A program made the position numbers and the translations under genes. Shown one piece after another: positions 1 to 64,000 of a stretch of DNA of 64,000 nt (position 1 is its first letter; every line of letters starts with the position of its first letter). The DNA is from Halomonas stenophila (GTDB taxonomy: Bacteria; Pseudomonadota; Gammaproteobacteria; Pseudomonadales; Halomonadaceae), in contig NZ_JACHXR010000002.1 of the NCBI RefSeq assembly GCF_014192275.1, positions 186,001 through 250,000 on the forward strand. The letters are read 5' to 3'. The notes under the pieces are model-generated. The model saw only the letters and a list, made by a program, of their open reading frames with translations, did not search any database and was not told where the DNA came from.

Positions 1-42
1 GGCGACAACCACTCGCAGGTGCCCGATGGATCGGGCAAATGA
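1..42 (+). CDS. 3' end of an upstream gene, product unknown
   Basis: Frame 1 is open from the window edge to a TGA at 40-42, giving the last 13 residues of a protein (ends DGSGK). The next gene's ribosome binding site (GAGG, 41-44) overlaps the stop, as expected for an upstream operon member. Position just before rfbA and rfbC makes another dTDP-sugar gene likely (rfbB or rfbD), but the piece is too short to recognise. Confidence 0.4.
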
Positions 43-53
43 GGTTTGACAGC

Positions 54-932
54 ATGCAACGCAAAGGCATCGTACTGGCGGGCGGCACCGGCAGTCGGCT
101 CTATCCCATTACCCATGGGGTGTCCAAGCAACTGCTGCCCATCTACGACAAGCCGATGATCTACTACCCGCTATCGGTCCTGATGCTGGCGGGGATACGT
201 GACATTCTGATCATCTCGACCCCCGACGACTTGCCTGCCTTTCAGCGCCTGCTGGGCGATGGCGAGCAGTTGGGGGTATCCCTCGAATACGCCGAGCAGC
301 GCTCGCCCAATGGCCTGGCGCAGGCGTTCCTCATCGGCGAACGTTTCATCGCCAATGACCCCGTGAGTCTCGTGCTGGGTGACAATATCTTCCATGGCCA
401 ACACTTCACTGGACAGCTCCAGCAGGCGAGCCGGCAGCAGCGGGGCGCTACCGTATTTGGCTACTACGTCAAGGACCCCAAGCGCTTCGGTGTGGTGGAG
501 TTCGATGGCGAGGGTCGCGCGATCAGCATCGAGGAAAAGCCCGCCCGCCCCCGATCCCAGCATGCCGTTACCGGGCTCTACTTCTACGACAACGACGTCA
601 TCGAGATCGCCAAGGGGGTGAAGCCCAGCGCCCGTGGCGAACTGGAGATCACCTGCGTCAACAACGCCTACCTGGCGCGTGGCGACCTGCATGTGGCAAG
701 CCTGGGCCGTGGCTTCGCCTGGCTGGATACCGGTACCCACGACAGCCTGCTGGAAGCGGCTCAGTACGTGCAGACCATCGAGCACCGCCAGGGACTCAAG
801 ATCGCCTGCCTGGAAGAGATCGCCTGGCGCAACGGCTGGATCGACGATGAGGCCCTGGTCCGACGCGGCCAGGCACTGGCCAAGACCGGCTACGGTGACT
901 ACCTCCTGACCCTTGTGAACCCGACTCCGTAG
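54..932 (+). CDS. rfbA: Glucose-1-phosphate thymidylyltransferase (RmlA/RfbA)
   Basis: Makes dTDP-glucose from glucose 1-phosphate and dTTP, the first step to dTDP-L-rhamnose, in the cytoplasm. The N-terminal nucleotide-binding signature [11 protein letters not shown] is followed by [26 protein letters not shown], the EEKP motif and [16 protein letters not shown], all typical of RmlA. About 292 residues is the usual family length. An ATG at 39 is in frame, but the ATG at 54 is preferred: GAGG at 41-44 lies nine bases upstream and the protein then begins [11 protein letters not shown] as in relatives. It sits 28 bases before rfbC, so they are very probably cotranscribed. Family assignment is secure; which sugar is finally made cannot be told because rfbB and rfbD are outside the window. 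Confidence 0.96.
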
Positions 933-933
933 G

Positions 934-951
934 CGCCCGATTCCTCGGGCG
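934..951 (+). other. Short intercistronic hairpin between rfbA and rfbC
   Basis: A perfect 7-bp inverted repeat (CGCCCGA / TCGGGCG) with a TTCC loop starts two bases after the rfbA stop. No T-run follows, so it is more likely an mRNA-stabilising or spacing hairpin than a terminator. Confidence 0.4.
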
Positions 952-960
952 AAGACCGCT

Positions 961-1518
961 ATGCATGCCCAACCCCTCTCCATTCGCGATGTCATCCTGC
1001 TCACCCCCGAGGTCCATGGCGATGAGCGTGGCTTCTTCATGGAAAGTTTCAACCAGCGCGATTTCGAAGCCCTCACCGGTGTGAGCACCACCTTCGTGCA
1101 GGATAACCATTCCCGCTCCCGTCAGGGGGTACTGCGCGGCTTGCACTATCAGGTACAGCGGCCCCAGGGCAAGCTGGTGCGAGTGCTGGCCGGCGAGATC
1201 CTCGATGTCGCCGTGGACATCCGTCGCGACTCCGCCACCTTCGGCCAGTGGGTAAGCGCGCGCCTATCCGCCATCACGCACCAACAGCTCTGGGTGCCGG
1301 AAGGCTTCGCCCATGGCTTTCTCGTACTCAGCGAGCAGGCCGAGGTGCTCTACAAGACCACCGACTATTACGCCCCTCGGGGTGAGCGCGCCATTCGCTG
1401 GGACGACCCCGCGCTGGCTATCGATTGGCAGCGTGCCGACTGGAGCTGGGGTGGCGAACCAACCCTCTCCACCAAGGATCGTCTTGCCGCCGATTTTCAC
1501 ACCAGCGAGATCAATTGA
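961..1518 (+). CDS. rfbC: dTDP-4-dehydrorhamnose 3,5-epimerase (RmlC/RfbC)
   Basis: Cupin-fold epimerase acting on dTDP-4-keto-6-deoxyglucose in the rhamnose pathway. Visible family motifs are DERGFFMESFN near the N terminus, QDNHSRSRQGVLRGLHYQ (with the catalytic histidine of RGLHYQ), the DVAVDIRRDS strand with the catalytic aspartate, WVPEGFAHGFLVLS, and YKTTDYY with the catalytic tyrosine. The length of 185 residues is normal. It follows rfbA by 28 bases and is followed three bases later by the first ATP-grasp-like gene, so the sugar-precursor genes and the unusual cluster appear to be one transcription unit. Confidence 0.96.
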   Translation: MHAQPLSIRDVILLTPEVHGDERGFFMESFNQRDFEALTGVSTTFVQDNHSRSRQGVLRGLHYQVQRPQGKLVRVLAGEILDVAVDIRRDSATFGQWVSARLSAITHQQLWVPEGFAHGFLVLSEQAEVLYKTTDYYAPRGERAIRWDDPALAIDWQRADWSWGGEPTLSTKDRLAADFHTSEIN

Positions 1519-1521
1519 GCC

Positions 1522-2592
1522 ATGTTCAGCGGATACCACCAGTCCATCCATAACGCGCGGGATGGTGAGGCCTTGCAGGCCTGGAAGTCCTTCTCGCTCG
1601 CCTACTGGGAAGAGCCGGGTTTCGGGCTGTCCGAGGACCTCCAGCAACGGCTCTTCCATGCCGGCTTCCTGCGCAGCCGCTGGGCGCTGTACGACATGGC
1701 GGAACATGGCGCCGACGGCTACCTCAGTGACTTCCAGGCCATGCGCCTGCAGGCGGCCAATGCCAAGTATCAGACGGTCATGGCCGACCGGGTGCTGTGC
1801 TCACACGTGGTGAGCAACTATTGCCCGGCCCCCGAGATCTACTGCGTGGTCACTGCGGAAGAGGTGCAGTGGGTCGCGGCCCCCTGGTGGCACCAGGACG
1901 ACCATGCCCCGGGAGAATTGATCGTCCACCCCATGCAGAGCGGCGCTGCCATGCCCTATCAGCGGGTGGCATTGCGCGAAGGGCGCTTCCATTCGGCCCT
2001 GGGGGAAGGCGGAAGCGACGAGTTGGTGAGCAACCTGCAGCAGCAGGCACGGCAGCATGGGAGTGCCTATGTGGTGAGCGAACACGTCTCCCAGGGGGCG
2101 TTCGCCGAAACCCTGGCGCCCGGGCACCTGAACCTGCTGAATGTCCTCCTGGTGCGTGAGCAGCACGAATGGCGGCCGCAACTCGCCTCCGCGACCCTGC
2201 TGATCGGTCGGCAGGGCAAGGATGGCGAGGCCGCCTTGCGCGTCGAGGAGGGTGCCCTCAGTGCCGCTATCGACCACCAAACGGGCCTGATCACTGCCTG
2301 CAAGGGGTTGGATGAGGGCCGTCGGGCCTTGACGGACTATGCCGTTCATCCTCAGTCGGGTAGCCGCATCGTGGGACAGTCGCTGCCCGGTTGGCAAGAG
2401 ATACGCAGGATGCTGATGGCCTTCTTCGACGAAGCCTCCTATCTGCGAACGTGCAACCTCTCCTTCGTGCTTACCGACGATGGGCCTTGCTTCTTCGCCG
2501 CCTGCGAGGGGCAACTCGCCACGCACCAGATCCACCGCCCCTTGCTCGATGACCCTTTCATCTCCAGCCATGTCAATCGCTTGGAGTCCTGA
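1522..2592 (+). CDS. Degenerate sugar-transfer-type ATP-grasp-like protein
   Basis: I recognise no named orthologue. The 356-residue protein aligns by eye with the better-conserved ATP-grasp protein at 3779-4930: both have a YLSD-Q block followed by a YC-P block, a region ending in QGAF or QGDF followed by leucine-rich strands, LSA then a G-L/E strand, and a final segment with PLLD. It lacks the glycine-rich nucleotide loop (KPLGGGGGGS in the paralogue) and the final Glu-x-Asn metal site (here FFAACEGQL), so it is probably not a functional ligase. It could act as a substrate-binding or scaffolding partner. It begins three bases after the rfbC stop and overlaps the next gene by one base (TGATG), implying translational coupling. 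Family by pattern only; function unknown. Confidence 0.75.
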   Translation: MFSGYHQSIHNARDGEALQAWKSFSLAYWEEPGFGLSEDLQQRLFHAGFLRSRWALYDMAEHGADGYLSDFQAMRLQAANAKYQTVMADRVLCSHVVSNYCPAPEIYCVVTAEEVQWVAAPWWHQDDHAPGELIVHPMQSGAAMPYQRVALREGRFHSALGEGGSDELVSNLQQQARQHGSAYVVSEHVSQGAFAETLAPGHLNLLNVLLVREQHEWRPQLASATLLIGRQGKDGEAALRVEEGALSAAIDHQTGLITACKGLDEGRRALTDYAVHPQSGSRIVGQSLPGWQEIRRMLMAFFDEASYLRTCNLSFVLTDDGPCFFAACEGQLATHQIHRPLLDDPFISSHVNRLES

Positions 2593-3767
2593 TGCCGACG
2601 CCTGTGACCGACAAGACCAAAAAGACGTTGCTAGAGCTCCTGAAGCATCCGCAAGCCAAGCAGCGCGCCGAAGTCCTGCGAAGTGGCTATTTCAACACCG
2701 AGTGGTATCTCGCCAATCACCCGGAGCTTCAGCAAGACCCCAAGGCACTCCGCGACCCGCTCAAGCACTTCATGGTCCAGGGAGCCAGGCAAGGCCTGAG
2801 CCCGGGGCCAGGCTTTCATACGGCTTGGTATCTCGACGAGTACGAGGATGTCAGAGACTCGGGTATCAACCCCCTGCTGCACTACCTTCGCCATGGGCGG
2901 CATGAAGAGCGGCGCCCCACGCCTCATCTGGCCGGTATCCGCGAGCGCTTGCCCTACTTGAGCGGGGGACGCCATTCACGCGTCATCTACAACACCAAGC
3001 GCAGCGCCGATCTCAGCCACGAGGGGCGCGTCAAGCGGCTGGACATGGCGGAGGGCGTCGAAGCCTGGCGGACTTTCAGCCAGGAGTTTCGCCGAGCGGC
3101 GCCCAGGCTGTCCCACGACGATGCCGAGTACCTGCACAACCGCGGGTTCTTGCCGGACAAGAAGTCGTTGTATGGCTTGCCGAATTCCCAGGCCGATGCC
3201 TACATCAGTGACTTGCAGGCCCAACTGTTGCCACTGGCCAATGGTCATGCCCGCAAGATGCTCGAATCACCCGCCCTGCAATTTCAGCTGTTCAATCGAC
3301 GCGTCCCCATGCGCCCCCCTGGGGAAGGCGACGACTCGGCCCCACGCCTCAAGGTGCTGGTGATGCTGGACCCGGCGCGTGCGGGATTGATTCCCCTGGC
3401 GGCCGTGGTGGCTCGGGCCGAGAGCCAGCATCGCCCCGCCATGAGCCTGAGGCTCTCGCTGAACAGCGGTCGGGTCAAGAGCGTGGTGCGTTACCGGGCA
3501 GGCGGCGTGATCTCCGGCCCCGGACGCCCGAAGCCATGGGAGCGGCGGCGTTACCTCGAGCTCTGGCAGCGCAGCCGAGAGGAGATCCTGGCCGTTATCG
3601 CCCACAAGCCCATCTTCACTTTCGCCCAGCTGGAAATCGATATCTGCGGTACGGCTCCCCGCCTGATCGAGCTACGCAGCCGACCTTGCGGCGCGGCTTT
3701 TCAAGTACATGGTCCCCTGATGCATTCCGAGGCGGCCATCGAATTCATCCGTGAGTTTGGTATCTAG
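2592..3767 (+). CDS. WYL-repeat protein with degenerate ATP-grasp-like domain
   Basis: The N terminus (about residues 30-115) holds two copies of a short module: aromatic-x-TEWYLANHPEL...DPLKHFMVQGARQGLSP, then AWYLDEYEDV...INPLLHYLRHGRHEERRP. The same module occurs in the glycosyltransferases at 20146 and 22172. The rest resembles the 3779 paralogue (YLHNRGFLPDKKSLYGL compared with LLYERGFLPEKIRLYGL, and AYISDLQAQL compared with LYLSDVQRWL). No glycine-rich ATP loop and no Glu-x-Asn metal site are visible, so catalysis is doubtful. Its ATG overlaps the previous stop by one base. Likely role (inference): a partner of the polysaccharide glycosyltransferases that recognises a sugar acceptor through the WYL modules. 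Confidence 0.72.
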   Translation: MPTPVTDKTKKTLLELLKHPQAKQRAEVLRSGYFNTEWYLANHPELQQDPKALRDPLKHFMVQGARQGLSPGPGFHTAWYLDEYEDVRDSGINPLLHYLRHGRHEERRPTPHLAGIRERLPYLSGGRHSRVIYNTKRSADLSHEGRVKRLDMAEGVEAWRTFSQEFRRAAPRLSHDDAEYLHNRGFLPDKKSLYGLPNSQADAYISDLQAQLLPLANGHARKMLESPALQFQLFNRRVPMRPPGEGDDSAPRLKVLVMLDPARAGLIPLAAVVARAESQHRPAMSLRLSLNSGRVKSVVRYRAGGVISGPGRPKPWERRRYLELWQRSREEILAVIAHKPIFTFAQLEIDICGTAPRLIELRSRPCGAAFQVHGPLMHSEAAIEFIREFGI

Positions 3768-3778
3768 GCTGACGAAGC

Positions 3779-4930
3779 ATGAATGAGTTTGCCATCACTG
3801 CGTGCGATCCCGGTGGGTCGGCTCCCTTGCCTGACCTGCCCGAGGACCACCATCGCCACTTCATGGCCAATCTGAGTGGGGTCGAGCGCCTATCGTTGCT
3901 CAAACGTTTCACCCTGGATTTCCATGCCGACCCCGACCTGGGGAAGATCAGTGAAGAGCAGGCCGAGCTTCTCTATGAGCGGGGCTTTCTCCCGGAAAAG
4001 ATACGCCTCTATGGCCTGAACCGTGACAATATCGACCTCTATCTTAGCGACGTGCAACGTTGGTTGACGCGGCTGGTCAACGGGCCCTATAGCATCGTCT
4101 TCAACAATAAAGTGCTCTTCACACAGGTCTTCGGGCGCTACTGTCGGGTGCCCGGTATCATCGCCATCTTTCGTAATGGCCGAGCGATCCCCTACGGCGA
4201 GTTGTGGGATCGGATTATCAGTGGCCAGGACTCAGGCCGTATGATGGTTGCCAAGCCACTGGGCGGAGGCGGTGGTGGGAGCGTCTATTTCATCCGTACT
4301 GACCGGCATCATGCGGTAATAGAGACCAACGATGAGGAGGGGGCCCGTGTCGTCGTGAAGGTCAGCGAGCTCGCCGAAGTGCTCGCGGCTCAAGAGGTCC
4401 CCTTCATTCTCAATGATTACATACAGCAAGGTGATTTTACCCAGGCGTTGTTTCCTCTCACTGTCAATACGCTCAGGGTGCTGGTCATCCGTCATCCCGT
4501 GACGCGCCAAGGACAGGTGATACGTGCCGTACAACGTATCGGGACTAGCGAGTCCTATCCGATCGACAACTTTTCGTTGGGCGGGCTCAGTGCCGAGATC
4601 AATCTTGCCAATGGCGAACTGAGTCATGCCGTCGCTGCTGAAGGCAAGCATGCCGGGAAGCGCTGGGAAAGCCACCCCGACACCGGCGAGAAAATCTCTG
4701 AGAAGAGAGTGCCACACTGGGAGGATATAAAGGCGGATATATGTCGACTCTTCGAAAATCTCCCGTATATAAAATATTGCGGATTCGATCTCATTATTGA
4801 TGATGATGGCTTCATCGTCTTGGAAGGCAATAGTTATAGCCAGGTTCGATTATTCCAGATGAGTAGCCCCTTGCTGGATAACCAGGTGCTGGTGGATTTC
4901 TACAAGAGTGAGGGGTTGCTAGTTACATGA
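3779..4930 (+). CDS. Sugar-transfer-associated ATP-grasp ligase
   Basis: Of the first three related proteins this one keeps the catalytic features: a glycine-rich loop VAKPLGGGGGGSVYF (about residue 158), the strand FILNDYIQQGDF, the NTLRVLVIR strand, and a C-terminal metal-site pattern FDLIIDDDGFIVLEGNSYS (about residues 337-355; Glu-x-Asn). This order matches the ATP-grasp family described as sugar-transfer-associated, found in capsule loci. It should form an amide or ester bond through an acyl-phosphate, but the substrate is unknown. It follows the WYL gene by 11 bases. The end of the gene and the next 90 bases become noticeably more AT-rich. Family fairly sure; reaction unknown. Confidence 0.82.
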   Translation: MNEFAITACDPGGSAPLPDLPEDHHRHFMANLSGVERLSLLKRFTLDFHADPDLGKISEEQAELLYERGFLPEKIRLYGLNRDNIDLYLSDVQRWLTRLVNGPYSIVFNNKVLFTQVFGRYCRVPGIIAIFRNGRAIPYGELWDRIISGQDSGRMMVAKPLGGGGGGSVYFIRTDRHHAVIETNDEEGARVVVKVSELAEVLAAQEVPFILNDYIQQGDFTQALFPLTVNTLRVLVIRHPVTRQGQVIRAVQRIGTSESYPIDNFSLGGLSAEINLANGELSHAVAAEGKHAGKRWESHPDTGEKISEKRVPHWEDIKADICRLFENLPYIKYCGFDLIIDDDGFIVLEGNSYSQVRLFQMSSPLLDNQVLVDFYKSEGLLVT

Positions 4931-5020
4931 TTGATGAGTGAGAAAAAACAAATAAAGTTATTGGCAGGAATGGGGGAGTTCTAGAAAGGCAAATGATGGA
5001 ACGACACGGAGTCTCCAGCA

Positions 5021-6409
5021 ATGATTACTCAAGTTGATATTTTTACATTGAAGAACAAGCCCGTCAGTCGGGCCGACAGGGAGCAGGGTGAGCAGCTCAA
5101 CGGGAGAGAGTCCGAGGAGTATTCCATCTTCTTCAAGGTCGTGGCCGAGGTGGAAGGGAAGGAGTATATCGGACTGGGTGAGGCAAGGCCCTCCAGCATC
5201 AGCTCGGAGACCCTGTCTCGCGCGACTCGCTATGGGAAGAAGCTAGCCCGGGGATTGGCTGGAAAGTCGCTACCCATCCTGGCGGGGGAGCAGGGCTACG
5301 CCCACCAGGTGCATGGAGTGGTACAGCAAGTCGTCAGTGAAATCTTCGGTTACACCGAAGAGGGCAATACCCAGCAGCGTCCCAGCCCCTCGGTCTGCTT
5401 TGCCGCCGAATGTGCCCTGCTGGATATCATCGCCAAGCATCATGGCGTATCGGTTGCGCAGCTGGTATCCGGCAACAGTGAGCGGGCCGTTGTCCGCAAT
5501 GTGTTCAACGACCGGCTCAAGAATACCGAAAAGTTACTCGCCGACATTGCGGATGGCAAGGCCGTGGAAGGCTGGCTGCGGCGTGGGCGCCGCATCGGAG
5601 CCGACAAGGCCAGCGCTCTGGTGAACTCGCTGTTGTTTGCCTTGAAGGACAAGCAGCACTCACTGGAGGGTATCATCCTCAATGCCGGCCAGCGTTGGCA
5701 ATTGGAGGAGTGGAAGCGCTTCTGTGACGAGATCTCGCTGAGCGGACTGACCGAGAAGATGGGCGTCGAAGTCGTGGTGGAAGATCCCTTCGCCGAGATT
5801 TCCGATGCCTTCTATCGCGAGGCTTTCGCCTATGCCAAGGGCAAGCGGATTCGCATCATGCTGGCCAAGCCGGTGTGGGGTGTCGCGTCCGTGCGTACCC
5901 TGGCCCCCTATATGGCCAATGTCGATCTCAAGATAACGCCCCAGAAGGCCGGCGGTTTCCACGAAGTGCTGGAAACCGAGCGCGTGGCCAAGGAACTGGG
6001 ATTCGACGGTGGGGTGTTCCTCGGGAACCTGCAGAATACCTCCAACTTCACCACCTTGACCATTCTGGCGCTTGCCAAGAGCCTGAGTAACTGTCGCTAC
6101 TTCCCGGCCACCTTCAAGAGGGAAAAAAAGGTGCGCCTGGTCCACCCGCGGGCCGAAAGGAATGGCACTCAACTGGTGGCGCCGGAAGGAAGCGGTTGGG
6201 CAACCAATGTATGCCGCTCCGCCCTCAAGCGGCGCCTGATGTTCCACCGGGCCTATGGGGTAGAGGGGCGCCGGCCTGAGCGCGAGGCGCGCAAGTCACT
6301 GCTCAGGAGCGTGTTCGATGATCGCTTCCTCAGCCGTGAATCCGTGGAGAGTCAGCGCTTCAAGTACAGTGACGAAACGTTGGCCAAGGCGCTGCAAGGC
6401 GCCAACTGA
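5021..6409 (+). CDS. Enolase-superfamily protein with lost metal ligands
   Basis: The protein (462 residues) has the two-domain mandelate-racemase/muconate-lactonising layout: a capping domain with GEARPSS, then SVCFAAECALLDIIAKHHGVS, then a barrel with GIILNAGQRW, VVVEDPF, IMLAKPVWGVASV and VDLKITPQKAGG. Compared with dipeptide epimerases, the first metal aspartate is Asn (LNAGQRW instead of a DAN motif), the glutamate of VEDPF is kept, the third site ADE(S) is Ala-Lys, and the later lysine (LKI) is kept. The KxK strand is not evident. It may be a non-catalytic or metal-independent member. Context among amino-acid-ligase folds suggests an ancestor acting as a dipeptide or acylamino-acid epimerase. 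GGAG at about 5009-5012 supports this ATG. A strong terminator follows. Confidence 0.75.
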   Translation: MITQVDIFTLKNKPVSRADREQGEQLNGRESEEYSIFFKVVAEVEGKEYIGLGEARPSSISSETLSRATRYGKKLARGLAGKSLPILAGEQGYAHQVHGVVQQVVSEIFGYTEEGNTQQRPSPSVCFAAECALLDIIAKHHGVSVAQLVSGNSERAVVRNVFNDRLKNTEKLLADIADGKAVEGWLRRGRRIGADKASALVNSLLFALKDKQHSLEGIILNAGQRWQLEEWKRFCDEISLSGLTEKMGVEVVVEDPFAEISDAFYREAFAYAKGKRIRIMLAKPVWGVASVRTLAPYMANVDLKITPQKAGGFHEVLETERVAKELGFDGGVFLGNLQNTSNFTTLTILALAKSLSNCRYFPATFKREKKVRLVHPRAERNGTQLVAPEGSGWATNVCRSALKRRLMFHRAYGVEGRRPEREARKSLLRSVFDDRFLSRESVESQRFKYSDETLAKALQGAN

Positions 6410-6417
6410 CCGATCGC

Positions 6418-6446
6418 GCCGGGCGGAATCATCCGTCCGGCTTTTT
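6418..6446 (+). terminator. Rho-independent terminator after the enolase-like gene
   Basis: A 10-bp stem (GCCGGGCGGA with TCCGTCCGGC, one G-T pair) with loop ATCA is followed directly by five T. It lies nine bases after the stop at 6409 and only 14 bases before the next start codon, so the following ATP-grasp genes depend on read-through or on a promoter I cannot identify. Confidence 0.8.
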
Positions 6447-6460
6447 GACGATGGTGCGAC

Positions 6461-8383
6461 ATGCCGCAAGAGAATTGTAAAGTCAAGCGAATTGAATTGG
6501 TCGCTTACTCCAGACCTCATGCTGAAAGGCTCACCGCAGCGGTCGATAAAAAGGCGGCCAAGGAAGAGGTGAATTACTATCTGAAGGTGACGGTCAGTGC
6601 TCTAGATCGGGAGTTTGTCAGTGCCATAGAGGGAGCGATGGGTCTTCGCCCCGACAAGCCGATGGTCGGTCGCTACTGGGATTATCTCGAGACCGTCGTC
6701 TCCAGGCTGATGGGCAGTCAACTCGATGCCGAGGCCTTGGCCAAGGGGCAACTGGCCAGACACCTTAAAGCCTGGGTTGAGCCCACACTGGAGCTGATCG
6801 ACAACGCCAAGGCGCTTGAGTTGCGCCAGTGGGTCAAGGTCCAGCGTGCGGTTAACAGCATTCACATGGCGCTCAAGCAACTGTTTGCCGATCTCGCTCG
6901 ACAGATTCAGCGGGAAGGTAATGGCGAACAGCCGGCGGAGGAGGTGACTTCAGCAAGCGAGGCGTTGTTCTTCCGCGCCGAGAGGGTGCTCTATCTTCCA
7001 GAGGCGGAAGCGCCGACCTATACCTACCAGCCGCGATTGAAGGATGTTCCACAGGAGCCCTCTCCACCGCTTCACCCCAATGCCTTCGATGATACGCCAC
7101 TGATGCTGCCGCTTGGCACCATGGACGCCAAGAGCCACCTGATGGAGCGCGAGTGCCTGCGCCAAGGCTTCAATGTGCTGCGGACCGGCAAGGGAGTCTT
7201 CACCGCCGACAAGGGAGACCAGCGCTTCTACTTCAAGCTCAGCCGTTCGCCGCTGGTCTCGGTGGATGCCATCGCCTTGTGCACACACAAGGAAGCGACA
7301 CGGGAGTTTCTGGCGCCTCTTGGGTTCCCGGTTCCTCGCGGCAGGATGTTTCCTTCCGGCGATCATGATAACGCCATGCGCTATGCCAACCTGATCGGCT
7401 ATCCGGTCGTGGTGAAACCGGCTACCGGTGTTCGCGGCATCGGGGTGGTACCGAATATTCGCAGCGATGAGGAGCTGCAGAGCGCCTTCCATGTGCTGGA
7501 GTCCAGCAAGCTGGGACACGATGACTTCATCGTCGAGAAGCATATCTTCGGCGAGGATTATCGAATCATGGTGATCGGGGGCAAGGTGCGTGCCGCTACA
7601 TTGCGGGCTCCTGCCTCGGTGACCGGCGACGGCAAACATACTATCGCCGAGCTGATCCTGATCAAGAACCGCTACCGGCAGAATATCCCTCATCTCAAGT
7701 CCCGGCCCATCGTCTACACGGAATCGACCCAGTATCAACTCGACAAGCTGGGGTATACGCTGCATTCCGTTCCCCCCTTGGGCAAGCGGATCAACCTTTC
7801 CGGTTCCTGCAACCTCTCTCAAGGCGGCGACAGCGTCAACGTTCACCACGAGATGCACCCGAGTATCATCAAGGTGGCGGAGGATGCGGTAAAGGCCGTT
7901 CCCGGCCTGGATTACTGCGGCATCGACTTTCTGATCGAAGATCACCGCAAGCCGGTGGGAGAGACCGACATCGGCATCTGCGAGCTCAATGCACATGCCG
8001 CCATCGGGACCGCTTGCTACCCGATGTTCGGTGAGCCCGTGAACGTTCCGCGCCAGGCCATCGAGGCGATCCTGCACAACCAGGGCATGCCATTGACGCC
8101 GCTGGACGACAGTCAGGTCTCGGTGAAGATGAGGGTGCGCGGGAGGGTCACGGGAGTGGGCTTTCGCAAGTGGGTGAGCCGCCATGCGCAGAAGGGGGGC
8201 CTGACGGGCTATGTGAAGAATCGTGACAAGCGCACGGTAGAGGCCGTCTTGCAGGGCTCACTGGTCGCCATTGCCTCACTCGCCACCGCCTGCATTCGCG
8301 GCCCTTCCGAGGCCTTGCCGACCTCGGTCAGGGTCATGCATGTCAAGGAGCCTCTGCACGATGGCTTCACCCTCATACGATAA
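6461..8383 (+). CDS. ATP-grasp ligase with C-terminal acylphosphatase domain
   Basis: A 640-residue protein. Residues 1-170 are mostly helical and unrecognised. Residues about 235-540 are an ATP-grasp domain of the cyanophycin-synthetase/GshF type, with VVVKPATGVRGIGV (about 315-330), VEKHIFGEDYRIMVIGG, SVTGDGKHTIAELI, and GIDFLIEDH followed by a Glu-x-Asn metal site in ICELNAHAAIG. Residues about 555-630 are an acylphosphatase domain, MRVRGRVTGVGFRKW then GYVKNRDKRTVE; both the catalytic Arg (GVGFR) and Asn (VKN) of that family are present. Expected chemistry (inference): amide-bond formation through an acyl phosphate, with the fused domain able to hydrolyse that intermediate. The ATG used follows a terminator by only 14 bases and has no clear ribosome binding site, so the true start could be a little further in. 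Confidence 0.85.
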   Translation: MPQENCKVKRIELVAYSRPHAERLTAAVDKKAAKEEVNYYLKVTVSALDREFVSAIEGAMGLRPDKPMVGRYWDYLETVVSRLMGSQLDAEALAKGQLARHLKAWVEPTLELIDNAKALELRQWVKVQRAVNSIHMALKQLFADLARQIQREGNGEQPAEEVTSASEALFFRAERVLYLPEAEAPTYTYQPRLKDVPQEPSPPLHPNAFDDTPLMLPLGTMDAKSHLMERECLRQGFNVLRTGKGVFTADKGDQRFYFKLSRSPLVSVDAIALCTHKEATREFLAPLGFPVPRGRMFPSGDHDNAMRYANLIGYPVVVKPATGVRGIGVVPNIRSDEELQSAFHVLESSKLGHDDFIVEKHIFGEDYRIMVIGGKVRAATLRAPASVTGDGKHTIAELILIKNRYRQNIPHLKSRPIVYTESTQYQLDKLGYTLHSVPPLGKRINLSGSCNLSQGGDSVNVHHEMHPSIIKVAEDAVKAVPGLDYCGIDFLIEDHRKPVGETDIGICELNAHAAIGTACYPMFGEPVNVPRQAIEAILHNQGMPLTPLDDSQVSVKMRVRGRVTGVGFRKWVSRHAQKGGLTGYVKNRDKRTVEAVLQGSLVAIASLATACIRGPSEALPTSVRVMHVKEPLHDGFTLIR

Positions 8384-8396
8384 AGGCGAGAGACCC

Positions 8397-9584
8397 ATGG
8401 ATGTCAGAATCGATAGCTTCCGGGCACTGCTGGATAGCCTGCCCAGCATCGCCAAGGAAGGGCTGCTGATTCATGCCCAACGCTTGCCGGCCAGCGCTCG
8501 CACTATGCTGCTGCCTCGTCAGCTCGCTTACTACTATGATCGTCACGCCGATGGGGAGTCCGTTGGTAAACCGGCAGGCTTCGTCTGTGGCGTCAGCGGC
8601 CGCAACCTGCTGCCGGCCGTGAACTTCTGCCAGGACATTCGTGCCTGGCGTGCCCGCCTGGAGCGCCACGGCATCAAGGTCGTCAAGGCGGCTTCCTTTT
8701 CTGGGCGCTCGCAGCGCGACCACCTGCGCTATGCCAAGAAGATCGGCTATCCGGTGGTCTTGAAGCCGGTGATTCGCAATACCCTGTACGAAGAGTTCAT
8801 CACGGACATCTCCAACGAAAACGAACTGGAGTTCCTCTTTCGCAAGTCGCGTGAGCTCAAGAAGAACAAGGCCAGTGATCTCACGGCTTCCCCCTACGCC
8901 ATGACGCGTCTCTCGGAAGACCACGTGGACGAACATGGTCGTCGCTTCCTGCCCCTCAGTGTGCGCTACCTGCTGGAGAAGCAGTTGGCGGGTCGACACC
9001 TGCGCCTGATCATGGCCGAAGGCCAGCTGGCGGCGGCCTTCCACAAGCCGCTACAGGACAAGGCCTGGCAACCGGCCGATAACCTGCATGAGAGCTACCG
9101 AGCCCTGGGAGAGAAGGTCGCCAAGGTCATGCAGGGCATGGCCTTCTTGCGCATCGACCTGGTCGTGGAGGATCCGGCCAGCGAAGCCAAGGAGGGTAAC
9201 CACGCGGTCATTTCCCTATCAGAGCACCTCAAGTGCTACAAGCTCTATGACGAGCATCCGGCGGTGACGCAACGGCTGCTGGAGCTGGTGGCAGGTTGCT
9301 CGCCGGATATCTCCCTGGAAACCCCCTTGCAAATCGAGGCGGTGCTGGCCGGTATCAGCCGTGGCGAGCGTCTCGAAAGGGAACTGCGGCGCACCGCTCA
9401 GGCACTGGGGATGGAGCTGGCAATCGAGGAGCTGGATCAGGTGACGGGACGGGTGCGCTTCCATGCCTCGGGGCCGGCCTGGGCGGGTTCCGCCTTGACA
9501 TGGGCTTATGCCAACGGCCTGGGGATCGAAGAGATCCCGACCAGCGTAGATGTCAAGGTGATACGTTCGGGCCGGGGGGGGTAA
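8397..9584 (+). CDS. Inactive-looking ATP-grasp/acylphosphatase-like protein
   Basis: A paralogue of the preceding protein with degraded motifs. The ATP lysine strand VVLKPVIRNTLYEEF lacks the glycine-rich loop, LEKQLAGRHLRLIMAEG is kept, and the metal end reads VISLSEHLK in place of Glu-x-Asn. The last 80 residues follow the acylphosphatase fold pattern (RRTAQALGMEL...TGRVRFHASGP...IPTSVDVKVI) but lack the GVGFR arginine and the VRN asparagine. It probably works as a pseudo-enzyme partner of the active protein upstream. An in-frame opening extends to 8271, but ATG 8397 is chosen because AAGGCGAG (8384-8391) lies just before it and because it starts 14 bases after the upstream stop. It ends one base before the next gene. 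Confidence 0.75.
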   Translation: MDVRIDSFRALLDSLPSIAKEGLLIHAQRLPASARTMLLPRQLAYYYDRHADGESVGKPAGFVCGVSGRNLLPAVNFCQDIRAWRARLERHGIKVVKAASFSGRSQRDHLRYAKKIGYPVVLKPVIRNTLYEEFITDISNENELEFLFRKSRELKKNKASDLTASPYAMTRLSEDHVDEHGRRFLPLSVRYLLEKQLAGRHLRLIMAEGQLAAAFHKPLQDKAWQPADNLHESYRALGEKVAKVMQGMAFLRIDLVVEDPASEAKEGNHAVISLSEHLKCYKLYDEHPAVTQRLLELVAGCSPDISLETPLQIEAVLAGISRGERLERELRRTAQALGMELAIEELDQVTGRVRFHASGPAWAGSALTWAYANGLGIEEIPTSVDVKVIRSGRGG

Positions 9585-9585
9585 G

Positions 9586-12500
9586 ATGGCAGTACTCAAC
9601 GAGCATTTCGATTATGAAGACATCAGGGAATACCTGGATGGTCAGCTGAATAAGTTCAGTAGCCCGGTGCACTTGAGAATACAAAGTGAAAAATTAAGGA
9701 ATCTCAATGCCTTCATGATCGCGGCGGAGTTTCAGCGACGAGGGCATTTCGTTGTATGGGAGAAGAAGTCAAGATTCGAGGTGATTGACCTGGAGCCTAG
9801 GCTCTCGTTTTCCTTTTCTCACCTGAGGGGCTATTCTCGTGGAGCGATAAGTCTATTACGAGACAAGGCTGTCTTCAAGAGAGCACTATCAGAAAGTGGA
9901 ATCAGCGTCGCGACGGGTGTCGCAGTGCCCACGCATGACAAGGAAGGGGGCAGGCAATTCGTTGCCAAGAGTCAGACCGCCTGTGTCATCAAGCCAGCAT
10001 GTGGGCATAAGGGTAAAGGGGTCACTGTTGGTGTCAAAAGTGACGACCAGTTCGATTATGCCTGGGACCTGGCGGTCAAGGAAAATCGAGACGAGAGCGA
10101 TATTCTCATAGAAGATCAGTTCTCGGGAGGAGTTGAAGCTCGCTTCCTCGTGGTTGGTGGAAAATGCGTCAGTGTCTGTAGGCGGATTCCGCCAATCGTC
10201 GTTGGTGATGGCGTAAAGACCGTCGACGAACTGATCGAAGAAAAGAATGCGGAGAAGCGGAAAAGTCCGGGCCAGGTCATACGTCAGATCAAGCTCGACG
10301 AGCATCGGGTCGGGCTGATCAAGGCACAGGGCTTCTCCTTGGATGACGTGCCCGAGCGAGGGACCTATGTGCTCATCGACCACAAGGCAGGCGCCAGTAC
10401 TGGTGCCGATACCCTGGAAATCAGCGATCTCGTTCATCCCGACTATCTCAGGATTGCCGAGCATGTCTCTCGGGTAGCAAAGAATATCCCTGTTCTTGGT
10501 GTGGATATTATATCAAAGAGCTTTTCAGGGGTGCCGACAAGAGAAAGCTATATCGTCCTGGAAGGCAATATAGCACCAGGATTGAGTGGCCATTGTTACC
10601 CTAGCTACGGTAATCCAAAAAACATAGTTTCACCGATTGTTGATCATGCCCTCTCTCTCTCCAGGTCGAAGAGTTTAAGAAGCCTTCCTGCTTGTAACTT
10701 GGTCGAGAGGCCTCTGAGCCAGGGGGCGTTCACCAGCTTTTCTGAAGCCTGTGAGGAATGGTTGGACGGCAGTGTGGATATGACAGATAAGTCAATGTCC
10801 TTCAAACTTGGCCATGATGTGAGGTGCAGTGAATTGGCAAAACGAGTCTATGAGCATAACCGGTCAGGTGAGTCGCTGGTATTCTTTGAAAAGCCTCCAG
10901 TGACGACCAAGGCGCTCACCGTCACCTTTTGTGGCGATACGAGTCTGGGGTATTACTATCTCGAGAAGTCAAAGAGAAAATATGCCGAGGCTTATGAGCG
11001 CTTACAGGACAACCCCATCTCATTCTTTGATGGGGTCAGGCCTCTTATCGACGGAAGCGATGAAGTCATCGTGAACCTCGAAACGGTGCTTAGTCATGCA
11101 CCCGGCGCACCTATAGAAGGTAAGGAATATCCCGGCTGTGATGATCCAGATGTGACCATTGAGGTTCTCAAGGAGCTAGGGGTAACGGCCGTCACCTTGG
11201 CCAACAATCATACAATGGATTACGGGCCAGACAAGATGTTGGCCATGATCGAGAAGCTGAAAAGTCATGGCATTGCCGTTATTGGCGCCGGCAGGAATCT
11301 CGAGGAAGCACGTAAGCCCTATCATATACAGATGAATGCAGAAGACGGGGTGAAGAACCTCTACATATTCAATGGTATGCGCTCGACAAGGCGCTACATG
11401 GGATACGGTTTCTTTGCCAAGAAAGATAAGCCGGGCATTGCCAGCACGAGCTTCAAGGCAATGTCACGCGAAATCCAGAAAGTCAAGTCTGCAGACCCTG
11501 ACGGTATCATTATCGTCTGTCCTCACTGGCAGGGCATCGATTACCAGGATACGAGCGAGAAGCATCGAGAGTGGTCCCGGGCCATCATCGATGCGGGTGC
11601 GGATCATGTGGTAGCGCATGGATCGCATAAAGCTGACGCTGTAGAGACGTATAGAGGCGGCAAGATTTTTCATTCAATCGGGAATTTTGTCTTCAATTCT
11701 CCCGGAAGATATAAGGCTAAGCAGGCGGAACCATATAGCTTTGTCGTGAGTCTTACTGTCGATGAGATGTTGCGGTCAAGCATTCGCTCAGAGAAGATAT
11801 GTACAGACAATAAAAGAACGGGCTTCAAGACATACGTGGTCGACGAAGTTGATAGAAGCAACGAGGCGCCAGAAAAAGAAAAGTCATTCAGCGGGATGGA
11901 CTATTGCCTGCAAAAAATGCGTAATGGCAATGCTCTTGTGGTCGTCGACGACAACTGGAGTAAAGGGAGGAGGGTTCATTCTGGTCAACACGGAAAGGAT
12001 GATCATGAAATCATCGAGAAGGCAAAAAGAAGCAATGTCAGGGAGATTATTGCCAGTCGTGAGTTTGATGGGGAAGGAATACCAGTCAAGTATGTCGAAA
12101 ACACATTGCAATATTTTCTAGACGCAGGAAAGTCGGCGAGAAGGAAGTTTAAAGGTAAGGTCCTGGCGGTTACCGGATCTGCTGGAAAAAGCAGTACGGT
12201 ATTGATGCTGTCACATGTGCTGAGGTCTATGGGGTTTTCGGTGCTTAGCACCGATAGTAATCATAATACGATTTATGGCATTTCGGCGCTCTTGTCCAAC
12301 CTTAATGATGATTATGATTTTTGTGTTGTTGAAGCAGCCTTGAGTGGGTTCTATAGGTATGAGAACCATGTTGGGAAACTCATCTCCCCGGATGTTTCTA
12401 TCATCACATCCATCGACGTGAGTCAGCCTGAGCTCATAGAGTCTTCGGAGAAAACGGCATATTATAAGTCGAAGATATATGAGGGTTTAGGCAAGGAAGG

Positions 12501-13242
12501 CGGGGCGGTATATTGCAACAATACAAAACATTCCCAGCATTTGGCCTTCATGGCAAATGCCTTCAGCAATAACCCAGTGTCTTATGGTGATGATGACTCG
12601 ACTGTTTCGCTAAAGCATTTTGATGTGAATGCCGGTGGCAGCGGGAAAGTTCTCTGCTCCATTGACGACGAGATCATCGAGTATACAATACCTACGCCAA
12701 GCCGAGCAATGGCCTATAATTCATTGGCTGTGTTGTCGGCATGCAAGGCTCTTGGCTTGAACTTGGCTGAAGCCGCGACAAGTCTCGCCTCATCACCAAA
12801 AGAGAAAAGGGTTCTTGATTTCTACTCCGGTGCGTTATTTGGCAAGAATATAGAGTTCGTTGATGACACCAAAAACGCAACGATCAATTCAGTCAAGGAA
12901 GTCCTGAAAGTTCTCTCAGCCAAGAAGGTGACCGGTAAAAAAATCTTTGTTCTTGGAAGACTTGTTCACTTGGGTGAGCATGAGAGAAATATTTATTCTG
13001 AGATCGCTGCACTGCTTGATGAATTTACACCCGACCTGGTAATAGGGCTTGGTGATGAAGTCAAACCAGCAATGGCGGGGCTGGACGGTTTGGTGTTTCA
13101 TGGAATCCTTCAGGATACCGATGAGTTAATGGGTGAGCTTTCGACACTGGTGGAAGATGGGGATCTGGTTGCCATAAAGGGTTCCTCTCGTGGTACTGGA
13201 ATTCGCAAGACTGCGGATAGAGTCATATCCGAGATAAGGTAG
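9586..13242 (+). CDS. ATP-grasp/CapA/MurF-like three-domain fusion
   Basis: A 1218-residue protein with three recognisable parts. (1) Residues about 85-350: CphA-type ATP-grasp with [52 protein letters not shown] and an LEGN metal site. (2) About 444-720: a CapA/PgsA-type domain of poly-gamma-glutamate capsule synthesis, with [38 protein letters not shown] and HSIGNFVF. (3) About 770-1218: a Mur-ligase module closest to MurF, with P-loop [10 protein letters not shown] (about 860), YKSKIYEGL (position of the carbamylated lysine), [25 protein letters not shown] and [11 protein letters not shown]. Cyanophycin synthetase also joins ATP-grasp and Mur-ligase domains; here a CapA domain sits between them. 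This suggests one chain elongating or branching an amino-acid polymer (inference). No transmembrane segment was evident. GC is lower than in the flanks. Confidence 0.9.
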
Positions 13243-13249
13243 CTGACTT

Positions 13250-13455
13250 GAAGGGATCATGGGGGGCGGTCTCGGTGAGTCGACGATCTCGTCGAGTTCT
13301 TCCTGGCCGTAGCGACAGGTCTGTGCCCTTCGGCAGGTAGTGCCGCAAGAGACCATCGGCGTTCTCCTTGCCACCTCGTTGCCATGAGCCATGCGGGGCT
13401 GCGAAAGAGATCGCCTTGCCGGTTGCAGACATCATATTCCTTCCCATGAACCCGC
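13250..13455 (-). mobile_element. Decayed IS30-family transposase fragment
   Basis: On the minus strand a short reading reproduces the C-terminal IS30 transposase signature: HGKEY, then after a frameshift [21 protein letters not shown] followed by LPKGTDLS, then after another frameshift [12 protein letters not shown]30 proteins typically read DNGKEF...P(Y/H)[24 protein letters not shown]. At least two frameshifts and the absence of the rest of the gene make it a dead remnant. It lies in the gap between two lower-GC ATP-grasp genes, so it marks a past insertion or recombination event there. I saw no terminal inverted repeats. Confidence 0.75.
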
Positions 13456-13821
13456 TTGCCTCGGTGCTCTGCGCTTATCGGATATCGTGTACCTGAATCC
13501 CGAGCGAGCATCAGTGCCCCGGAGGCAGTAGGACTTTAGAGAACGAACCTGATTCGGGCGTCATCGATGTCGTCAGTCACTGTATTCTTGAAGAATAAGA
13601 TGAGATCGATCTGAAGCAAGAGCAGACAGAGGTCTTCCGCCAGTTGTTCATGAGCGCCTTGAGCTATTGCATACGGATCCCGCAAGGGGTTCGAGCTTAG
13701 GATGCTTGATTCCTGGCAATCATTGCTCTGAGTAGCACATGATTCTTGATAGTGGAGCGTCAGGCCTCGCTGATGCTCGTGAAGGTTTTCTTCTCTCAAC
13801 CCTATATAAAGGAACGTATTG
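13456..13821. other. Intergenic stretch with no convincing gene
   Basis: An 87-codon opening on the minus strand (13536-13799) has no recognisable protein pattern and no clear ribosome binding site, so I do not call it. The stretch probably includes more decayed sequence from the IS30 event and the promoter and leader of the next gene. A TATATAAAGGAAC segment at 13803-13815 supplies the Shine-Dalgarno of that gene. Confidence 0.4.
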
Positions 13822-16407
13822 GTGATTCATTCTAGCCGCTTGAAGAAATCAGAGTACTACGATTACAAGAGATTGGGAAAAATCATTTCTCAGGATCCTG
13901 TGCATGCCACGTTTTCCAACGTTGCCGCATCATTGGGAGTGTCATGCCTAAAGCTGTCTAAATCAGTTTCCATCCTTTCTCAGGACGATGAGTTCGTTAT
14001 TTACCGGCTCAATGAGCCAGGAATCAATTCGATCGTTTCAGCCAAGTTGTGTCGCGACAAGAAGATCGCAAGCGATATTGTCAGAGATGCCGGCATCAAT
14101 GCGCCTGAGTCGTATTCATTTCGCGGTAATAGGAAAGAGCGGGCCTGCAAGATTACCTCGGATTTTTTTCCATGTGTCGTGAAGCCTCACTCTAGCTACG
14201 GTGGGAAAGGAATCTCACTTGATATCGATGACTACGAAAAGCTGTCAGTTGCCTTTGACAGGGCGGCGCTGGAATCAGAAACGGTTATTATTGAAAGGCA
14301 GATAACTGGCGACGATTATAGGTTGTATGTCGTTGATGGCAGCGTTGTTGCGGTGAGTCAAAGGTTTGAGGCTCACGTTGTTGGTGATGGGAAGCACTCG
14401 GTGCGTGAGTTGGTAAATAAGAAGAATAAAGAAAGGAGAAAGAATCCCAGGCTGAGAAAGCTGCTTATAAAGATCGATGATAGAGCCGTCGATATCTTGA
14501 AGGCCCAAGGAGAAACTCTTGGCAATATTCCTGAGAAGGGGAAGGTTGTAAAGTTAAGAGATGTGAGGAATGTGAGTTCTGGAGGCGAAAATCTTGATGT
14601 CACGGATTTTGTTCATCCTGCCTTTTGTGATATTGCGGCGAAGATAAACTCTCTCTTTCCCGGGATCTATTCAAGCGGCATTGATCTGATTGCCGAAGAT
14701 ATAAGGAAGTCCCCCGAAGGCCAAGACTGGGGCTTCATTGAAATCAATATCAACGGTTCCATTGTTCATCACAATCTCGGAAACTTCGACTCCTCCAGGA
14801 ATGTTGCCAAGTCAGCGATATCCGGGCTTTTCTATCCGTCTTATATAAACGATAAAAAAAGCATCACCTTGAGTCTTGAGTATAGCAAGAGTGATAAGGG
14901 CAAGATAGAGGAGTTGCTGGTAAGGGAAACTGCACTACGCGAAGTGGCGGGGGAGGTAGATTTTGGTGAGGAAAAGATCAAGGTAAGCCTTTCTGGAAGA
15001 AAGCAAGCAGTTGACGATATAGTAACGACATTGCAGTGGTTGTTGAAGAAAGAAGTTGATTTGCCGTTTTTAAACAATGGCACCAAGTCGTTACATGGGT
15101 CAAAGGGGTTTTATTCATACAGCGGCGCATGCGTTGCCCAGCCGATCTCCTATGGAGAGAGACGCTCTCTATTTAGTCGATCTTCTGCTTTGCACCAGCA
15201 GTTGATAGTGGACGCTGCCTTGGCGAGAGGGCTTGGTGTCTATCGCGATAATTCAAGATTCATTAGAGTCGAGGGCGGGGAGGAGACGGTCTGGTTCTAT
15301 AATTCAATGCCAGAGATGACAACATACGGCGATCGTTACATCTCCAACAGCAAACATCTTACAAAGCTTTTCCTGTCGTCACTGGGCGTTAGTGTCCCGC
15401 AGGGAAAGGCATTCGGAAAGGAAAACATAGAAGACGCCTGGAGCTTTGCCAAGTCGATTGGGCTTCCTGTTGTCGTCAAGCACTCTGGAGGGAAGGGGGT
15501 AACAGCCAGCATCAAGGACGAGGATAGTTTCAGGTCTGCTTGGCATCATGATGTCAGCAATATAGTCGAGCGTCATGTTGAGGGTGAAAACTTTGGGCTG
15601 TTTGTTGTCAACGGCAGAATAATCTGTGCGGCTAGGCGAGCTCCTGCCTATGTTGTTGGTGATGGTGCCAGCTCGATAAGGGAGTTGGTGAGACAAAAGG
15701 ATAGAAAGCGCAGAAGTAATCCTTATCTAGGGGCCAAGTCGTTTGTGGTCACCGATGAGATGGAAGTGTATCTCAAGTCGCATGGGTTGACTCCTGATAC
15801 AGTAGTGGATGAGGGAAGGAAAGTCCGGGTCACCAGTGTCGCGAGCATCGGCAATGGTGGAGAGAGCCATGACGTGACAGATCGAGTCCACCCTTCGTGG
15901 AGTGATATCGTCAAGAAAGTGCATGGGGCGTTTGCCAGTTGCATTCACTTCGGGGTGAATTTGTTGGCTAAAGATATATCTTTGCCGCCCGAGGATCAGG
16001 AGTGGGCCATTTGTGGCGTCAACACTAATCCGGAAATTGCGATGCATCACTTCCCTGCCTCGGGTGAGCCAAGGGATGCTGCAGGGGTGCTTATTGATCA
16101 TATTATGCAGCGATGCCTGATGCCCACGACGAAGCGGAAGAAAGAGGCTGTTTTTGTCAAGGTCTCCGGCGATGTTCAAGGGGTTGGATATCGGAAATAC
16201 CTGGCCAGGGCTGCCTCGAGGTATGATGTGGAAGGTGGTATTGTAAACTTGGAAGATGGCTCTGTTTACTTTGAGTGCAGAGGCTATAGAAATGCCATTG
16301 ACTATCTCTTGAGCTGTGCACGGATAGGGACACGAAAAGCCAGTGTGGACAAGGTTGAGGTATTAGAGAAGAGTCAAGAGACTCAAGGATTCGACATGAG
16401 TTTCTAA
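13822..16407 (+). CDS. Tandem ATP-grasp protein with two acylphosphatase-like domains
   Basis: An 861-residue duplicated protein. Half 1: ATP-grasp with CVVKPHSSYGGKGIS (about 115), IERQITGDDYRLYVVDG, HVVGDGKHSVRELVNKK, and metal site FIEININGS (about 306), then an acylphosphatase-like segment (about 350-416) without the catalytic Arg. Half 2 (about 490-760): ATP-grasp-like with a shortened loop VVVKHSGGKGVTAS, GVNLLAKD where an Asp is usual, and ICGVNTNPE where the metal Glu is Gly, so probably inactive. It ends in a full acylphosphatase domain (VKVSGDVQGVGYRKY, GGIVNLEDGSVYFE) with catalytic Arg and Asn. The layout is thus active ligase, dead phosphatase, dead ligase, intact phosphatase. 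GTG 13822 is preferred to TTG 13819 because AAGGAA (13809-13814) is then seven bases away. Confidence 0.85.
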   Translation: MIHSSRLKKSEYYDYKRLGKIISQDPVHATFSNVAASLGVSCLKLSKSVSILSQDDEFVIYRLNEPGINSIVSAKLCRDKKIASDIVRDAGINAPESYSFRGNRKERACKITSDFFPCVVKPHSSYGGKGISLDIDDYEKLSVAFDRAALESETVIIERQITGDDYRLYVVDGSVVAVSQRFEAHVVGDGKHSVRELVNKKNKERRKNPRLRKLLIKIDDRAVDILKAQGETLGNIPEKGKVVKLRDVRNVSSGGENLDVTDFVHPAFCDIAAKINSLFPGIYSSGIDLIAEDIRKSPEGQDWGFIEININGSIVHHNLGNFDSSRNVAKSAISGLFYPSYINDKKSITLSLEYSKSDKGKIEELLVRETALREVAGEVDFGEEKIKVSLSGRKQAVDDIVTTLQWLLKKEVDLPFLNNGTKSLHGSKGFYSYSGACVAQPISYGERRSLFSRSSALHQQLIVDAALARGLGVYRDNSRFIRVEGGEETVWFYNSMPEMTTYGDRYISNSKHLTKLFLSSLGVSVPQGKAFGKENIEDAWSFAKSIGLPVVVKHSGGKGVTASIKDEDSFRSAWHHDVSNIVERHVEGENFGLFVVNGRIICAARRAPAYVVGDGASSIRELVRQKDRKRRSNPYLGAKSFVVTDEMEVYLKSHGLTPDTVVDEGRKVRVTSVASIGNGGESHDVTDRVHPSWSDIVKKVHGAFASCIHFGVNLLAKDISLPPEDQEWAICGVNTNPEIAMHHFPASGEPRDAAGVLIDHIMQRCLMPTTKRKKEAVFVKVSGDVQGVGYRKYLARAASRYDVEGGIVNLEDGSVYFECRGYRNAIDYLLSCARIGTRKASVDKVEVLEKSQETQGFDMSF

Positions 16408-16440
16408 TAATATCCACGGCAACGAAAGGAATGCCATTCT

Positions 16441-16466
16441 ATAGAAGCATCGGTGCTCTATTTTTT
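16441..16466 (+). terminator. Rho-independent terminator
   Basis: ATAGAAGCA and TGCTCTAT pair over eight base pairs with one bulged A and a TCGG loop, followed by a run of T (16461-16466). It lies 33 bases after the stop of the tandem ATP-grasp gene, so the next gene probably has its own promoter in the AT-rich stretch 16467-16536. Confidence 0.7.
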
Positions 16467-16548
16467 GGCATCTAATATGGATAAGTCTGATATATCAAAC
16501 GTGCATGTTTGCTTGATGCTTTAACTTGTAAATTTTCAGGAGAGACTT

Positions 16549-17946
16549 ATGGATGATTTTGTTAGCTGGCCGCAACCCTTTTCAGCAACTGCCGTGAAAG
16601 ATGCTTATGGTAAACCCTTGTGTGGTTACTGTATATCTCTGGAGGCCTGGAGAAGAGGGTTGGCTGTTAAGGTGAAGCATGCCGACTATAATAAATATAC
16701 CATATCCAGCAAAGATAAGACGCTGACGTTTAACAAGTCTCTCCTGGTAAAGGATAGAAATCGCATACGAAAGTTGTCCAAGGATAAGCATAGGGTCAAG
16801 GAGCTTTTATCCCAATACGGGGTCAATGTGCCCCGGGGGGAGGTGTTTGGTCCTGATGCCATCCTGGATGATGCACTTTCGTATGCGAAGAGCATTGGAT
16901 ACCCTGTTGTGGTAAAGCCCTTGGTAGGTAGCCTGGGAGATGGGGTTTTTACGAACATTGCAACGGATGAAGAGCTTGTAACTTATTATAAATACCTGAA
17001 GGAAGAGGCGAACGAATCTTCTGTAATCGTCGAAAAACATTTTTCCGGCAATGACTACAGGGCGTTTGTCATTGGTGACGAGGCCGTCGCTATCGTTAAA
17101 AGGATTCCTGCTAATGTCAAGGGGGATGGGAAGAGCACGATAGATCAACTCATCAGCAAGAAGAACGCCTTCAAGAAACTCAACCCCTTCCTGTCGAAAG
17201 GCCTCATCAAGAAAGATAGAGAAGTGCATGATTACATAAACAAGTCTGGCTACAGTCTTGACAGTGTTCTTCCAGAGGGCGAGGTGCTATTTCTCAGGGG
17301 GAAGGCAAATGCATCGGCAGGTGGGGATACCGTTGATTTTACCGATCGTATTCCTCAGAGAGTGAAAGATGCGGCGGTCCTGGCCGTGAAAGCCATAGAC
17401 GGACTTGAACACTGTGGCGTCGATGTTTTATTTGATGAGGAGAGTGAGGAGTACTGCATTCTCGAGCTGAATACAAGAGCTCAGATCGGTGTTAATATGT
17501 ATCCCGTGGAAGGGGAGGGCAGGAATGTTCCAGCACTTCTTGTGGATCACTATTTCCCCGAGTCGAAAGGAAAGAGCGCGAAATTCTCCACTCGCATAGC
17601 TTTCAATAATCAGAAGGTGAGGAATGCCTTGAGAGGAAGCGTCATCGACGAGGTGTCTATCAGCCCGTTCCCCAGGCTCAGCAGCATTCTCCGGAGACGA
17701 TTTGTCTTTTCATGTTCCAGGGTTTCCCCTGCTACGGCATCCGACAGGGTCGCTCGACTGGCTAAACGCTATGGTATTTTAGGATTTGTAAGGTCGCCTT
17801 CCGAAGGAAAGATTGAAGTGGTAGCGGTTGGGGCAAGACAGAAGGTGATCGACTTTAAAAACAAGGCCGTGTCTCGGATGGCGCTCTCCATTGAAGAAGA
17901 AGCGAAGTGGCGTCGTACAGTAAAAAATTGCTTCGAGCGTCTCTGA
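16549..17946 (+). CDS. ATP-grasp ligase with degenerate acylphosphatase tail
   Basis: A 465-residue CphA/GshF-type ATP-grasp protein. Motifs: VVVKPLVGSLGDGVFTN (about 122), VEKHFSGNDYRAFVIGD, VKGDGKSTIDQLISKKN, GVDVLFDEESEEYCILELNTRAQIG (aspartate plus Glu-x-Asn; about 290-315). The catalytic set looks complete. Residues about 384-440 match the acylphosphatase fold (VSPATASDRVARLAKRYG, ILGFVRSPSEGKIEVVAVG), but the GVGFR arginine is absent and VRN is VRS, so that domain is probably inactive. ATG 16549 has AGGAGA five to six bases upstream. The gene follows a terminator and belongs to the lower-GC block. Expected role: amino-acid or peptide ligation, substrate unknown. Confidence 0.85.
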   Translation: MDDFVSWPQPFSATAVKDAYGKPLCGYCISLEAWRRGLAVKVKHADYNKYTISSKDKTLTFNKSLLVKDRNRIRKLSKDKHRVKELLSQYGVNVPRGEVFGPDAILDDALSYAKSIGYPVVVKPLVGSLGDGVFTNIATDEELVTYYKYLKEEANESSVIVEKHFSGNDYRAFVIGDEAVAIVKRIPANVKGDGKSTIDQLISKKNAFKKLNPFLSKGLIKKDREVHDYINKSGYSLDSVLPEGEVLFLRGKANASAGGDTVDFTDRIPQRVKDAAVLAVKAIDGLEHCGVDVLFDEESEEYCILELNTRAQIGVNMYPVEGEGRNVPALLVDHYFPESKGKSAKFSTRIAFNNQKVRNALRGSVIDEVSISPFPRLSSILRRRFVFSCSRVSPATASDRVARLAKRYGILGFVRSPSEGKIEVVAVGARQKVIDFKNKAVSRMALSIEEEAKWRRTVKNCFERL

Positions 17947-17965
17947 CAACATCAAGGGCGGGTAA

Positions 17966-18103
17966 ATGTCACTCGGTCGCCTGTTGAGGATACTTCTTCG
18001 TCAGTTAATAAGGCCGATCATCCGGAAACTCCCCATACCTGTCGTGATTGCCTTGGCGGCGATGGTGTTGTTGCTTATGTTTGTCATCCGTTATTTACGA
18101 TGA
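17966..18103 (+). CDS. Small membrane peptide, 45 residues
   Basis: An ATG preceded by AAGGGCGGG opens a 45-codon frame ending in TGA at 18101-18103. The N-terminal half is basic (MSLGRLLRILLRQLIRPIIR), followed by one hydrophobic span (PVVIALAAMVLLLMFVIRYL), so a single-pass inner-membrane protein with the N terminus in the cytoplasm is predicted. It fits neatly into the 164-base space between two ATP-grasp genes and ends seven bases before the next start. The alternative frame over the same bases gives a cysteine-rich nonsense start for the next gene. Possible role (inference): a membrane anchor for the neighbouring soluble ligases. No family recognised. Confidence 0.6.
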   Translation: MSLGRLLRILLRQLIRPIIRKLPIPVVIALAAMVLLLMFVIRYLR

Positions 18104-18110
18104 GTCTGAT

Positions 18111-19058
18111 GTGAAACAGCTGCTATCCTTTGCTGCGACTGGTACGGCTGCCGGTCGTGTCGTCCCCGCGCCGTTGGTGGCGTTTCCGAGCTTCACCCGT
18201 GTCCTGGCGGAACCGGATTGTCTCTCCTGGATACGTGCCGCGCATCCTGCCCGCAAGGGCACGGCACCTCAGCCGCCATCGTTTCGCGCCGGCATGGATG
18301 CCTTGATGCGTCGCTATCAGCGTGAGGCGAAAATGCCGGGTATCCAGCCATTCAATCGGCTCGCCAATGATCGACGGTGGCTCGGGCAGCGCATGGATGA
18401 ACTGGGCGTCGCCACTGCCCGTATCCTGCGTGACGACTTCCCCCTGCAGAACCTGCGAGAGGCACTGGAGGGCATCGATGAGTGTGTTATCAAGCCCAGG
18501 CAGGCGCATAGTTCGCGAGGCGTGATGTCGTTGCGCCGGGTGGGGGAAGTGACCTTTACCTGTCTACAGCAGCGTCGCGAGCTGCGCCTGGTCGAGATTC
18601 TCGACTATTTGTATCGGGACATGCGTGAGCACCAGTTCCCTAATCACTGGCAGCTCGAGGAGCTGCTGCTTCCGCCTTCCGGGCTATTGCGTCCGGTGGA
18701 TGATTTCAAGTTCTATGCCTTCCGGGGGCGTGTCGGCCTGATCCTGCAGGTGGCCCGGGCGCCGGAAGGGCAACGCTATCGCTGGTACGATCGCGACTGG
18801 CAGCCGGTGCATACCGGCAAGTATGAAGAGGCCCTCGATCCTACCCTGTTGCCGCCGCGTGAACCGGGCGCCATGCTCGCCTTGGCGGAAAGGGTATCGG
18901 CCGTCTTGCCGACCCCCTTCTGTCGCATCGATCTCTACGAAGCGCGCCAGGGTGTCGTGCTGGGGGAACTGACCCCAGAGCCGGGAACCTACCATGCCTT
19001 CGGAGAAAGCGCCGATCTGTATATGGGCGCCATGTTCGAGGTGGCGCAACATCTCTAA
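18111..19058 (+). CDS. TupA-like ATP-grasp protein
   Basis: A 315-residue protein with the pattern of the TupA-like ATP-grasp family (TupA is needed for teichuronopeptide in alkaliphilic Bacillus). Motifs: DECVIKPRQAHSSRGVMSL as the ATP-binding lysine strand, DDFKFYAFRGRVGLILQVAR, YRWYDRDWQPVH, FCRIDLYEARQGVVLGELTPEPGTYHAF. The RIDLY and GELT motifs supply the Asp and Glu metal ligands. The opening runs back to 18048, but that N terminus overlaps the small membrane gene and reads WRRWCCCLCL; GTG at 18111 is preferred, although its ribosome binding site is weak. GC is back to the high level of the flanks. Likely role (inference): adding an amino acid to a carboxylated sugar or polymer. Confidence 0.78.
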   Translation: MKQLLSFAATGTAAGRVVPAPLVAFPSFTRVLAEPDCLSWIRAAHPARKGTAPQPPSFRAGMDALMRRYQREAKMPGIQPFNRLANDRRWLGQRMDELGVATARILRDDFPLQNLREALEGIDECVIKPRQAHSSRGVMSLRRVGEVTFTCLQQRRELRLVEILDYLYRDMREHQFPNHWQLEELLLPPSGLLRPVDDFKFYAFRGRVGLILQVARAPEGQRYRWYDRDWQPVHTGKYEEALDPTLLPPREPGAMLALAERVSAVLPTPFCRIDLYEARQGVVLGELTPEPGTYHAFGESADLYMGAMFEVAQHL

Positions 19059-19081
19059 GCCTTGCCGCAGGTAAGTGGTCA

Positions 19082-20146
19082 ATGAATTTATGGATGAATG
19101 CTCGAGGCACCCTGATGAACAGGGTGCCTGAGTCGCATGACGAGATTTTCAAGTTGATGAAGACCCAGGCCCTGGGACCGCTGCTGATCGCCAGGGAGGC
19201 CGAGGGTGACGGTGCCGAGGTGAAGTGGCTATCACGCTATATGTTCGTGGCCCGGGTGGATGAGGTCGATATCCTGTTTCACGACAGCCGTTCGTTGGAT
19301 ACCACGGTGGCCGCCACCTTTGCGGGCCGTAAGGATCTGACGCGTTTGCTGCTCCAGCAGGCCGGTGTGCCCGTCGCACCGGGGGGAGTGGCCAAGAGTC
19401 TGAGCAAGGTCGAGGCCATGCAGAAGGCGATGGGCTCGCCACTGGTCATCAAGCCGAAGACCGGCACCAAGGGGTATGGTATCTCGGTGGGGGTTCAGGA
19501 ACCCGGAGAGCTCAGGCGGGCATTTCGCCGCGCCAACAAGTCGGATAACGGGGTGTTGGTCGAACGTCAGATGCCCGGCATCGAGTACCGCGTGCTGGTG
19601 GTCGGAGGCGCCGTGGTGGGTGCGTTGGGCAAGGAGGCGGCCCACGTGGTGGGCGATGGCCGCTCCAGCATCGCCGAACTGATCGACGCCAAGAACATCG
19701 AGCGGGCCAAGAACCCTCACCTCTCCACTCGCTTGATCAAGGTGCGTAAGCACATTCGCACCAACCTCGAACGACAGCAGCTCAACGTCGAGAGTGTGCT
19801 AGCGGAGGGAAGGAAGGTGTACCTCCGTCATGAGGCCAACTTCTCCGCTGGGGGCGAGACCCTGGACGTGACCGACGATCTGCCCGAGTCCATCAAGGCG
19901 ATCACCGTGGCGGCGGTGGCGGCGATTCCTGGCCTGGAGCTGGCTGGGGTGGATATCATGCTTGACCCCGACGCAGACGACGCGGCGAAGGCGGCCTGCG
20001 TTCTCGAGATCAACACCAATCCCGGCATCGGCGGCCATCATTTTCCTGCCGTCGGGCAGCCGCGTAATGTGGCCCGTGCCATCTGGCGGCACACCCGGGC
20101 GATGATGACGGCGCGCCTGGCTTGGCGGGAAGGACTCATGAATTGA
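19082..20146 (+). CDS. CphA/GshF-type ATP-grasp ligase
   Basis: A protein of up to 354 residues made almost entirely of one ATP-grasp domain: LVIKPKTGTKGYGISVG (about 120), VERQMPGIEYRVLVVGG, HVVGDGRSSIAELIDAKN, AGVDIMLDPDADD and CVLEINTNPGIGGHHFP. All nucleotide and metal motifs are present and no acylphosphatase tail is fused, so this may be the stand-alone active ligase. Three in-frame ATGs are possible (19082, 19094, 19115). AGG at 19068-19070 favours the first, while 19115 lies in the loop of a perfect hairpin (19105-19129). The last codon overlaps the next gene's ATG (TGATG), tying the ligase cluster to the glycosyltransferase cluster. Confidence 0.85.
   Translation: MNLWMNARGTLMNRVPESHDEIFKLMKTQALGPLLIAREAEGDGAEVKWLSRYMFVARVDEVDILFHDSRSLDTTVAATFAGRKDLTRLLLQQAGVPVAPGGVAKSLSKVEAMQKAMGSPLVIKPKTGTKGYGISVGVQEPGELRRAFRRANKSDNGVLVERQMPGIEYRVLVVGGAVVGALGKEAAHVVGDGRSSIAELIDAKNIERAKNPHLSTRLIKVRKHIRTNLERQQLNVESVLAEGRKVYLRHEANFSAGGETLDVTDDLPESIKAITVAAVAAIPGLELAGVDIMLDPDADDAAKAACVLEINTNPGIGGHHFPAVGQPRNVARAIWRHTRAMMTARLAWREGLMN
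19101..19132 (+). other. Perfect hairpin at the alternative start of the ATP-grasp gene
   Basis: AGGCACCCTG (19105-19114) pairs with CAGGGTGCCT (19120-19129) around the loop ATGAA; three more pairs extend the stem after one bulge. The in-frame ATG at 19115 sits in the loop. No T-run follows. It may hide or present that start codon, or may simply be coding sequence. Confidence 0.45.
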
Positions 20147-22188
20147 TGAAGATCATCCCGGGCGGCATGCTGAAGCGTTGGGTCGGGCATGTCCGCCGTT
20201 TCTTGCCGCTCTGGCCCAGTCACGGCGAGCGTGGGCAACTGAGGCTGATACGTCAGCATGGCATGTTCCAGCCGCATTTCTACCTGGCACAGCTCCCTGC
20301 CTGGCGCCGCCTGCTGGCCTGGCGTCCGGCACTGCATTTCCTGCGCAGTGGCTGGCGCCTCGGGTATGCACCGGATCCGCGGTTCGCGACCGAGTGGTAT
20401 CTGGACCGCTATGACGATGTGCGCCAGACCAGGAGCAATCCCCTGGTACATTTCCTGCGCCACGGCGTGCATGAGGGGCGCCGGCCCTCCCCCGAAGGGG
20501 TGCTCAGCGATTTGCCCTTCCTGCGGGGAACCGCGCTCTGGTACCACCGTCAGTTATGGCAGGGACATGCCCATGCCGCCTTGCCGCGGTTACGGGCCCT
20601 GGCAGAGGCCGGCGATGGCAAGGCGTACTGGTACCTGGCTGGCTGGGCGTACGGTCATGGCCGCTATCGGCAGGCACTGGGCCTCCTTGGGCATGGCCGT
20701 GCCTTGGCCGCAAGCCCCTTCGCACCCTATGTGGCTCAGGCTAGGGTCAAGTGTCTGTCGCGGCTGGGAGATGAGGAGGGCGTGCTGGCCGAGATGACGG
20801 CCGGCCATCTGGGAGACGATCCACTGACCGAGGCGCTGGTGGAGGCGAGCCTGGTGTCTCGGCCGGCGGTGCGGCGCCTGGAGGCGTTGAATCGGCTGTA
20901 TCAACGTCACAAGCTGGCAAGGCTGCGGATACGTCGGGGAGCGGCCTTCGAGTTGGCGAGTCTGGAGACGCGGCGGGTCGCCGCCAAGCCGCGTCGTGAA
21001 ATGCCCTTGGTATCGGTGGTGGTGCCTGCCTTCAATGCCGAGGCCACCTTGAACATGGCGCTGGACAGCCTGCTGGCCCAGAGCTGGCCACACCTCGAGA
21101 TCATTGTCGTCGATGATGCCAGTGGCGATGGCACGGCCGAACTGGTGGCGCAGCGGGCTCGCTATGAGCCGCGGCTGAGCCTGCTGCGGCACGAGCGCAA
21201 CTGCGGTGCCTACGCGGCACGCAACACCGGCATGCGCGCCGCCCGTGGGCCCTATGTCACGGTGCATGACAGCGACGACTGGTCCCATCCGCAGAAGATC
21301 GAGCGGCAGGTCACCGAGTTGATGAATAGCCGTGAGGCCAAGGGGGCGGTGTCGTTCTGGGTGCGAGCCGATTCGCAGCTGCGCATCGTCGGCCCCTGGC
21401 ACCTGTGTGGCGATTGGCTGGAGATCAATCCCTCGTCACTGATGGTATCGCGTGAGGTGCTGGACGAGTTGGGGCTGTGGGATCCGGTTCGCGTGGCCGC
21501 CGACAACGAGTTCGTCGACCGCCTGATGTGCCGTTACGGCAAGCAGGCGCTGCTGCGGGTATGTCCGCAGCTGCCCTTGGCGTTCTCCCTGGTGCAGCCC
21601 GATTCCTTGACACAGCACTCGGCCACGCACGTGCGTACGGTGCAGCATGGCGTGCGTCAGCTCTACCATCAGGCGGCTCGCTGGTGGCATGGACGCCAGG
21701 TGGTGCCGACGCTGGATGTAGAGCATCGTCGCCGGGCCTTTCCTGCGCCTCTGGGAAACCTGCCCCAGGCATCCAGTGCCTTCGATGTCGCCGTGCTGGC
21801 CGACCTCTCGCCACGTAACCCCGCATTGTTCCCTCTGCTGGAGCGGGTGCTCAGGCTCCGTCAGGCCGGGCAGACGGTGGTGCTCTGCCCTTGGACGAGG
21901 CCCGATGACTTCGCCACGCGACAGGTGGCCGGCGAGGTCTGGGAACTCTGCCATGAGGAAGACCTGGCGATCGCCCATGCCGACGTCGCCCTCACTTCCC
22001 GGCGACTGCTGGTGCAGTCGCTCGGTGAGCCGGAGAGCTGGCCGGACCGCGTGCCACAATTGCGGGTCGAGGGTCAGATGAGCCGGCTGGACGAGCAGGC
22101 GCTGCCGAAAGGGCTGGCCGATGTCTTGCGCCACTATCTGACTCAGGGAGGGCGAGAGGTAGAGGCATCCCATGATGACGAGGCTTGA
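20146..22188 (+). CDS. WYL-repeat family 2 glycosyltransferase
   Basis: A 680-residue protein. The N-terminal 110 residues hold WYL-type modules (FQPHFYLAQL, then FATEWYLDRYDDV...NPLVHFLRHGVHEGRRPSP). A helical repeat-like middle follows (AYWYLAGWAYGHGRYRQALGLL), then a GT2 domain at about 285-520 with LVSVVVPAFNAEATL, EIIVVDDASGDGTAEL, NCGAYAARNTGM and the metal motif HDSDDW, and a C-terminal 150 residues of unknown fold. It should add a sugar to the growing capsule chain in the cytoplasm. An opening extends to 20122, but ATG 20146 overlaps the preceding stop by one base and has AAGGA about eleven bases upstream. First gene of a chain of five glycosyltransferase genes. Confidence 0.88.
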   Translation: MKIIPGGMLKRWVGHVRRFLPLWPSHGERGQLRLIRQHGMFQPHFYLAQLPAWRRLLAWRPALHFLRSGWRLGYAPDPRFATEWYLDRYDDVRQTRSNPLVHFLRHGVHEGRRPSPEGVLSDLPFLRGTALWYHRQLWQGHAHAALPRLRALAEAGDGKAYWYLAGWAYGHGRYRQALGLLGHGRALAASPFAPYVAQARVKCLSRLGDEEGVLAEMTAGHLGDDPLTEALVEASLVSRPAVRRLEALNRLYQRHKLARLRIRRGAAFELASLETRRVAAKPRREMPLVSVVVPAFNAEATLNMALDSLLAQSWPHLEIIVVDDASGDGTAELVAQRARYEPRLSLLRHERNCGAYAARNTGMRAARGPYVTVHDSDDWSHPQKIERQVTELMNSREAKGAVSFWVRADSQLRIVGPWHLCGDWLEINPSSLMVSREVLDELGLWDPVRVAADNEFVDRLMCRYGKQALLRVCPQLPLAFSLVQPDSLTQHSATHVRTVQHGVRQLYHQAARWWHGRQVVPTLDVEHRRRAFPAPLGNLPQASSAFDVAVLADLSPRNPALFPLLERVLRLRQAGQTVVLCPWTRPDDFATRQVAGEVWELCHEEDLAIAHADVALTSRRLLVQSLGEPESWPDRVPQLRVEGQMSRLDEQALPKGLADVLRHYLTQGGREVEASHDDEA

Positions 22189-23662
22189 GCGGTGGCGGAA
22201 AGGGTGGCGTCGGCATGGCTGGCGCCACCCTTTGTTGTTTTGGGCGGCGCGTCATCTACTGGATCCGGCGTGGTATCTGGCGCGCTATCCGGACGTCGCC
22301 GAGGCGGGCCTGAATCCGCTGCACCACTTCCTCGCCTTCGGGCTGGGGGAGGGGCGTGAGCCCTCGCCCCGACTCAGCTTGAGTGGCTATGCCTGGCGTT
22401 ACGGGCGCGGTCGGTGGGCGCCCGAGCAGGCCTTGCTGCATTACTGGGCCTGGGGGCGTTGGCGCGGGGCCGAGCCGTTGCCCCTGGCCCACGGGAGCCA
22501 TGCCCGCAGCCAAGGGCGTCCGCGTCTGGTGGTGTGCGCGCATAGCCTGGGGCCACGCCTGTTCGGCGCCGAGCGCAGCCTGCTGGATGTGGTGCGTGGC
22601 CTGGAGGCGTTGGGGTGCGAGGTGGTGGTCAGCGTGCCCAATGCCAGCCATCCGGCCTACCTGGCCACGCTGCTGGCGCACTGCCACGCCGTCAAGGTGC
22701 TGCCTTATACCTGGTGGCAGGCCCAGCGGCCGGCGTGTGAGGCCAGCGTCGAGGCCTTCGTCCAGCTGCTGCGCGAGTGTCGCGCCGATGGGGTCTATCT
22801 CAATACCCTGACCCTGGACGCGCCGGCGCTGGCAGCCCGGACCCTGGGGCTGAAGGTCATCACCCATGTGCGCGAACTGCCGGATCACGATCCGGCGTTG
22901 TGCCAGGCACTTGGCGCCGACCCCGTGGCGGTAGTGGCGCGTGTCGTGGCGGACAGCGACCTGATCGTCGCCAACTCCTGTCATACCGCCCAGGCCTTCG
23001 CGAGGCATGCGAGCCAGGTGCGGGTGGTCCCCAACACCCTGGAGATGAGCGATTGGCTGGCGCTGCCGCCTCCCGCCGTGCCCGGCGATCGGCCCCTGCG
23101 GGTCGGCATGCTCGGCAGCCTGGTGGCCAAGAAGGGGGTGGCAGATTTCGCGGCCATGGCCGACGCTCTGGCGACCCGTGGCGTGCCGGCGGAGTGCGTG
23201 CTGTTCGGCGAGGCCACCTCGGAACTGGAGGCGCTGCTGGCGCGACGGGCCCCAGGCGAGGGGCCGGGCAATCTGGTCCATCGGGGCTACGTGGATGACC
23301 CTCGCGAGGCCTTGGCCGAGCTGGATGTGGTGGTGAGCCTGTCACACTTCCAGGAGTCCTTCGGGCGTACCGTGCTGGAAGCCATGGCCGCGGCGCGTCC
23401 GGTGGTGGCCTATGCCTGGGGCGCCCTGCCGGAACTGGTGGAAGAGGGACGCACGGGGTTTCTGGTACCCTTCGGCGACCCGACGACGGTCGCGAGCCGA
23501 ATTGCCGCGTTGGCTGCCCGGCCCGAGCGCCTGGTCGCCATGGGCGCCGCCGGGCGCGAGCGTGCCCTGGCACATTTCGATCGGCCGGCGTTTGCCGGGG
23601 CGCTCGGCGAGGCCATCGAGACGGTGTTTCCAGTCATGACAACGAAGCGATCAACGCAGTGA
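22172..23662 (+). CDS. WYL-module GT4-type glycosyltransferase
   Basis: A 496-residue protein. Residues 26-75 carry a WYL module (DPAWYLARYPDVAEAGLNPLHHFLAFGLGEGREPSP), and a second weaker copy (YAWRYGRGRWAPEQALLHYWAWG) follows. From about 115 it is a GT-B glycosyltransferase of the GT4 kind, with the acceptor-side pattern GAERSLLDVVRGLEALG, NTLTLD, ITHVRELPDHD, RVGMLGSLVAKKGVADF and the donor-site motif ESFGRTVLEAMAAARPVVA (about 392-410, with E of the EX7E pair). Two adjacent ATGs (22172, 22175) lie within the end of the previous gene, a 17-base overlap. Donor and acceptor cannot be told from sequence. Confidence 0.88.
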   Translation: MMTRLERWRKGWRRHGWRHPLLFWAARHLLDPAWYLARYPDVAEAGLNPLHHFLAFGLGEGREPSPRLSLSGYAWRYGRGRWAPEQALLHYWAWGRWRGAEPLPLAHGSHARSQGRPRLVVCAHSLGPRLFGAERSLLDVVRGLEALGCEVVVSVPNASHPAYLATLLAHCHAVKVLPYTWWQAQRPACEASVEAFVQLLRECRADGVYLNTLTLDAPALAARTLGLKVITHVRELPDHDPALCQALGADPVAVVARVVADSDLIVANSCHTAQAFARHASQVRVVPNTLEMSDWLALPPPAVPGDRPLRVGMLGSLVAKKGVADFAAMADALATRGVPAECVLFGEATSELEALLARRAPGEGPGNLVHRGYVDDPREALAELDVVVSLSHFQESFGRTVLEAMAAARPVVAYAWGALPELVEEGRTGFLVPFGDPTTVASRIAALAARPERLVAMGAAGRERALAHFDRPAFAGALGEAIETVFPVMTTKRSTQ

Positions 23663-25899
23663 GCAATGATTTACCCAAGCTGGGCGTGGCGGCTATCGTC
23701 AAGAACGAACTGGCCGATCTCCGGGAGTGGCTCGCCTTCCACCTGGCGGTGGGGGTGTCGCACTTCCTGATCGCCGACAACGAGAGCAGCGACGGGACTC
23801 GCGAGTACTTGCAACTGCTCGAGTCCCTGGGGTTGGTGACCCTGGTCGAGGTGCCGACGGTGGGCGAGGAGAAGCCCCAACTGCCGGCCTACCGGGAGCT
23901 GTTGGCACGCTGCCCCGCCGATCTGGAACTGCTGGCCTTCATCGATGCCGACGAATACCTGCTGCCACTGGCCAGCAAGGAGGCGGCGCCTTCCCTGCTG
24001 CCGTGGCTGGCGGGGGTCTTTGCCGATGAGGCCGTCGGCGCGCTGGCGCTCAACTGGGCCTGCTTCGGCTCCTCGGGAGCGCGCTTTCGCGAGGAGGGGC
24101 TGGTCATCGAACGCTTTCGGCAGCGCGCGCCGCGTACCTTCCGTACCAATCGCCACTACAAGAGCATCGTCCGGCCCGACTGCGTCGGGAAGTTCCTCAA
24201 CCCCCACCATGTCGAACTGAGCCGCGGCCACTATGTGAATGGCCAGGGAGATCCCCTCGAGCCACTGGAGGAGCGGCCGGGCCTCAGCCGTCAGGTGGTG
24301 TGGGCCGGTGCCAGGGTCAATCACTACATCATCAAGTCGGTGGAGGAGTTCCTGCTGGGCAAGTCGGCGCGCGGCAGCGCGGCGACGCCGGGGTATCACA
24401 AGGGACCTGAGTACTTCCAGCGTTTCGACCGCAACGACAAGACCTGTCGTCTGGCCGAGCGCCTGGCGCCCGAGGTGCACCGCCAGTTGCTGGCATTACC
24501 GGTCGTGCAGTCCGTGGCGGAGCGCTCGAGGCGTCGTCCCGGGATGTGGCGTTCGCTGAGACGACTGCTGCCGGGGGAAGGGACGGCGCCGGCCACTTCG
24601 CCGCCGGCACCGGTGTCCGAGTGGTCACTGCAGACGCCGACGGCGGAGTGGGTCGTTCGCAGCCAGCGGGGGCTGCTCTTCCAGGGGCGAGTGGTGCTGG
24701 CTACGGGGCATGGCGCGGAGGAAGTGGCGCTGCGGGTCGCCTGGGAGGAGGAGAGCGACCTGGTCCATTCCCTGGCGCTCGAGCGCCGGCCGGATGGGCG
24801 AGAGGGCGCCGTCTTCCGCCTGGAGGTACCGCGCGCGGCGGGCACCTTCGCCCTGCGGTTGTCGCTGGATGAGCGGCTCATCGAGCTCGGGCGGTTGAGC
24901 GTTGCGGCGGCCGAGTCCCCGAGTCCGGAGCGAGGCGCCGTGCTGGTCGGCAGGCAGGGATGGCTGTTCCTGGATCAGGATACCAACGCCAGCGTGCACC
25001 AGCACTGCGGCCAGCTGCAGCTGAATGCCACGGGCCTCCGGCGTTGGTCGGTCTTCGCGGAGGCGTTCAAGCGCCTCGCCGCGACCCATGGCGCCGACTG
25101 TGCCCTGCTGGTGGCGCCCAGCAAGGAGCGCGTGATGCAGCAGTATCATCCGCTGCCGGCCGCCGAGGCGATCCCGGTGGATCAGGTGGCGGCGGCGTTG
25201 CCGACGTCCCTGCTGGTCTATCCGCTGGAAGCGCTGCGTGCCCTCGGTGATGCGGCCTACTACGTGACGGATACCCATTGGACGCACCGGGGCGCCCTGG
25301 CGGCCACCCTGGCGACGCTACGCGCGCTGGGGCGGGAGTGCGAGGCGGTCGACGCCTTGTTCGCCGCCGACGAATATGCGCCTGTCCAGATCAAGGGCGA
25401 CCTGGGCGGCAAGCTGTCGCCGGCGAGAACGGCGACGGCCCAGCGCCAGACCTCCTTCCATCATGAGACCTGCAAGCGTTATGACAATGGACTGCCCAAC
25501 ATGGGCCGGATGATCGTATGGGAGAACCCCGACGCGCTGTATGGGCGGCAGCACTGCCTGCTGTTCGGCGCATCGTCGAGCCTCTCGATGTTCCAGTTCC
25601 TGGTGCGGCTATTCGGGCGCCTGACGTTCGTCCATTCGGCCGGCAGCGTGGATCTGGCGCTGGTCGAGGCGCTGGCGCCCGATGTGCTGCTGGCACAGAC
25701 CAATGCGCGATTCATGGCCCGCGCCCCGACCCTGACGTTCTCCCTGGCCGATGTCATCGCCCACAAGGCGGAGGAGTCGCGGCAGCGTGAGGCGCCGATG
25801 GCGGCGGATCGGCGGACCACGGTGGTGTCGCCGGAGCTGGCGCGCCTGGGGCTGGTGACCTGGGACCGTGCCTTGCCGGCCGGGTGGTTCGCGTCATGA
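23659..25899 (+). CDS. Glycosyltransferase fused to AlgX/AlgJ-like SGNH domain
   Basis: A 746-residue fusion. Residues 1-230 resemble the GT92/Glyco_tranf_2_4 kind: GVAAIVKNELADLREWLAFHL, FLIADNESSDGT, AFIDADEYLLP and a later LNPHHVELS/NHYI pattern. A beta-rich linker follows (about 300-425). Residues about 430-700 resemble AlgX/AlgJ polysaccharide O-acetylation proteins: GRQGWLFLDQD, LLVAPSKERVMQQYHP, the catalytic-type motif DTHWTHRGAL (537-541), and LLFGASSSLSMFQFL as nucleophile-type strand. No signal peptide is visible, so the acetyl-transfer-like domain would be cytoplasmic, unlike AlgX. The GTG start at 23659 overlaps the previous stop. Expected role: transfers a sugar and modifies it, perhaps by acetylation. 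Confidence 0.82.
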   Translation: MSNDLPKLGVAAIVKNELADLREWLAFHLAVGVSHFLIADNESSDGTREYLQLLESLGLVTLVEVPTVGEEKPQLPAYRELLARCPADLELLAFIDADEYLLPLASKEAAPSLLPWLAGVFADEAVGALALNWACFGSSGARFREEGLVIERFRQRAPRTFRTNRHYKSIVRPDCVGKFLNPHHVELSRGHYVNGQGDPLEPLEERPGLSRQVVWAGARVNHYIIKSVEEFLLGKSARGSAATPGYHKGPEYFQRFDRNDKTCRLAERLAPEVHRQLLALPVVQSVAERSRRRPGMWRSLRRLLPGEGTAPATSPPAPVSEWSLQTPTAEWVVRSQRGLLFQGRVVLATGHGAEEVALRVAWEEESDLVHSLALERRPDGREGAVFRLEVPRAAGTFALRLSLDERLIELGRLSVAAAESPSPERGAVLVGRQGWLFLDQDTNASVHQHCGQLQLNATGLRRWSVFAEAFKRLAATHGADCALLVAPSKERVMQQYHPLPAAEAIPVDQVAAALPTSLLVYPLEALRALGDAAYYVTDTHWTHRGALAATLATLRALGRECEAVDALFAADEYAPVQIKGDLGGKLSPARTATAQRQTSFHHETCKRYDNGLPNMGRMIVWENPDALYGRQHCLLFGASSSLSMFQFLVRLFGRLTFVHSAGSVDLALVEALAPDVLLAQTNARFMARAPTLTFSLADVIAHKAEESRQREAPMAADRRTTVVSPELARLGLVTWDRALPAGWFAS

Positions 25900-28097
25900 C
25901 ACAGCATCCGCATATCAGGGTTGCGTTGGGACTCGACGCCAGGCTGCGGCTCGAGCCCTGCCATCGGCTGCGCTGGCAGGCCGCGGAAGGCGAGTGGCAG
26001 GTCCTGTCGGAAGACGCCGAGTTCCACACCCGGCGGGGCTTGCGGTTGCCCGGCTGGTACATGATCGAGCTGACCGCCGAGCGCTCCATCACCACGGTGG
26101 CGTCGGGGCTGTGCTTCGAGGCCGGCCAGCGGAGCTTCTGCATCGATATGCCGCTGCGGGTGGGGAAGGTCACCAAGCGGCTGGTGTATGTGCCGCCGGG
26201 GGTCAGCCGGATCCGTTTCCGGCCGATGAACGCCGAAGGGCGCTTTCGGCTACGGCACTTCCGGATGGTATGGGTGACACCAGCGTTCGCACGCGACAGG
26301 TTGATCCGCCGGCTGATCAACACGCACGCCGCCTATCGGGATCTGACGACTCGCGAGGTCGATCAGCGGTTGCGGCTCGCGGCTCGCCGGCAAGGCGAAC
26401 GCTGGCGTCGGGTGGCGCTGCGCGAATATGAAACCACCTTCGTCAGTCTCTGTTCGCGGCGCAACTATGGCCGCTGGGTTTCGCAACGGGAGCCACGACT
26501 CGACCCAGGGGAGATGCAGCGCGTCCTGGCGACGCTCCCACCCACCGCGACGCGGGTGCTGCTACCGGTGTCGACGGCGACCCCGCCGGCGGCGCTCCGG
26601 GCGACGCTGGCGAGCCTGCGTGAGCAGGCCGTCACGACATGGCGAGCGGTGGCCGTGGCATCGGACCCGGCGGGCCTGGGCGAGCGCCTGGCCGAACTGA
26701 CGGCATGGGAGCCGCGGCTGAGCGTGGCATCGGCGGTCCAGCCGACGCCGGACGAGTGGGTGATCTGCATGGCGCCGGGCGATCGCCTGGCCGAGGGGGC
26801 GCTCTATCACCTGGTCACGGCGGTGCAGGCAAGCCCCGGGGTGGCGCTGGTCTACGGTGACGAGGATCGGCTGAATGACCGGGACGAGCGCTACGCCCCT
26901 TCCTTCAAGCCAGCCTGGAACCCCGACCTGCTGCTCTCCCAGCCCTACCTGGGACGGGCGGTCTTCCTCCGCGGGGACGTCTGGCGGGAAGGCGTGTCGG
27001 GGCTCGACCTCCCGGTCGACCGGGCGCCGGATGCCTGGAACCATGCGCTGGCCCTGCGCTTCATGGCGCAGCAGGGCGCGCGAGCGGCCGAGCGAAGTGT
27101 GCACATCGGGCGCATTCTCTATCACGCCGCGGGCACGCTTCCCGGTGTGCCGCGCGAGCATTGGGTGCCGGCGGTGGAGCACCACCTTCGGGGGGTGGGA
27201 GAGAGCGCCGAAGTGAGCCCGGGGCAGGTGCCGGGGAGCGTGCGCGTGCGTTGGCCGCTGCCCGAGCCTGGCCCCCTGGTCAGCCTGCTGGTACCGACCC
27301 GCGACGGGGTGGAGATCCTCCGGCCCTGTGTCGATGCGATCCTCGAGCGCACGGCGTATCGGCACTTCGAGTTGCTGATCCTGGACAACCAGAGTCGCTG
27401 TCCGGACACCCTGGCCTACATGGACGAGGTGGCGCGTCGCGATGCCAGGGTCCGGGTGCTGCGTTGGGATCACCCCTTCAATTATTCGGCCATCAACAAC
27501 TTCGGTGCCGCCCAGGCCAAGGGCAGTGTCATCGGCCTGATCAACAACGATGTGGAGCCGATCGATGGGGAATGGCTGAGCGAGATGGTCCGCCAGGCGT
27601 GCCGGCCGGAGATCGGCTGCGTGGGCGCCAAGCTCTACTACCCCAATGGCACCATCCAGCATGCCGGGGTGATCCTCGGCCTGGGGGGCGTGGCCGGGCA
27701 TGCGCACCGATTCTTCCAGCGCGATGAGCAAGGCTATGGCGGTCGGCTCAAGGTGGTGCAGAACCTGTCGGCCGTGACGGCGGCATGCCTGCTGTTGCGC
27801 AAGGAGACCTTCGAGGCGGTGGGCGGGCTCAACGAGGCCGACCTGGCCGTGGCCTACAACGATGTGGACCTCTGTCTGAAGGCCCGTGCCGCCGGCTACC
27901 GCAACCTCTGGACGCCGTATGCCGAGCTCTATCACCACGAGTCGATCTCCCGGGGCGCCGACGATACCCCGAAGAAGCGTGCCAGGGCACTGCGCGAGGC
28001 CGATTACATGCGCCGCACCTGGGGGAAGGCGTTGGACAACGACCCGGCCTACAACCCCAACCTGACCCTGGTGCATGAGGATTTCTCGTTGCGGTGA
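25896..28097 (+). CDS. Double-domain family 2 glycosyltransferase
   Basis: A 733-residue protein. The first 200 residues are unassigned and beta-rich at the start. Residues about 210-410 look like a first GT2-type fold (ICMAPGDRLAEGALYHL, VALVYGDEDRLND with acidic metal motif, PAWNPDLLLSQPYLG). Residues about 460-700 are a clear GT2 domain: LVSLLVPTRDGVEIL, ELLILDNQSR, HPFNYSAINNFGA, LINNDVEP (metal motif), CVGAKLYYPNGTIQHAGV and AYNDVDLCLKARAAGY. Such two-domain proteins are typical of rhamnan and O-antigen chain assembly, which fits rfbA/rfbC nearby. ATG 25896 overlaps the upstream stop (ATGA); the opening extends 12 bases further to a GTG. Confidence 0.88.
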   Translation: MTQHPHIRVALGLDARLRLEPCHRLRWQAAEGEWQVLSEDAEFHTRRGLRLPGWYMIELTAERSITTVASGLCFEAGQRSFCIDMPLRVGKVTKRLVYVPPGVSRIRFRPMNAEGRFRLRHFRMVWVTPAFARDRLIRRLINTHAAYRDLTTREVDQRLRLAARRQGERWRRVALREYETTFVSLCSRRNYGRWVSQREPRLDPGEMQRVLATLPPTATRVLLPVSTATPPAALRATLASLREQAVTTWRAVAVASDPAGLGERLAELTAWEPRLSVASAVQPTPDEWVICMAPGDRLAEGALYHLVTAVQASPGVALVYGDEDRLNDRDERYAPSFKPAWNPDLLLSQPYLGRAVFLRGDVWREGVSGLDLPVDRAPDAWNHALALRFMAQQGARAAERSVHIGRILYHAAGTLPGVPREHWVPAVEHHLRGVGESAEVSPGQVPGSVRVRWPLPEPGPLVSLLVPTRDGVEILRPCVDAILERTAYRHFELLILDNQSRCPDTLAYMDEVARRDARVRVLRWDHPFNYSAINNFGAAQAKGSVIGLINNDVEPIDGEWLSEMVRQACRPEIGCVGAKLYYPNGTIQHAGVILGLGGVAGHAHRFFQRDEQGYGGRLKVVQNLSAVTAACLLLRKETFEAVGGLNEADLAVAYNDVDLCLKARAAGYRNLWTPYAELYHHESISRGADDTPKKRARALREADYMRRTWGKALDNDPAYNPNLTLVHEDFSLR

Positions 28098-28143
28098 GCA
28101 GCCTTATCGGCGTTCACTTCGGCGAGCCAAGGAGGGGATGTAG

Positions 28144-29193
28144 GTGTTGAGTGCCATGACGAATCGCTGGGTCGTCCTGAGCGACGGGGCGCGACCGACC
28201 GAGGACATCTATTTTCTCGAATCGGCCGCCCCGTCGTTGCGTTCATCGGGGGGCGTGGTCTCGCGACTGGCAACGCGGCGCTGGCGAGTGCCCCTGGCGC
28301 TCAGTGCCGCGCTGGCCCTGCGCCGGCTGGCCGGTGCCAACCTGATCATCTGCCGGGCGCTGGCGCCTGCCTGGCTGCGACTGCTGGAGCGTCACCGCGA
28401 GGTCGTGGGGCGCATCTGCTACCTGGTGGATGACGACATCCCGGCGGCGATGGACGAGGCCACCCTGCCCGCGAGCTACCGGGCCAGGATGGCCCGGGTC
28501 GCGCGCCTGCAGCCGCGCCTGCTGGCACTCGCCGATGAGGTGGTGGTCTCGAGCGAGGCCTTGGCGGCTCGCTTCGCCGGGCGCCATCCCCGGGTGTCGG
28601 TGCTCACGCCGCCGCTGCTGGCGCCCTTGCCGGCACTCACCCACTTCGACCACCGCCCCGACGCCGCCGCCCCCTGGTGGGTGGGCTACCACGGCACCCG
28701 CGCTCACCTGCCCGACCTGTCACGGGTGGCGCCGGCGCTGGTGGACCTGCATGACGCCACCGACTCGGTGGGCTTCGAGGTCATGCTGGGGCAGCACACC
28801 CCCGCGGAACTCGGCGCCCTGGCCCGCTGCACCGCCCCTTCCCCTCTCCCCTGGTCGCGTTTCCGCGAGTATCAGCGACAGCGCCGGATCCATATCGGCC
28901 TGGCGCCGCTGCTGGATACGCCCTTCAACCGCGGCAAGTCGTTCATCAAGTTCCTGGATATTGCCGCCATGGGGGGCGTGGGCATCTACTCGCGCCGGCT
29001 TCCCTACACCGAGATCGTCGAGGACGGCGTCAATGGCCTGCTGGCCGATGATTCGCCGGAGGACTGGTATCGCTGCCTGACCCGGCTGCTCGACCACCCA
29101 CAAGAGGCCGGCCGCATGGCCCAGGCGGCGGCCGACACCGCCCGACGGGTCGGGGAGGCAGGCGGCGCCGTGGAATTCTGGCGGGCACGTTGA
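28144..29193 (+). CDS. GT-B fold glycosyltransferase
   Basis: A 349-residue protein with GT4-like features: an N-terminal Rossmann-like half (LIICRALAPAWLRLL, CYLVDDDIPAAMDE, DEVVVSSEALAARF), WWVGYHGTRAHLPDL, and a C-terminal donor-binding half with LDTPFNRGKSFIKFLDIAAMGGVGIYS and YTEIVEDGVNGLLADD. These occur in polysaccharide glycosyltransferases. The GTG at 28144 is chosen because AAGGAGG (28129-28135) lies eight bases upstream; ATG 28156 is an alternative. It comes 46 bases after the previous gene and is the last + strand gene of the capsule block; an 11-bp hairpin follows. Substrate unknown. Confidence 0.82.
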   Translation: MLSAMTNRWVVLSDGARPTEDIYFLESAAPSLRSSGGVVSRLATRRWRVPLALSAALALRRLAGANLIICRALAPAWLRLLERHREVVGRICYLVDDDIPAAMDEATLPASYRARMARVARLQPRLLALADEVVVSSEALAARFAGRHPRVSVLTPPLLAPLPALTHFDHRPDAAAPWWVGYHGTRAHLPDLSRVAPALVDLHDATDSVGFEVMLGQHTPAELGALARCTAPSPLPWSRFREYQRQRRIHIGLAPLLDTPFNRGKSFIKFLDIAAMGGVGIYSRRLPYTEIVEDGVNGLLADDSPEDWYRCLTRLLDHPQEAGRMAQAAADTARRVGEAGGAVEFWRAR

Positions 29194-29206
29194 GCCGACA
29201 CTGGAG

Positions 29207-29239
29207 ACGCTTCGGGCACCCGCAGAGGGCCCGAAGCGT
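29207..29239. terminator. Hairpin between convergent genes
   Basis: A perfect 11-bp inverted repeat (ACGCTTCGGGC, GCCCGAAGCGT) with an 11-base loop lies 13 bases after the glycosyltransferase stop and before the convergent kinase gene. There is no long T-run, so termination efficiency is uncertain, but position and strength favour a terminator. Confidence 0.6.
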
Positions 29240-29389
29240 GCGTTCGGCACCGGTACGGCACGGAGCAGGGACCGTGAGGGGCCCAGCCGTTGCCCGGCGT
29301 CCTTCACGGGCGACGCAAGGCGCCGGGTCACGCCATTCAAGGCCGCATGCGACTGGCCGCGGTCGGCATCGCGAGATGAGGGGGCTCGA

Positions 29390-30520
29390 TCAGCCCCCCA
29401 TGAGCTCCCGACAGCGCCGGCGCAACGCCCGGCCCTCCTCGGAGTCCGCCAGGCCCGGTCGATCGAGACGCTGGAAGAGGTAGGTAAAGCCCACCACGCC
29501 GAAGCGCTGGGCCTGGCTGCCACCGGCAAGGCGTTCGGCGGTATCGCCCGGCAGGCCGCGCATCAGCAGGGCGAGATCGCCGCCGATGGGCAGGTAGCCC
29601 CAGCGGTCCCAGTCGATCAGCGCGATCTCGCCTCGCTCGGCATCCACCAGCACGTTCTCGCGATGCAGATCACCGTGTGACAGCACCCTCGGCAGGCGTC
29701 TCAGCCGGGCCAGCAGCCAGAGCAGGAAGCGCCGCTCGCCCCGGGCGCGATCCCAGCGCAGGGCATCGCCCAAGGCCCGACGAAGCAGCCGATTGAGCAG
29801 GGAGCGTCGGCGGCCGGCACGGCTCGGCAGGCTCGCGCGATACTGCGCTCCGAATCGCTGCAGGCGCTCCAGCTCGCCCATCACGGCCGGCAACCAGGCC
29901 TCCCAGCCCGGGCCGTGCCAATCCAGCGGTCGCCCCGGGAAGCAGTCGAAGATCAGCGCCTGTCGCCTGCCAAGCCTCAAGCTCTGGTGCAGGGCCGGGC
30001 AGGCAACCCCGGCGGGGGCCAGCACTCGCTCATGGAAGCGCTGCAGGTGAGCGGCATCGCGAGGCGCGACGCCGAAACGCGCCACCCTCGAGCCTTCACC
30101 GGCCTCCAGCTTCACCGCCGCCACCTGGCCGGGCTGGCCGAACAGCGGCCGGAAGCGCTTCAGGGACAGCTGTCCGGCGAGCGCCGCGATCTCGGCATAC
30201 TCTGGGTGGCGGGCAGCCAGCGACACCGGCAGCCAGCCCCCGCTCTCCCGAGGCAGGTAAAGCCAGGGGCTATGGCGCAGCGGCCTGCCCTGCGGCGTGG
30301 TCACCCGGACGATATCCCCACTCTCGAGAGACAGCGAGGCGCGAAAACCGACGCGGCCATCGGCCGACAGCCCCGCCGCCTGCACATCGGGCCGCCTGTT
30401 CGCACAGGGGACGCTGCCAATCGAGGCGCCGTTGATCGATACCAGCACCCAGGGGGCGAGGCTCCAGCCGGCGACTCCCCCGGCCCACACGCGATCGACA
30501 TAGCCGTTCACTGATGACAT
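29390..30520 (-). CDS. Phosphotransferase-fold kinase with N-terminal beta domain
   Basis: A 376-residue protein. Residues 1-75 form a small beta-rich module (GYVDRVWAGGVAGWSLAP, VLVSINGASIGSV, RVGFRASL) of a kind I have seen attached to capsule-related sulfotransferases and glycosyltransferases. From about residue 120 it is an aminoglycoside-phosphotransferase/choline-kinase fold: VAAVKLEAGEGSRVARFG, the catalytic loop LSHGDLHRENVLVD (about 280) and the metal motif IALIDWDRWGYLPIGGDLALL. Such proteins in polysaccharide loci may phosphorylate sugars or lipid heads; the substrate here is unknown. It starts seven bases after the acetyltransferase gene stop, so the two form an operon. Confidence 0.8.
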   Translation of the reverse strand: MSSVNGYVDRVWAGGVAGWSLAPWVLVSINGASIGSVPCANRRPDVQAAGLSADGRVGFRASLSLESGDIVRVTTPQGRPLRHSPWLYLPRESGGWLPVSLAARHPEYAEIAALAGQLSLKRFRPLFGQPGQVAAVKLEAGEGSRVARFGVAPRDAAHLQRFHERVLAPAGVACPALHQSLRLGRRQALIFDCFPGRPLDWHGPGWEAWLPAVMGELERLQRFGAQYRASLPSRAGRRRSLLNRLLRRALGDALRWDRARGERRFLLWLLARLRRLPRVLSHGDLHRENVLVDAERGEIALIDWDRWGYLPIGGDLALLMRGLPGDTAERLAGGSQAQRFGVVGFTYLFQRLDRPGLADSEEGRALRRRCRELMGG

Positions 30521-30527
30521 GGCCGCG

Positions 30528-31115
30528 CTACCACCGCTTGACCATGTGCGTCAGCTCGCGATCGCGCAGCCAACTCGCTCGCAGCGGCCATCGGCGCCGT
30601 CGGTACGCCTCGTAGCCCAGCGACGCATAGAAGGCCTCGGCCCGCGGGTTATTGCCCCACACCTCCAGGTCCGCCTGCCGCACCTCATGCTGAGCCAGCA
30701 GCTCCAGCCAGCGCTCCAGCAGCCGCCTGCCGAGGCCCCGAGAGCGGAACCGCTCATCGATGATGATGCGGTAGAGATAGGCTTCGAAGCGTCGGAAACG
30801 CCACTGTACCAGCTGGTACAGCGCCCAGCGCCAGGCCGCGTTGCTCGCCCCGAACTCGGCGCGCAGCTCGGCAAGCGACAGACGGTGCGGCCCCTCGCCG
30901 CGCAGATAGAACTGCAGGTAGCCGGCCACCTCGCCGTCCACTGCGACAAACAGGATCCGCTGCCAGTTCACCCCACCGGCCAGCAACCGCCGCCGCTGAT
31001 AGGCCCTGCCCAGCAGCGGCCGCAAGAACGACGGCGAGCTCGCTGCCAAGCGACGCTCCTCGGGGCTTGCCGCCTCATCTCCCGCCACCTGATAGGTCAC
31101 CACTCCCTGGCTCAT
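30528..31115 (-). CDS. GNAT-family N-acetyltransferase
   Basis: A 195-residue protein with the GNAT acetyl-CoA motif IIIDERFRSRGLGRRLLERWL (R/Q-x-x-G-x-G; about residues 116-136) followed by the usual LEVWGNNPRAEAFYASLGYE segment. ILFVAVDGEVAGYLQFYL is the central strand of the fold. It is transcribed just upstream of the phosphotransferase-fold gene, so it may acetylate an amino sugar or an amino acid of the surface polymer, although GNAT proteins have many substrates. AAGGTG about seven bases upstream of the ATG supports this start. Confidence 0.85.
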   Translation of the reverse strand: MSQGVVTYQVAGDEAASPEERRLAASSPSFLRPLLGRAYQRRRLLAGGVNWQRILFVAVDGEVAGYLQFYLRGEGPHRLSLAELRAEFGASNAAWRWALYQLVQWRFRRFEAYLYRIIIDERFRSRGLGRRLLERWLELLAQHEVRQADLEVWGNNPRAEAFYASLGYEAYRRRRWPLRASWLRDRELTHMVKRW

Positions 31116-31303
31116 CCCTCACACCTTAGCCTGAGGCGTCATCTCCCGGGTGATATCACCGCTGGGACATTACCTGCCCCCGGCCTTGCGGCCCATTTCA
31201 TTCGATCCGAGTCGTGACACAGCGCGCGATTCGCCTCATCGGATCGATCGACGTGTCTCGACCGTCGCCATTCCCGTGACGATCGGCCAGGTCCCACCGG
31301 CTG

Positions 31304-32794
31304 CTAGAACCGGTAGGACAGACTGGCCTGAACAGCGGAGAACTCCGTATCACTGCTGCCGATGACGGTCCTGCCATCGAGGCTGACGTCCAGGTTGTCG
31401 GCCAGTTCGTGGGCGGCACCGATCTTCAGCTCGGTGCGCTTGTCGTCATCGTCCAGCACTTCGGCGCTATCGTCGAAGTTGGCGGTGACATCGTGATGAT
31501 GGATCAGGCTGCCGTAGAGTCGACCCGTGGCGAAGTCGGTACTCAGCGTGGCGCCGGCGAAGACCTCGCCGAGTTCGATGCCATAGTCGCTGGTGGAGCC
31601 CAGGTAGGCACCCTCGATGTCATCCTTCATGTAGGCGCCCCCGGCGGTGATACCGAACAGGAGGTTGTTGACCTCGGGCAGGAAGTAGGTGCCCGCTGCC
31701 CGCCCACCCCAACGGTGGCCATCGAGCGCCACGGGGTCCGGCTGATAGCTGGCACGGCTGCTGCCGTCGAGGTCCTGGTACATCAGGATACCGTCGAGTA
31801 CCAGGTCGCCATCGGCCAGGGACACGGCACCGTAGGGGGCGATGAGGTTACCACCCAGGTCGGTATTCAGGCGTCCGCGCTTGCTGTCGATCTCGACCTC
31901 GCCATGACCCAGGGCGACACCGGCGAGCAGCTTGTCCCCTTTCCAGTCCACGCCCACCATGGAGACGGAGCCTTCACCGTCATAGTCGGTGTTGCCCGCC
32001 TGACCCTGCATGTCGCTGTATTCGTGAGAGACCCAGGCGTTGCGGCCGTTCACGCGGTCGACGCGGCCGTCCTGATGCGGATGCATGGAGGCGTCGATCT
32101 GGTTGGCGATGATGCCGAAATTCTTCGCCACGGCCTGCTTCTGGGCGCTGCGCAGGGCCATGTCGACGTCGAGCAGCCCCAGGCCGGCGGCGATGTCGTT
32201 GGCCTCGCTGGTGGTGAGGCTATTGAGGGCGCGATCGTCGAGCAGGACATTGCCATCGGCGTCTCGTATCGTGATCGGCGTGCTGGCCGAGAAGTCGCTG
32301 ACGGTAGTCCCTTCGGGCAATTCGATCGTGAACGGCTCGCCATTGAGCACGACATCGAAGCTATCGAAGGGGGGGGCTGCATCCGGCGAGGCCCCCCGGC
32401 TCAGGGTCAGCGGACGCGAGGCGACGGTGGTGGAGACGGCGAAAGGGGCGGGATCACCGGACGCCTGATTGAGGCTTGCCAGGCTCGGGGCACTGGTGCT
32501 GAGGGTGGCCGGAGCGTCGTCGATCAACAGCGTCGCGCTGCTGTCGTCGAGCAGCTGTGACAGGGGCGTGGTGCCATCGGGTGAGCTGATCGCCAGGGTG
32601 GAGCCATCTGTCAACATGATGGTGCCGCTGGTCGCGTCCTGGGCCGATTCGCCGTCATCGGGGTCGACGCCGATTCCCGCGATGCCCTGATTCATTCGAA
32701 TGAGCGATGGCAGACTGAAATCCTGTGCCGAGGCGAGGCCATGGAACAGGGCGCCTGCAAGCCCAATGACGGTGACAAGCTGTTGCTTTTTCAT
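31304..32794 (-). CDS. Autotransporter-type outer-membrane beta-barrel protein
   Basis: A 496-residue secreted protein. A signal peptide (MKKQQLVTVIGLAGALFHGLASA) is followed by a low-complexity Asp/Ser/Thr/Ala-rich region (about 25-235) and an autotransporter beta-domain (about 240-496) with alternating amphipathic strands (WVSHEYSDMQGQ, GSVSMVGVDWKGDKLLAGVALG) ending in SLSYRF; the terminal Phe is the barrel-assembly signal. The acidic content suits a halophile. It starts 29 bases after the oxoamine synthase stop, so it is probably the last gene of the minus-strand capsule operon. Whether it exports a passenger or just forms a surface barrel is unclear; the passenger is short. Confidence 0.82.
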   Translation of the reverse strand: MKKQQLVTVIGLAGALFHGLASAQDFSLPSLIRMNQGIAGIGVDPDDGESAQDATSGTIMLTDGSTLAISSPDGTTPLSQLLDDSSATLLIDDAPATLSTSAPSLASLNQASGDPAPFAVSTTVASRPLTLSRGASPDAAPPFDSFDVVLNGEPFTIELPEGTTVSDFSASTPITIRDADGNVLLDDRALNSLTTSEANDIAAGLGLLDVDMALRSAQKQAVAKNFGIIANQIDASMHPHQDGRVDRVNGRNAWVSHEYSDMQGQAGNTDYDGEGSVSMVGVDWKGDKLLAGVALGHGEVEIDSKRGRLNTDLGGNLIAPYGAVSLADGDLVLDGILMYQDLDGSSRASYQPDPVALDGHRWGGRAAGTYFLPEVNNLLFGITAGGAYMKDDIEGAYLGSTSDYGIELGEVFAGATLSTDFATGRLYGSLIHHHDVTANFDDSAEVLDDDDKRTELKIGAAHELADNLDVSLDGRTVIGSSDTEFSAVQASLSYRF

Positions 32795-32823
32795 GTCAAT
32801 TCCCTTTGCTCATGGGACAGTGT

Positions 32824-34185
32824 TCAAGTGGTGTCAAGCGGGGTCGATGCGTCTTTCAGCATTTTCGTGAGGGTGTGAAGCGTGGTGTCGATCTGCCGTC
32901 GCGTGTGGTCGCAGCAGAGGAAGAAGCGGAGTCGCGCGCTCTTCTCGGGCACGGCCGGATGCAGGATCGGCTGCACGTTGATGCCCTGCTCGAACAGGCC
33001 ATGGGAGAGTCGGGCGGCGAGCGGTGAGTTGCCGACGATGACGGGCACCACGGCCGCACCGATGCTGTGTCCGGTGTCGAGGCCCAGGTCTCGGGCCTGC
33101 TCGAGGAAGTAGCGCGAGATCTCGTGCAGCCGAGCCACCCGCTCGGGTTCCTGCTGCATCAGCGTGAGGGCCTCGAGGGCGGGAGCTGCCACCTGGGCGG
33201 GCAGGCCGACACTGTAGAGGAAGCCGGGGGCCAGGTAGCGCAGGGTCTCCACCAGTGCTCGGCAGCCTGCGATGTAGCCGCCGCAGCCGGCCAGGCTCTT
33301 GCTCAGGGTGCCCATCCAGATGTCCACCGCGGTGCTATCCAACTGGAAATGCTCACGCAGCCCCAGTCCATGCTCGCCCAGCACGCCGAAGGAGTGTGCC
33401 TCGTCGACCATCAGCCACGCCTGGTGGCGTTGCTTGAGCTCGATGAAGCGCGGCAGGTCGGGCACGTCGCCGTCCATGCTGTAGAGGCCTTCGATGACGA
33501 TCAGCACGCGTTCGAACTGGTGGCGGTGCCGGGTCAGCAGGGCATCCAGGGCGTCGGTGTCGTCGTGCGGGAAGGCAATCCGCCTGGCGCCGGCGAGCTG
33601 GGCTCCCATCAGGGTACTGTTGTGGATGTACTCGTCGTGGAGGACGAGATCCTTGGGCCCCAGCAGGTAGCCGAGGGTGGAGACATTGGTGGCATGACCG
33701 CTGACGAAGGCCACGGCGTCCTCGGCCCGGTAGGCGCTGGCCAGCGCCTGCTCCAGCTGGCGGTGGACGGGACGTTCGCCCGAGACGACGCGGCTGGCGG
33801 AGACCGAGGTGCCGTAGCGGGCCACGGCGTCGCAGGCGGCTCGATTGACCCGCGCGTCGCCTGAGAAGCCCAGGTAGTTGTAGCTGGAAAAGTTGAGGCA
33901 CTCGCGCCCGCCGATCACTGAGCTGGCGCCGGCGTTGCCGTCATGCACCTTGAAGAAGGGGTCCGTCAGGCCGAGCCTGCGGGCCCCTTCGCGCATCATG
34001 GCGATCTGCTGGTAGCCGGGGTGGGCGTCAAAGCGAATCAGGTGTTCGGACACGTCGGTGGGCGGGGCGGCATTCTGCTCGCCCTCCGTTGGCCGGGCGA
34101 CGGGCGGCGCGGGCCGCCGACGCTTGCGGGCCTGGGACAGCAACTGTTGCCTGAGGTCGGCACGGGGGTCGTGGGGAGCACTCAT
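32824..34185 (-). CDS. Alpha-oxoamine synthase (BioF/KBL/SPT-like)
   Basis: PLP enzyme of the family that condenses an acyl thioester with an amino acid and releases CO2 (8-amino-7-oxononanoate, 2-amino-3-oxobutyrate or 3-ketosphinganine type). Motifs: LNFSSYNYLGFSGD, TSVSASRVVSGERPVHRQLE, VSGHATNVST, MVDEAHSFGVLG (PLP aspartate) and WMGTLSKSLAGCGGYIAG with the PLP lysine (about 293). The N-terminal 60 residues are extra compared with BioF. Its ATG overlaps the PKS stop (ATGA), so the acyl donor is most likely the PKS-bound chain, giving an amino-ketone or sphingoid-like base. RkpG of the Sinorhizobium rkp-1 region is the comparable protein, as far as I remember. Confidence 0.88.
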   Translation of the reverse strand: MSAPHDPRADLRQQLLSQARKRRRPAPPVARPTEGEQNAAPPTDVSEHLIRFDAHPGYQQIAMMREGARRLGLTDPFFKVHDGNAGASSVIGGRECLNFSSYNYLGFSGDARVNRAACDAVARYGTSVSASRVVSGERPVHRQLEQALASAYRAEDAVAFVSGHATNVSTLGYLLGPKDLVLHDEYIHNSTLMGAQLAGARRIAFPHDDTDALDALLTRHRHQFERVLIVIEGLYSMDGDVPDLPRFIELKQRHQAWLMVDEAHSFGVLGEHGLGLREHFQLDSTAVDIWMGTLSKSLAGCGGYIAGCRALVETLRYLAPGFLYSVGLPAQVAAPALEALTLMQQEPERVARLHEISRYFLEQARDLGLDTGHSIGAAVVPVIVGNSPLAARLSHGLFEQGINVQPILHPAVPEKSARLRFFLCCDHTRRQIDTTLHTLTKMLKDASTPLDTT

Positions 34186-37100
34186 TCAAGGGTCTCCTTG
34201 GCAATGTCGGGCGTTGCCATGATCTCGTCCGCGTCGTGACGGGCGGCCAGAGAGGCCAGTTCGTCATCCCCGTCGGGCTCGCTACCCTGCTGCAGCTTCT
34301 GTATCAGCACGCCGGCCAGCTTGTCGAGGGTCGAGGCCTCGCTGAGCACCATCACCGGCACCTGGATGTCCAGTCGCGATTCGATGGCGGTCATCAGCTC
34401 CACGCCCATCAGGGAATCGAAGCCCATCTCGTAGACCGAGCGGTGCACGTCGATCTTGTCCTCCTCGATCAGCAAGATACCGGCGAGCTCGGCGCGCAGC
34501 AGGTGGGTCACGGCGCCATGCAACTCCTCGGGCGGCAGCTCGGCGAACAGGGCGGCGACGCTGTCGCTGCCGTCGTCGGCCTGGCCGTCGTCATCGGCTT
34601 GGCGGGCGATCTCCTGGAAGCGCGGTGCCGCGGCGGTGGGCAGGAAGCGGGACAGCGCCCCCCAATCGAGCTCGAGCACGCCGAGGCTCGGGCCGCCCAG
34701 GTGATCGTCGTGGTGCACCAGCAACTGCTCGAGCACGCGCAGGGCGTCCTCGGAGCGCAGTGCCGATCCGCCCAGACGCTCCTGCAGGGCGTCGCGGGTG
34801 CGGGTATTGCGGGCCAGGAAGCCGGCGTCCTCGATGGCGCCCCAGCGCAGGCAGGTGGCCGGCAGTCCCCGGGCGCGGCGACTGGCCACCAGGGCCTCGA
34901 GCCAGTGGTTGGCGGCCACGTAGTTGGCCTGGCCGGGGTTGCCGAACAGGGTGGTGGCCGAGGAGTAGAGCACGAAGAAATCCAGCGGCGCGTCGCGGGT
35001 CAGGGCATCCAGATGGCGGGCGCCGTCGATCTTCGGGGAGAGTACGCGGCGGATGCGTTCGCCGTCCAGGTTGCGAATCAGACCGTCGTCGATGACGGTG
35101 GCGGCGTGCACCACACCGCGCAGCGGAGGCATCCGTTCGCGGCACTCGGCCAACAGCCTGGCCAGGGCCTCGCGGTCGGTGATATCGCAGGCGGCGGCCT
35201 CGACCCGAACGCCTTCCTTGCGCAGCGCGGCCACGCCGGCCTTGGCCTCCTCCGAGGCCGCGCCGCTGCGGCCGACGAGGATCAGGTGGCGGGCACCGCG
35301 GCTGGCCAGCCACCGAGCGGTCTTCAGGCCGAAGCCGCCGAGGCCGCCGGTGATCAGGTAGCTGGCCGCGGCGGGCAGGGCCAGGGTGTCGTTGGGCAGG
35401 GGGGCGGCATGACGGGCCGGCGCGAGCGCCTGCTCGTGGGTCACCACCACCTTGCCGATCTGGCGGGCCTGCTGCATGTAGCGGAAGGCCGCCACCACCT
35501 GCTGGGTGCCGAAGGCGGTGTAGGGTAGCGGGCTCAGGGTGCCGTCGTGGAACAGCCCCATCATTTCGCTGAACAGCTGGCGGGTCAGCTCAGGCTGCGC
35601 CTTCATCAGTTGATCGGAGTCGATGCCGAAATAGCTGAGGTTGTTGCGAAACGGCCGCAGGCCGATGTGGGTGTTCTCGTAGAAGTCGCGCTTGCCGAGC
35701 TCGAGGAAGCGGCCAAAGGGGCGCAGCGCCCTGAGGTTCTGATTGATCGCCTCGCCGGCCAGCGAGTTGAGCACCACGTCGACCCCCTGGCCCCCGGTCT
35801 CCTCGAGGATCTCCTCGGCGAAGGTCAGCGAGCGCGAGTCGTAGAGCCGCTCGATGCCCATCAGACGCAGGAAGTCGCGCTTCTCGTCGGAGCCCACGGT
35901 GGCGTGGATCTCGGCGCCCAGCCACTGGGCGATCTGGATGGCGGCGATGCCAACCCCGCCGGCGGCGCCGTGGATCAGCACCTTCTCGCCGGGGGCGAGT
36001 CGTGCCAGGTGCTTCAGCGCGTAGAAGACGGTGAAGAAGGTGGTGGGAATGGTGGCGGCGGCGGCGAAGCTCACCCCCTGGGGGATCGGGGCGATGGAGT
36101 CCCGGCTGGCGATCAGCCGGTCGCTGAAACTGGCAGGACCGAAGCCCACCACGGCGTCACCCACGGCGATGCCCTCGACACCGGGGCCAATGGCCCCGAC
36201 GATGCCGGAGAACTCCAGCCCCAGGGTGGGACCGGCGAAGCCGTTCTCGATCGCCTCGTCGGAGAGCAGGCCGAGGGTGTACATGACGTCGCGGAAATTG
36301 AGGCCGGTGGCCTGGACGTCGATCTCCACCTCGCCGGTGCCCGGCGGGGACAGCGGGGTGGGGGTCCAGGTCAGGTTGCGCAATTGGCCGGGCAGCGGAA
36401 AGCCGAGCGTCAAGGTGCTGCGCCGGTCGTCGCTGTCGCTCGCGGTGCCGGGAGCCGGCAGGGTGCGCAGCCGAGGGGCAAGGCGGTGTCCCGCGGCGTC
36501 GATGACGATTTCCGTCTCGGCGTCCGGAGCGGTGAGCTCGATGAGCAGGGCGTCGAGCACGGCGTCGGTGAGGGCGTCACCGGCCGGCAGGTCGAGCAGG
36601 CGTACCGTATAGCCGCCGGCCTCGTTGGCCAGCGAGCGGCCGAAGCCCCAGAGGGCGGCGTCGGCGGTGACATGCTCGGTATCGGCTCTGGCCGCGTCCT
36701 GCCACATGGCCGCGACGCCTTGGGTGACCAGCCATAGGTCAGCCTGGTCGCCGAGCGGCTCCAGGTCCGCTGGCCAGCGGGCAGCCTGTTCGCAACGCGC
36801 GCCCAGGCGGCGCAGGTCGACGATCGTGGTGGGGACGAGGCCGGTTGCGTCGAAGGTGGTGACCACCCTGGCGCTATGGCCGCGGTCCTCGAGCCCGGCG
36901 GTGAGCCGCTCGGCCAGGGGGCGGCTGGCGTCGTCGGTGACCAGCTGGAAGATCCAGCCCGGGGGAGGCGGCGCGGCGGCCGGTGTCGTGGCAGCAGGCA
37001 TCCGGGCATGCAGCAGGTAGGCGCCGCGTGCGTCCTCCTCCAGCGGGATCGGCTGGAGGTCGGTGGCCCCCAGGGCCTCGAGCTGGGCCATGACGTCGGC

Positions 37101-40100
37101 CAGCTCGGTGGCGTACAGGGGGGTGCCGTTGTCCTCCAGACCAGGGGTCGCCAGCAGGGTGTCGAGCCAGGTGCTGGGGTGCAGGCCCAGCAGCAGGAGC
37201 TGTGCGCCGGGTGCCAGACGCTGGGGCAGGACGTCGAGCAGGCGCCGGGCGCGCACGCGGTGGCCGATCTCGAGGCTGACCAGGGCGAGCTGGGCCGGCA
37301 TGGCATGCTCGTCCAGGGCGTCGAGGCGCTCGATATCGATCAGCGGATGGCGTTCCCGGAGCTGCTCGGCCTGGTGCCAGGAGGCGTCGTCCACTGCCAG
37401 GAGGCGGTAGTCGCAGCGGTCGGGATCGAGCAGGTCGCAGAGCCGCTCGCCGAGTGTCGGGGCGCTGGGTCCGGCCTCCAGCAGCCGCAGGCGCTGTCCG
37501 TTGGGCAGGCCGGCGAGAATCCCGGGCAGGACGTCGTGCAGTACGCCGGCCAGGGCCTGCCAGCCGGCGTTGCCCACCAGTTGATGGTTGAGCCGGGCAA
37601 GGGAACCGGCGGCGAGGCCAAGGGTGGCGGCGGTCTCGCGGCCGTCGAGCAGCGCCGGCAGGTGCAGCCCGAAGCGGCCGAGGCGCTGGATCGGGGCGAA
37701 GTAATCGGGGTAGTCGCGGACCAGCAGCTGCCAGATGGTGGCGGCGTCCACGCTCGCCTGGTCGTCGCCGAGCGCCCATCCCGAGTCGGTTTCCACCAGC
37801 CGGTCGGCGTTGCCGAGCAGGCGCAACAGCTGGTCGAGCAGCCGCTGGGTGCCGAGACGGGCGCGGCACAGCTCGCGATAGCGGGCGTGGCTGAGTCGCT
37901 CGCCGCCGGCCAGCTCGCGCAGGGCCTGGGCGGCGAAGGCCTCCATCAGGCTATCGAGCAGCGGATCGACCTCGCCGGCGAGCCGCCGTCCGGTGCGGGC
38001 GGCGAAGTCGTCGATCAGACGCGGCACGGCGGCGTGCAAGGGGGCCAGGTCAAAGGCGTCGGCGGCGGTCTCGCGCGGGGCCGGGGTGAGCTGCACGTCC
38101 AGGTAGCTGAAGCGCTGGTGATGCTGGCGCTTGAGGCGCACCGCCTTGAAGCGGGTCTCGCTGAGCACCGCCACGGCACGTCCCAGGGCGTCGTAGAGCT
38201 CGAAATCGGCGGTGAAGGAGTGCGGCGCGCGCTTGTACAGGCGAGCGTGGGCGAGGGCGGGCACGCCGCCTCCGGGCAGGACCTGCAGGCGGCCGACGCG
38301 CACCGGCACGAAGGCCATGCCCGTGTCGTGCAGCCCCTCGCGGGCCAATAGCGGAATGAACAGCTGGAAGGCGCTGTCGAGGATGCCGGGGTGCAGGTGC
38401 AGGGCATCGAGTCCCGTGGCGATCGCCTCGGGTAGCGCGATCTCGCCGATCACGCTGTCGCCCTCGATCCAGCTGCGGGCGATGGCCTGGAAGGCAGGGC
38501 CGTAGTGGAGCCCGATCCGCTCGGCCATGGCCAGGTGATCTTCCAGCGTGACGTCGGGGTCGCGCGCGGGACGCGCCGGGGCCTGGCGGCGCAGCAGGAA
38601 GCCGCGGCTCTGCTCCATGACTCGCGCCACGGCGTTGAGTTGCCAGTCGCTGCCGGTGACCGGCTCGCGAGAGTGGATCGTCAGGCGGCCGTCCTCCGGC
38701 TGGACCTGGAGGCGCATGCGGCGGCCGTTGGCGGTGTCGAGCAGCAGCGGGGCGCGGATCTCGAGGTCCTCGATGTCGACCAGCGGCTGCTCCTTGCCGT
38801 GACGGGCGGCGGCCAGCGCCAGTTCCACGAAGCCGGCACCGGGGAAGATGGCACCTTCGCCGACCACATGGTCGGCCAGCCAGGGTAGACGGCCGGTGTC
38901 GAGCTGGCTCTCCCAGGCGTGGCTCTGTTGGGCGAGGCGGTAGCCGAGCAGTGGGTGCTCGTAATAGCGGTTGAGCAGGCCCTGGCCGTCGGCAGTGCCC
39001 TGGACCCAGTAGCGCTCGCGCTGCCAGGGGTAGCGCGGCAGGTCGACGAGGCGGCCTTCCACCGGGAGCCAGCGGCGGGTGTCCACGGCGATGCCGGAGA
39101 GCAGTGCCTGGCCGATTGACTGGGTCATGCAGTGTTCGGCGGGTCTGTCGCGCTCCAGGGTCGCGATCACTCGCCCGTCGCGTTCGCGGTCGCGCAGGGC
39201 GTCGCTGAGGTAGCGGCGCAGGATCGGGTGCGAGCCGATCTCGAGGAAGGTGTTGATGCCCTCGTCGATCATCGCTTCGATGGCAGATGCGAAACGCACC
39301 GGTTGACGGATGTTGTGCCACCAGTAGTCGGCGCCCAGTTCGCCGCCGTCGAGCGCGGCGCCGGTGACGGTGGAGAGGAAGGGCAGCCTGGTGGCGCGCG
39401 GGCGGATGCCGGCCAGGGCGTCGATCACGCCGGCCTCGATGGGATCCATGGCCGGGCTGTGGAAGGCGTAATCCAGCGGCAGCCGCGTGGCGAAGATGCC
39501 CCGCTCGCTCAGTGTCGCCTCGAGGCGGCCGAGGCCCTCGGGATCGCCGGCCAGGGTGACGCCGCGGGCGCTGTTGATGCCGGCCAGGTGGACGCCCTGG
39601 TAGTCGGGACGTGCCAGCCACTCGGCGATCTCGGTGGCACCCAGCGCCACGGCGCTCATCTCGCCTTGGCCGCGGGTCTGGCCCTGGTAGTAGCTGCGGT
39701 AGTAAATGACCTTGACGGCGTCGGCCAGGTCGAGCGCCCCACAGGCCCAGGCTGCGGCCACTTCGCCGACGCTGTGGCCGGCCACGGCGCGGGGCTCGAT
39801 GCCGTGGTCGCGGAGCACGGCGGTGAGCCCCACCTGGACGGCGAACAGCGCCGGCTGGGCGATCTCGGTGCGTGCGAAGCGGGCCTCTCCCCCCCTTGCC
39901 AGGTCGTTGGCACCCTCGAGTTCGGCGCGCAGCGAGAAGTCGCTGTACCCCTGGAACAGGGCATCCACCTCGTCCACTGCGGCGGCGAAGGTCGCGGAGC
40001 TGGCCAGCAGGTCGCGTCCCATGGTCCCCCACTGGCAGCCGTTGCCGGTGTAGACGAAGGCCGGCCCCTGCGCGTTGTCGAGGCGTTGGCCCAGGGCCAG

Positions 40101-41642
40101 CCCGCCGGGCACCTCGTCGGCCTCGGGGTCGGCGTAGGCGGCGAGGAGCCGGGCCGCCTCCTGCTTGCTTTCGGCGAACAGCAGGGCGCCGTCGCGATGG
40201 TGCTCGCGGCGGTGGTGGAGGGTATGGGCGATGTCGTAGAGGTCGTCGTCGCTCTCGGTCAGCCACTCGGCGAGCTGGCCCGCCATGGTCTTGAGGGCCG
40301 GCTCGCCGCGGGCCGACAGGCGCAGCGGCAGCGCCCTGCCGGGTGTCACGGGGGCACGGGCCGGCGCCTCGGGAGGGCTCTCCAGGATGACGTGGGCGTT
40401 GGCGCCGCCGAAGCCGAAGGAGTTGACGCCGATCACCAGGCGGCCCTCGGGCTTGAGTGACTGGGCCCGGGTGACCACGCGCAGGTTCCAGTCGTCGAGC
40501 CTGATGCGCGGGTTGAGCTTGCGGATGCCGATGGTGGCCGGCACCTCGCGGTGCCGGAGGCTGTAGAGTGCCTTGGCCAGGCCGGCCACCCCGGAGGCGG
40601 TCTCCAGGTGACCGAGGTTGCTCTTCACCGAGCCGATGGGCAGCGGCTCACGACGCCGCTTGGCGAGGGCCTCGCCGATGGCGCGGGTCTCGATGGGGTC
40701 GCCGACCGGGGTGCCGGTGCCGTGGGCCTCCAGGTAGTCGATCTCGTCGGGGGAGATGCCGGCCTGCTGATAGACCTGACGCATCAGGGCGATCTGGGCG
40801 CTGGGATTGGGTACGGTCAGGCCCGACTTGTGGCCGTCGGTGTTGACCGCGGAACCGGCCACCACGGCGAGAATGCGGTCGCCGTCGGCCACCGCCTTGT
40901 CGTATTCCTTGAGCAGGAAGAGGCCGGCGCCTTCGGAGCGCACGTAGCCGTCGCCGGCTTCGTCGAAGACCTGGCAGCGCCCGCTGGGCGAGAGCATGCT
41001 CGACTTGGTGAAGATGATGAAGCCGTAGGGGTGCAGGTGCAGGCTGACACCGCCGGCCAGGGCCATGTCGGTCTCGCCGCTGCGGATCGCCTGGCAGGCT
41101 TGGTGGAAGGCGACCAGCGAGGAGGAGCAAGCGGTGTCCAGCGACATGCTGGGGCCGTGCAGGTCGAACAGGTAGGAGAGCCGGTTGGAGGCGATGCTCG
41201 AGGTGTTGCCGGTGGCCGAGGAGGCGTCGATGGCGCCCAGGTCGTCGGCGAATCGGTAGGAGTAGTCGAGGCTGGCGAGGCCGACGAAGACGCCACACTG
41301 GCTGCCGCGCAGTTGCGAGGGTGCCACGCCGGCGCTCTCCATGGCTTCCCAGGCCAGCTCCAGCAGCAGGCGCTGCTGGGGGTCCATGTGGGCAGCCTCG
41401 CGGGGCGAAATGCCGAAGAAGGCGGCGTCGAAGCCGCTGATGTCACCCAGGCTGCCGGCGGCGAAGGTGACGCTGGTGCCGGGGTGGCGCTTGTCGGGGT
41501 GCTGGTGGGCCGCCTGGCTCCAGCGATCCTCGGCAACCCGGGTCACCAAGTCTTTTTCGGCCTGAAGATCCTGCCAGAACGTCTCGGGCGTGGTGCCGGG
41601 GAAACGGTGGGCGGCACCAATGATGGCTACGCGTTTAGTCAT
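34182..41642 (-). CDS. Single-module reducing polyketide synthase
   Basis: A 2486-residue megasynthase from MTKRVAIIGAAHRFPG; the opening continues 68 codons upstream over the previous gene, but AGGAG precedes this ATG and it overlaps the previous stop by four bases. Domains in order: KS (DTACSSS, about 168; EAHGTGTPVGDP; KSNLGHLE), AT (GHSVGEVAAAW, about 622), DH (HVVGEGAIFPG, about 925; LDSAFQL), a methyltransferase-like region with weak motifs (about 1300-1560), ER (LNFRDVM; HGAAGGVGIAAIQ, about 1894), KR (TGGLGGFGLKTA, about 2099; QANYVAAN) and ACP (GFDSLMG, about 2408). A full KS-AT-DH-ER-KR-ACP set would give saturated chains iteratively. No thioesterase is present; the next gene product (oxoamine synthase) could release the chain. 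RkpA of Sinorhizobium is the likely functional relative. Confidence 0.93.
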   Translation of the reverse strand: MTKRVAIIGAAHRFPGTTPETFWQDLQAEKDLVTRVAEDRWSQAAHQHPDKRHPGTSVTFAAGSLGDISGFDAAFFGISPREAAHMDPQQRLLLELAWEAMESAGVAPSQLRGSQCGVFVGLASLDYSYRFADDLGAIDASSATGNTSSIASNRLSYLFDLHGPSMSLDTACSSSLVAFHQACQAIRSGETDMALAGGVSLHLHPYGFIIFTKSSMLSPSGRCQVFDEAGDGYVRSEGAGLFLLKEYDKAVADGDRILAVVAGSAVNTDGHKSGLTVPNPSAQIALMRQVYQQAGISPDEIDYLEAHGTGTPVGDPIETRAIGEALAKRRREPLPIGSVKSNLGHLETASGVAGLAKALYSLRHREVPATIGIRKLNPRIRLDDWNLRVVTRAQSLKPEGRLVIGVNSFGFGGANAHVILESPPEAPARAPVTPGRALPLRLSARGEPALKTMAGQLAEWLTESDDDLYDIAHTLHHRREHHRDGALLFAESKQEAARLLAAYADPEADEVPGGLALGQRLDNAQGPAFVYTGNGCQWGTMGRDLLASSATFAAAVDEVDALFQGYSDFSLRAELEGANDLARGGEARFARTEIAQPALFAVQVGLTAVLRDHGIEPRAVAGHSVGEVAAAWACGALDLADAVKVIYYRSYYQGQTRGQGEMSAVALGATEIAEWLARPDYQGVHLAGINSARGVTLAGDPEGLGRLEATLSERGIFATRLPLDYAFHSPAMDPIEAGVIDALAGIRPRATRLPFLSTVTGAALDGGELGADYWWHNIRQPVRFASAIEAMIDEGINTFLEIGSHPILRRYLSDALRDRERDGRVIATLERDRPAEHCMTQSIGQALLSGIAVDTRRWLPVEGRLVDLPRYPWQRERYWVQGTADGQGLLNRYYEHPLLGYRLAQQSHAWESQLDTGRLPWLADHVVGEGAIFPGAGFVELALAAARHGKEQPLVDIEDLEIRAPLLLDTANGRRMRLQVQPEDGRLTIHSREPVTGSDWQLNAVARVMEQSRGFLLRRQAPARPARDPDVTLEDHLAMAERIGLHYGPAFQAIARSWIEGDSVIGEIALPEAIATGLDALHLHPGILDSAFQLFIPLLAREGLHDTGMAFVPVRVGRLQVLPGGGVPALAHARLYKRAPHSFTADFELYDALGRAVAVLSETRFKAVRLKRQHHQRFSYLDVQLTPAPRETAADAFDLAPLHAAVPRLIDDFAARTGRRLAGEVDPLLDSLMEAFAAQALRELAGGERLSHARYRELCRARLGTQRLLDQLLRLLGNADRLVETDSGWALGDDQASVDAATIWQLLVRDYPDYFAPIQRLGRFGLHLPALLDGRETAATLGLAAGSLARLNHQLVGNAGWQALAGVLHDVLPGILAGLPNGQRLRLLEAGPSAPTLGERLCDLLDPDRCDYRLLAVDDASWHQAEQLRERHPLIDIERLDALDEHAMPAQLALVSLEIGHRVRARRLLDVLPQRLAPGAQLLLLGLHPSTWLDTLLATPGLEDNGTPLYATELADVMAQLEALGATDLQPIPLEEDARGAYLLHARMPAATTPAAAPPPPGWIFQLVTDDASRPLAERLTAGLEDRGHSARVVTTFDATGLVPTTIVDLRRLGARCEQAARWPADLEPLGDQADLWLVTQGVAAMWQDAARADTEHVTADAALWGFGRSLANEAGGYTVRLLDLPAGDALTDAVLDALLIELTAPDAETEIVIDAAGHRLAPRLRTLPAPGTASDSDDRRSTLTLGFPLPGQLRNLTWTPTPLSPPGTGEVEIDVQATGLNFRDVMYTLGLLSDEAIENGFAGPTLGLEFSGIVGAIGPGVEGIAVGDAVVGFGPASFSDRLIASRDSIAPIPQGVSFAAAATIPTTFFTVFYALKHLARLAPGEKVLIHGAAGGVGIAAIQIAQWLGAEIHATVGSDEKRDFLRLMGIERLYDSRSLTFAEEILEETGGQGVDVVLNSLAGEAINQNLRALRPFGRFLELGKRDFYENTHIGLRPFRNNLSYFGIDSDQLMKAQPELTRQLFSEMMGLFHDGTLSPLPYTAFGTQQVVAAFRYMQQARQIGKVVVTHEQALAPARHAAPLPNDTLALPAAASYLITGGLGGFGLKTARWLASRGARHLILVGRSGAASEEAKAGVAALRKEGVRVEAAACDITDREALARLLAECRERMPPLRGVVHAATVIDDGLIRNLDGERIRRVLSPKIDGARHLDALTRDAPLDFFVLYSSATTLFGNPGQANYVAANHWLEALVASRRARGLPATCLRWGAIEDAGFLARNTRTRDALQERLGGSALRSEDALRVLEQLLVHHDDHLGGPSLGVLELDWGALSRFLPTAAAPRFQEIARQADDDGQADDGSDSVAALFAELPPEELHGAVTHLLRAELAGILLIEEDKIDVHRSVYEMGFDSLMGVELMTAIESRLDIQVPVMVLSEASTLDKLAGVLIQKLQQGSEPDGDDELASLAARHDADEIMATPDIAKETLE

Positions 41643-43234
41643 TCTTGCTCCTGATGGTGCTGGATCTTCCCTGCAGTCGTGCTGTTCGGTTGTCTTATCG
41701 GGTGTCGTGCGGCAGCCACCGCGAGGAGTGTCTCCTGCAGCAGTGGCCCCAGGTCGGCAATATGCCGCTCCTGTGGAGGCGTCCGGGTGTTGGCCTGGGG
41801 CGACCAGATCGCATAGTGCGTGTGGCCGTCCGGTATTCCGAAGCAACGGTAGGCCGGAGGAATGATGGGCACATGGTCGCCATACCAGGCCAGCAGGCTG
41901 GGGCGCGAGTACGCGCTCATGGCGCGGTGCAACCTGGCGATCATGCGGTCGGCGTTCACCAGATGGCGCAGGTAGATCGCCAGGTCGTCGGTCGCTTCCG
42001 GGCGTGCCTCGGGGGCCGCCAGCAGCGCGTAGGCGTCGTCGGGAACCGGGCGCTCGAGGTGCAGGGGGCCGTGATTCTCCATGGTGATCACGAAGATGAA
42101 CAATGGTCTGTCGTCCGCGCCTGCCAGCAGCGCTTCCACCTTCTCGGCCACGGCCAGGTCACCGATATACTGGCCATCGCGGTCGCTGGGCTCGAAGTCC
42201 GCGATGTCGAGGAAGCGTTCGAACCCGAGCCGTGGCATGACGCGGTCGCGAAAGTAGAAACTGGCGGGGTAGGGGTGCACGCAGACGGTGTGGTAGCCGA
42301 GATGTCGGAGGTTGGCCACCAGGTTAGGCAGGTCTCGACGGGCCAGCTGGCGATAGGGGTTGAAGCGATGGATGCCGAGCCGTGACTCGTCGAGGCCGGT
42401 GAGAAAGGCGCACTCGGTACGTACGGTGTTGGCACCCCAGGCGGGCACCCGCAGACGACCGTGATGCAGGGCCGCGGCACACAGGGCATCGAAATGAGGA
42501 AGGAGGTCACGGCGTACGCGAGGGCACCAGTCGCGGGGATCGAAGAAGGACTCGCTCTGTACCACCACCAGGTCAGGCAGCCGTCCCTCGGCAGGCCTGT
42601 CGGGAAACGTGGCGAAAGGCGAGTCCAGGTGGTCGGTGTCCAGCGGCACCAGCGCTTGTCGGCCGTAGGCCCAGAGGGCGCCGAACAGGCCGAGGCGGGA
42701 GAGGTCCCGCTGCGGCTCCAGCGTTGCCGGGGGCAGGTGGCGCAGGCCCACCCAGAGCAGGAGCAGGGCGACCGACAGCAGGGTGGCGACGGCCCGCAGC
42801 AGGGGGCCGCTACCCTGGCGGGTTACCAGCGAGGGTTCCAGCCACAGGAAGGCGGCGATGGCCAGGGCACCAGCGGCGCCGGCGGCGAGGGCCAGGCCGA
42901 TACCGAAGAAGGGCACGTAGAGCCGGGGATGACGCAGGGCGTCGAGAAAGTATTCGAAGTCCTGGCAGATGAAGGGCTCGTTCAGGGTCTGTGACTTGGT
43001 GTTGCTGGACTGCACCACCACCAGCTGCAGTGCGGCGACGAAGCCGGCGGCGAACCAGGGACGCTGCAGCATCAGCAGGAAGAGGGCGAACAGCAGCGTC
43101 CAGCTGCCCAGGTGCACGACCGGCGATGCCCAGGGGCGCCGCCAGAACGCGGGCACGGCGGGACGCAGCAGGGCCTCGATGGCGATGGTGAGCCCGAGCC
43201 CGGCCAGGAAGGGCAGCCAGAGGGTGGCGATCAT
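41639..43234 (-). CDS. Membrane-bound sulfatase/LTA-synthase-like enzyme
   Basis: A 531-residue protein with about five N-terminal membrane spans (MIATLWLPFLAGLGLTIAI, SWTLLFALFLLML, YVPFFGIGLALAAGAAGALA, ATLLSVALLLLWVGL) followed by a periplasmic sulfatase-fold domain: VVVQSESFFDPRDW (metal site), ANTVRTECAFLTGL with the threonine in the nucleophile position, ITMENHGPLH and LLAWYGDHVPII. This is the plan of LtaS, MdoB and related phosphoglycerol or phosphoethanolamine transferases. It could decorate the capsule or its lipid anchor. The opening continues upstream to 43867, but that part is another frame of the SDR gene; ATG 43234 overlaps the SDR stop by four bases. Confidence 0.87.
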   Translation of the reverse strand: MIATLWLPFLAGLGLTIAIEALLRPAVPAFWRRPWASPVVHLGSWTLLFALFLLMLQRPWFAAGFVAALQLVVVQSSNTKSQTLNEPFICQDFEYFLDALRHPRLYVPFFGIGLALAAGAAGALAIAAFLWLEPSLVTRQGSGPLLRAVATLLSVALLLLWVGLRHLPPATLEPQRDLSRLGLFGALWAYGRQALVPLDTDHLDSPFATFPDRPAEGRLPDLVVVQSESFFDPRDWCPRVRRDLLPHFDALCAAALHHGRLRVPAWGANTVRTECAFLTGLDESRLGIHRFNPYRQLARRDLPNLVANLRHLGYHTVCVHPYPASFYFRDRVMPRLGFERFLDIADFEPSDRDGQYIGDLAVAEKVEALLAGADDRPLFIFVITMENHGPLHLERPVPDDAYALLAAPEARPEATDDLAIYLRHLVNADRMIARLHRAMSAYSRPSLLAWYGDHVPIIPPAYRCFGIPDGHTHYAIWSPQANTRTPPQERHIADLGPLLQETLLAVAAARHPIRQPNSTTAGKIQHHQEQE

Positions 43235-44055
43235 GGGCAATGACTCCCGTAGCCCATCAGGCGAAGCAGGCGCTGAGAGACGGTGGCCGGCAATACGGCC
43301 AGCCACCAGCAGCCGATATTCAGCAAGAGGGGGAAACCAATGCGCGCCCGGTTGCCTGCCACACCGGTCCGGATGCGTCGAGCGGCCCGCTCGGGGGGCC
43401 AGAGCCAGGGCTTGGGGCCTGGCATGGCGTGGCACATGGCGGAGCGGACATAGCCCGGCATGACCACGCTGACGCCGACCCCAAAGGGGGCCAGGTGGCC
43501 TCGCAACCCCTCGCCATAGGCCTTGATACCGGCCTTGCTGGCGCTGTAGCCGGGGGTGACGGGGAGACCGTGCCAGGCGGCCAGCGAGCTGATGAGCACG
43601 AGCTGGCCACTGCCGCGTCTGGCCATGCGGGGGGCCAGGACGCTGGCCATGGCCATGGGAGTGCGCAGGTTGATGGCCAGCAGGTCGCTGACCTCCTGCC
43701 AGGGTTCGAGGTCGCCATGGGAGCCCACCTGGGTATTCTTGCCGGCGTTGGCGATGACGATGTCGGGCAGATACCGAGTGGCCAGGGCCTCCAGCCAGGG
43801 GTGCAGCTGCTCGTCGTCGGTGAGGTCGATGCGGGAGAGCTCGACCTCGGCGCCCCGCTCGCGGCATTCGGCAGCGAGGGTATCGAGCACCTCTCGGCGG
43901 CGACCGTGCAGTATCAGGCGCGTGCCGGGGGAGGAGTAGTCCCGCGCCAAGGCACCACCGATGGCACCGGTGGCGCCGGTGATCAGGACAGTGCGTGATA
44001 TCGCCACGAAGTCCTCTCTGGGCGCTTCCAGGGGCTGCGGTTCGACGGTGTTCAT
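43231..44055 (-). CDS. Short-chain dehydrogenase/reductase
   Basis: A 274-residue classical SDR: cofactor motif VLITGATGAIGGALARDY, HGRRR after strand 2 (suggesting NADP), NAGKN, and the catalytic Ser-Tyr-Lys set in LISSLAAWHGLPVTPGYSASKAG. A C-terminal hydrophobic segment (LLLNIGCWWLAVLPATV) suggests membrane association, as in 3-ketosphinganine-type reductases. In this operon it may reduce the keto group left by the oxoamine synthase (inference). The open frame runs to 44559, but the upstream part covers kpsS in another frame; ATG 44055 overlaps the kpsS stop (ATGA). RkpH in Sinorhizobium is the comparable gene. Confidence 0.88.
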   Translation of the reverse strand: MNTVEPQPLEAPREDFVAISRTVLITGATGAIGGALARDYSSPGTRLILHGRRREVLDTLAAECRERGAEVELSRIDLTDDEQLHPWLEALATRYLPDIVIANAGKNTQVGSHGDLEPWQEVSDLLAINLRTPMAMASVLAPRMARRGSGQLVLISSLAAWHGLPVTPGYSASKAGIKAYGEGLRGHLAPFGVGVSVVMPGYVRSAMCHAMPGPKPWLWPPERAARRIRTGVAGNRARIGFPLLLNIGCWWLAVLPATVSQRLLRLMGYGSHCP

Positions 44056-45356
44056 GACAGGGCTCGCCCGACTTCTGCTGGCTTTCGCTTTACTGCTGGC
44101 TCGCGCGCGCTGTCTTGCGACAGCAGACGTTCCAGAGGCGAGCGCTCGGCCTCGAGCGCTTGCACGGCATTCGCCACGGCCAGGTCGATGCCGGGTCGGC
44201 AGTAGAAACCGCCATTGAGTTGAACGGTGTGCATGACCGTATCTCGGAAGCAGCGAAAGAGTTCGGCACTCGGTGGGGGGGGACGTTGCCAGAATTCGTC
44301 CAGACTGCCCTGGAAGGTCAGGCCGGCCATGTTGTAGATGGGGTCGCTCAGGGCCAGGGTTGGCAGGGTGTGCTCCAGGGAGACGATGCCGACGGTGCTG
44401 TTGACGGTGATGGTCCCCGCTGCGCGCTTGAGCAGCTTGTTCAGGTCGCCCGACTCCAGGTAGACGGTGCGCCCCTCCAGACCGTAGACGCGTTCGAGCC
44501 GGGCGATGATGCGGGCATAGTCGACCAGGCCCATGTCCAGCGGATGGTTCTTGATGCACAGCAGGGCGTCGCCGGGGGCCTGCTCGGCGAAGGAGCCCAT
44601 GACGTAGTCCAGCACCTCCTGCATGTCGGCGAACGGCGAGTGGTCGCGGATCTGGGCATCGCTGTTGAGCTGCAGCGGCAAGACGAAGTAGGGGTGCTTG
44701 CCTTCGGCCAGGGCTCGGATGCGTTGGGCGTCCCGTGGCTTCCAGAAGCGCAGCTGGGTGAAGCGCTTGAGGTAACCGGCATACTCCACCGGTGCGATGA
44801 CAGGTGCGTGATTGCGATAATGGGGATAAAGCAGGGGGTTGCCCAGCCCGGCCAGGTGGTAGAGCACGTCATGGATGGCGCGCTCGCGAAAGGGAGTGCG
44901 GAAGCGTACCGGCTTGGGCAGCGGCGGGATCCGCTGGGCGGCGGCCTGGAACCACGCGGGGTCGCGGGGCAGCAGCGAGTGGCCGTTGACGCCTTCCCGC
45001 TCGAGGGTGATCCAGAAGGGACGGAAATAGCCTTCTTCGAAGACATGGGTACGGATGCCCATGGTCGGTGCGTCTTCGATGGCGGCTCGGTGCACGGGTC
45101 GGCGATCGCCGAAGACGATCTGGTCGGTGATGGCATGACGCTGCCAGAGGTCGGCGAGGAAGGCCGGTAGGGCCTCCAGGCGCTGGCGGAAGTGGTAGGT
45201 GTGGCCGATACCGCGTCGCCAGTAGGCCAGATCCCCGGCATTGACGTGTACCTTGACGACACGGTGGCCGTCGGCGGCTAGCTGGCCGGCGAGCCGCTGG
45301 TGGAACGGGGAACAGGCACCCTGCAGGAAGAGAAACGAGCGTCGTGGCAACTTCAC
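44052..45356 (-). CDS. kpsS: Capsule lipid-anchor Kdo transferase KpsS
   Basis: Cytoplasmic enzyme that puts the first Kdo on phosphatidylglycerol, the lyso anchor of group 2 capsules. Visible family features: RRSFLFLQGACSPFHQRLAG at the start, VNAGDLAYWRRG, FEEGYFRPFWITLEREGVN, LYPHYRNHAP, FVLPLQLNSDAQIRDHSPF, IKNHPLD and VNSTVGIVSLEH. The length of 434 residues is normal. An ATG at 45380 lies inside kpsC; the GTG at 45356 is favoured because GGGGAG sits eight bases upstream and it starts one base after the kpsC stop. Followed by SDR with a four-base overlap. Confidence 0.9.
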   Translation of the reverse strand: MKLPRRSFLFLQGACSPFHQRLAGQLAADGHRVVKVHVNAGDLAYWRRGIGHTYHFRQRLEALPAFLADLWQRHAITDQIVFGDRRPVHRAAIEDAPTMGIRTHVFEEGYFRPFWITLEREGVNGHSLLPRDPAWFQAAAQRIPPLPKPVRFRTPFRERAIHDVLYHLAGLGNPLLYPHYRNHAPVIAPVEYAGYLKRFTQLRFWKPRDAQRIRALAEGKHPYFVLPLQLNSDAQIRDHSPFADMQEVLDYVMGSFAEQAPGDALLCIKNHPLDMGLVDYARIIARLERVYGLEGRTVYLESGDLNKLLKRAAGTITVNSTVGIVSLEHTLPTLALSDPIYNMAGLTFQGSLDEFWQRPPPPSAELFRCFRDTVMHTVQLNGGFYCRPGIDLAVANAVQALEAERSPLERLLSQDSAREPAVKRKPAEVGRALS

Positions 45357-45357
45357 G

Positions 45358-47373
45358 TCAATGTCTCCCCATGAACGCATTGCGGTACCAGCGGTAGAGG
45401 CGTGTCCGCCAGCCCAACTTCTGGCCTTCGGTCCGACGTTGCTCCAGCAAGGCAACGGTCGTCTCGACATTGCAGAACTGCCTTGTGCGAGGGTCCACGT
45501 AGATGGGGTAGAGGATCAGGGCCGCGGCGACCAGCGCATCCAGGGTGAGGCGCCGCCGGCGCCGTGGAGAGTGGCGATGGTCGCGGGTGAGGCCCCAGCC
45601 GGCATAGAAGGGCAGGCCGTAGGTGGTGACCTCACGCCCCCTGAGCAGGGCCTCGAAGCCGCTCAGCGAGCTGATGGTGTGGACCTCGTCGACCTGCTCC
45701 AGCAATTGGCTGATGTCGACCTCACCCACGTCGAGGTCATAGAGCGCCCGGTCGGCGGGGGCGAGATCGCCCAGGCGCGCCCCGGTGAGCACATCGGGAT
45801 GTGGCTTGTAGAGGATGCAGGCTTCGGGGTTGGCCTGGCGCACGGCGGCCAGCAGGGCGGCGTTGGTGCGAATCTCGCCGGCGCCACGGGCGATGGAGGC
45901 GTCGGTTTCCACCTGGCCGGGCACCAGCAGACGCCGCCGGCCGTCGGCAGGCGGCAGAGCCTGGGCGCCGGCGACGTTGTACTTGGAGAGCCGCAGCCGT
46001 ACCAGGCGCTCCCGTAAGGCGGCAGCACGAGTGAGCAACTCGGCATCGAACTCGCCATGCTCGAGCAGGTGTTCCAGGTCGCTGGGACGAGCGGGGTCGT
46101 AGTAGATGCCCCGCTGGTCGAGCACCAGCGAGAGAGGCCGGGCCAGGTCGACGCCCAGGCCCACCGAGCGGATGAAGCCGTCCTCCATGCGCCACAGCGG
46201 CACGCTGGCCCGTGCGCAGGCATCGTGCAGGCGGTCATCGACCCCGGTGGACCAGGACAGCAGGCGTTCACCGGGGCGCGCGTGCTCGAGGGCGGCGGGA
46301 CCGCGGCGATGACGGCAGCGGGCTTCGTCGCCGAGGAAGTCGCCCACGAAGCCGCGCTTCCAGCCGGAGAACCCACAGGCGACCCAGTCCCCGGCCAGGC
46401 GCTCGCGCTGGCGACGCTGGTCGGTGATCAGCGCAATGGTGGCCTCCAGAGTGCTGGGCTGGCCGGTGTAGGGATTGGCGTAGCGGCAGTAGCCCAGGTA
46501 GGCGGCGGCGAACAGCTGCGCCAGGGAGCGCGTCAGACCACGCCGGGGACAGCTCTGACGGTCGTCGGTGAGTCCCCAACCGGCGAAGAAGGGGAGCCCG
46601 TGGCAGACCACGCGCTTGCCCGCCAGCAGGGCCTCGAAGCCGAGCTGGCTGGTGACCACGTGAACCGTCTCGACGGCATCGAACAGGGCCCAGGGATTGA
46701 GGTCTTCGGCGATCAGCCGGCAGCGGGGATGGTCGGCATGCGCCAGCAGGTGCCCGGTCTTCTTGCCGGCGATGACGTCGGGATGCACCTTGACCAGGAT
46801 TTCGGCCTCGGGGTGCTCGCGCAAGGCACGCTCGAGCATCGCCGTGAAGGTCTCGGTCCCGGCGCCGCCATGGAGGATGGAGGCGTCGCCACGGGTCTGA
46901 TCGACCACCAGCACTCGCGGATGTTCGCTGTCGGGCAGGGCGAGGTCCGGCGCGTGGTTGTATTTCGACAGCCGATGGTGGGCGATCAGCGCCATGCATC
47001 GGCGCGAGCGAGCGAGCTCTTCCGTGCTGAAATCGGCCGTCCGAATCAGTTCCTCCAGGTCGGAGGGACGAGACGCGTCGTAATAGATGCCTTGGGTGTC
47101 CACCACCAGGCTATGCGGCTGGAAGCCCGCGACGCCCAGTCCCAGCGAGCGCAGGAATCCGTCTTCCAGGGCGATGTAGGGTAGCCCGCGGTGCTCGGCG
47201 AGCTGGCGAGCGCGCTGAGCGGTGGACTTGAGGCCCCAGCCGATGATGGCATCGATGGCGGATCGAGGCAGAGTATCCAGCGAAGCAATACGCGCGAATT
47301 CCGGCAGGAAGGCCGGAAGCGTCGTCAGGCGGCCGATGCCGCGTGATATGTAGCCTGCGATGTGCCCTGCCAT
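45358..47373 (-). CDS. kpsC: Capsule poly-Kdo linker transferase KpsC
   Basis: Two-domain Kdo transferase that extends the linker between phosphatidylglycerol and the capsule. The two halves repeat the same motifs: EDGFLRSLGLGV / EDGFIRSVGLGV, GIYYDASRPSDLE / GIYYDPARPSDLE, VKVHPDV / YKPHPDV, VTSQLGFEALLAGK / ISSLSGFEALLRGR, and LPFFAGWGLT / LPFYAGWGLT. The length of 671 residues matches KpsC. It is the first gene of the minus-strand operon, so its upstream 526 bases should hold the promoter. KpsC and KpsS show that this locus makes an ABC-exported group 2 type capsule, although kpsM, kpsT, kpsD and kpsE are not in the window. Confidence 0.95.
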   Translation of the reverse strand: MAGHIAGYISRGIGRLTTLPAFLPEFARIASLDTLPRSAIDAIIGWGLKSTAQRARQLAEHRGLPYIALEDGFLRSLGLGVAGFQPHSLVVDTQGIYYDASRPSDLEELIRTADFSTEELARSRRCMALIAHHRLSKYNHAPDLALPDSEHPRVLVVDQTRGDASILHGGAGTETFTAMLERALREHPEAEILVKVHPDVIAGKKTGHLLAHADHPRCRLIAEDLNPWALFDAVETVHVVTSQLGFEALLAGKRVVCHGLPFFAGWGLTDDRQSCPRRGLTRSLAQLFAAAYLGYCRYANPYTGQPSTLEATIALITDQRRQRERLAGDWVACGFSGWKRGFVGDFLGDEARCRHRRGPAALEHARPGERLLSWSTGVDDRLHDACARASVPLWRMEDGFIRSVGLGVDLARPLSLVLDQRGIYYDPARPSDLEHLLEHGEFDAELLTRAAALRERLVRLRLSKYNVAGAQALPPADGRRRLLVPGQVETDASIARGAGEIRTNAALLAAVRQANPEACILYKPHPDVLTGARLGDLAPADRALYDLDVGEVDISQLLEQVDEVHTISSLSGFEALLRGREVTTYGLPFYAGWGLTRDHRHSPRRRRRLTLDALVAAALILYPIYVDPRTRQFCNVETTVALLEQRRTEGQKLGWRTRLYRWYRNAFMGRH

Positions 47374-47899
47374 CGGCGTTCCCTGAGTGAAGACTCTCTG
47401 CCGTGTCTTGTGACGGCCATCGTACGAAAAAGGATTGCAAACTACGTGAAGTATTCGTTGTCTTCAATCCGCATTTGCCTGAGCTTATATTGCGCTTGTG
47501 GCCGATCGGCGACAGGGGAAAAGCGCCGCTCGGGGGACGCGGGGTGGGGGGGATTCGTGCAGGAAGGAGCGCAACGAAACGTTTCTTCGTCACGTCATGT
47601 GGAGTTGGCCCGATCCACAAGGTGGCTTACCGGGCTGCAAATCAGGTAGATCATGGTCATGAAGTTGGCCTCGTTACGATAGGCGCGTGCGCATGTCATG
47701 GCCGCCCGGAACTGCTCGTTCATGCCCTTCCAGACGCGCGTTGATCAGGCCGAAGAGCCAGCGCCTCAAGACATGCTCGGCGTGCCGGTGCGCCGTCTCT
47801 CCGGAAGCAGGGGGCAGCCGCCGCCTGATGAAGCCTCCCGGCCCTGTCTGCGGCTGACCTCCTACACTGAAAGGCACAGCGGCCATCGGGAGTTACGCC
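47374..47899 (-). promoter_or_regulatory. Noncoding region with probable capsule operon promoter
   Basis: No protein-coding pattern was recognised in these 526 bases on either strand. The 47400-47510 part is notably AT-rich. On the minus strand TTGAAG, 17 bases, then TAGTTT (about 47435-47464) is the best sigma70-like pair I can see, some 60-90 bases before kpsC; it is weak. The + strand side must also carry the promoter for the membrane gene at 47900. Confidence 0.35.
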
Positions 47900-48346
47900 A
47901 TGGGCAATCGCCTGGTAAGAGGGATGATGGCCGGGTTCGTGGCCACGCTGGTCATCTCGATGATCCTGATCCTGCGCCTGGCGGCGGGGATCATCCCCTG
48001 GTACGACCCGATCGAGGTCATGAACCTGGCCGCCCAGGACCTGCTCGGCACGCCGGACAGCCGGATGCTGGCCTGGGGCATCCATTTCGCGGTGGGCACC
48101 CTGATCTGGGGCGTGCTGTTCGCCTTGCTGGTGCCCTACCTGCCGGGGCGCACGCCCACGCGGCGGGGCCTGGAGTTCGGCGTGGCCAGCTGGCTGGTGG
48201 TGATGGTCACGGTCTTTCCCCTGGCGGGGTCCGGCCTGTTCGGCCTGGGCCTCGGGCTGGTGGCGCCGCTTTCCATGCTGCTCGCCCATGTGGTGTTCGG
48301 CGCGGTGATCGGCGCCGTCTACGGCTGGGCGAAAGGCGTGCTCTAG
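47900..48346 (+). CDS. Small membrane protein, DUF6789-like
   Basis: A 148-residue protein with four predicted membrane spans (GMMAGFVATLVISMILILRLA, MLAWGIHFAVGTLIWGVLFALLV, GVASWLVVMVTVFPLAG, LLAHVVFGAVIGAVYGWA). The pattern of a short conserved first helix, an aspartate-containing loop (WYDPIEVMNLAAQDLLG) and a final GA-rich helix resembles DUF6789 proteins. Function unknown. GGGAG precedes the ATG. It lies between the capsule operon and a GCS2-type ligase gene. Confidence 0.75.
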   Translation: MGNRLVRGMMAGFVATLVISMILILRLAAGIIPWYDPIEVMNLAAQDLLGTPDSRMLAWGIHFAVGTLIWGVLFALLVPYLPGRTPTRRGLEFGVASWLVVMVTVFPLAGSGLFGLGLGLVAPLSMLLAHVVFGAVIGAVYGWAKGVL

Positions 48347-48435
48347 GTATGCCCCCAGGCGCCTGTCGGACGTGACGCGGCGCGGGCATTCGGTTCATCG
48401 CGTTTCTGCGTGTCGCCCCGCGAGGAGGTCACAGC

Positions 48436-49800
48436 ATGGCGGAGATCACCGAGGCTCGTCAGCTCTGCGACGACCTGGCCGCGCACTGCAAGGCCGTCGA
48501 CCGGTGCCTGATCGGCATCGAGCACGAGGTCTTCCTGTTCACCCGGGCGGACCACCGGCCCCTGCGCTATGCGGGGCGGGATGGCATCCGGGCCGTGCTC
48601 GAGGCCTTCCAGCGCTTCGGCTGGCGGCCTAGCCGGGAGGGGGAGCGGCTCGTCGGCCTGACCCGCGGCGCGGCTGCCATCACCCTGGAACCGGCCGGAC
48701 AGCTGGAGCTGTCCGGGGCGCCCTGGGCGGACCTGCACGGCGTGCAGGCGGAAATGCTGGGCTTCCGTCGCGAACTGGCGGAGATCGCCGAGGCGATGGG
48801 GCTGGGGGTCATGGCCCTGGGCTTCGCGCCGGAGTGGACTCGTCGGGAAATGGACTGGGTGCCCAAGAGCCGCTACCGGATCATGCGCGCCTACATGCCC
48901 AGGGTGGGGGTGCACGGCAAGGACATGATGACCCGCAGCTGCGCCTTCCAACTGAACGTCGACTTCTGCAGCGAGGAGGACATGCGCGCCAAGTTCCGGG
49001 TGGCCATGGCGCTGCAGCCGCTGGTCATGGTGGCCCTGGCCAATTCGCCCTTCGCCGATGGCCGCGACAGCTCCCTGACCTCCTACCGCCATTACGTCTG
49101 GCTGCATACCGACTCGGCGCGCTGCGGCATCCTTCCGCTGGCGTTGTCGCCGACGCTGTCCTTCGCCGAGTTCGTGGACCGGGCACTGGCGGTGCCGATG
49201 TACTCGGTGGCGCGCCACGGCGAGCACCTCGACCTCGCCGGCCGCCGCTTCCCCGACATGATGCGCGGGGCCCTGGTGGAGCTGCCCGGCGAGCGGCCGA
49301 CGCTGCAGGACTGGAAGGCGCACCTCAACACCCTGATGCACGACGTGCGCCTGAAGGATCACCTCGAGTTGCGCGGCAACGACTCTTTGAGCCTGGAGTA
49401 CAGCCTGGCGCTGGCGGCCTTCTGGACCGGCATCCTCTACGACCGCCAGGCCCTGGCAGGCGCCCTGGCCCTGGTGGCGGACTGCGACGTCGCCCGCCTC
49501 AATCAGCTGCGCCACGAACTGCCGCGCTACGGCCTGGCGGAGAGCGAGCGGATCCCGGTCGCGGGCATCTATGCAGCCGACTCCTTCCCCCAGGCCCTGG
49601 AGCGCGCCCTGGCCCTGGCCGAGGCCGGCCTCCAGCGACGTCACCGCCTGGACGCCCAGGGGCAGGACGAGCGGCGTTACCTGCGTCCGCTCCAGGCGGT
49701 CGTCGCGCTGGGGCGGAGCCCCGCCGAGCACTGGCGGTCGCGCTACCATGGCCGGTGGCGGGGCGATCTCGGCCCCCTTTACGAACGCGCCAGCCTATGA
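48436..49800 (+). CDS. GCS2-type glutamate-cysteine ligase-like enzyme
   Basis: A 454-residue protein of the plant/alphaproteobacterial carboxylate-amine ligase family. Motifs: IGIEHEVFLFT (metal glutamates), ITLEPAGQLELSGAPWADLH, MTRSCAFQLNVDF and LELRGNDSLS. In this family these bind ATP, metal and glutamate, so gamma-glutamyl ligation (gamma-glutamylcysteine or a related compound) is the expected activity. GAGGAGG lies upstream of the ATG. It follows the membrane gene by 89 bases and the nuclease-like gene follows by 18 bases, suggesting a small operon. Confidence 0.85.
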   Translation: MAEITEARQLCDDLAAHCKAVDRCLIGIEHEVFLFTRADHRPLRYAGRDGIRAVLEAFQRFGWRPSREGERLVGLTRGAAAITLEPAGQLELSGAPWADLHGVQAEMLGFRRELAEIAEAMGLGVMALGFAPEWTRREMDWVPKSRYRIMRAYMPRVGVHGKDMMTRSCAFQLNVDFCSEEDMRAKFRVAMALQPLVMVALANSPFADGRDSSLTSYRHYVWLHTDSARCGILPLALSPTLSFAEFVDRALAVPMYSVARHGEHLDLAGRRFPDMMRGALVELPGERPTLQDWKAHLNTLMHDVRLKDHLELRGNDSLSLEYSLALAAFWTGILYDRQALAGALALVADCDVARLNQLRHELPRYGLAESERIPVAGIYAADSFPQALERALALAEAGLQRRHRLDAQGQDERRYLRPLQAVVALGRSPAEHWRSRYHGRWRGDLGPLYERASL

Positions 49801-49818
49801 ACCGTCGCGAGGTCTGCG

Positions 49819-50832
49819 ATGATCTATCCGCAATACCCGGCCTTCGTGGTCGAGGACATCGTGCGCCTTCGCCGGCGGCTGGCGCGCGCGGGGATTCCGC
49901 CGCGGTGCACCGACGACAACTTCATCGTCGGCACCTGGAACATCCGGGATTTCGGCGACCTGTTCGATGACTGGACCGAGAACCCGGACTCGCCCAAGCG
50001 AAACCTGCGGGGACTGGCCATCATCGCCGAGATCGTCCGCCATTTCGACGTGGTGGCCCTGCAGGAGGTCAAGCGGCAGACGACGGCGCTGCGAGTGCTC
50101 CAGGAGCGTTTCCTGGGACCGCACTGGAACCTGATGCTCACCGACGTCACCGCGGGGGACAAGGGTCGCCAGGAGCGCCAGGCCTACCTGTTCGACAGCC
50201 GGCGGATCTCGCCGTCGGGGCTGGCCGGCGAGATCGTGCTGCCGCCCACCGCCGACGGCGATCCCCAGGAACAGTTCGACCGCACGCCCTATCTGGTGGG
50301 CTTCCAGGCGGGCGGGGAGCACTTCGCGCTGCTCAGCGCGCATATCCGCTATGGCGAGGAGCCGGCCGAGCGACTTCCCGAGCTGCGCCGGCTGGCTCAC
50401 TTCGTGGCCCGGGAGATCCGCGACCGCGCGCGGGAGGACGGCGCCGAGGAGGCGAACCTGATCGTGCTCGGCGACTTCAACATCGACCGGCGCCAGGGGA
50501 ATCCCCTGTTCGATGCCTTCGTGGCGACCGGGTTGTGGGTGCCAGAGGCCCTGCGCACCCTGACCTCCACCTACGGCACCGAGCCCAAGCACTACGACCA
50601 GATCGCCTGGTTCCGTGACGACATGGCCCTGCGGCCCACCGGGCGGGCCGGCAAGGTGGATTTCGCCGGCGCCGTCTTCCAGGAGCTCAGCCTCTTCCAG
50701 ATGACCTATCGGGTCAGCGACCACTTTCCCCTGTGGGTCGAGTTCGCCATGGACCGCAGCGACGAGACGCTGGCCAGGACCCTGGGCGTGGATGCCAACG
50801 GGCCGGATCCCTTCGGCCATATTGCCGACTGA
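49819..50832 (+). CDS. Endonuclease/exonuclease/phosphatase family protein
   Basis: A 337-residue protein with the EEP set: GTWNIRDFG (Asn), VALQEVKR (metal Glu), LLSAHIRYG (His), VLGDFNIDR (Asp, Asn) and RVSDHFPLW (catalytic Asp-His). Such enzymes cleave DNA, phospholipids or other phosphodiesters; no signal peptide or membrane segment is visible, so a cytoplasmic nuclease or phosphatase is likely. The ATG at 49819 follows CGAGGT and is 18 bases after the ligase gene. Substrate cannot be told. Confidence 0.85.
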   Translation: MIYPQYPAFVVEDIVRLRRRLARAGIPPRCTDDNFIVGTWNIRDFGDLFDDWTENPDSPKRNLRGLAIIAEIVRHFDVVALQEVKRQTTALRVLQERFLGPHWNLMLTDVTAGDKGRQERQAYLFDSRRISPSGLAGEIVLPPTADGDPQEQFDRTPYLVGFQAGGEHFALLSAHIRYGEEPAERLPELRRLAHFVAREIRDRAREDGAEEANLIVLGDFNIDRRQGNPLFDAFVATGLWVPEALRTLTSTYGTEPKHYDQIAWFRDDMALRPTGRAGKVDFAGAVFQELSLFQMTYRVSDHFPLWVEFAMDRSDETLARTLGVDANGPDPFGHIAD

Positions 50833-50885
50833 GCCACCGCTGGGGCGACGCCGCGCCATCGGCGGGGCGCCAGGCCGCCCCCTTC

Positions 50886-51557
50886 CTATCCTCGGCCCGG
50901 CGGCAGCCACCGGGCCGCCACGGCGATCACCACCGCGGCGAGCGGCAGCCAGGCGCCCGGGGCCCCCAGCAGCTGCAGGGTGGCGGCACTGGTCAGGCAC
51001 CACAGGGCGGGAATCGCCAGCAGTGCCCAGCCGCGTCGCGCCGGCTGCAGCAGCACCGCCACGCCGAGGGTGGCGATGGCCAGCGGGTCGGGGGCGAGGC
51101 CGATCACCTCGGCGCCGGCCAGGCCGCGGCCGTGGAGCAGGGCGGTGAGCGGATGCACGAAGACGGCGTAGGCGACCAGCCCCAGGCCCGGCCACCGCGA
51201 TGGCTCCCGGCGTGAGGTCGACACGCGCGCGCCTCGCCCCAGACCCAGGACGAGCAGCAGCAGCGCCTGGAGAGCGAACAGCGGCACCAGGTAGCGGATG
51301 CCCCAGTTGACGGGGGCATACTGCTGCCACAGGAAGGCCCAGCCGACGAAGCCCCAGGCCGCCGCCAGCACGGCCATGGCCAGGCGCAGCCGTCCGGCAG
51401 CGGGGCGCCACAGCGCCAGCAACAGGCCCGCGCCGAGGGCCAGGGCGAGCCATTGGGCCGGCCACAGCGCCTGGTTGTGCAACACGAACAGCCGCTCGTA
51501 GACCCGCAGCGAGACCATCAAGAAGTCCCCGGGCCGGTAGGTCCACCATTCGCTCAT
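50886..51557 (-). CDS. DUF6064-like membrane protein
   Basis: A 223-residue hydrophobic protein with about six membrane spans and an N terminus typical of DUF6064 proteins (MSEWWTYRPGDFLMVSLRVYERLF). Conserved-looking WAFLWQQYAPVNWG and FVHPLTALLHGR lie between helices. Function is unknown in the family. Transcribed toward the EEP gene and located just downstream of the aldo/keto reductase on the same strand (12 bases). Confidence 0.8.
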   Translation of the reverse strand: MSEWWTYRPGDFLMVSLRVYERLFVLHNQALWPAQWLALALGAGLLLALWRPAAGRLRLAMAVLAAAWGFVGWAFLWQQYAPVNWGIRYLVPLFALQALLLLVLGLGRGARVSTSRREPSRWPGLGLVAYAVFVHPLTALLHGRGLAGAEVIGLAPDPLAIATLGVAVLLQPARRGWALLAIPALWCLTSAATLQLLGAPGAWLPLAAVVIAVAARWLPPGRG

Positions 51558-51569
51558 GGCGTCATCCCG

Positions 51570-52499
51570 TCATAGGGCCCGCACATGCTCGGCCATGCGC
51601 CGGCGTAGCGCGGCGTCGGGCAGCGGCTCGCGGGCCGCGGCCAGGTTCTCGCGCACGTGGTCGACCCGGGTGGTCGCGGGAATCGCGCAGCTCACCGCGG
51701 GGTGGGAGACGATGAACTTGAGGATCACCTGCGCCCAGCTCTCGGCGCCGATCTCGGCCGCCCAGCCGGGCAGCGGCTCGCCCGCCAGGCGGCGGATCAG
51801 GCGCTTCTGCTGGAAGGGGCGGTTGGCGATCACCCCCAGGCCGCGCTCGCGGGCCAGTGGCAGCAGGCGCGCCTCGGCCTCGCGGTCGACGATGTTGTAG
51901 GTGAGCTGCACGAAGTCGAGGTCGGCCTCGCGCATGATGCGCTCGAGGGTCCCGTGGCGGCGGCCGTGGGAGGTGGTGATGCCGATATGGCGCACCTCGC
52001 CGGCGGCCTTCATGGCCCGCAGGGTGTCCAGGTTGGCCTCCCAGGCCAGCAGGTTGTGCACCTGCAGCAGGTCGAAGCGCGGCAGGCCCCAGTCGCGCCG
52101 CGAGGCCGCCACCTGTTCGGGCCCCTCGGCGGGGTTCGAGGTCCAGACCTTGTCGGCGGCGTAGACCCGGTCGGCGGCGTCGAGGGTGGCCAGTCCGTGG
52201 CCGATGGTCGCCTGGGAGGAGCCGTACATCGGCGAGGAGTCGATCATCCGCCCGCCGCCGGCGAAGAAGGCGGCCATCACCGCCGTGCATTCCTCGAGCA
52301 GCAGCGGGTCGTCGCCGACGTTGAAGGTGATCCAGCTGCCGAGCCCCACCCGCGGCAGGGCCTCGCCGGTGGCGGGCACCTCGCGGGTCAGGATCTCGCT
52401 CGCGCGGGCGGGGAAGGGGGGCAGCGCCGCGCCGGCGGCGAGGGCCAGCAGGCCGCCGAGCAGCCGGCGACGCGACAGGCGGTGGAATTCCGGAGACAT
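51570..52499 (-). CDS. Exported aldo/keto reductase with Tat signal
   Basis: A 309-residue protein. The N terminus is a twin-arginine signal (HRLSRRRLLGGLLALAAGAALP ends in a PARA-like cleavage site), so the enzyme is predicted to be folded in the cytoplasm and exported to the periplasm. The aldo/keto reductase tetrad is visible: Asp and Tyr in MIDSSPMYGSS, Lys in YAADKVW, His in LLQVHNLLAW. VFACGIPATTRVDH-like pattern (here CAIPATTRVDH) is the usual cofactor end. The opening runs to 52664, but ATG 52499 has GGGAGG upstream and starts the signal peptide. Substrate unknown. Confidence 0.85.
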   Translation of the reverse strand: MSPEFHRLSRRRLLGGLLALAAGAALPPFPARASEILTREVPATGEALPRVGLGSWITFNVGDDPLLLEECTAVMAAFFAGGGRMIDSSPMYGSSQATIGHGLATLDAADRVYAADKVWTSNPAEGPEQVAASRRDWGLPRFDLLQVHNLLAWEANLDTLRAMKAAGEVRHIGITTSHGRRHGTLERIMREADLDFVQLTYNIVDREAEARLLPLARERGLGVIANRPFQQKRLIRRLAGEPLPGWAAEIGAESWAQVILKFIVSHPAVSCAIPATTRVDHVRENLAAAREPLPDAALRRRMAEHVRAL

Positions 52500-52754
52500 G
52501 GGCCCTCCCGGGTGGCTTGCTGTGGGCAGTGTAGACGCCCGGCGCGTTTCCTCGGTTCCCACCGGGTCAGACGATGCGCGGGTGTCGCGCGCGGTGCTGG
52601 CAAGGGGGCAAGCAGGGAGGGCTCCCGGTGGCCGATGCGCCGGCGAGACGGTGGAGGCGGGCATCAGGGGCTATGTTGTGGGATATCACCGCCGGGGTGG
52701 GGATCACCGCCGTGACCCCCGCCTGCGGCGCCATCCTCCTGTGGCGAGATCAGC

Positions 52755-54743
52755 ATGGCGAGACCGGATCGCACCCCCGATGCCCCGCAAGACCGTCCAC
52801 CCAAGGGGGGCGGGCAGGGCCCGCCCGGCCCACCGCCGCTGCGTCCCCAGCGGCAGCAATGGCTGATGTTCCTGTGGCTGGCGATCGCCATCCTGGTGGT
52901 CGCGAACTTCATGGAGGCGACGCAACGGCCGGACCGGGTCGAGTTCACCTACTCCGAGTTCCTCGAGGCGGTCGAACAGGGAGAGGTCGAGGAGGTCATC
53001 CTGCGCGGGCAGTCCGTGGAGGGCACCTTCACCGAGCAGGCTCGCACGCGGCGCGATCTCGATGCGGGGGAGGGGTTCAGCACCACCCGGCCGACGGTGG
53101 AGGGGCGCCAGCTGCTGGATCACCTGCAGGCCCACGGCGTCAGGATCATCGCCCGACCGGAGGACCCGCCCTGGTGGCAGAGCATGCTGATGCTGGCCGT
53201 GCCCTGGATCCTGCTGCTCGCCTTCCTGTTCTGGTTCTGGAACCGCATGCAGCAGCGCATGATGTCGGGGGGCGGCCCCTTCGGCGTTGGCCAGTCCAGG
53301 GCGCGCCAGATCAAGGCCGAGGACAGCGACGTGCACATGGAGGACGTGGCGGGCTCGGAGAACGCCAAGCGCGACATCTTCGAGGTGGTCGACTTCCTCA
53401 AGCAGCCCGAGCGCTACCGCGCCCTGGGCGCCAGGGTGCCCCACGGGATCCTGATGATGGGCCCGCCGGGGACCGGCAAGACCCTGATGGCCAAGGCCGT
53501 GGCCGGTGAGGCCGGGGTGCCCTTCTTCAGCATCAGCGGCTCGGAATTCATCGAGATGTTCGTCGGCGTGGGGGCCGCCCGGGTGCGCGACCTGTTCAAG
53601 AAGGCCAAGGAGCAGGCGCCCTCGGTGATCTTCATCGACGAGCTGGACTCGATCGGCCGGGCCCGGGGCACGGGCATGGGCGGCGGCCACGACGAGCGCG
53701 AGCAGACCCTGAACCAGATCCTCTCCGAGATGGACGGCTTCGAGTCGCACCATGCGGTGGTGGTGCTCTCCGCCACCAACCGCCCCGACGTGCTCGACTC
53801 GGCGCTGCTGCGCCCGGGGCGCTTCGATCGCAAGATCGTCCTGGAGATGCCCCACCGCCAGGCCCGGGAGGCGATCCTCAGGGTCCATACCCGCGACATG
53901 CCGCTGGCCGACGACATCGACCTGGCGCGGCTGGCCGCCATCACCACCGGCTTCTCCGGGGCGGATCTGGCCAACCTGGCCAACGAGGCGGCGCTGCTGG
54001 CCGGGCGCCGGGAGCGGGAGATCATCGACTGGGCCTGCTTCTCGAATGCCCGCGACCGCGTGCTGCTGGGCGAGGCCAAGGATGTCGCCCTGTCCGAGGC
54101 CGAGCGCCACCGAGTGGCCTATCACGAGTCCGGGCATGCCCTGCTGGCCTACCTGCTGCCTCAGGCCGACCCCCTCGAGAAGGTGACCGTGCTGCCCCGG
54201 GGGCAGGCCCTCGGGGTCACCGCCCAGGTGCCGGACGAGGAGCGCTTCACCTATGGGGAGGCCTATCTGCGCGATCGCCTGACCGTGATGTACGGCGGCC
54301 GGCTGGCCGAGGCCATCGTCTTCGGTGAGGTCAGCAGCGGCGCCCAGGACGACCTCGACCAGGCCACCAAGCTGGCCCGGCGCATGGTGGCTCGCTGGGG
54401 GATGAGCGAGCGGGTCGGCCCGGTGGTCTTCACCCAGAGCCATGAGCATGTCTTCCTCGGCAAGGAGTTCTCGCAGCCCCGGGAGCACAGCGAGGAGACC
54501 GCCAGCCTGGTGGACGCGGAAATCCGCCGGCTGCTGACCGACGTCGAGTCGCGTGGCCGGGAACTGCTCGAGCATCACCGCGAGGCCCTGGATGCCTTGG
54601 CCGAGGCGCTGGAGCGTCGCGAGACCCTCGAGTTCGATGAGATCCATGAGCTGCTCGAGGCGCATCTTCCCGGCGCTGCCGGCGAGGCGCCAGGGCACCG
54701 CGCCCACCGGGATGCGCCCGCGCCCAAGGGGCGCGACGCCTGA
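52755..54743 (+). CDS. ftsH: FtsH-type membrane AAA protease paralogue
   Basis: A 662-residue protein. Proline-rich cytoplasmic N terminus, membrane span about 37-55, periplasmic FtsH_ext segment (VEFTYSEFLEAVEQGEVEEV), second span about 142-165, AAA domain with Walker A GPPGTGKT (about 235), Walker B IFIDELDSIGR, SRH ATNRPDVLDSALLRPGRFDR, then the zinc protease part with HESGH (about 456) and DDLDQATKLA. The proline-rich start and the sequence HESGH instead of the usual HEAGH suggest a second FtsH rather than the essential one, but this needs the rest of the genome. The start codon lacks a strong ribosome binding site. Confidence 0.9.
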   Translation: MARPDRTPDAPQDRPPKGGGQGPPGPPPLRPQRQQWLMFLWLAIAILVVANFMEATQRPDRVEFTYSEFLEAVEQGEVEEVILRGQSVEGTFTEQARTRRDLDAGEGFSTTRPTVEGRQLLDHLQAHGVRIIARPEDPPWWQSMLMLAVPWILLLAFLFWFWNRMQQRMMSGGGPFGVGQSRARQIKAEDSDVHMEDVAGSENAKRDIFEVVDFLKQPERYRALGARVPHGILMMGPPGTGKTLMAKAVAGEAGVPFFSISGSEFIEMFVGVGAARVRDLFKKAKEQAPSVIFIDELDSIGRARGTGMGGGHDEREQTLNQILSEMDGFESHHAVVVLSATNRPDVLDSALLRPGRFDRKIVLEMPHRQAREAILRVHTRDMPLADDIDLARLAAITTGFSGADLANLANEAALLAGRREREIIDWACFSNARDRVLLGEAKDVALSEAERHRVAYHESGHALLAYLLPQADPLEKVTVLPRGQALGVTAQVPDEERFTYGEAYLRDRLTVMYGGRLAEAIVFGEVSSGAQDDLDQATKLARRMVARWGMSERVGPVVFTQSHEHVFLGKEFSQPREHSEETASLVDAEIRRLLTDVESRGRELLEHHREALDALAEALERRETLEFDEIHELLEAHLPGAAGEAPGHRAHRDAPAPKGRDA

Positions 54744-54787
54744 GGCGGCGCGAGGGGGAGCCTTCCCGGCGCCCCGGCAGGCGGGCG

Positions 54788-55675
54788 TCATGTCGCGATG
54801 CGCAGGCAACCGTTCTCGATGCGCCCGGCGGCTCCATAGCGCCAGGGGCGGTTGTGCAGGCCGTGGCCGATGGGCAGGCCGGTGAACAGCGGCAGCGCGA
54901 GGGGGGCGAGGGTCTTGGCGACGATGGCCTCCAGGGTCGTCTCGCCGTGGGGCGTGCAGCCCTCGAAGGTGCCCAGGCACACCGCCGCGGCCTCGTCCAG
55001 GGCACCGGCATGCACCAGTTGCCACAGGGTGCGCTCCAGGCGGTAGTAGGGCTCGCCCACGTCCTCGAGGATCACCAGCGCGCCGGGCGGTGCCCGGAAG
55101 GCGGCCGGGGTGCCGACGAGGCTCGCCAGGGTGGCCAGGTTGCCGCCCACCACCGGCCCCTGCAGGGTCGGTGGCGCCGGCCGGTGGGCGGTCAGCGGGT
55201 AGTCGAGGGGCGCCGGTCCGCGGAGCAGTGCCAGGGTCTCCTCGAACTGGCGGCGGATCACCTCGCGGGACGCCTCGTCGGCGTCGAACAGGCCCCCTGC
55301 GGCCTTGGCCACCGGCCCGTGGATGGCCGGTAGCCCGTGGCGACGGCACTGGTCGAGCAGCACGGTCACGTCCGAATAGCCGATCAGCGGCTTGGGGTGG
55401 CGCGCCAGGCGGTCCCAGTCGATGCCTGCCACCAGCTGGGCGGCGCCGTAGCCGCCACGCACCGCCCACACGGCCTGGGTGCCGGGGTCGGCGTAGGCGG
55501 CATGCAGCTGGGCGAGGCGCCGCTCGCGGCTGGCCGCCAGGTAGCGCTCGGGCGCCTGCAGCGGCTCCTCGACGCGCACCTCGACGCCCAGGGACTCCAG
55601 GCCGCGGATGCCGGCGGCCACGGCCGCCGGGGCGGTATGGGACGAGGGCGCGATCAGGCTGACGGCGAGCGACAT
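54788..55675 (-). CDS. LD-carboxypeptidase (peptidase S66)
   Basis: A 295-residue protein of the LdcA/MccF family, which removes the terminal D-alanine from recycled murein tetrapeptide or hydrolyses similar bonds. Motifs: IAPSSHT at the start, VWAVRGGYGAAQL, PLIGYSDVTVLL (nucleophile Ser), VVGGNLATLASLVGT, LEDVGEPYYRLER and GLPIGHGLHN (catalytic His). Cytoplasmic, no signal peptide. Convergent with ftsH; the 44-base gap shows no strong hairpin. Confidence 0.9.
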   Translation of the reverse strand: MSLAVSLIAPSSHTAPAAVAAGIRGLESLGVEVRVEEPLQAPERYLAASRERRLAQLHAAYADPGTQAVWAVRGGYGAAQLVAGIDWDRLARHPKPLIGYSDVTVLLDQCRRHGLPAIHGPVAKAAGGLFDADEASREVIRRQFEETLALLRGPAPLDYPLTAHRPAPPTLQGPVVGGNLATLASLVGTPAAFRAPPGALVILEDVGEPYYRLERTLWQLVHAGALDEAAAVCLGTFEGCTPHGETTLEAIVAKTLAPLALPLFTGLPIGHGLHNRPWRYGAAGRIENGCLRIAT

Positions 55676-55792
55676 GGCAAGGGGATCCTGTGGCGAGCGG
55701 AGGGACAGGAGGGCATTGTCGGCAGGATGGCGCCGGCTGTCACGCCCGCGCGAGTCGCCCTGGCGGCGAGCCGGCGGCAGGGAGGGGCGCGC

Positions 55793-56068
55793 TCAGTCGG
55801 CGTCCCGGTGGGTGTGGACCCCTCGGGCGATCAGGGCATCGGCCAGCGCCCGGGCGGCCAGGGCGAACTCCACCCGTGCCGTCGCCAGGGCGCTATGGTC
55901 CCGGGACCGGTGGTCATGCTCCAGACGGTCGAGGCGGGCCTTGGCCTGGGCCAGGCGGCAGGACAGGGAGGTGTCGAAGCCGATGCAGGCAGGGGGGAGG
56001 TCGGGGGACGTGAGCCGCTGGTCCACCAGCGGTTCCGGCAGGTCGTGGCTGCTCATCGAGACATCCAT
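55793..56068 (-). CDS. Hypothetical small protein
   Basis: A 91-codon frame encoding a largely helical protein (LAQAKARLDRLEHDH, ALATARVEFALAARALADALI). No family recognised. Gene-like composition and a purine-rich stretch (AGAGAG) upstream of the ATG favour a real gene; a second in-frame ATG lies four codons in. It lies between the LD-carboxypeptidase gene and a truncated gene, both on the same strand. Confidence 0.4.
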   Translation of the reverse strand: MDVSMSSHDLPEPLVDQRLTSPDLPPACIGFDTSLSCRLAQAKARLDRLEHDHRSRDHSALATARVEFALAARALADALIARGVHTHRDAD

Positions 56069-56202
56069 TTCGCACTCTCTGTGTGGCCCTCATGATCTGT
56101 GAATAGTGCGGTTTCGCAGGTGCGTCAATCGGAATCGTGGGCCCTTCCCGACGCTCGCCCCCTCCGGCCCGGCCGGAGGGGGCGAGGACGTGCCGGGGCG
56201 CC

Positions 56203-56715
56203 CTAGAGGGTCTTGGCCGGGCTCGCCGGGAAGGGGCGCAGATCGAGCAGTTCGACCCGGTACTCGTCGGTGGCGGGCGTGTAGGCCACGCGATAGCGGC
56301 CGGGATAGTCGCCGGGGATGCTGTAGGCGGCCGGTGTCTTCACCGGCAGGGTGGCATCCGGCCGTGACCGAAGGTAGTCCAGGGCGATCATCGGTTCGAG
56401 GAAGATCAGCCTGCCGGCATCGTAGCCGTACACGAAGGTGCGGGTGAACGGCTGGCCATGGAACTCCTCGCCGTCGGTGTCGATGCCGTGGACGCCCATG
56501 CGCTCGACGGCCGAGCCGGGCGGGATCACGTAGCCCGCCGACACCAGCGTGCTCTCCGGCGGGACGAGTCGCGCCTCGCGGTCGGGGCCCTGGAAGGTGA
56601 TGGCCTGCCGCTCGGCCTCGTCGATGAGATAGAAGTACACATCGACGTGGGGGACCGAGCAGATGCCCTCGGGGATGTGGCCGATGGGGTTCCAGTTCAG
56701 CCCGATATGGCAATT
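56203..56715 (-). pseudogene. 5'-truncated gene, DUF5602-like remnant
   Basis: The minus strand reads HIGLNWNPIGHIPEGICSVP, then HVDVYFYL...AITFQGPDREARLVPPES and on to a stop at 56203. The GLNWNP-GH-PEG pattern resembles DUF5602 proteins, in which it lies well inside the protein. Upstream of it no start codon occurs before the divergent phzF gene, and the reading frame continues into antisense phzF. So the N-terminal part seems to be missing and the phzF leader (56716-56775) lies at the break. About 170 residues remain. Confidence 0.6.
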
Positions 56716-56775
56716 GTTGTTGTTACCCCCGCCAAGTCCAGAATGCGAGGTATCCCCCTCGTTCAGGAGTCCCCC

Positions 56776-57657
56776 ATGACCGGCACCCTCTACCGTCTCT
56801 CCGCCTTCACCCGCGACCCGAAGGGCGGCAATCCGGCCGGCGTCTGGCTGGGCGAGACCCTGCCCGATCCCGGCACCATGCGGCGCATCGCCGCCGAGGT
56901 GGGCTATTCCGAGACCGCCTTCCTCGCCCCACGCCATGGCGAGACCCGCCAGGTGCGCTACTACAGCCCCGAGGCCGAGGTCAGCTTCTGCGGCCATGCC
57001 ACCGTGGCCGCCGGCGTGCTGCTGGGGCGCCTCGAGGGCGCGGGGACCTATCGGCTGGCCACGTCGGTCGGTGAGGTGCCGGTCACGGTGGAACAGGACG
57101 GCGACGGCTGGCGGGCCTCGCTGGTCTCGGTGGCGCCGGCGGTCCGGGCCGCCGCGTCCGAACTGGTCGAGGCGGCCCTGGCAAGCCTCGGCTGGCAGGC
57201 CCACGAGCTGGACCCGGCCCTGCCGCCGGCACTGGCCTATGCCGGGGCCTGGCACCTGGTGCTGGCCGTGGCCACCAGGGAACGGCTCGATGCGCTCAAC
57301 TACGATTTCGCGGCGCTCAAGGCGCTGATGCAACGCGAGCGGCTCACCACCCTGCAGCTGGTCTGGCGCGAGTCGGCGATGCGCTTCCACGCCCGGGATC
57401 CCTTCCCGGTGGGCGGGGTGGTGGAGGACCCGGCGACCGGCGCCGCGGCGGCGGCGCTGGGCGGCTACCTGCGTGCGGCGGGATTGATCGACACGCCCAC
57501 CCGGCTGACGATCCTGCAGGGCGAGGCCATGGGGCGGCCGAGCCGGCTCGAGGTGGCGGTGCCGTCCAGCGGCGGGATCGTGGTGACCGGCACGGCGGTG
57601 GACCTCGAGCCGACGTCTCGGCGACCCCGGCGTCAGCCGCGCCACGGCGGGCCGTGA
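56776..57657 (+). CDS. PhzF-family isomerase
   Basis: A 293-residue protein of the PhzF/diaminopimelate-epimerase fold: FTRDPKGGNPAGVWL, the catalytic glutamate in GYSETAFL, VSFCGHATVAAG and VEDPATGAAAAALGGYL. Family members isomerise or hydrolyse small metabolites. An in-frame opening continues back to 56458, but CAGGAG (56764-56769) just before ATG 56776 and the conserved start MTGTLYRLSAF fix this start. It is divergent from the truncated gene, with 60 bases between them. Substrate unknown. Confidence 0.88.
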   Translation: MTGTLYRLSAFTRDPKGGNPAGVWLGETLPDPGTMRRIAAEVGYSETAFLAPRHGETRQVRYYSPEAEVSFCGHATVAAGVLLGRLEGAGTYRLATSVGEVPVTVEQDGDGWRASLVSVAPAVRAAASELVEAALASLGWQAHELDPALPPALAYAGAWHLVLAVATRERLDALNYDFAALKALMQRERLTTLQLVWRESAMRFHARDPFPVGGVVEDPATGAAAAALGGYLRAAGLIDTPTRLTILQGEAMGRPSRLEVAVPSSGGIVVTGTAVDLEPTSRRPRRQPRHGGP

Positions 57658-57779
57658 TCCGAGGATGGCGAAGTCCCGGACTCCCGGCGCCTGCCGCCGG
57701 GACCGCAGTGGGGCAGCGGGGGCGTGGTCAGTCGAGGTAGGCCGCGGTGGCCTCCCGGGCAGCGGCCTGCAGACGCAAG

Positions 57780-57811
57780 ACACCCCACTGGCCAGGGGCG
57801 CAGTGGGGTGT
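57780..57811. terminator. Hairpin between convergent genes
   Basis: A perfect 11-bp inverted repeat (ACACCCCACTG, CAGTGGGGTGT) with a ten-base loop lies 32 bases past the stop of the small minus gene and 120 bases past phzF. No T-run on either side, but the position fits a bidirectional terminator. Confidence 0.55.
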
Positions 57812-57842
57812 GGTGAGGGCGAATGCCAGGGCATCGCGACCC

Positions 57843-58154
57843 TCAATGCTGCGGGTCTTCCTCGAACAGTTCGGCCTTGGCGTCGCGCATGACGTCCTCG
57901 CAGGCGGCCTGGTGGGCGAGCTGGGTGAGCAGGCTCTGGGTCACGGCGAAGCCCTTGCCCAGGCAGGTATCCACCTCTTCGCGGCTGACTTCCGGTGTGA
58001 CGTTGCAGTCGATCCTGAGCGTTCTTCCGCTCCCTTCCAGCCGGTCGGCGAACGCCCGCAGCTGCCAGGCGAGCCGTTGCTTCCAGTTGGCCGATTCTTC
58101 CGCACCTTCGTTCACGCTAAACGTGCACTGCCACTCGGGTTTGTAGACTCTCAT
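57843..58154 (-). CDS. Hypothetical protein of 103 residues
   Basis: Starts MRVYKPEWQCTFSVNEG with an ideal GGAGGT six bases upstream (58159-58164 on the + strand); a longer opening to 58232 is less likely. The protein is acidic, with LTQLAHQAACEDVMRDAKAELFEED at its end, and mentions no known domain. Ribosome binding site quality makes it a convincing real gene. A terminator-like hairpin follows. Function unknown. Confidence 0.75.
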   Translation of the reverse strand: MRVYKPEWQCTFSVNEGAEESANWKQRLAWQLRAFADRLEGSGRTLRIDCNVTPEVSREEVDTCLGKGFAVTQSLLTQLAHQAACEDVMRDAKAELFEEDPQH

Positions 58155-58393
58155 ACGAACCTCCGGCGCTGGCTTGGAATGAATGCTCGATCGTCGTTGC
58201 TGCTCCGTAATCTGAAGATGTTGCCCGATCATGCTACCCGATTTCGCGCGGGCGTGCCGTATTGCAGCGTTGCGTGGGTCAAGGGATTTCGCTTAACTGA
58301 TTCCACACCGGAGGCGTAGCCGGCCCGGGCGCTGGCCGGAGACGCTCCACCCCCGGCGCGAGTCGTCCGGGGCTCCCGGAAGCGAAACGACAC

Positions 58394-59800
58394 ATGAGGG
58401 CGATCGAGGTGCGCGAAGACGACACGATTGGTGTGACGGACGCCGCCTGGATCGGCCGGCTGTCGGGACTCCAGGCGGTCCTCTCGGTGATGGTGGCGAT
58501 CCTGGCGGGCACGGTGCTGCTCGGCTGGGGGCTCGCGCCGTTCGGTCGCTGGCTGCCATCGGGCTGGGCGCTGATGCCGGCCAGCACCGCGGCGGCCTGC
58601 CTGCTGCTGGCGCTCGGCCAGCTGGGGCTCGCCCGGCGGATCGTCGCGTACCGCTCGGCCCGCTACCTGGGAGGCGGCATCGCCCTGGGCCTCGCGGGCC
58701 TGGCGCTGGTCGGCCACCTGGGGCCCCGCTGGGGCGAGGGCCTGCTGGCCACGGATGCCGTGCGCATGGCGTGGCCGGTCGCCGTTTACCTGCTGCTGGC
58801 GAGCCTGACCCTGCTGCTGGCCCGGCCGCGCGGCCGGGCCGTGGTGGGGCTGCGGGACGCCCTGCTGGTGGCACAGCTGGCACTGGTGCTGACCCTCGTC
58901 GGCGCCCGGCTGTTCACGGCCCCGGGGATCGTCGCCCCCGACGCCGGCCCGCTCCTGGCCCTGCACACCCTGGCCGGCCTGGCGATGCTCACCCTGGCCC
59001 AACTGGCTTACCAGGCCCGGGCGGGGCTCTTCTCGCTGCTGGCGATGCCGGGCCGCGCCGGTCGTCTGCTGCGCCGCGGCTGGCCGTTGGTGGTGCTGTT
59101 GCCCTTCCTCGTCGTGGTCCTGGCGAGCCGGTTGGCGCCGGCGTCGCTCAGCCCCCTGGCGGCGGCGCTCATGGTGGCCTCGCTGGCGACCCTGCTGCTG
59201 GTGACGGTGCTGCTGATGGGGGGCTGGAACGGCCGCCTGGAGGCGCGCCTGCGCGAGCTCTCGCTGAGCGACCCGCTGACCGGTGTCTACAACCGGCATG
59301 CCTTCGCGGTGCTGGGCGAACAGCTGCGCCGCCTGGCCCGGCGAGAGTGCGAGCCCCTGTCGCTGCTCTACTTCGATCTCGACGGCGTCAAGCGGGTCAA
59401 CGACGAGTTGGGCTACGAGGCCGGCACGCGGCTGATCGCCGACTTCGCCGGGCTGCTGGCCTCCCACACCCGCGAGAGCGACGTCGTGGCCCGCCTCGGC
59501 GGCGACGAGTTCGTCGTGCTGATGCGCATGCATCCGAAACACCTGACGGGCCTGCTGACCCGCCTCGAGGGGGAGCGCCAGGCCCTCAATGCCCGGCCAG
59601 GGCAGTCCTTCGTCATCGACTACAGCCAGGGCGAGGCGGTCATCGCCCCGGACGACACCGCCGCGCTGTCGGCGCTGTTGGCGCAGGCCGAGTCGCGCAT
59701 GCTCGCCCGCAAGGCCCGCAAACGCGCCTGGGCCACGGCCGCCGAGGCCGCCGTGACGCCGGCGTCGGGGCACACCCCGCCCCGGCCGGCCCCCGACTGA
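58394..59800 (+). CDS. Membrane diguanylate cyclase
   Basis: A 468-residue protein with about eight hydrophobic helices (residues about 25-275) acting as a membrane sensor region, then a GGDEF domain (about 290-440) with SLSDPLTGVYNRHAF, LLYFDLDGVKRVND and active-site RLGGDEF. RESD five residues before GGDEF is an intact RxxD inhibitory site. It should make cyclic di-GMP, which often controls surface polysaccharides, so a link with the capsule genes is conceivable. Signal sensed unknown. Confidence 0.88.
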   Translation: MRAIEVREDDTIGVTDAAWIGRLSGLQAVLSVMVAILAGTVLLGWGLAPFGRWLPSGWALMPASTAAACLLLALGQLGLARRIVAYRSARYLGGGIALGLAGLALVGHLGPRWGEGLLATDAVRMAWPVAVYLLLASLTLLLARPRGRAVVGLRDALLVAQLALVLTLVGARLFTAPGIVAPDAGPLLALHTLAGLAMLTLAQLAYQARAGLFSLLAMPGRAGRLLRRGWPLVVLLPFLVVVLASRLAPASLSPLAAALMVASLATLLLVTVLLMGGWNGRLEARLRELSLSDPLTGVYNRHAFAVLGEQLRRLARRECEPLSLLYFDLDGVKRVNDELGYEAGTRLIADFAGLLASHTRESDVVARLGGDEFVVLMRMHPKHLTGLLTRLEGERQALNARPGQSFVIDYSQGEAVIAPDDTAALSALLAQAESRMLARKARKRAWATAAEAAVTPASGHTPPRPAPD

Positions 59801-59865
59801 CCCGCCGGCCCCGCGCCGCATCCCGTCAGCGACGATTCGGCGTCCCCGCCGGGCTCGACAGGCTG

Positions 59866-60735
59866 CTAGCGCAGCTCGATATCGGCCAGGACCCGGGTCA
59901 GCCGCTCCAGCAGCTCACCGCTGTGGCGCCAGAAGTGCCAGTACAGCGGCACCGCCAGGGAGCGCTCCGGGACGATGCTCGCCAGCCGGCCTTCGGCCAC
60001 CAGCGAGGCCACCTGCAGGCGCGGCATCATGCCGTAGCCGATGCCGCCGGCGGCGAGCCGCACGAAGCCCTCCGAGGACGGGCAGAGGTGGTGGGGGAAG
60101 GCGCCGTGATAGCCGCATTGGGCGAGGAAGCGGTGCTGGAGCTGGTCGTGGGGGCCGTAGACGATCGCCGGGGCCTGGCGGAAGGCCGCCTCCGTGGGCC
60201 CCTCGGGGAAGTACCGGGCGATATAGGCCGGGGTGGCGTAGGGATGGTAGACCATGGTGCCCAGCGGCACGCAGCGGGCACCGGCGATCGGCTGATCGCT
60301 GGCGCACAGGCAGGCGGCAACGTCGCCGTCGCGCAGGCGCTTGAGCCCCACGTCCTGGTCCTCGATCACCAGGTCGAGCAGCAGCCCCTCGTCTCGGCAG
60401 AACGCACTCACGGCCTCGGCCCACCAGGTCGCCAGGCTGTCGGCGTTGAGGGCGATGCGCAGCCGCGGCGAGGCGGCCTCGAGGGTCGGCAATGCCGAGC
60501 GCAGGTCGCGTTCCAGCAGCCGGACCTGCTGGTGATGGTTGAGCAGCCGCCGTCCCGCCGGGGTGGGCTCGAGGTGGGGATGACGGATCAGCACCGGCTG
60601 GCCGAGGCGAATCTCCAGGGCCTTGATGCGCTGGGAGACCGCCGACTGCGAGAGGCCGAGCGCCTCCCCGGCGCGCTCGAAGCCGCCGCACTCGATCACC
60701 GTGGCCAGCGCCTCGAGCAGCTTGTAGTCAAGCAT
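59866..60735 (-). CDS. argP: LysR-type regulator ArgP
   Basis: A 289-residue LysR-type protein with N-terminal helix-turn-helix (LGLSQSAVSQRIKALE) and PBP2-like effector domain. The start MLDYKLLEALATVIECGGFERA is that of ArgP/IciA proteins, which in Escherichia coli activate argO for arginine or lysine export. The opening begins two codons earlier with TTG; ATG 60735 is chosen. It is divergent from a LysE/ArgO-type exporter gene 91 bases away, the expected argP-argO pair. Confidence 0.9.
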   Translation of the reverse strand: MLDYKLLEALATVIECGGFERAGEALGLSQSAVSQRIKALEIRLGQPVLIRHPHLEPTPAGRRLLNHHQQVRLLERDLRSALPTLEAASPRLRIALNADSLATWWAEAVSAFCRDEGLLLDLVIEDQDVGLKRLRDGDVAACLCASDQPIAGARCVPLGTMVYHPYATPAYIARYFPEGPTEAAFRQAPAIVYGPHDQLQHRFLAQCGYHGAFPHHLCPSSEGFVRLAAGGIGYGMMPRLQVASLVAEGRLASIVPERSLAVPLYWHFWRHSGELLERLTRVLADIELR

Positions 60736-60825
60736 AAGCAAAACTGATGCAACATTAGGAGGATGATTTTTCAGTATAACGACTCGCCGCTAGGCTGGCC
60801 TCCTCACCTTCAAGGAGGACGATCG
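60736..60825. promoter_or_regulatory. argP-argO divergent control region
   Basis: Ninety AT-rich bases separate the two starts. TATAAC on the + strand (60775-60780) and TATACT on the minus strand overlap as possible -10 boxes. No good -35 for argO is visible, as expected for a promoter needing ArgP. AAGGAGG (60812-60818) is the argO ribosome binding site. Confidence 0.55.
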
Positions 60826-61443
60826 ATGCTGGAGAGTTACCTGACCGGGCTGGTGGTGTGCGGGGGCATCATCGTCGCCATCGGCGCCCAGAACGCCTAC
60901 GTGTTGGGGCTCGCCGTGCGGCGCGAGCACCACTGGTGGTCCGCCGGACTGTGCATGGGCAGCGACCTGCTGCTGGTCGCCGCCGGCATGTTCGGCATGA
61001 GTGCCTTGCTGCTGACGATGCCCGGTGCCCTGGAGGCGCTGCGCTGGCTGGGCGTGGCGTTTCTCGGCTGGCTGGCCCTCCAGGCGCTGCATCGCGCCAC
61101 CGCCGGGCGCCGGGGGCTGGCCGTCGCCGAGGCCCGGGGCCGCAGCGTCGGTCGGGTGGTGCTGGCCACCCTCGCCGTCACCGTGCTCAATCCCCAGGTG
61201 TACCTGGATACCCTGCTGCTGATCCCCTCGGTGGGCGCCCAGCAGGACAGCGCGGGGGCCTTCGTGGCCGGCGCCGGCAGCGCCTCCATCCTGTGGTTCA
61301 GCCTGCTCGCCTGGGGCGGGGCGCTGCTCTCGCCCTGGCTGTCGCGGCCGCGGGCCTGGCGGGTGATCGACGGCGGCATCGGGGTGATGATGGCGATCAT
61401 CGCCGTGCAGCTGGCCGGCGGCGAGTTCGGCGGGCTGGCCTGA
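60826..61443 (+). CDS. argO: LysE-family amino-acid exporter (ArgO)
   Basis: A 205-residue membrane protein with six predicted spans and the LysE/ArgO features: VAIGAQNAYVLGLAVRREH at the start, AFLGWLALQALHRA, TVLNPQVYLDTLLLIPSVGAQ. It should export arginine or lysine. ATG 60826 has AAGGAGG eight bases upstream; the opening extends to 60763 but that part is the control region. Regulated by the divergent argP, as in other bacteria (inference). Confidence 0.92.
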   Translation: MLESYLTGLVVCGGIIVAIGAQNAYVLGLAVRREHHWWSAGLCMGSDLLLVAAGMFGMSALLLTMPGALEALRWLGVAFLGWLALQALHRATAGRRGLAVAEARGRSVGRVVLATLAVTVLNPQVYLDTLLLIPSVGAQQDSAGAFVAGAGSASILWFSLLAWGGALLSPWLSRPRAWRVIDGGIGVMMAIIAVQLAGGEFGGLA

Positions 61444-61543
61444 CCCGGCCACGTGCCGGGTCCCTCCATGCTCGAGCAGGCGCACCAGGGGCGCTATCGG
61501 GCGTTGCTGCGGGCCCGCCCCGGGCGGGGACGGATTCCGGCGC

Positions 61544-63028
61544 TCAGCGCGGGTGCAGCCAGCTCGGCAACAGGCCGTAGGGATCGATCGGCTGGCTGGT
61601 GTCGTGGGGGACCCACAGCGCCGTCAGGCGCGCGAAGAGGCGCTCGTCCCGGCACTCGTCGAACAGCTCGGTGCAGCCCCCCACGAATTCGCCGCCGATG
61701 AAGATCTGCGGCAGCGTCAGCACGCCGGTACGGGCCCGCAGCACCGCCCGGATCCGGCCCCCCAGGTTGTCCTGCTGGTACTCCACGGCATCCAGGTCGA
61801 CGCTCTCGTAGGGGATGGCGTAGTGGCGCAGCAGCTTGCGGACCGACCAGCAGAACTCGCACCACTCCAGGGCGAACATCACCACCGGCTGGTGGGGATC
61901 GCCGATCAGCCGGTCGACCTCGGCCTCCGCCTCGCCGTCGGTGGCCGGCGTTGGTGCCGCCGCGGCGGGCGCCGGCGGGGCGGTGTCGAAGCGATAGCCG
62001 GGGGTCGAGCAGGACAGCAGGGTCTCCTCCTCGGTCATCTCGACGGGCACGTCCTCGAACAGCGGCGTGGACAGGTAGCGCTCGCCGGTGTCGGGCAGCA
62101 TGCACAGCAGGGTGGTGCCCGCCGGGGAGCGCTCGGCCACCTGCAGCGCCCCGGCGAAGGTGGCCCCGGCGGAGATCCCGACGAAGATGCCTTCCCGGCT
62201 GGCCAGGTCCCGGGCGCAGCGCAGGGCGTCCTTGCCGTTGATGGCCAGGTACTCGTCGATGCGATGCTCCGCGAGCACCGGCTCCACCAGTTGCGGGATG
62301 AAGTCCGGCGTCCAGCCCTGCATCAGGTGGGGCCGGAACTGCGAGTGGCTCTGGGCGTGGCCGCCGTCGGGGAGGCGTGCCTGGGGGATGCCGCTGGCCA
62401 GGATGGCGGCGTTGTCGGGCTCGCAGACCACGATGCGGGTGCGGGGGCTCTCGCGCTTGAGGACCCGGGAGACGCCGCTCAGGGTGCCGCCGGTACCGAA
62501 GCCGGTCACCCAGTGGTCCAGGGGCAGGTCGGCGAAGTCGCGAAGGATCTCGATGGCGGTGGTCCGCTCGTGGATCGCCGCGTTGGCCGGGTTCTCGAAC
62601 TGGCGGGACTGCCACCAGCCATGCTGCTCGGCGAGCTCGCGGGCCTTGGCGACCATGCCCGAGCCCTTCTCCGAGGCCGGGGTCAGCACCACCCGGGCGC
62701 CGAGGAAGCGCATCAGCTTGCGCCGCTCGACGCTGAAGTTCTCCGCCATGGTCACCACCAGCGGATAGCCCTTCTGGGCGCAGACCATGGCCAGGCCGAT
62801 GCCGGTGTTGCCGCTGGTGGCCTCGACCACCGTCTGCCCCGGCGACAGGTCGCCGCGGCGCTCGGCGTCCTCGATGACGCCGAGCGCCAGGCGGTCCTTG
62901 ACCGACCCCATGGGGTTGAAGGCCTCGATCTTGACGAACAGCGACACCCCCGGCGGGGCGAGGTTGTTGATGCGCACCACCGGGGTATTGCCGATCGTCT
63001 CGAGGATGTTCTGGTAGCGAAGGCTCAT
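61544..63028 (-). CDS. Cysteine synthase fused to glutaredoxin domain
   Basis: A 494-residue fusion. Residues 1-320 form a PLP-dependent cysteine synthase: NTPVVRINNL, NPMGSVKDRLAL with PLP lysine (about 44), EATSGNTGIGLA, GTGGTLSGVSRVLK, GISAGATFAGAL. After a proline/alanine-rich linker (about 345-370) comes a glutaredoxin-like domain with MFALEWCEFCWSVRKLL (CxxC, about 390) and TLPQIFIGGEFVGGCTELF (cis-Pro and GSH-site pattern). A single chain that makes cysteine and could reduce disulfides or respond to redox state. Convergent with argO. Confidence 0.9.
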   Translation of the reverse strand: MSLRYQNILETIGNTPVVRINNLAPPGVSLFVKIEAFNPMGSVKDRLALGVIEDAERRGDLSPGQTVVEATSGNTGIGLAMVCAQKGYPLVVTMAENFSVERRKLMRFLGARVVLTPASEKGSGMVAKARELAEQHGWWQSRQFENPANAAIHERTTAIEILRDFADLPLDHWVTGFGTGGTLSGVSRVLKRESPRTRIVVCEPDNAAILASGIPQARLPDGGHAQSHSQFRPHLMQGWTPDFIPQLVEPVLAEHRIDEYLAINGKDALRCARDLASREGIFVGISAGATFAGALQVAERSPAGTTLLCMLPDTGERYLSTPLFEDVPVEMTEEETLLSCSTPGYRFDTAPPAPAAAAPTPATDGEAEAEVDRLIGDPHQPVVMFALEWCEFCWSVRKLLRHYAIPYESVDLDAVEYQQDNLGGRIRAVLRARTGVLTLPQIFIGGEFVGGCTELFDECRDERLFARLTALWVPHDTSQPIDPYGLLPSWLHPR

Positions 63029-63398
63029 GGCGAGGGGCTCCCCGGACGTCCACGCTCACTGTAGGAAGGCCGGCTGGGCCTCGCCATAGTCTGTTCGGCT
63101 GAATCGAGGCGGAGGCGAACCAGCCGTGCGGGCCGCCCCGGGGCGGCCGTCGGACGGGCAAAGGAATGACAATGGCTGGACACCTCGTACGAGATCGCTT
63201 GATTCGCCGTAAGTCGACTGTCTCAGGGACACCCCTTTTTTGCGTTTTCCAACAGCACTAACTTAACTGGAAGGACTGAGAACGATGGCTCGCCCAGATG
63301 GGGGGTCAGCCTGGTTGCGTACGGGGAGGGCCGTCAGGGACGCGGGGTTCGGGCACCCATCCCCGGCGGCGCTTCTGGCGCATGAGGAGACCGATGCG
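63029..63398 (+). other. Upstream region of the LuxP-like gene
   Basis: Nothing coding is required here. An in-frame ATG at 63285, with GGAAGGA about ten bases upstream, would extend the following protein by 38 residues (MARPDGGSAWL...), but the signal peptide begins at 63399 with its own GAGGAG. No recognisable repeat or terminator beyond a six-T run near 63235. Confidence 0.4.
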
Positions 63399-64000
63399 AT
63401 GCAGGGTAGCCCGCCGAGACTCACCGGCCCGTTCGCCTGGTTCCTGATCCTGGCCCTGGTCGCCGGGCTCGGCGCGGGAGTGCCGGCCAGGGCGGAAAAC
63501 GAGTACATCCGGGTCGCGGACCATGTCGCCCGACACCCCGAGCAGCGGGCCCTGATGGCGCAGTTTGCCGAACGGGTGCACGCGCCGGCCGTGCCGCTGG
63601 CGACCCCGCCCGAGGCGCCCGTGCGTATCGCCGTCGTCTATCCGGGCCTGCAGACCTCGGACTACTGGCGGCGCAGCCTGGACGCCTTCGCGGCACGGTT
63701 GCGCCGACTCGAGGTGCCTCACGAGCTGAAGGCCTTCTTCTCCCGTCCCTCGGTGGACGTCGAACTGCAGGCGAGGCAACTGGCCGAGGCCCTGGCCTGG
63801 GAGCCGGACTACCTGGTCTTCACCCTGAATGCCCTGCCGCACAAGCGCATCATCGAGCGCTTGCTGGCCCGAGGGGAGCCCCGCCTGATCCTGCAGAACA
63901 TCACCACCCCCCTGGCCGAGTGGCAGGGCCACCTGCCGTTCCTGCACGTCGGCTTCGACCATGTCCAGGGCACCCGGCTGATCGCCGACTGGATGCTCGA
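63399..64000 (+). CDS. luxP: LuxP-like periplasmic binding protein, 3' end cut off
   Basis: Open to the window end (about 200 residues seen). Signal peptide MQGSPPRLTGPFAWFLILAL...PARA, then a mature periplasmic-binding-protein lobe: VRIAVVYPGLQTSDYWRRSL, FSRPSVDVELQARQLAEAL, YLVFTLNALPHKRIIERLL, LILQNITTPLAEWQ, HVGFDHVQGTRLIADWML. This follows Vibrio LuxP (the autoinducer-2 receptor) closely by memory. If right, the next gene may be a LuxQ-like sensor. GAGGAG (63384-63389) supports this start; see the upstream entry for the alternative. Confidence 0.8.
   Translation, partial: MQGSPPRLTGPFAWFLILALVAGLGAGVPARAENEYIRVADHVARHPEQRALMAQFAERVHAPAVPLATPPEAPVRIAVVYPGLQTSDYWRRSLDAFAARLRRLEVPHELKAFFSRPSVDVELQARQLAEALAWEPDYLVFTLNALPHKRIIERLLARGEPRLILQNITTPLAEWQGHLPFLHVGFDHVQGTRLIADWML

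Follow-up and report, generated by a model that had tools for sequence, protein, structure and literature searches.

What a capsule locus does with ten neighbouring ATP-grasp genes is the question raised by the window, that is, the whole 64,000-nucleotide stretch of Halomonas stenophila DNA analysed here. The original prediction, counting eleven ATP-grasp domains between dTDP-sugar and glycosyltransferase genes, had proposed a stepwise machine making amino-acid chains and attaching them to a capsule. Some bacterial capsules are known to carry amino acids; to our knowledge, the machinery assembling longer peptide decorations of capsules is poorly known.

Capsule setting and state of the ATP-grasp genes

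The window opens with rmlA (39-932) and rmlC (961-1518), both on the + strand (39..1518) and named by inspection and from their relatives. The region directly upstream of the window carries kpsD-, kpsM-, kpsT- and kpsE-like genes, rmlD, and a dehydratase gene assigned as rmlB on its Pfam family and position. Poly_export and ABC_tran families were recognised there by Pfam, and the KpsM model (6.6e-32) and the KpsE family (2.8e-78) were matched, both under their curated NCBIfam cut-offs. From these assignments, the rml and kps-like genes are predicted to be those of dTDP-L-rhamnose supply and capsule export. Downstream of the ligase genes, five + strand glycosyltransferase-family genes (20140..29193; starts 20140, 22172, 23659, 25884 and 28144) were detected by Pfam, the last scoring just below the cut-off and the third carrying an AlgX-like domain; the first four have counterparts on the downstream side of the block in the sister loci, except that 23659 was not found in G277 and G544. 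Two Capsule_synth (PF05159) genes follow on the - strand (44052..47373, by Pfam), one KpsS-like (44052-45470; KpsS model 7e-75, under its cut-off) and one KpsC-like (45358-47373; repeated PF05159 matches, no NCBIfam match). KpsM/T, KpsE and KpsD export genes are thus accompanied by KpsC/KpsS genes, as in an ABC-exported (Kps-type) capsule locus, and the ligase stretch is, by predicted gene content, the interior of such a locus, with export genes upstream and kpsC/S-like genes downstream. The capsule placement first proposed is firmer than before, Kps-type genes flanking the block on both sides.

All ten predicted genes exist as co-oriented ORFs, and eleven ATP-grasp-derived domains are indeed present, but four of them, namely those of G1 (1522), G2 (2592) and G6 (8397) and the second domain of G8 (13819), are altered at catalytic positions and apparently dead. 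Six retain all catalytic residues checked; the TupA-like domain of G10 was graded by family match and conservation only. Searches against Pfam and NCBIfam assigned most of the genes to ATP-grasp families, as expected, 1522 and 3779 to ATPgrasp_ST (PF14397) and 6461, 9586, 13819 (twice), 16549 and 19082 to the cyanophycin-synthetase type, but gave no match for 2592 and only weak, sub-threshold ones for 8397. Cyanophycin synthetases are also the closest solved structures for the ATP-grasp domains tested. When the 16549 protein was searched against the 4.34 Mb genome, six of the eight matches with E<=1e-5 fell within this 13 kb, so the clustering is not due to chance. No adenylation, condensation or carrier domain (NRPS) occurs among the Pfam matches of the block 1522-20146.

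Four of the ten genes belong to a constant frame. G1 (1522..2592, + strand) is a degenerate sugar-transfer-associated ATP-grasp (PF14397, 40.7 bits), in which profile alignment to G3 and a residue check place His at the nucleotide-site Lys and show the Asp and Glu metal positions to be lost. G2 (2592..3767, + strand) combines an N-terminal repeat domain, common to glycosyltransferases, with a truncated ATPgrasp_ST relative. Its AlphaFold model (mean pLDDT 50) was unusable and G2 was therefore placed by profile comparison, which relates it to the G3 family (hhalign E 7e-15, prob 98.4), the segment holding the nucleotide-binding Lys and the Gly-rich loop being essentially a gap in the alignment. 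A phylum search with G2 matched 42 of 398 genomes; among the matches listed, those outside its own genome are all confined to the N-terminal repeats (about model positions 6-135). G3 (3779..4930, + strand; PF14397, 124 bits) retains Lys159, Asp337, Glu349 and Asn351, which are invariant columns in 7 sequences, and retrieved four plasmid records at 27-29% identity. G10 (18111..19058, + strand), close to the downstream border of the variable block, is a TupA-like ATP-grasp (PF14305, 85.3 bits against a cut-off of 25) found in all ten loci compared, which are those of nine family genomes and one Sulfitobacter genome.

Modules of the variable interior

G4 (5021..6409, + strand), a stand-alone enolase-fold protein and part of the type A interior, is a real gene, as predicted, but with substitutions at two of the three metal-ligand positions: the DANQGW-type motif reads NAGQRW and the ADES-type motif AKPV, both changes hitting metal-ligand Asp positions. 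In the alignment, the first Asp is Asn in 19 of 20 sequences, the most distant one (P0021) retaining Asp, the third metal Asp is mostly Ala, Ser or Gly, and KxK is lost. We therefore rejected G4 as a working dipeptide epimerase of the enolase superfamily, since neither the Asp/Glu/Asp ligands nor the catalytic lysines are kept. On the contrary, the fused enolase domains of V. nigrificans, G514, G277 and G474, with the motifs LD[LM]NEA, [IL]EQP, MADES and KxGG, keep the Asp/Glu/Asp ligands and the late lysine, the first Lys of KxK being Arg, and by these residues would qualify as dipeptide epimerases. The weak enolase matches L012-L014 were discarded, BLAST showing no frame or block genes close by.

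G5 (6461..8383, + strand) consists of an N-terminal domain, an intact cyanophycin-synthetase-type ATP-grasp and a C-terminal acylphosphatase domain; its AlphaFold model (mean pLDDT 65) is good in the acylphosphatase part and only moderate in the ATP-grasp part. The N-terminal domain had no PHROGs match, was hardly covered by the fold search and resembles the N-terminal part of enolases weakly (hhalign prob 5%). A plasmid search with G5 gave 130 records, none spanning 80% of the query, and the best 30 of the 130 are mostly annotated as cyanophycin synthetase or GshAB. G6 (8397..9584, + strand), recognised as a degenerate ATP-grasp relative from its weak family matches, domain map and alignment, has a counterpart in the same place in all ten loci. 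G7 (9586..13242, + strand) joins an ATP-grasp, a CapA (PGA_cap, MslH-like) and a MurF-like Mur ligase domain in one protein, so that the CapA/Mur fusion originally proposed is borne out by the Pfam search; in H. heilongjiangensis the C-terminal module is an ATP-grasp instead. A Microvirga CapA/ATP-grasp protein was set aside as a relative system, its gene neighbourhood being different. G8 (13819..16407, + strand), with an orthologue only in H. maura among the loci compared, carries an intact ATP-grasp, an altered one (D to N, E to G, R to G) and an acylphosphatase domain. G9 (16549..17946, + strand) is an intact ATP-grasp with a sub-threshold acylphosphatase-like tail, and G11 (19082..20146, + strand) an intact ATP-grasp of the cyanophycin-synthetase type. 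Over nine loci (H. maura left out), 35 of 40 cyanophycin-type domains retain the residues checked.

The acylphosphatase domains of G5 and G8 in the window have the expected fold together with the Arg and Asn that we take to be the catalytic positions. Across 20 such domains both residues are found in 11 and one or more is lost in nine, the G5 copies of types B and C having lost them in 5/5 cases.

Exchange of the ligase block between constant flanks

The locus occurs in 9 of 275 family genomes, its own included, the identical nine being retrieved by two independent queries (G5, and residues 124-391 of G2), and the linkage that had been expected of related genomes is kept in all nine. The Sulfitobacter genome holds a relative, with the frame genes in a different order and a weak G2 counterpart. 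An ATP-grasp/acylphosphatase gene of G837, with no frame in the 40 kb covered, was set aside.

The frame genes are constant and the ligase block between them is variable, with nine distinct interiors in ten loci. Indeed, V. nigrificans and G514 are 94% (ST3) and 98% (TupA) identical in the frame but only 50% (G5) and 29% (G6) in the interior, whereas G5 of V. nigrificans is 87% identical to that of Sulfitobacter. In AU tests, for which the interior group was first suggested by the identity table, the genus clade was rejected by the interior data (p_AU 1e-4) and the interior clade by the frame data (p_AU 0.002). At the DNA level the breaks are sharp: the window aligns with H. heilongjiangensis at 77% identity in two parts, one ending at 11741 and the other starting at 16547, and nothing aligns between them. 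Constant flanks thus enclose non-homologous interiors, and interior and flank phylogenies conflict, as in an exchange cassette: the ligase block moves from strain to strain, and even across classes, like a serotype cassette, while the frame stays.

Base composition is low in G7 (G+C 0.486), G8 (0.476) and G9 (0.480) but not in G4-G6 of the window (0.59-0.62). The later interior is lower in G+C than the frame in 8/8 loci measured, with a gap of only 0.04 in G474 and G528. The exchange of the block, the main point of this analysis, was absent from the original prediction, as were the four dead-looking domains and the lost enolase metal ligands.

Whether the block still works has to be asked, since degenerate domains and insertion-sequence scars might mark a decaying relic with no working pathway. 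We hold this to be very improbable: the four degenerate domains, an unusual 576-base gap (13243-13818) and the transposase copies carried by G514 would fit it, but every block ORF of the window is open, the proteins of the window and of H. maura share 96-99% identity along the entire block, and the degenerate G1, G2 and G6 recur across halomonad loci.

Predicted product and related systems

As the gene set at this position varies among relatives, a strain-specific peptide is the likely product. In the sister loci the block includes Mur ligases, D-Ala-D-Ala ligase (Ddl), D,D-carboxypeptidase, MmgE/PrpD, enolase-fold and acylphosphatase domains, often fused, and stepwise peptide making fits this predicted content of ligases (Ddl and Mur ligases included) and epimerase-type folds. 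The best reading of these gene families is that ligases would assemble short peptides, epimerised in part and bound for the capsular glycan. As a whole, we consider it fairly probable that an exchanged ATP-grasp/Mur block in a constant Kps-type frame makes a short strain-specific peptide, likely joined to the glycan; the attachment is suggested by gene neighbourhood, and the peptide could be a separate molecule. The four of eleven ATP-grasp domains that look inactive speak against this explanation, as do the metal ligands lost from G4, the acylphosphatase domains lacking a catalytic residue, the rearranged frame and weak G2 counterpart of Sulfitobacter, and the higher G+C of G4-G6 in the window.

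On the model of cyanophycin synthetase, each intact ligase would convert a carboxyl group into an acyl phosphate and then add one amino acid. G3, G5 and TupA, constant and intact, may form links common to all strains (the first residue, or peptide to sugar), and the variable ligases may extend the chain differently by strain. Epimerisation of residues would fall to the fused enolase, MslH-like CapA and MmgE/PrpD modules, and the degenerate ATP-grasps may act as binding or scaffold partners. Fused acylphosphatase domains might have two roles, removing stalled or incorrect acyl phosphates by hydrolysis in some proteins and binding the peptide chain elsewhere; the residue counts given above weaken the idea that they proofread as a rule.

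Two other products were weighed. The block might make a secreted or intracellular peptide metabolite, or a cyanophycin-like storage polymer, its position in a capsule locus being incidental; in favour of this, cyanophycin synthetase is the closest relative of the ATP-grasp domains, and G7 resembles CphA in combining ATP-grasp with Mur. We judge this unlikely, as the same capsule frame borders the block in nine family genomes (in V. nigrificans the contig ends upstream), the block includes TupA and sugar-transfer ATP-grasps, and no single N-G-M protein among those scanned exceeds the cyanophycin synthetase cut-offs of 850-877 bits, the best score being 394 (G8, two domains together). Slightly less probable again is a pathway limited to amidation, in which single amino acids would be placed on uronic acids of the glycan, each decorated sugar having its own ligase, and no chain would be built. 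Such single amino-acid amides are known from uronic acids of capsules and O-antigens, and an ORF beside the Sulfitobacter block begins, as judged by eye, like a UDP-sugar dehydrogenase; yet up to seven cyanophycin-type domains in one locus, together with Mur ligases, Ddl, epimerase-type enolases and a D,D-carboxypeptidase, point to chains and dipeptide units.

Returning to a strain-specific peptide on the capsule, a bolder version, which we would put a little short of even, is that capsule serotype may here be written in peptide and not in sugar. A fixed machine would receive interchangeable, NRPS-free cassettes in which ATP-grasp/Mur ligases come with their own epimerase modules and proofreading acylphosphatase modules; each cassette would give its own D/L peptide coat, and a swap would alter recognition by phages and predators. 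If the reading of the block as a peptide-building one is right, these loci would amount to a natural collection of modular peptide ligases that work without a template and vary in order and content by strain; they would offer new ligases and peptide epimerases and exemplify peptide-borne surface variation. A ligase-to-residue code could then be read from near-identical loci one module apart, such as G474 and G528, which differ by one Mur-enolase-acylphosphatase gene between flanks of 93-94% DNA identity.

K-locus and O-locus serotype cassettes likewise have constant flanks, a variable low-G+C interior and strain-to-strain exchange; where those cassettes exchange glycosyltransferases and polymerases, the interior swapped here consists of peptide ligases and epimerase folds. 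The teichuronopeptide of alkaliphilic Bacillus, a surface polymer joining amino acids and uronic acid, also involves a TupA-family ATP-grasp; the present locus differs in having a single TupA-like domain alongside ten other ATP-grasp-derived ones, in its exchangeable ligase block and in its Gram-negative setting with Kps-type export. With the poly-gamma-glutamate capsule system (CapBCA/PgsBCA) it shares a CapA (PGA_cap) domain and a Mur-family ligase, but the Mur domain of the window is MurF-like, the system lies in a glycan locus, and the CapC family is absent from the Pfam matches of the genes scanned.

The closest solved relative of the G7 CapA domain is the lasso-peptide epimerase MslH, the solved chain being identified by the agreement of its residues with the numbering in PMC10406935. 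The positions of Glu44, Asn87, His88, Asp91, His261 and His295 are kept and the metal ligand His259 is Cys; no lasso peptide genes were seen in the families scanned. CphA1 and CphA2, in which the chain grows via phosphorylated carboxylates according to PMC9262961, have the same type of ATP-grasp and pair it with a Mur ligase domain, whereas the window block is divided among many genes, places CapA between ATP-grasp and Mur in G7 and bears acylphosphatase tails. No paper on this gene combination was recognised from the titles and opening abstract lines of the open-licence papers listed. A close description is that of ATP-grasp peptide-ligase operons by the Aravind group, whose linked ligases are thought to add residues in turn, including those for teichuronopeptides and O-antigen (PMC4431377); from the operons as described there, the present loci differ by the capsule frame, the exchange, the acylphosphatase fusions and the gene set.

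Ligase genes within the capsule locus

The ten genes in which eleven ATP-grasp domains had been claimed are all open, in the same orientation (plus strand) and at the positions proposed. Family scans placed most of them in ATP-grasp families, namely the sugar-transfer-associated family (ST) for G1 and G3 (starting at 1522 and 3779), the TupA-like family for G10 (start near 18111) and the cyanophycin-synthetase type for the genes at 6461 (G5), 9586 (G7), 13819 (G8, two domains), 16549 (G9) and 19082 (G11). However, G2 (2592) had no Pfam or NCBIfam match, being related to the G3 family by profile comparison (E 7e-15) with the nucleotide-binding segment mostly a gap, and G6 (8397) showed no more than weak ATP-grasp similarity. 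When the G9 protein was searched against its whole own genome, six of the eight matches at E<=1e-5, self included, fell in the block. The first 210 residues of G5 (6461–7100) form a region without family match, whose own profile matched only type A loci, among which the window is counted. The 576 bases separating two block genes (13243–13818) resemble, by eye, an insertion-sequence remnant.

Lys, Asp, Glu and Asn positions, with the roles that they have in the ATP-grasp superfamily, were compared in 40 cyanophycin-type domains. These came from nine loci; that of H. maura was excluded as nearly identical. All were kept in 35 of the 40 and in five of the six window domains, the exception being the second domain of G8. 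Lys159, Asp337, Glu349 and Asn351 of G3 are invariant columns (n = 7 sequences), and their equivalents are lost in its sister G1. As read by eye, G6 lacks the glycine-rich loop, with both Glu and Asn metal positions lost in type A copies and the Asn position in type B and C copies. From these residues, and from the family score and conservation by which TupA was assessed, the eleven domains count as six intact, one probable (TupA) and four degenerate. Because degenerate G1, G2 and G6 are found again in each halomonad locus, as far as its sequence was covered (V. nigrificans starts within G2, at a contig end), a role in binding or as partners is probable for them.

The block lies within an ABC-exported capsule locus. 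Upstream of the window are kpsD-, kpsM-, kpsT- and kpsE-like genes, a dehydratase gene, named rmlB from Pfam family and place, and rmlD. The dTDP-sugar genes and glycosyltransferases described in the original prediction do flank the ligases: the window opens with rmlA and rmlC, and glycosyltransferases lie downstream, as do two Capsule_synth genes (44052–47373). The Kps assignments are at family level, the named Kps models scoring under curated cut-offs. The glycan probably contains rhamnose. The capsule region also encodes, between its glycosyltransferases and the kpsC/S-like genes, a single large polyketide synthase (34182–41846, minus strand; ketosynthase, acyltransferase, dehydratase, reductases, carrier) that adjoins an aminotransferase gene (32824–34185, minus strand), possibly for a lipid anchor or modification. 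Encoded next to the kpsS-like gene is a sulfatase-family protein (PF00884; 41639–43867, minus strand), which may modify a surface glycan.

Constant frame and variable interiors

Among named genomes, Halomonas maura CECT 5298 comes closest, with block proteins 96–99% identical. G5 was found in 9 of 275 Halomonadaceae genomes, own included (E<=1e-60), and G2, as an independent marker, in the identical nine (E<=1e-15). Outside the family, one Sulfitobacter genome carries enolase, G5, G6, CapA and two Mur ligases, then a pair of ST genes, a gene weakly similar to G2, and TupA, the frame genes being in a different order; no full-length G5 was found in other genomes of its family (295 genomes).

The recurring frame consists of ST, G2 and ST upstream of the block and TupA plus glycosyltransferases downstream, and encloses nine distinct interiors in ten loci. 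With ATP-grasp abbreviated ATPg and acylphosphatase AcP, the window and H. maura have enolase (G4, 5021), ATPg-AcP, G6, ATPg-CapA-Mur (G7, the CapA/Mur fusion originally noticed), ATPg-ATPg-AcP and ATPg. Past G6, H. heilongjiangensis has ATPg-CapA-ATPg, ATPg-AcP, ATPg and ATPg, and V. nigrificans CapA-ATPg, ATPg-ATPg-AcP-MmgE/PrpD and enolase-ATPg. Genome G474 shows ATPg, D-Ala-D-Ala ligase, D,D-carboxypeptidase, Mur-enolase-AcP and carboxypeptidase end-Mur-AcP, G528 the same without Mur-enolase-AcP, and G514, G544 and G277 further mixes. A 1386-residue protein (L027 8891–13051, plus strand) joins two ATP-grasp domains, acylphosphatase and MmgE/PrpD.

Frame and interior gave different relationships, which speaks for exchange of the interior. 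V. nigrificans and G514, of one genus, share 94% (G3), 92% (G2), 98% (TupA) and 97% (first glycosyltransferase) identity in the frame, but 50% in G5 (ATP-grasp part) and 29% in G6; V. nigrificans and Sulfitobacter share 87% and 65% in G5 and G6, and 54% and 46% in G3 and TupA. The frame tree (G3+TupA) united the genus with support 84/96 (not starred), with caution for the long Sulfitobacter branch, and frame data rejected a Halomonas, V. nigrificans and Sulfitobacter grouping (p_AU 0.002). This grouping had support 100/100 in the interior tree (G5+G6), and interior data rejected the genus by a log-likelihood deficit of 680 (p_AU 1e-4), to be read with caution as the grouping was taken from the identity table ahead of the AU test.

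At the DNA level, the window and H. heilongjiangensis align at 77% over 60–11741 and 16547–26394, with no alignment between, and G474 and G528 at 94% and 93% flanking a 5 kb stretch found in G474 only. Window G+C is 0.59–0.62 in G4–G6, 0.48 in G7–G9 and 0.62–0.69 in TupA, G11 and glycosyltransferases; in the seven other loci measured (H. maura and Sulfitobacter left out), the later interior was below the frame, the difference being 0.04 for G474 and G528 and larger in the others.

The ligase block is real and specific, its peptide product being predicted. The ligase-operon idea is not new, because PMC4431377 states the principle that linked ATP-grasp ligases add one residue after another, and mentions teichuronopeptides and O-antigen. 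As far as our searches go, the following are new to the literature: a capsule frame whose ligase block can be exchanged, fusions among acylphosphatase, enolase-fold and ligase domains, and degenerate partners that are conserved.

Putative peptide assembly and epimerising modules

In cyanophycin synthetase, Asp is joined to the chain end by an ATP-grasp domain and Arg to the side chain by a Mur-like domain, both via phosphorylated carboxylates (PMC9262961). The nearest relative of the CapA domain is MslH, a metal-dependent peptide C-alpha epimerase (PMC10406935); Glu44, Asn87, His88, Asp91, His261 and His295 are kept in the printed alignment, whereas Cys replaces His259. Asp11 of MslH falls outside that alignment, and a GDT motif is conserved in five close CapA domains. 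On the basis of this chemistry and likeness, intact ligases would grow a chain stepwise, one residue each time, with epimerising modules acting on it in some strains. Judging from their constancy, G3, G5 or TupA would attach the product to the glycan. The Mur ligases, Ddl, enolase and D,D-carboxypeptidase of G474 seem to resemble a set for a peptidoglycan stem peptide.

Acylphosphatase domains occur on ATP-grasp, Mur and MmgE proteins. Both catalytic residues are present in 11 of the 20, but in no type B or C copy of G5 (five copies), so that the domains may act as hydrolases of misloaded acyl phosphates in part of the proteins and serve binding in others.

G4 is rare, with 21 proteins at E<=1e-3, own record included, among the 7,998 candidates that were scored out of 5.8 billion sequences, and its own match plus one weak hit among 274 genomes of its class. 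The enolase profile matched 8 of the 275 family genomes (E<=1e-3), four at full length; three of the partial matches are within the nine locus-bearing genomes and one (G398) outside. The first metal-ligand Asp is Asn in 19 of 20 aligned sequences, and the third position mostly Ala, Ser or Gly. The ligase-fused enolase domains of sister loci match structures of muconate cycloisomerase and dipeptide epimerase and keep all three ligands, the first Lys of KxK being Arg. As the metal ligands are kept in the fused forms and replaced in the window copy, epimerisation is plausible for the former and doubtful for the latter, judging from sequence.

One G474 protein (L028 10376–13498, minus strand), whose gene is absent from the near-identical G528 locus, combines a MurF-like ligase with an acylphosphatase domain and an enolase domain whose metal ligands are intact. 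G514 has two transposase ORFs of identical start and length (L048 16833–17885; L048 19486–20000 into L049 to 538), the second sitting between an enolase N-terminal fragment and an enolase-ATP-grasp gene.
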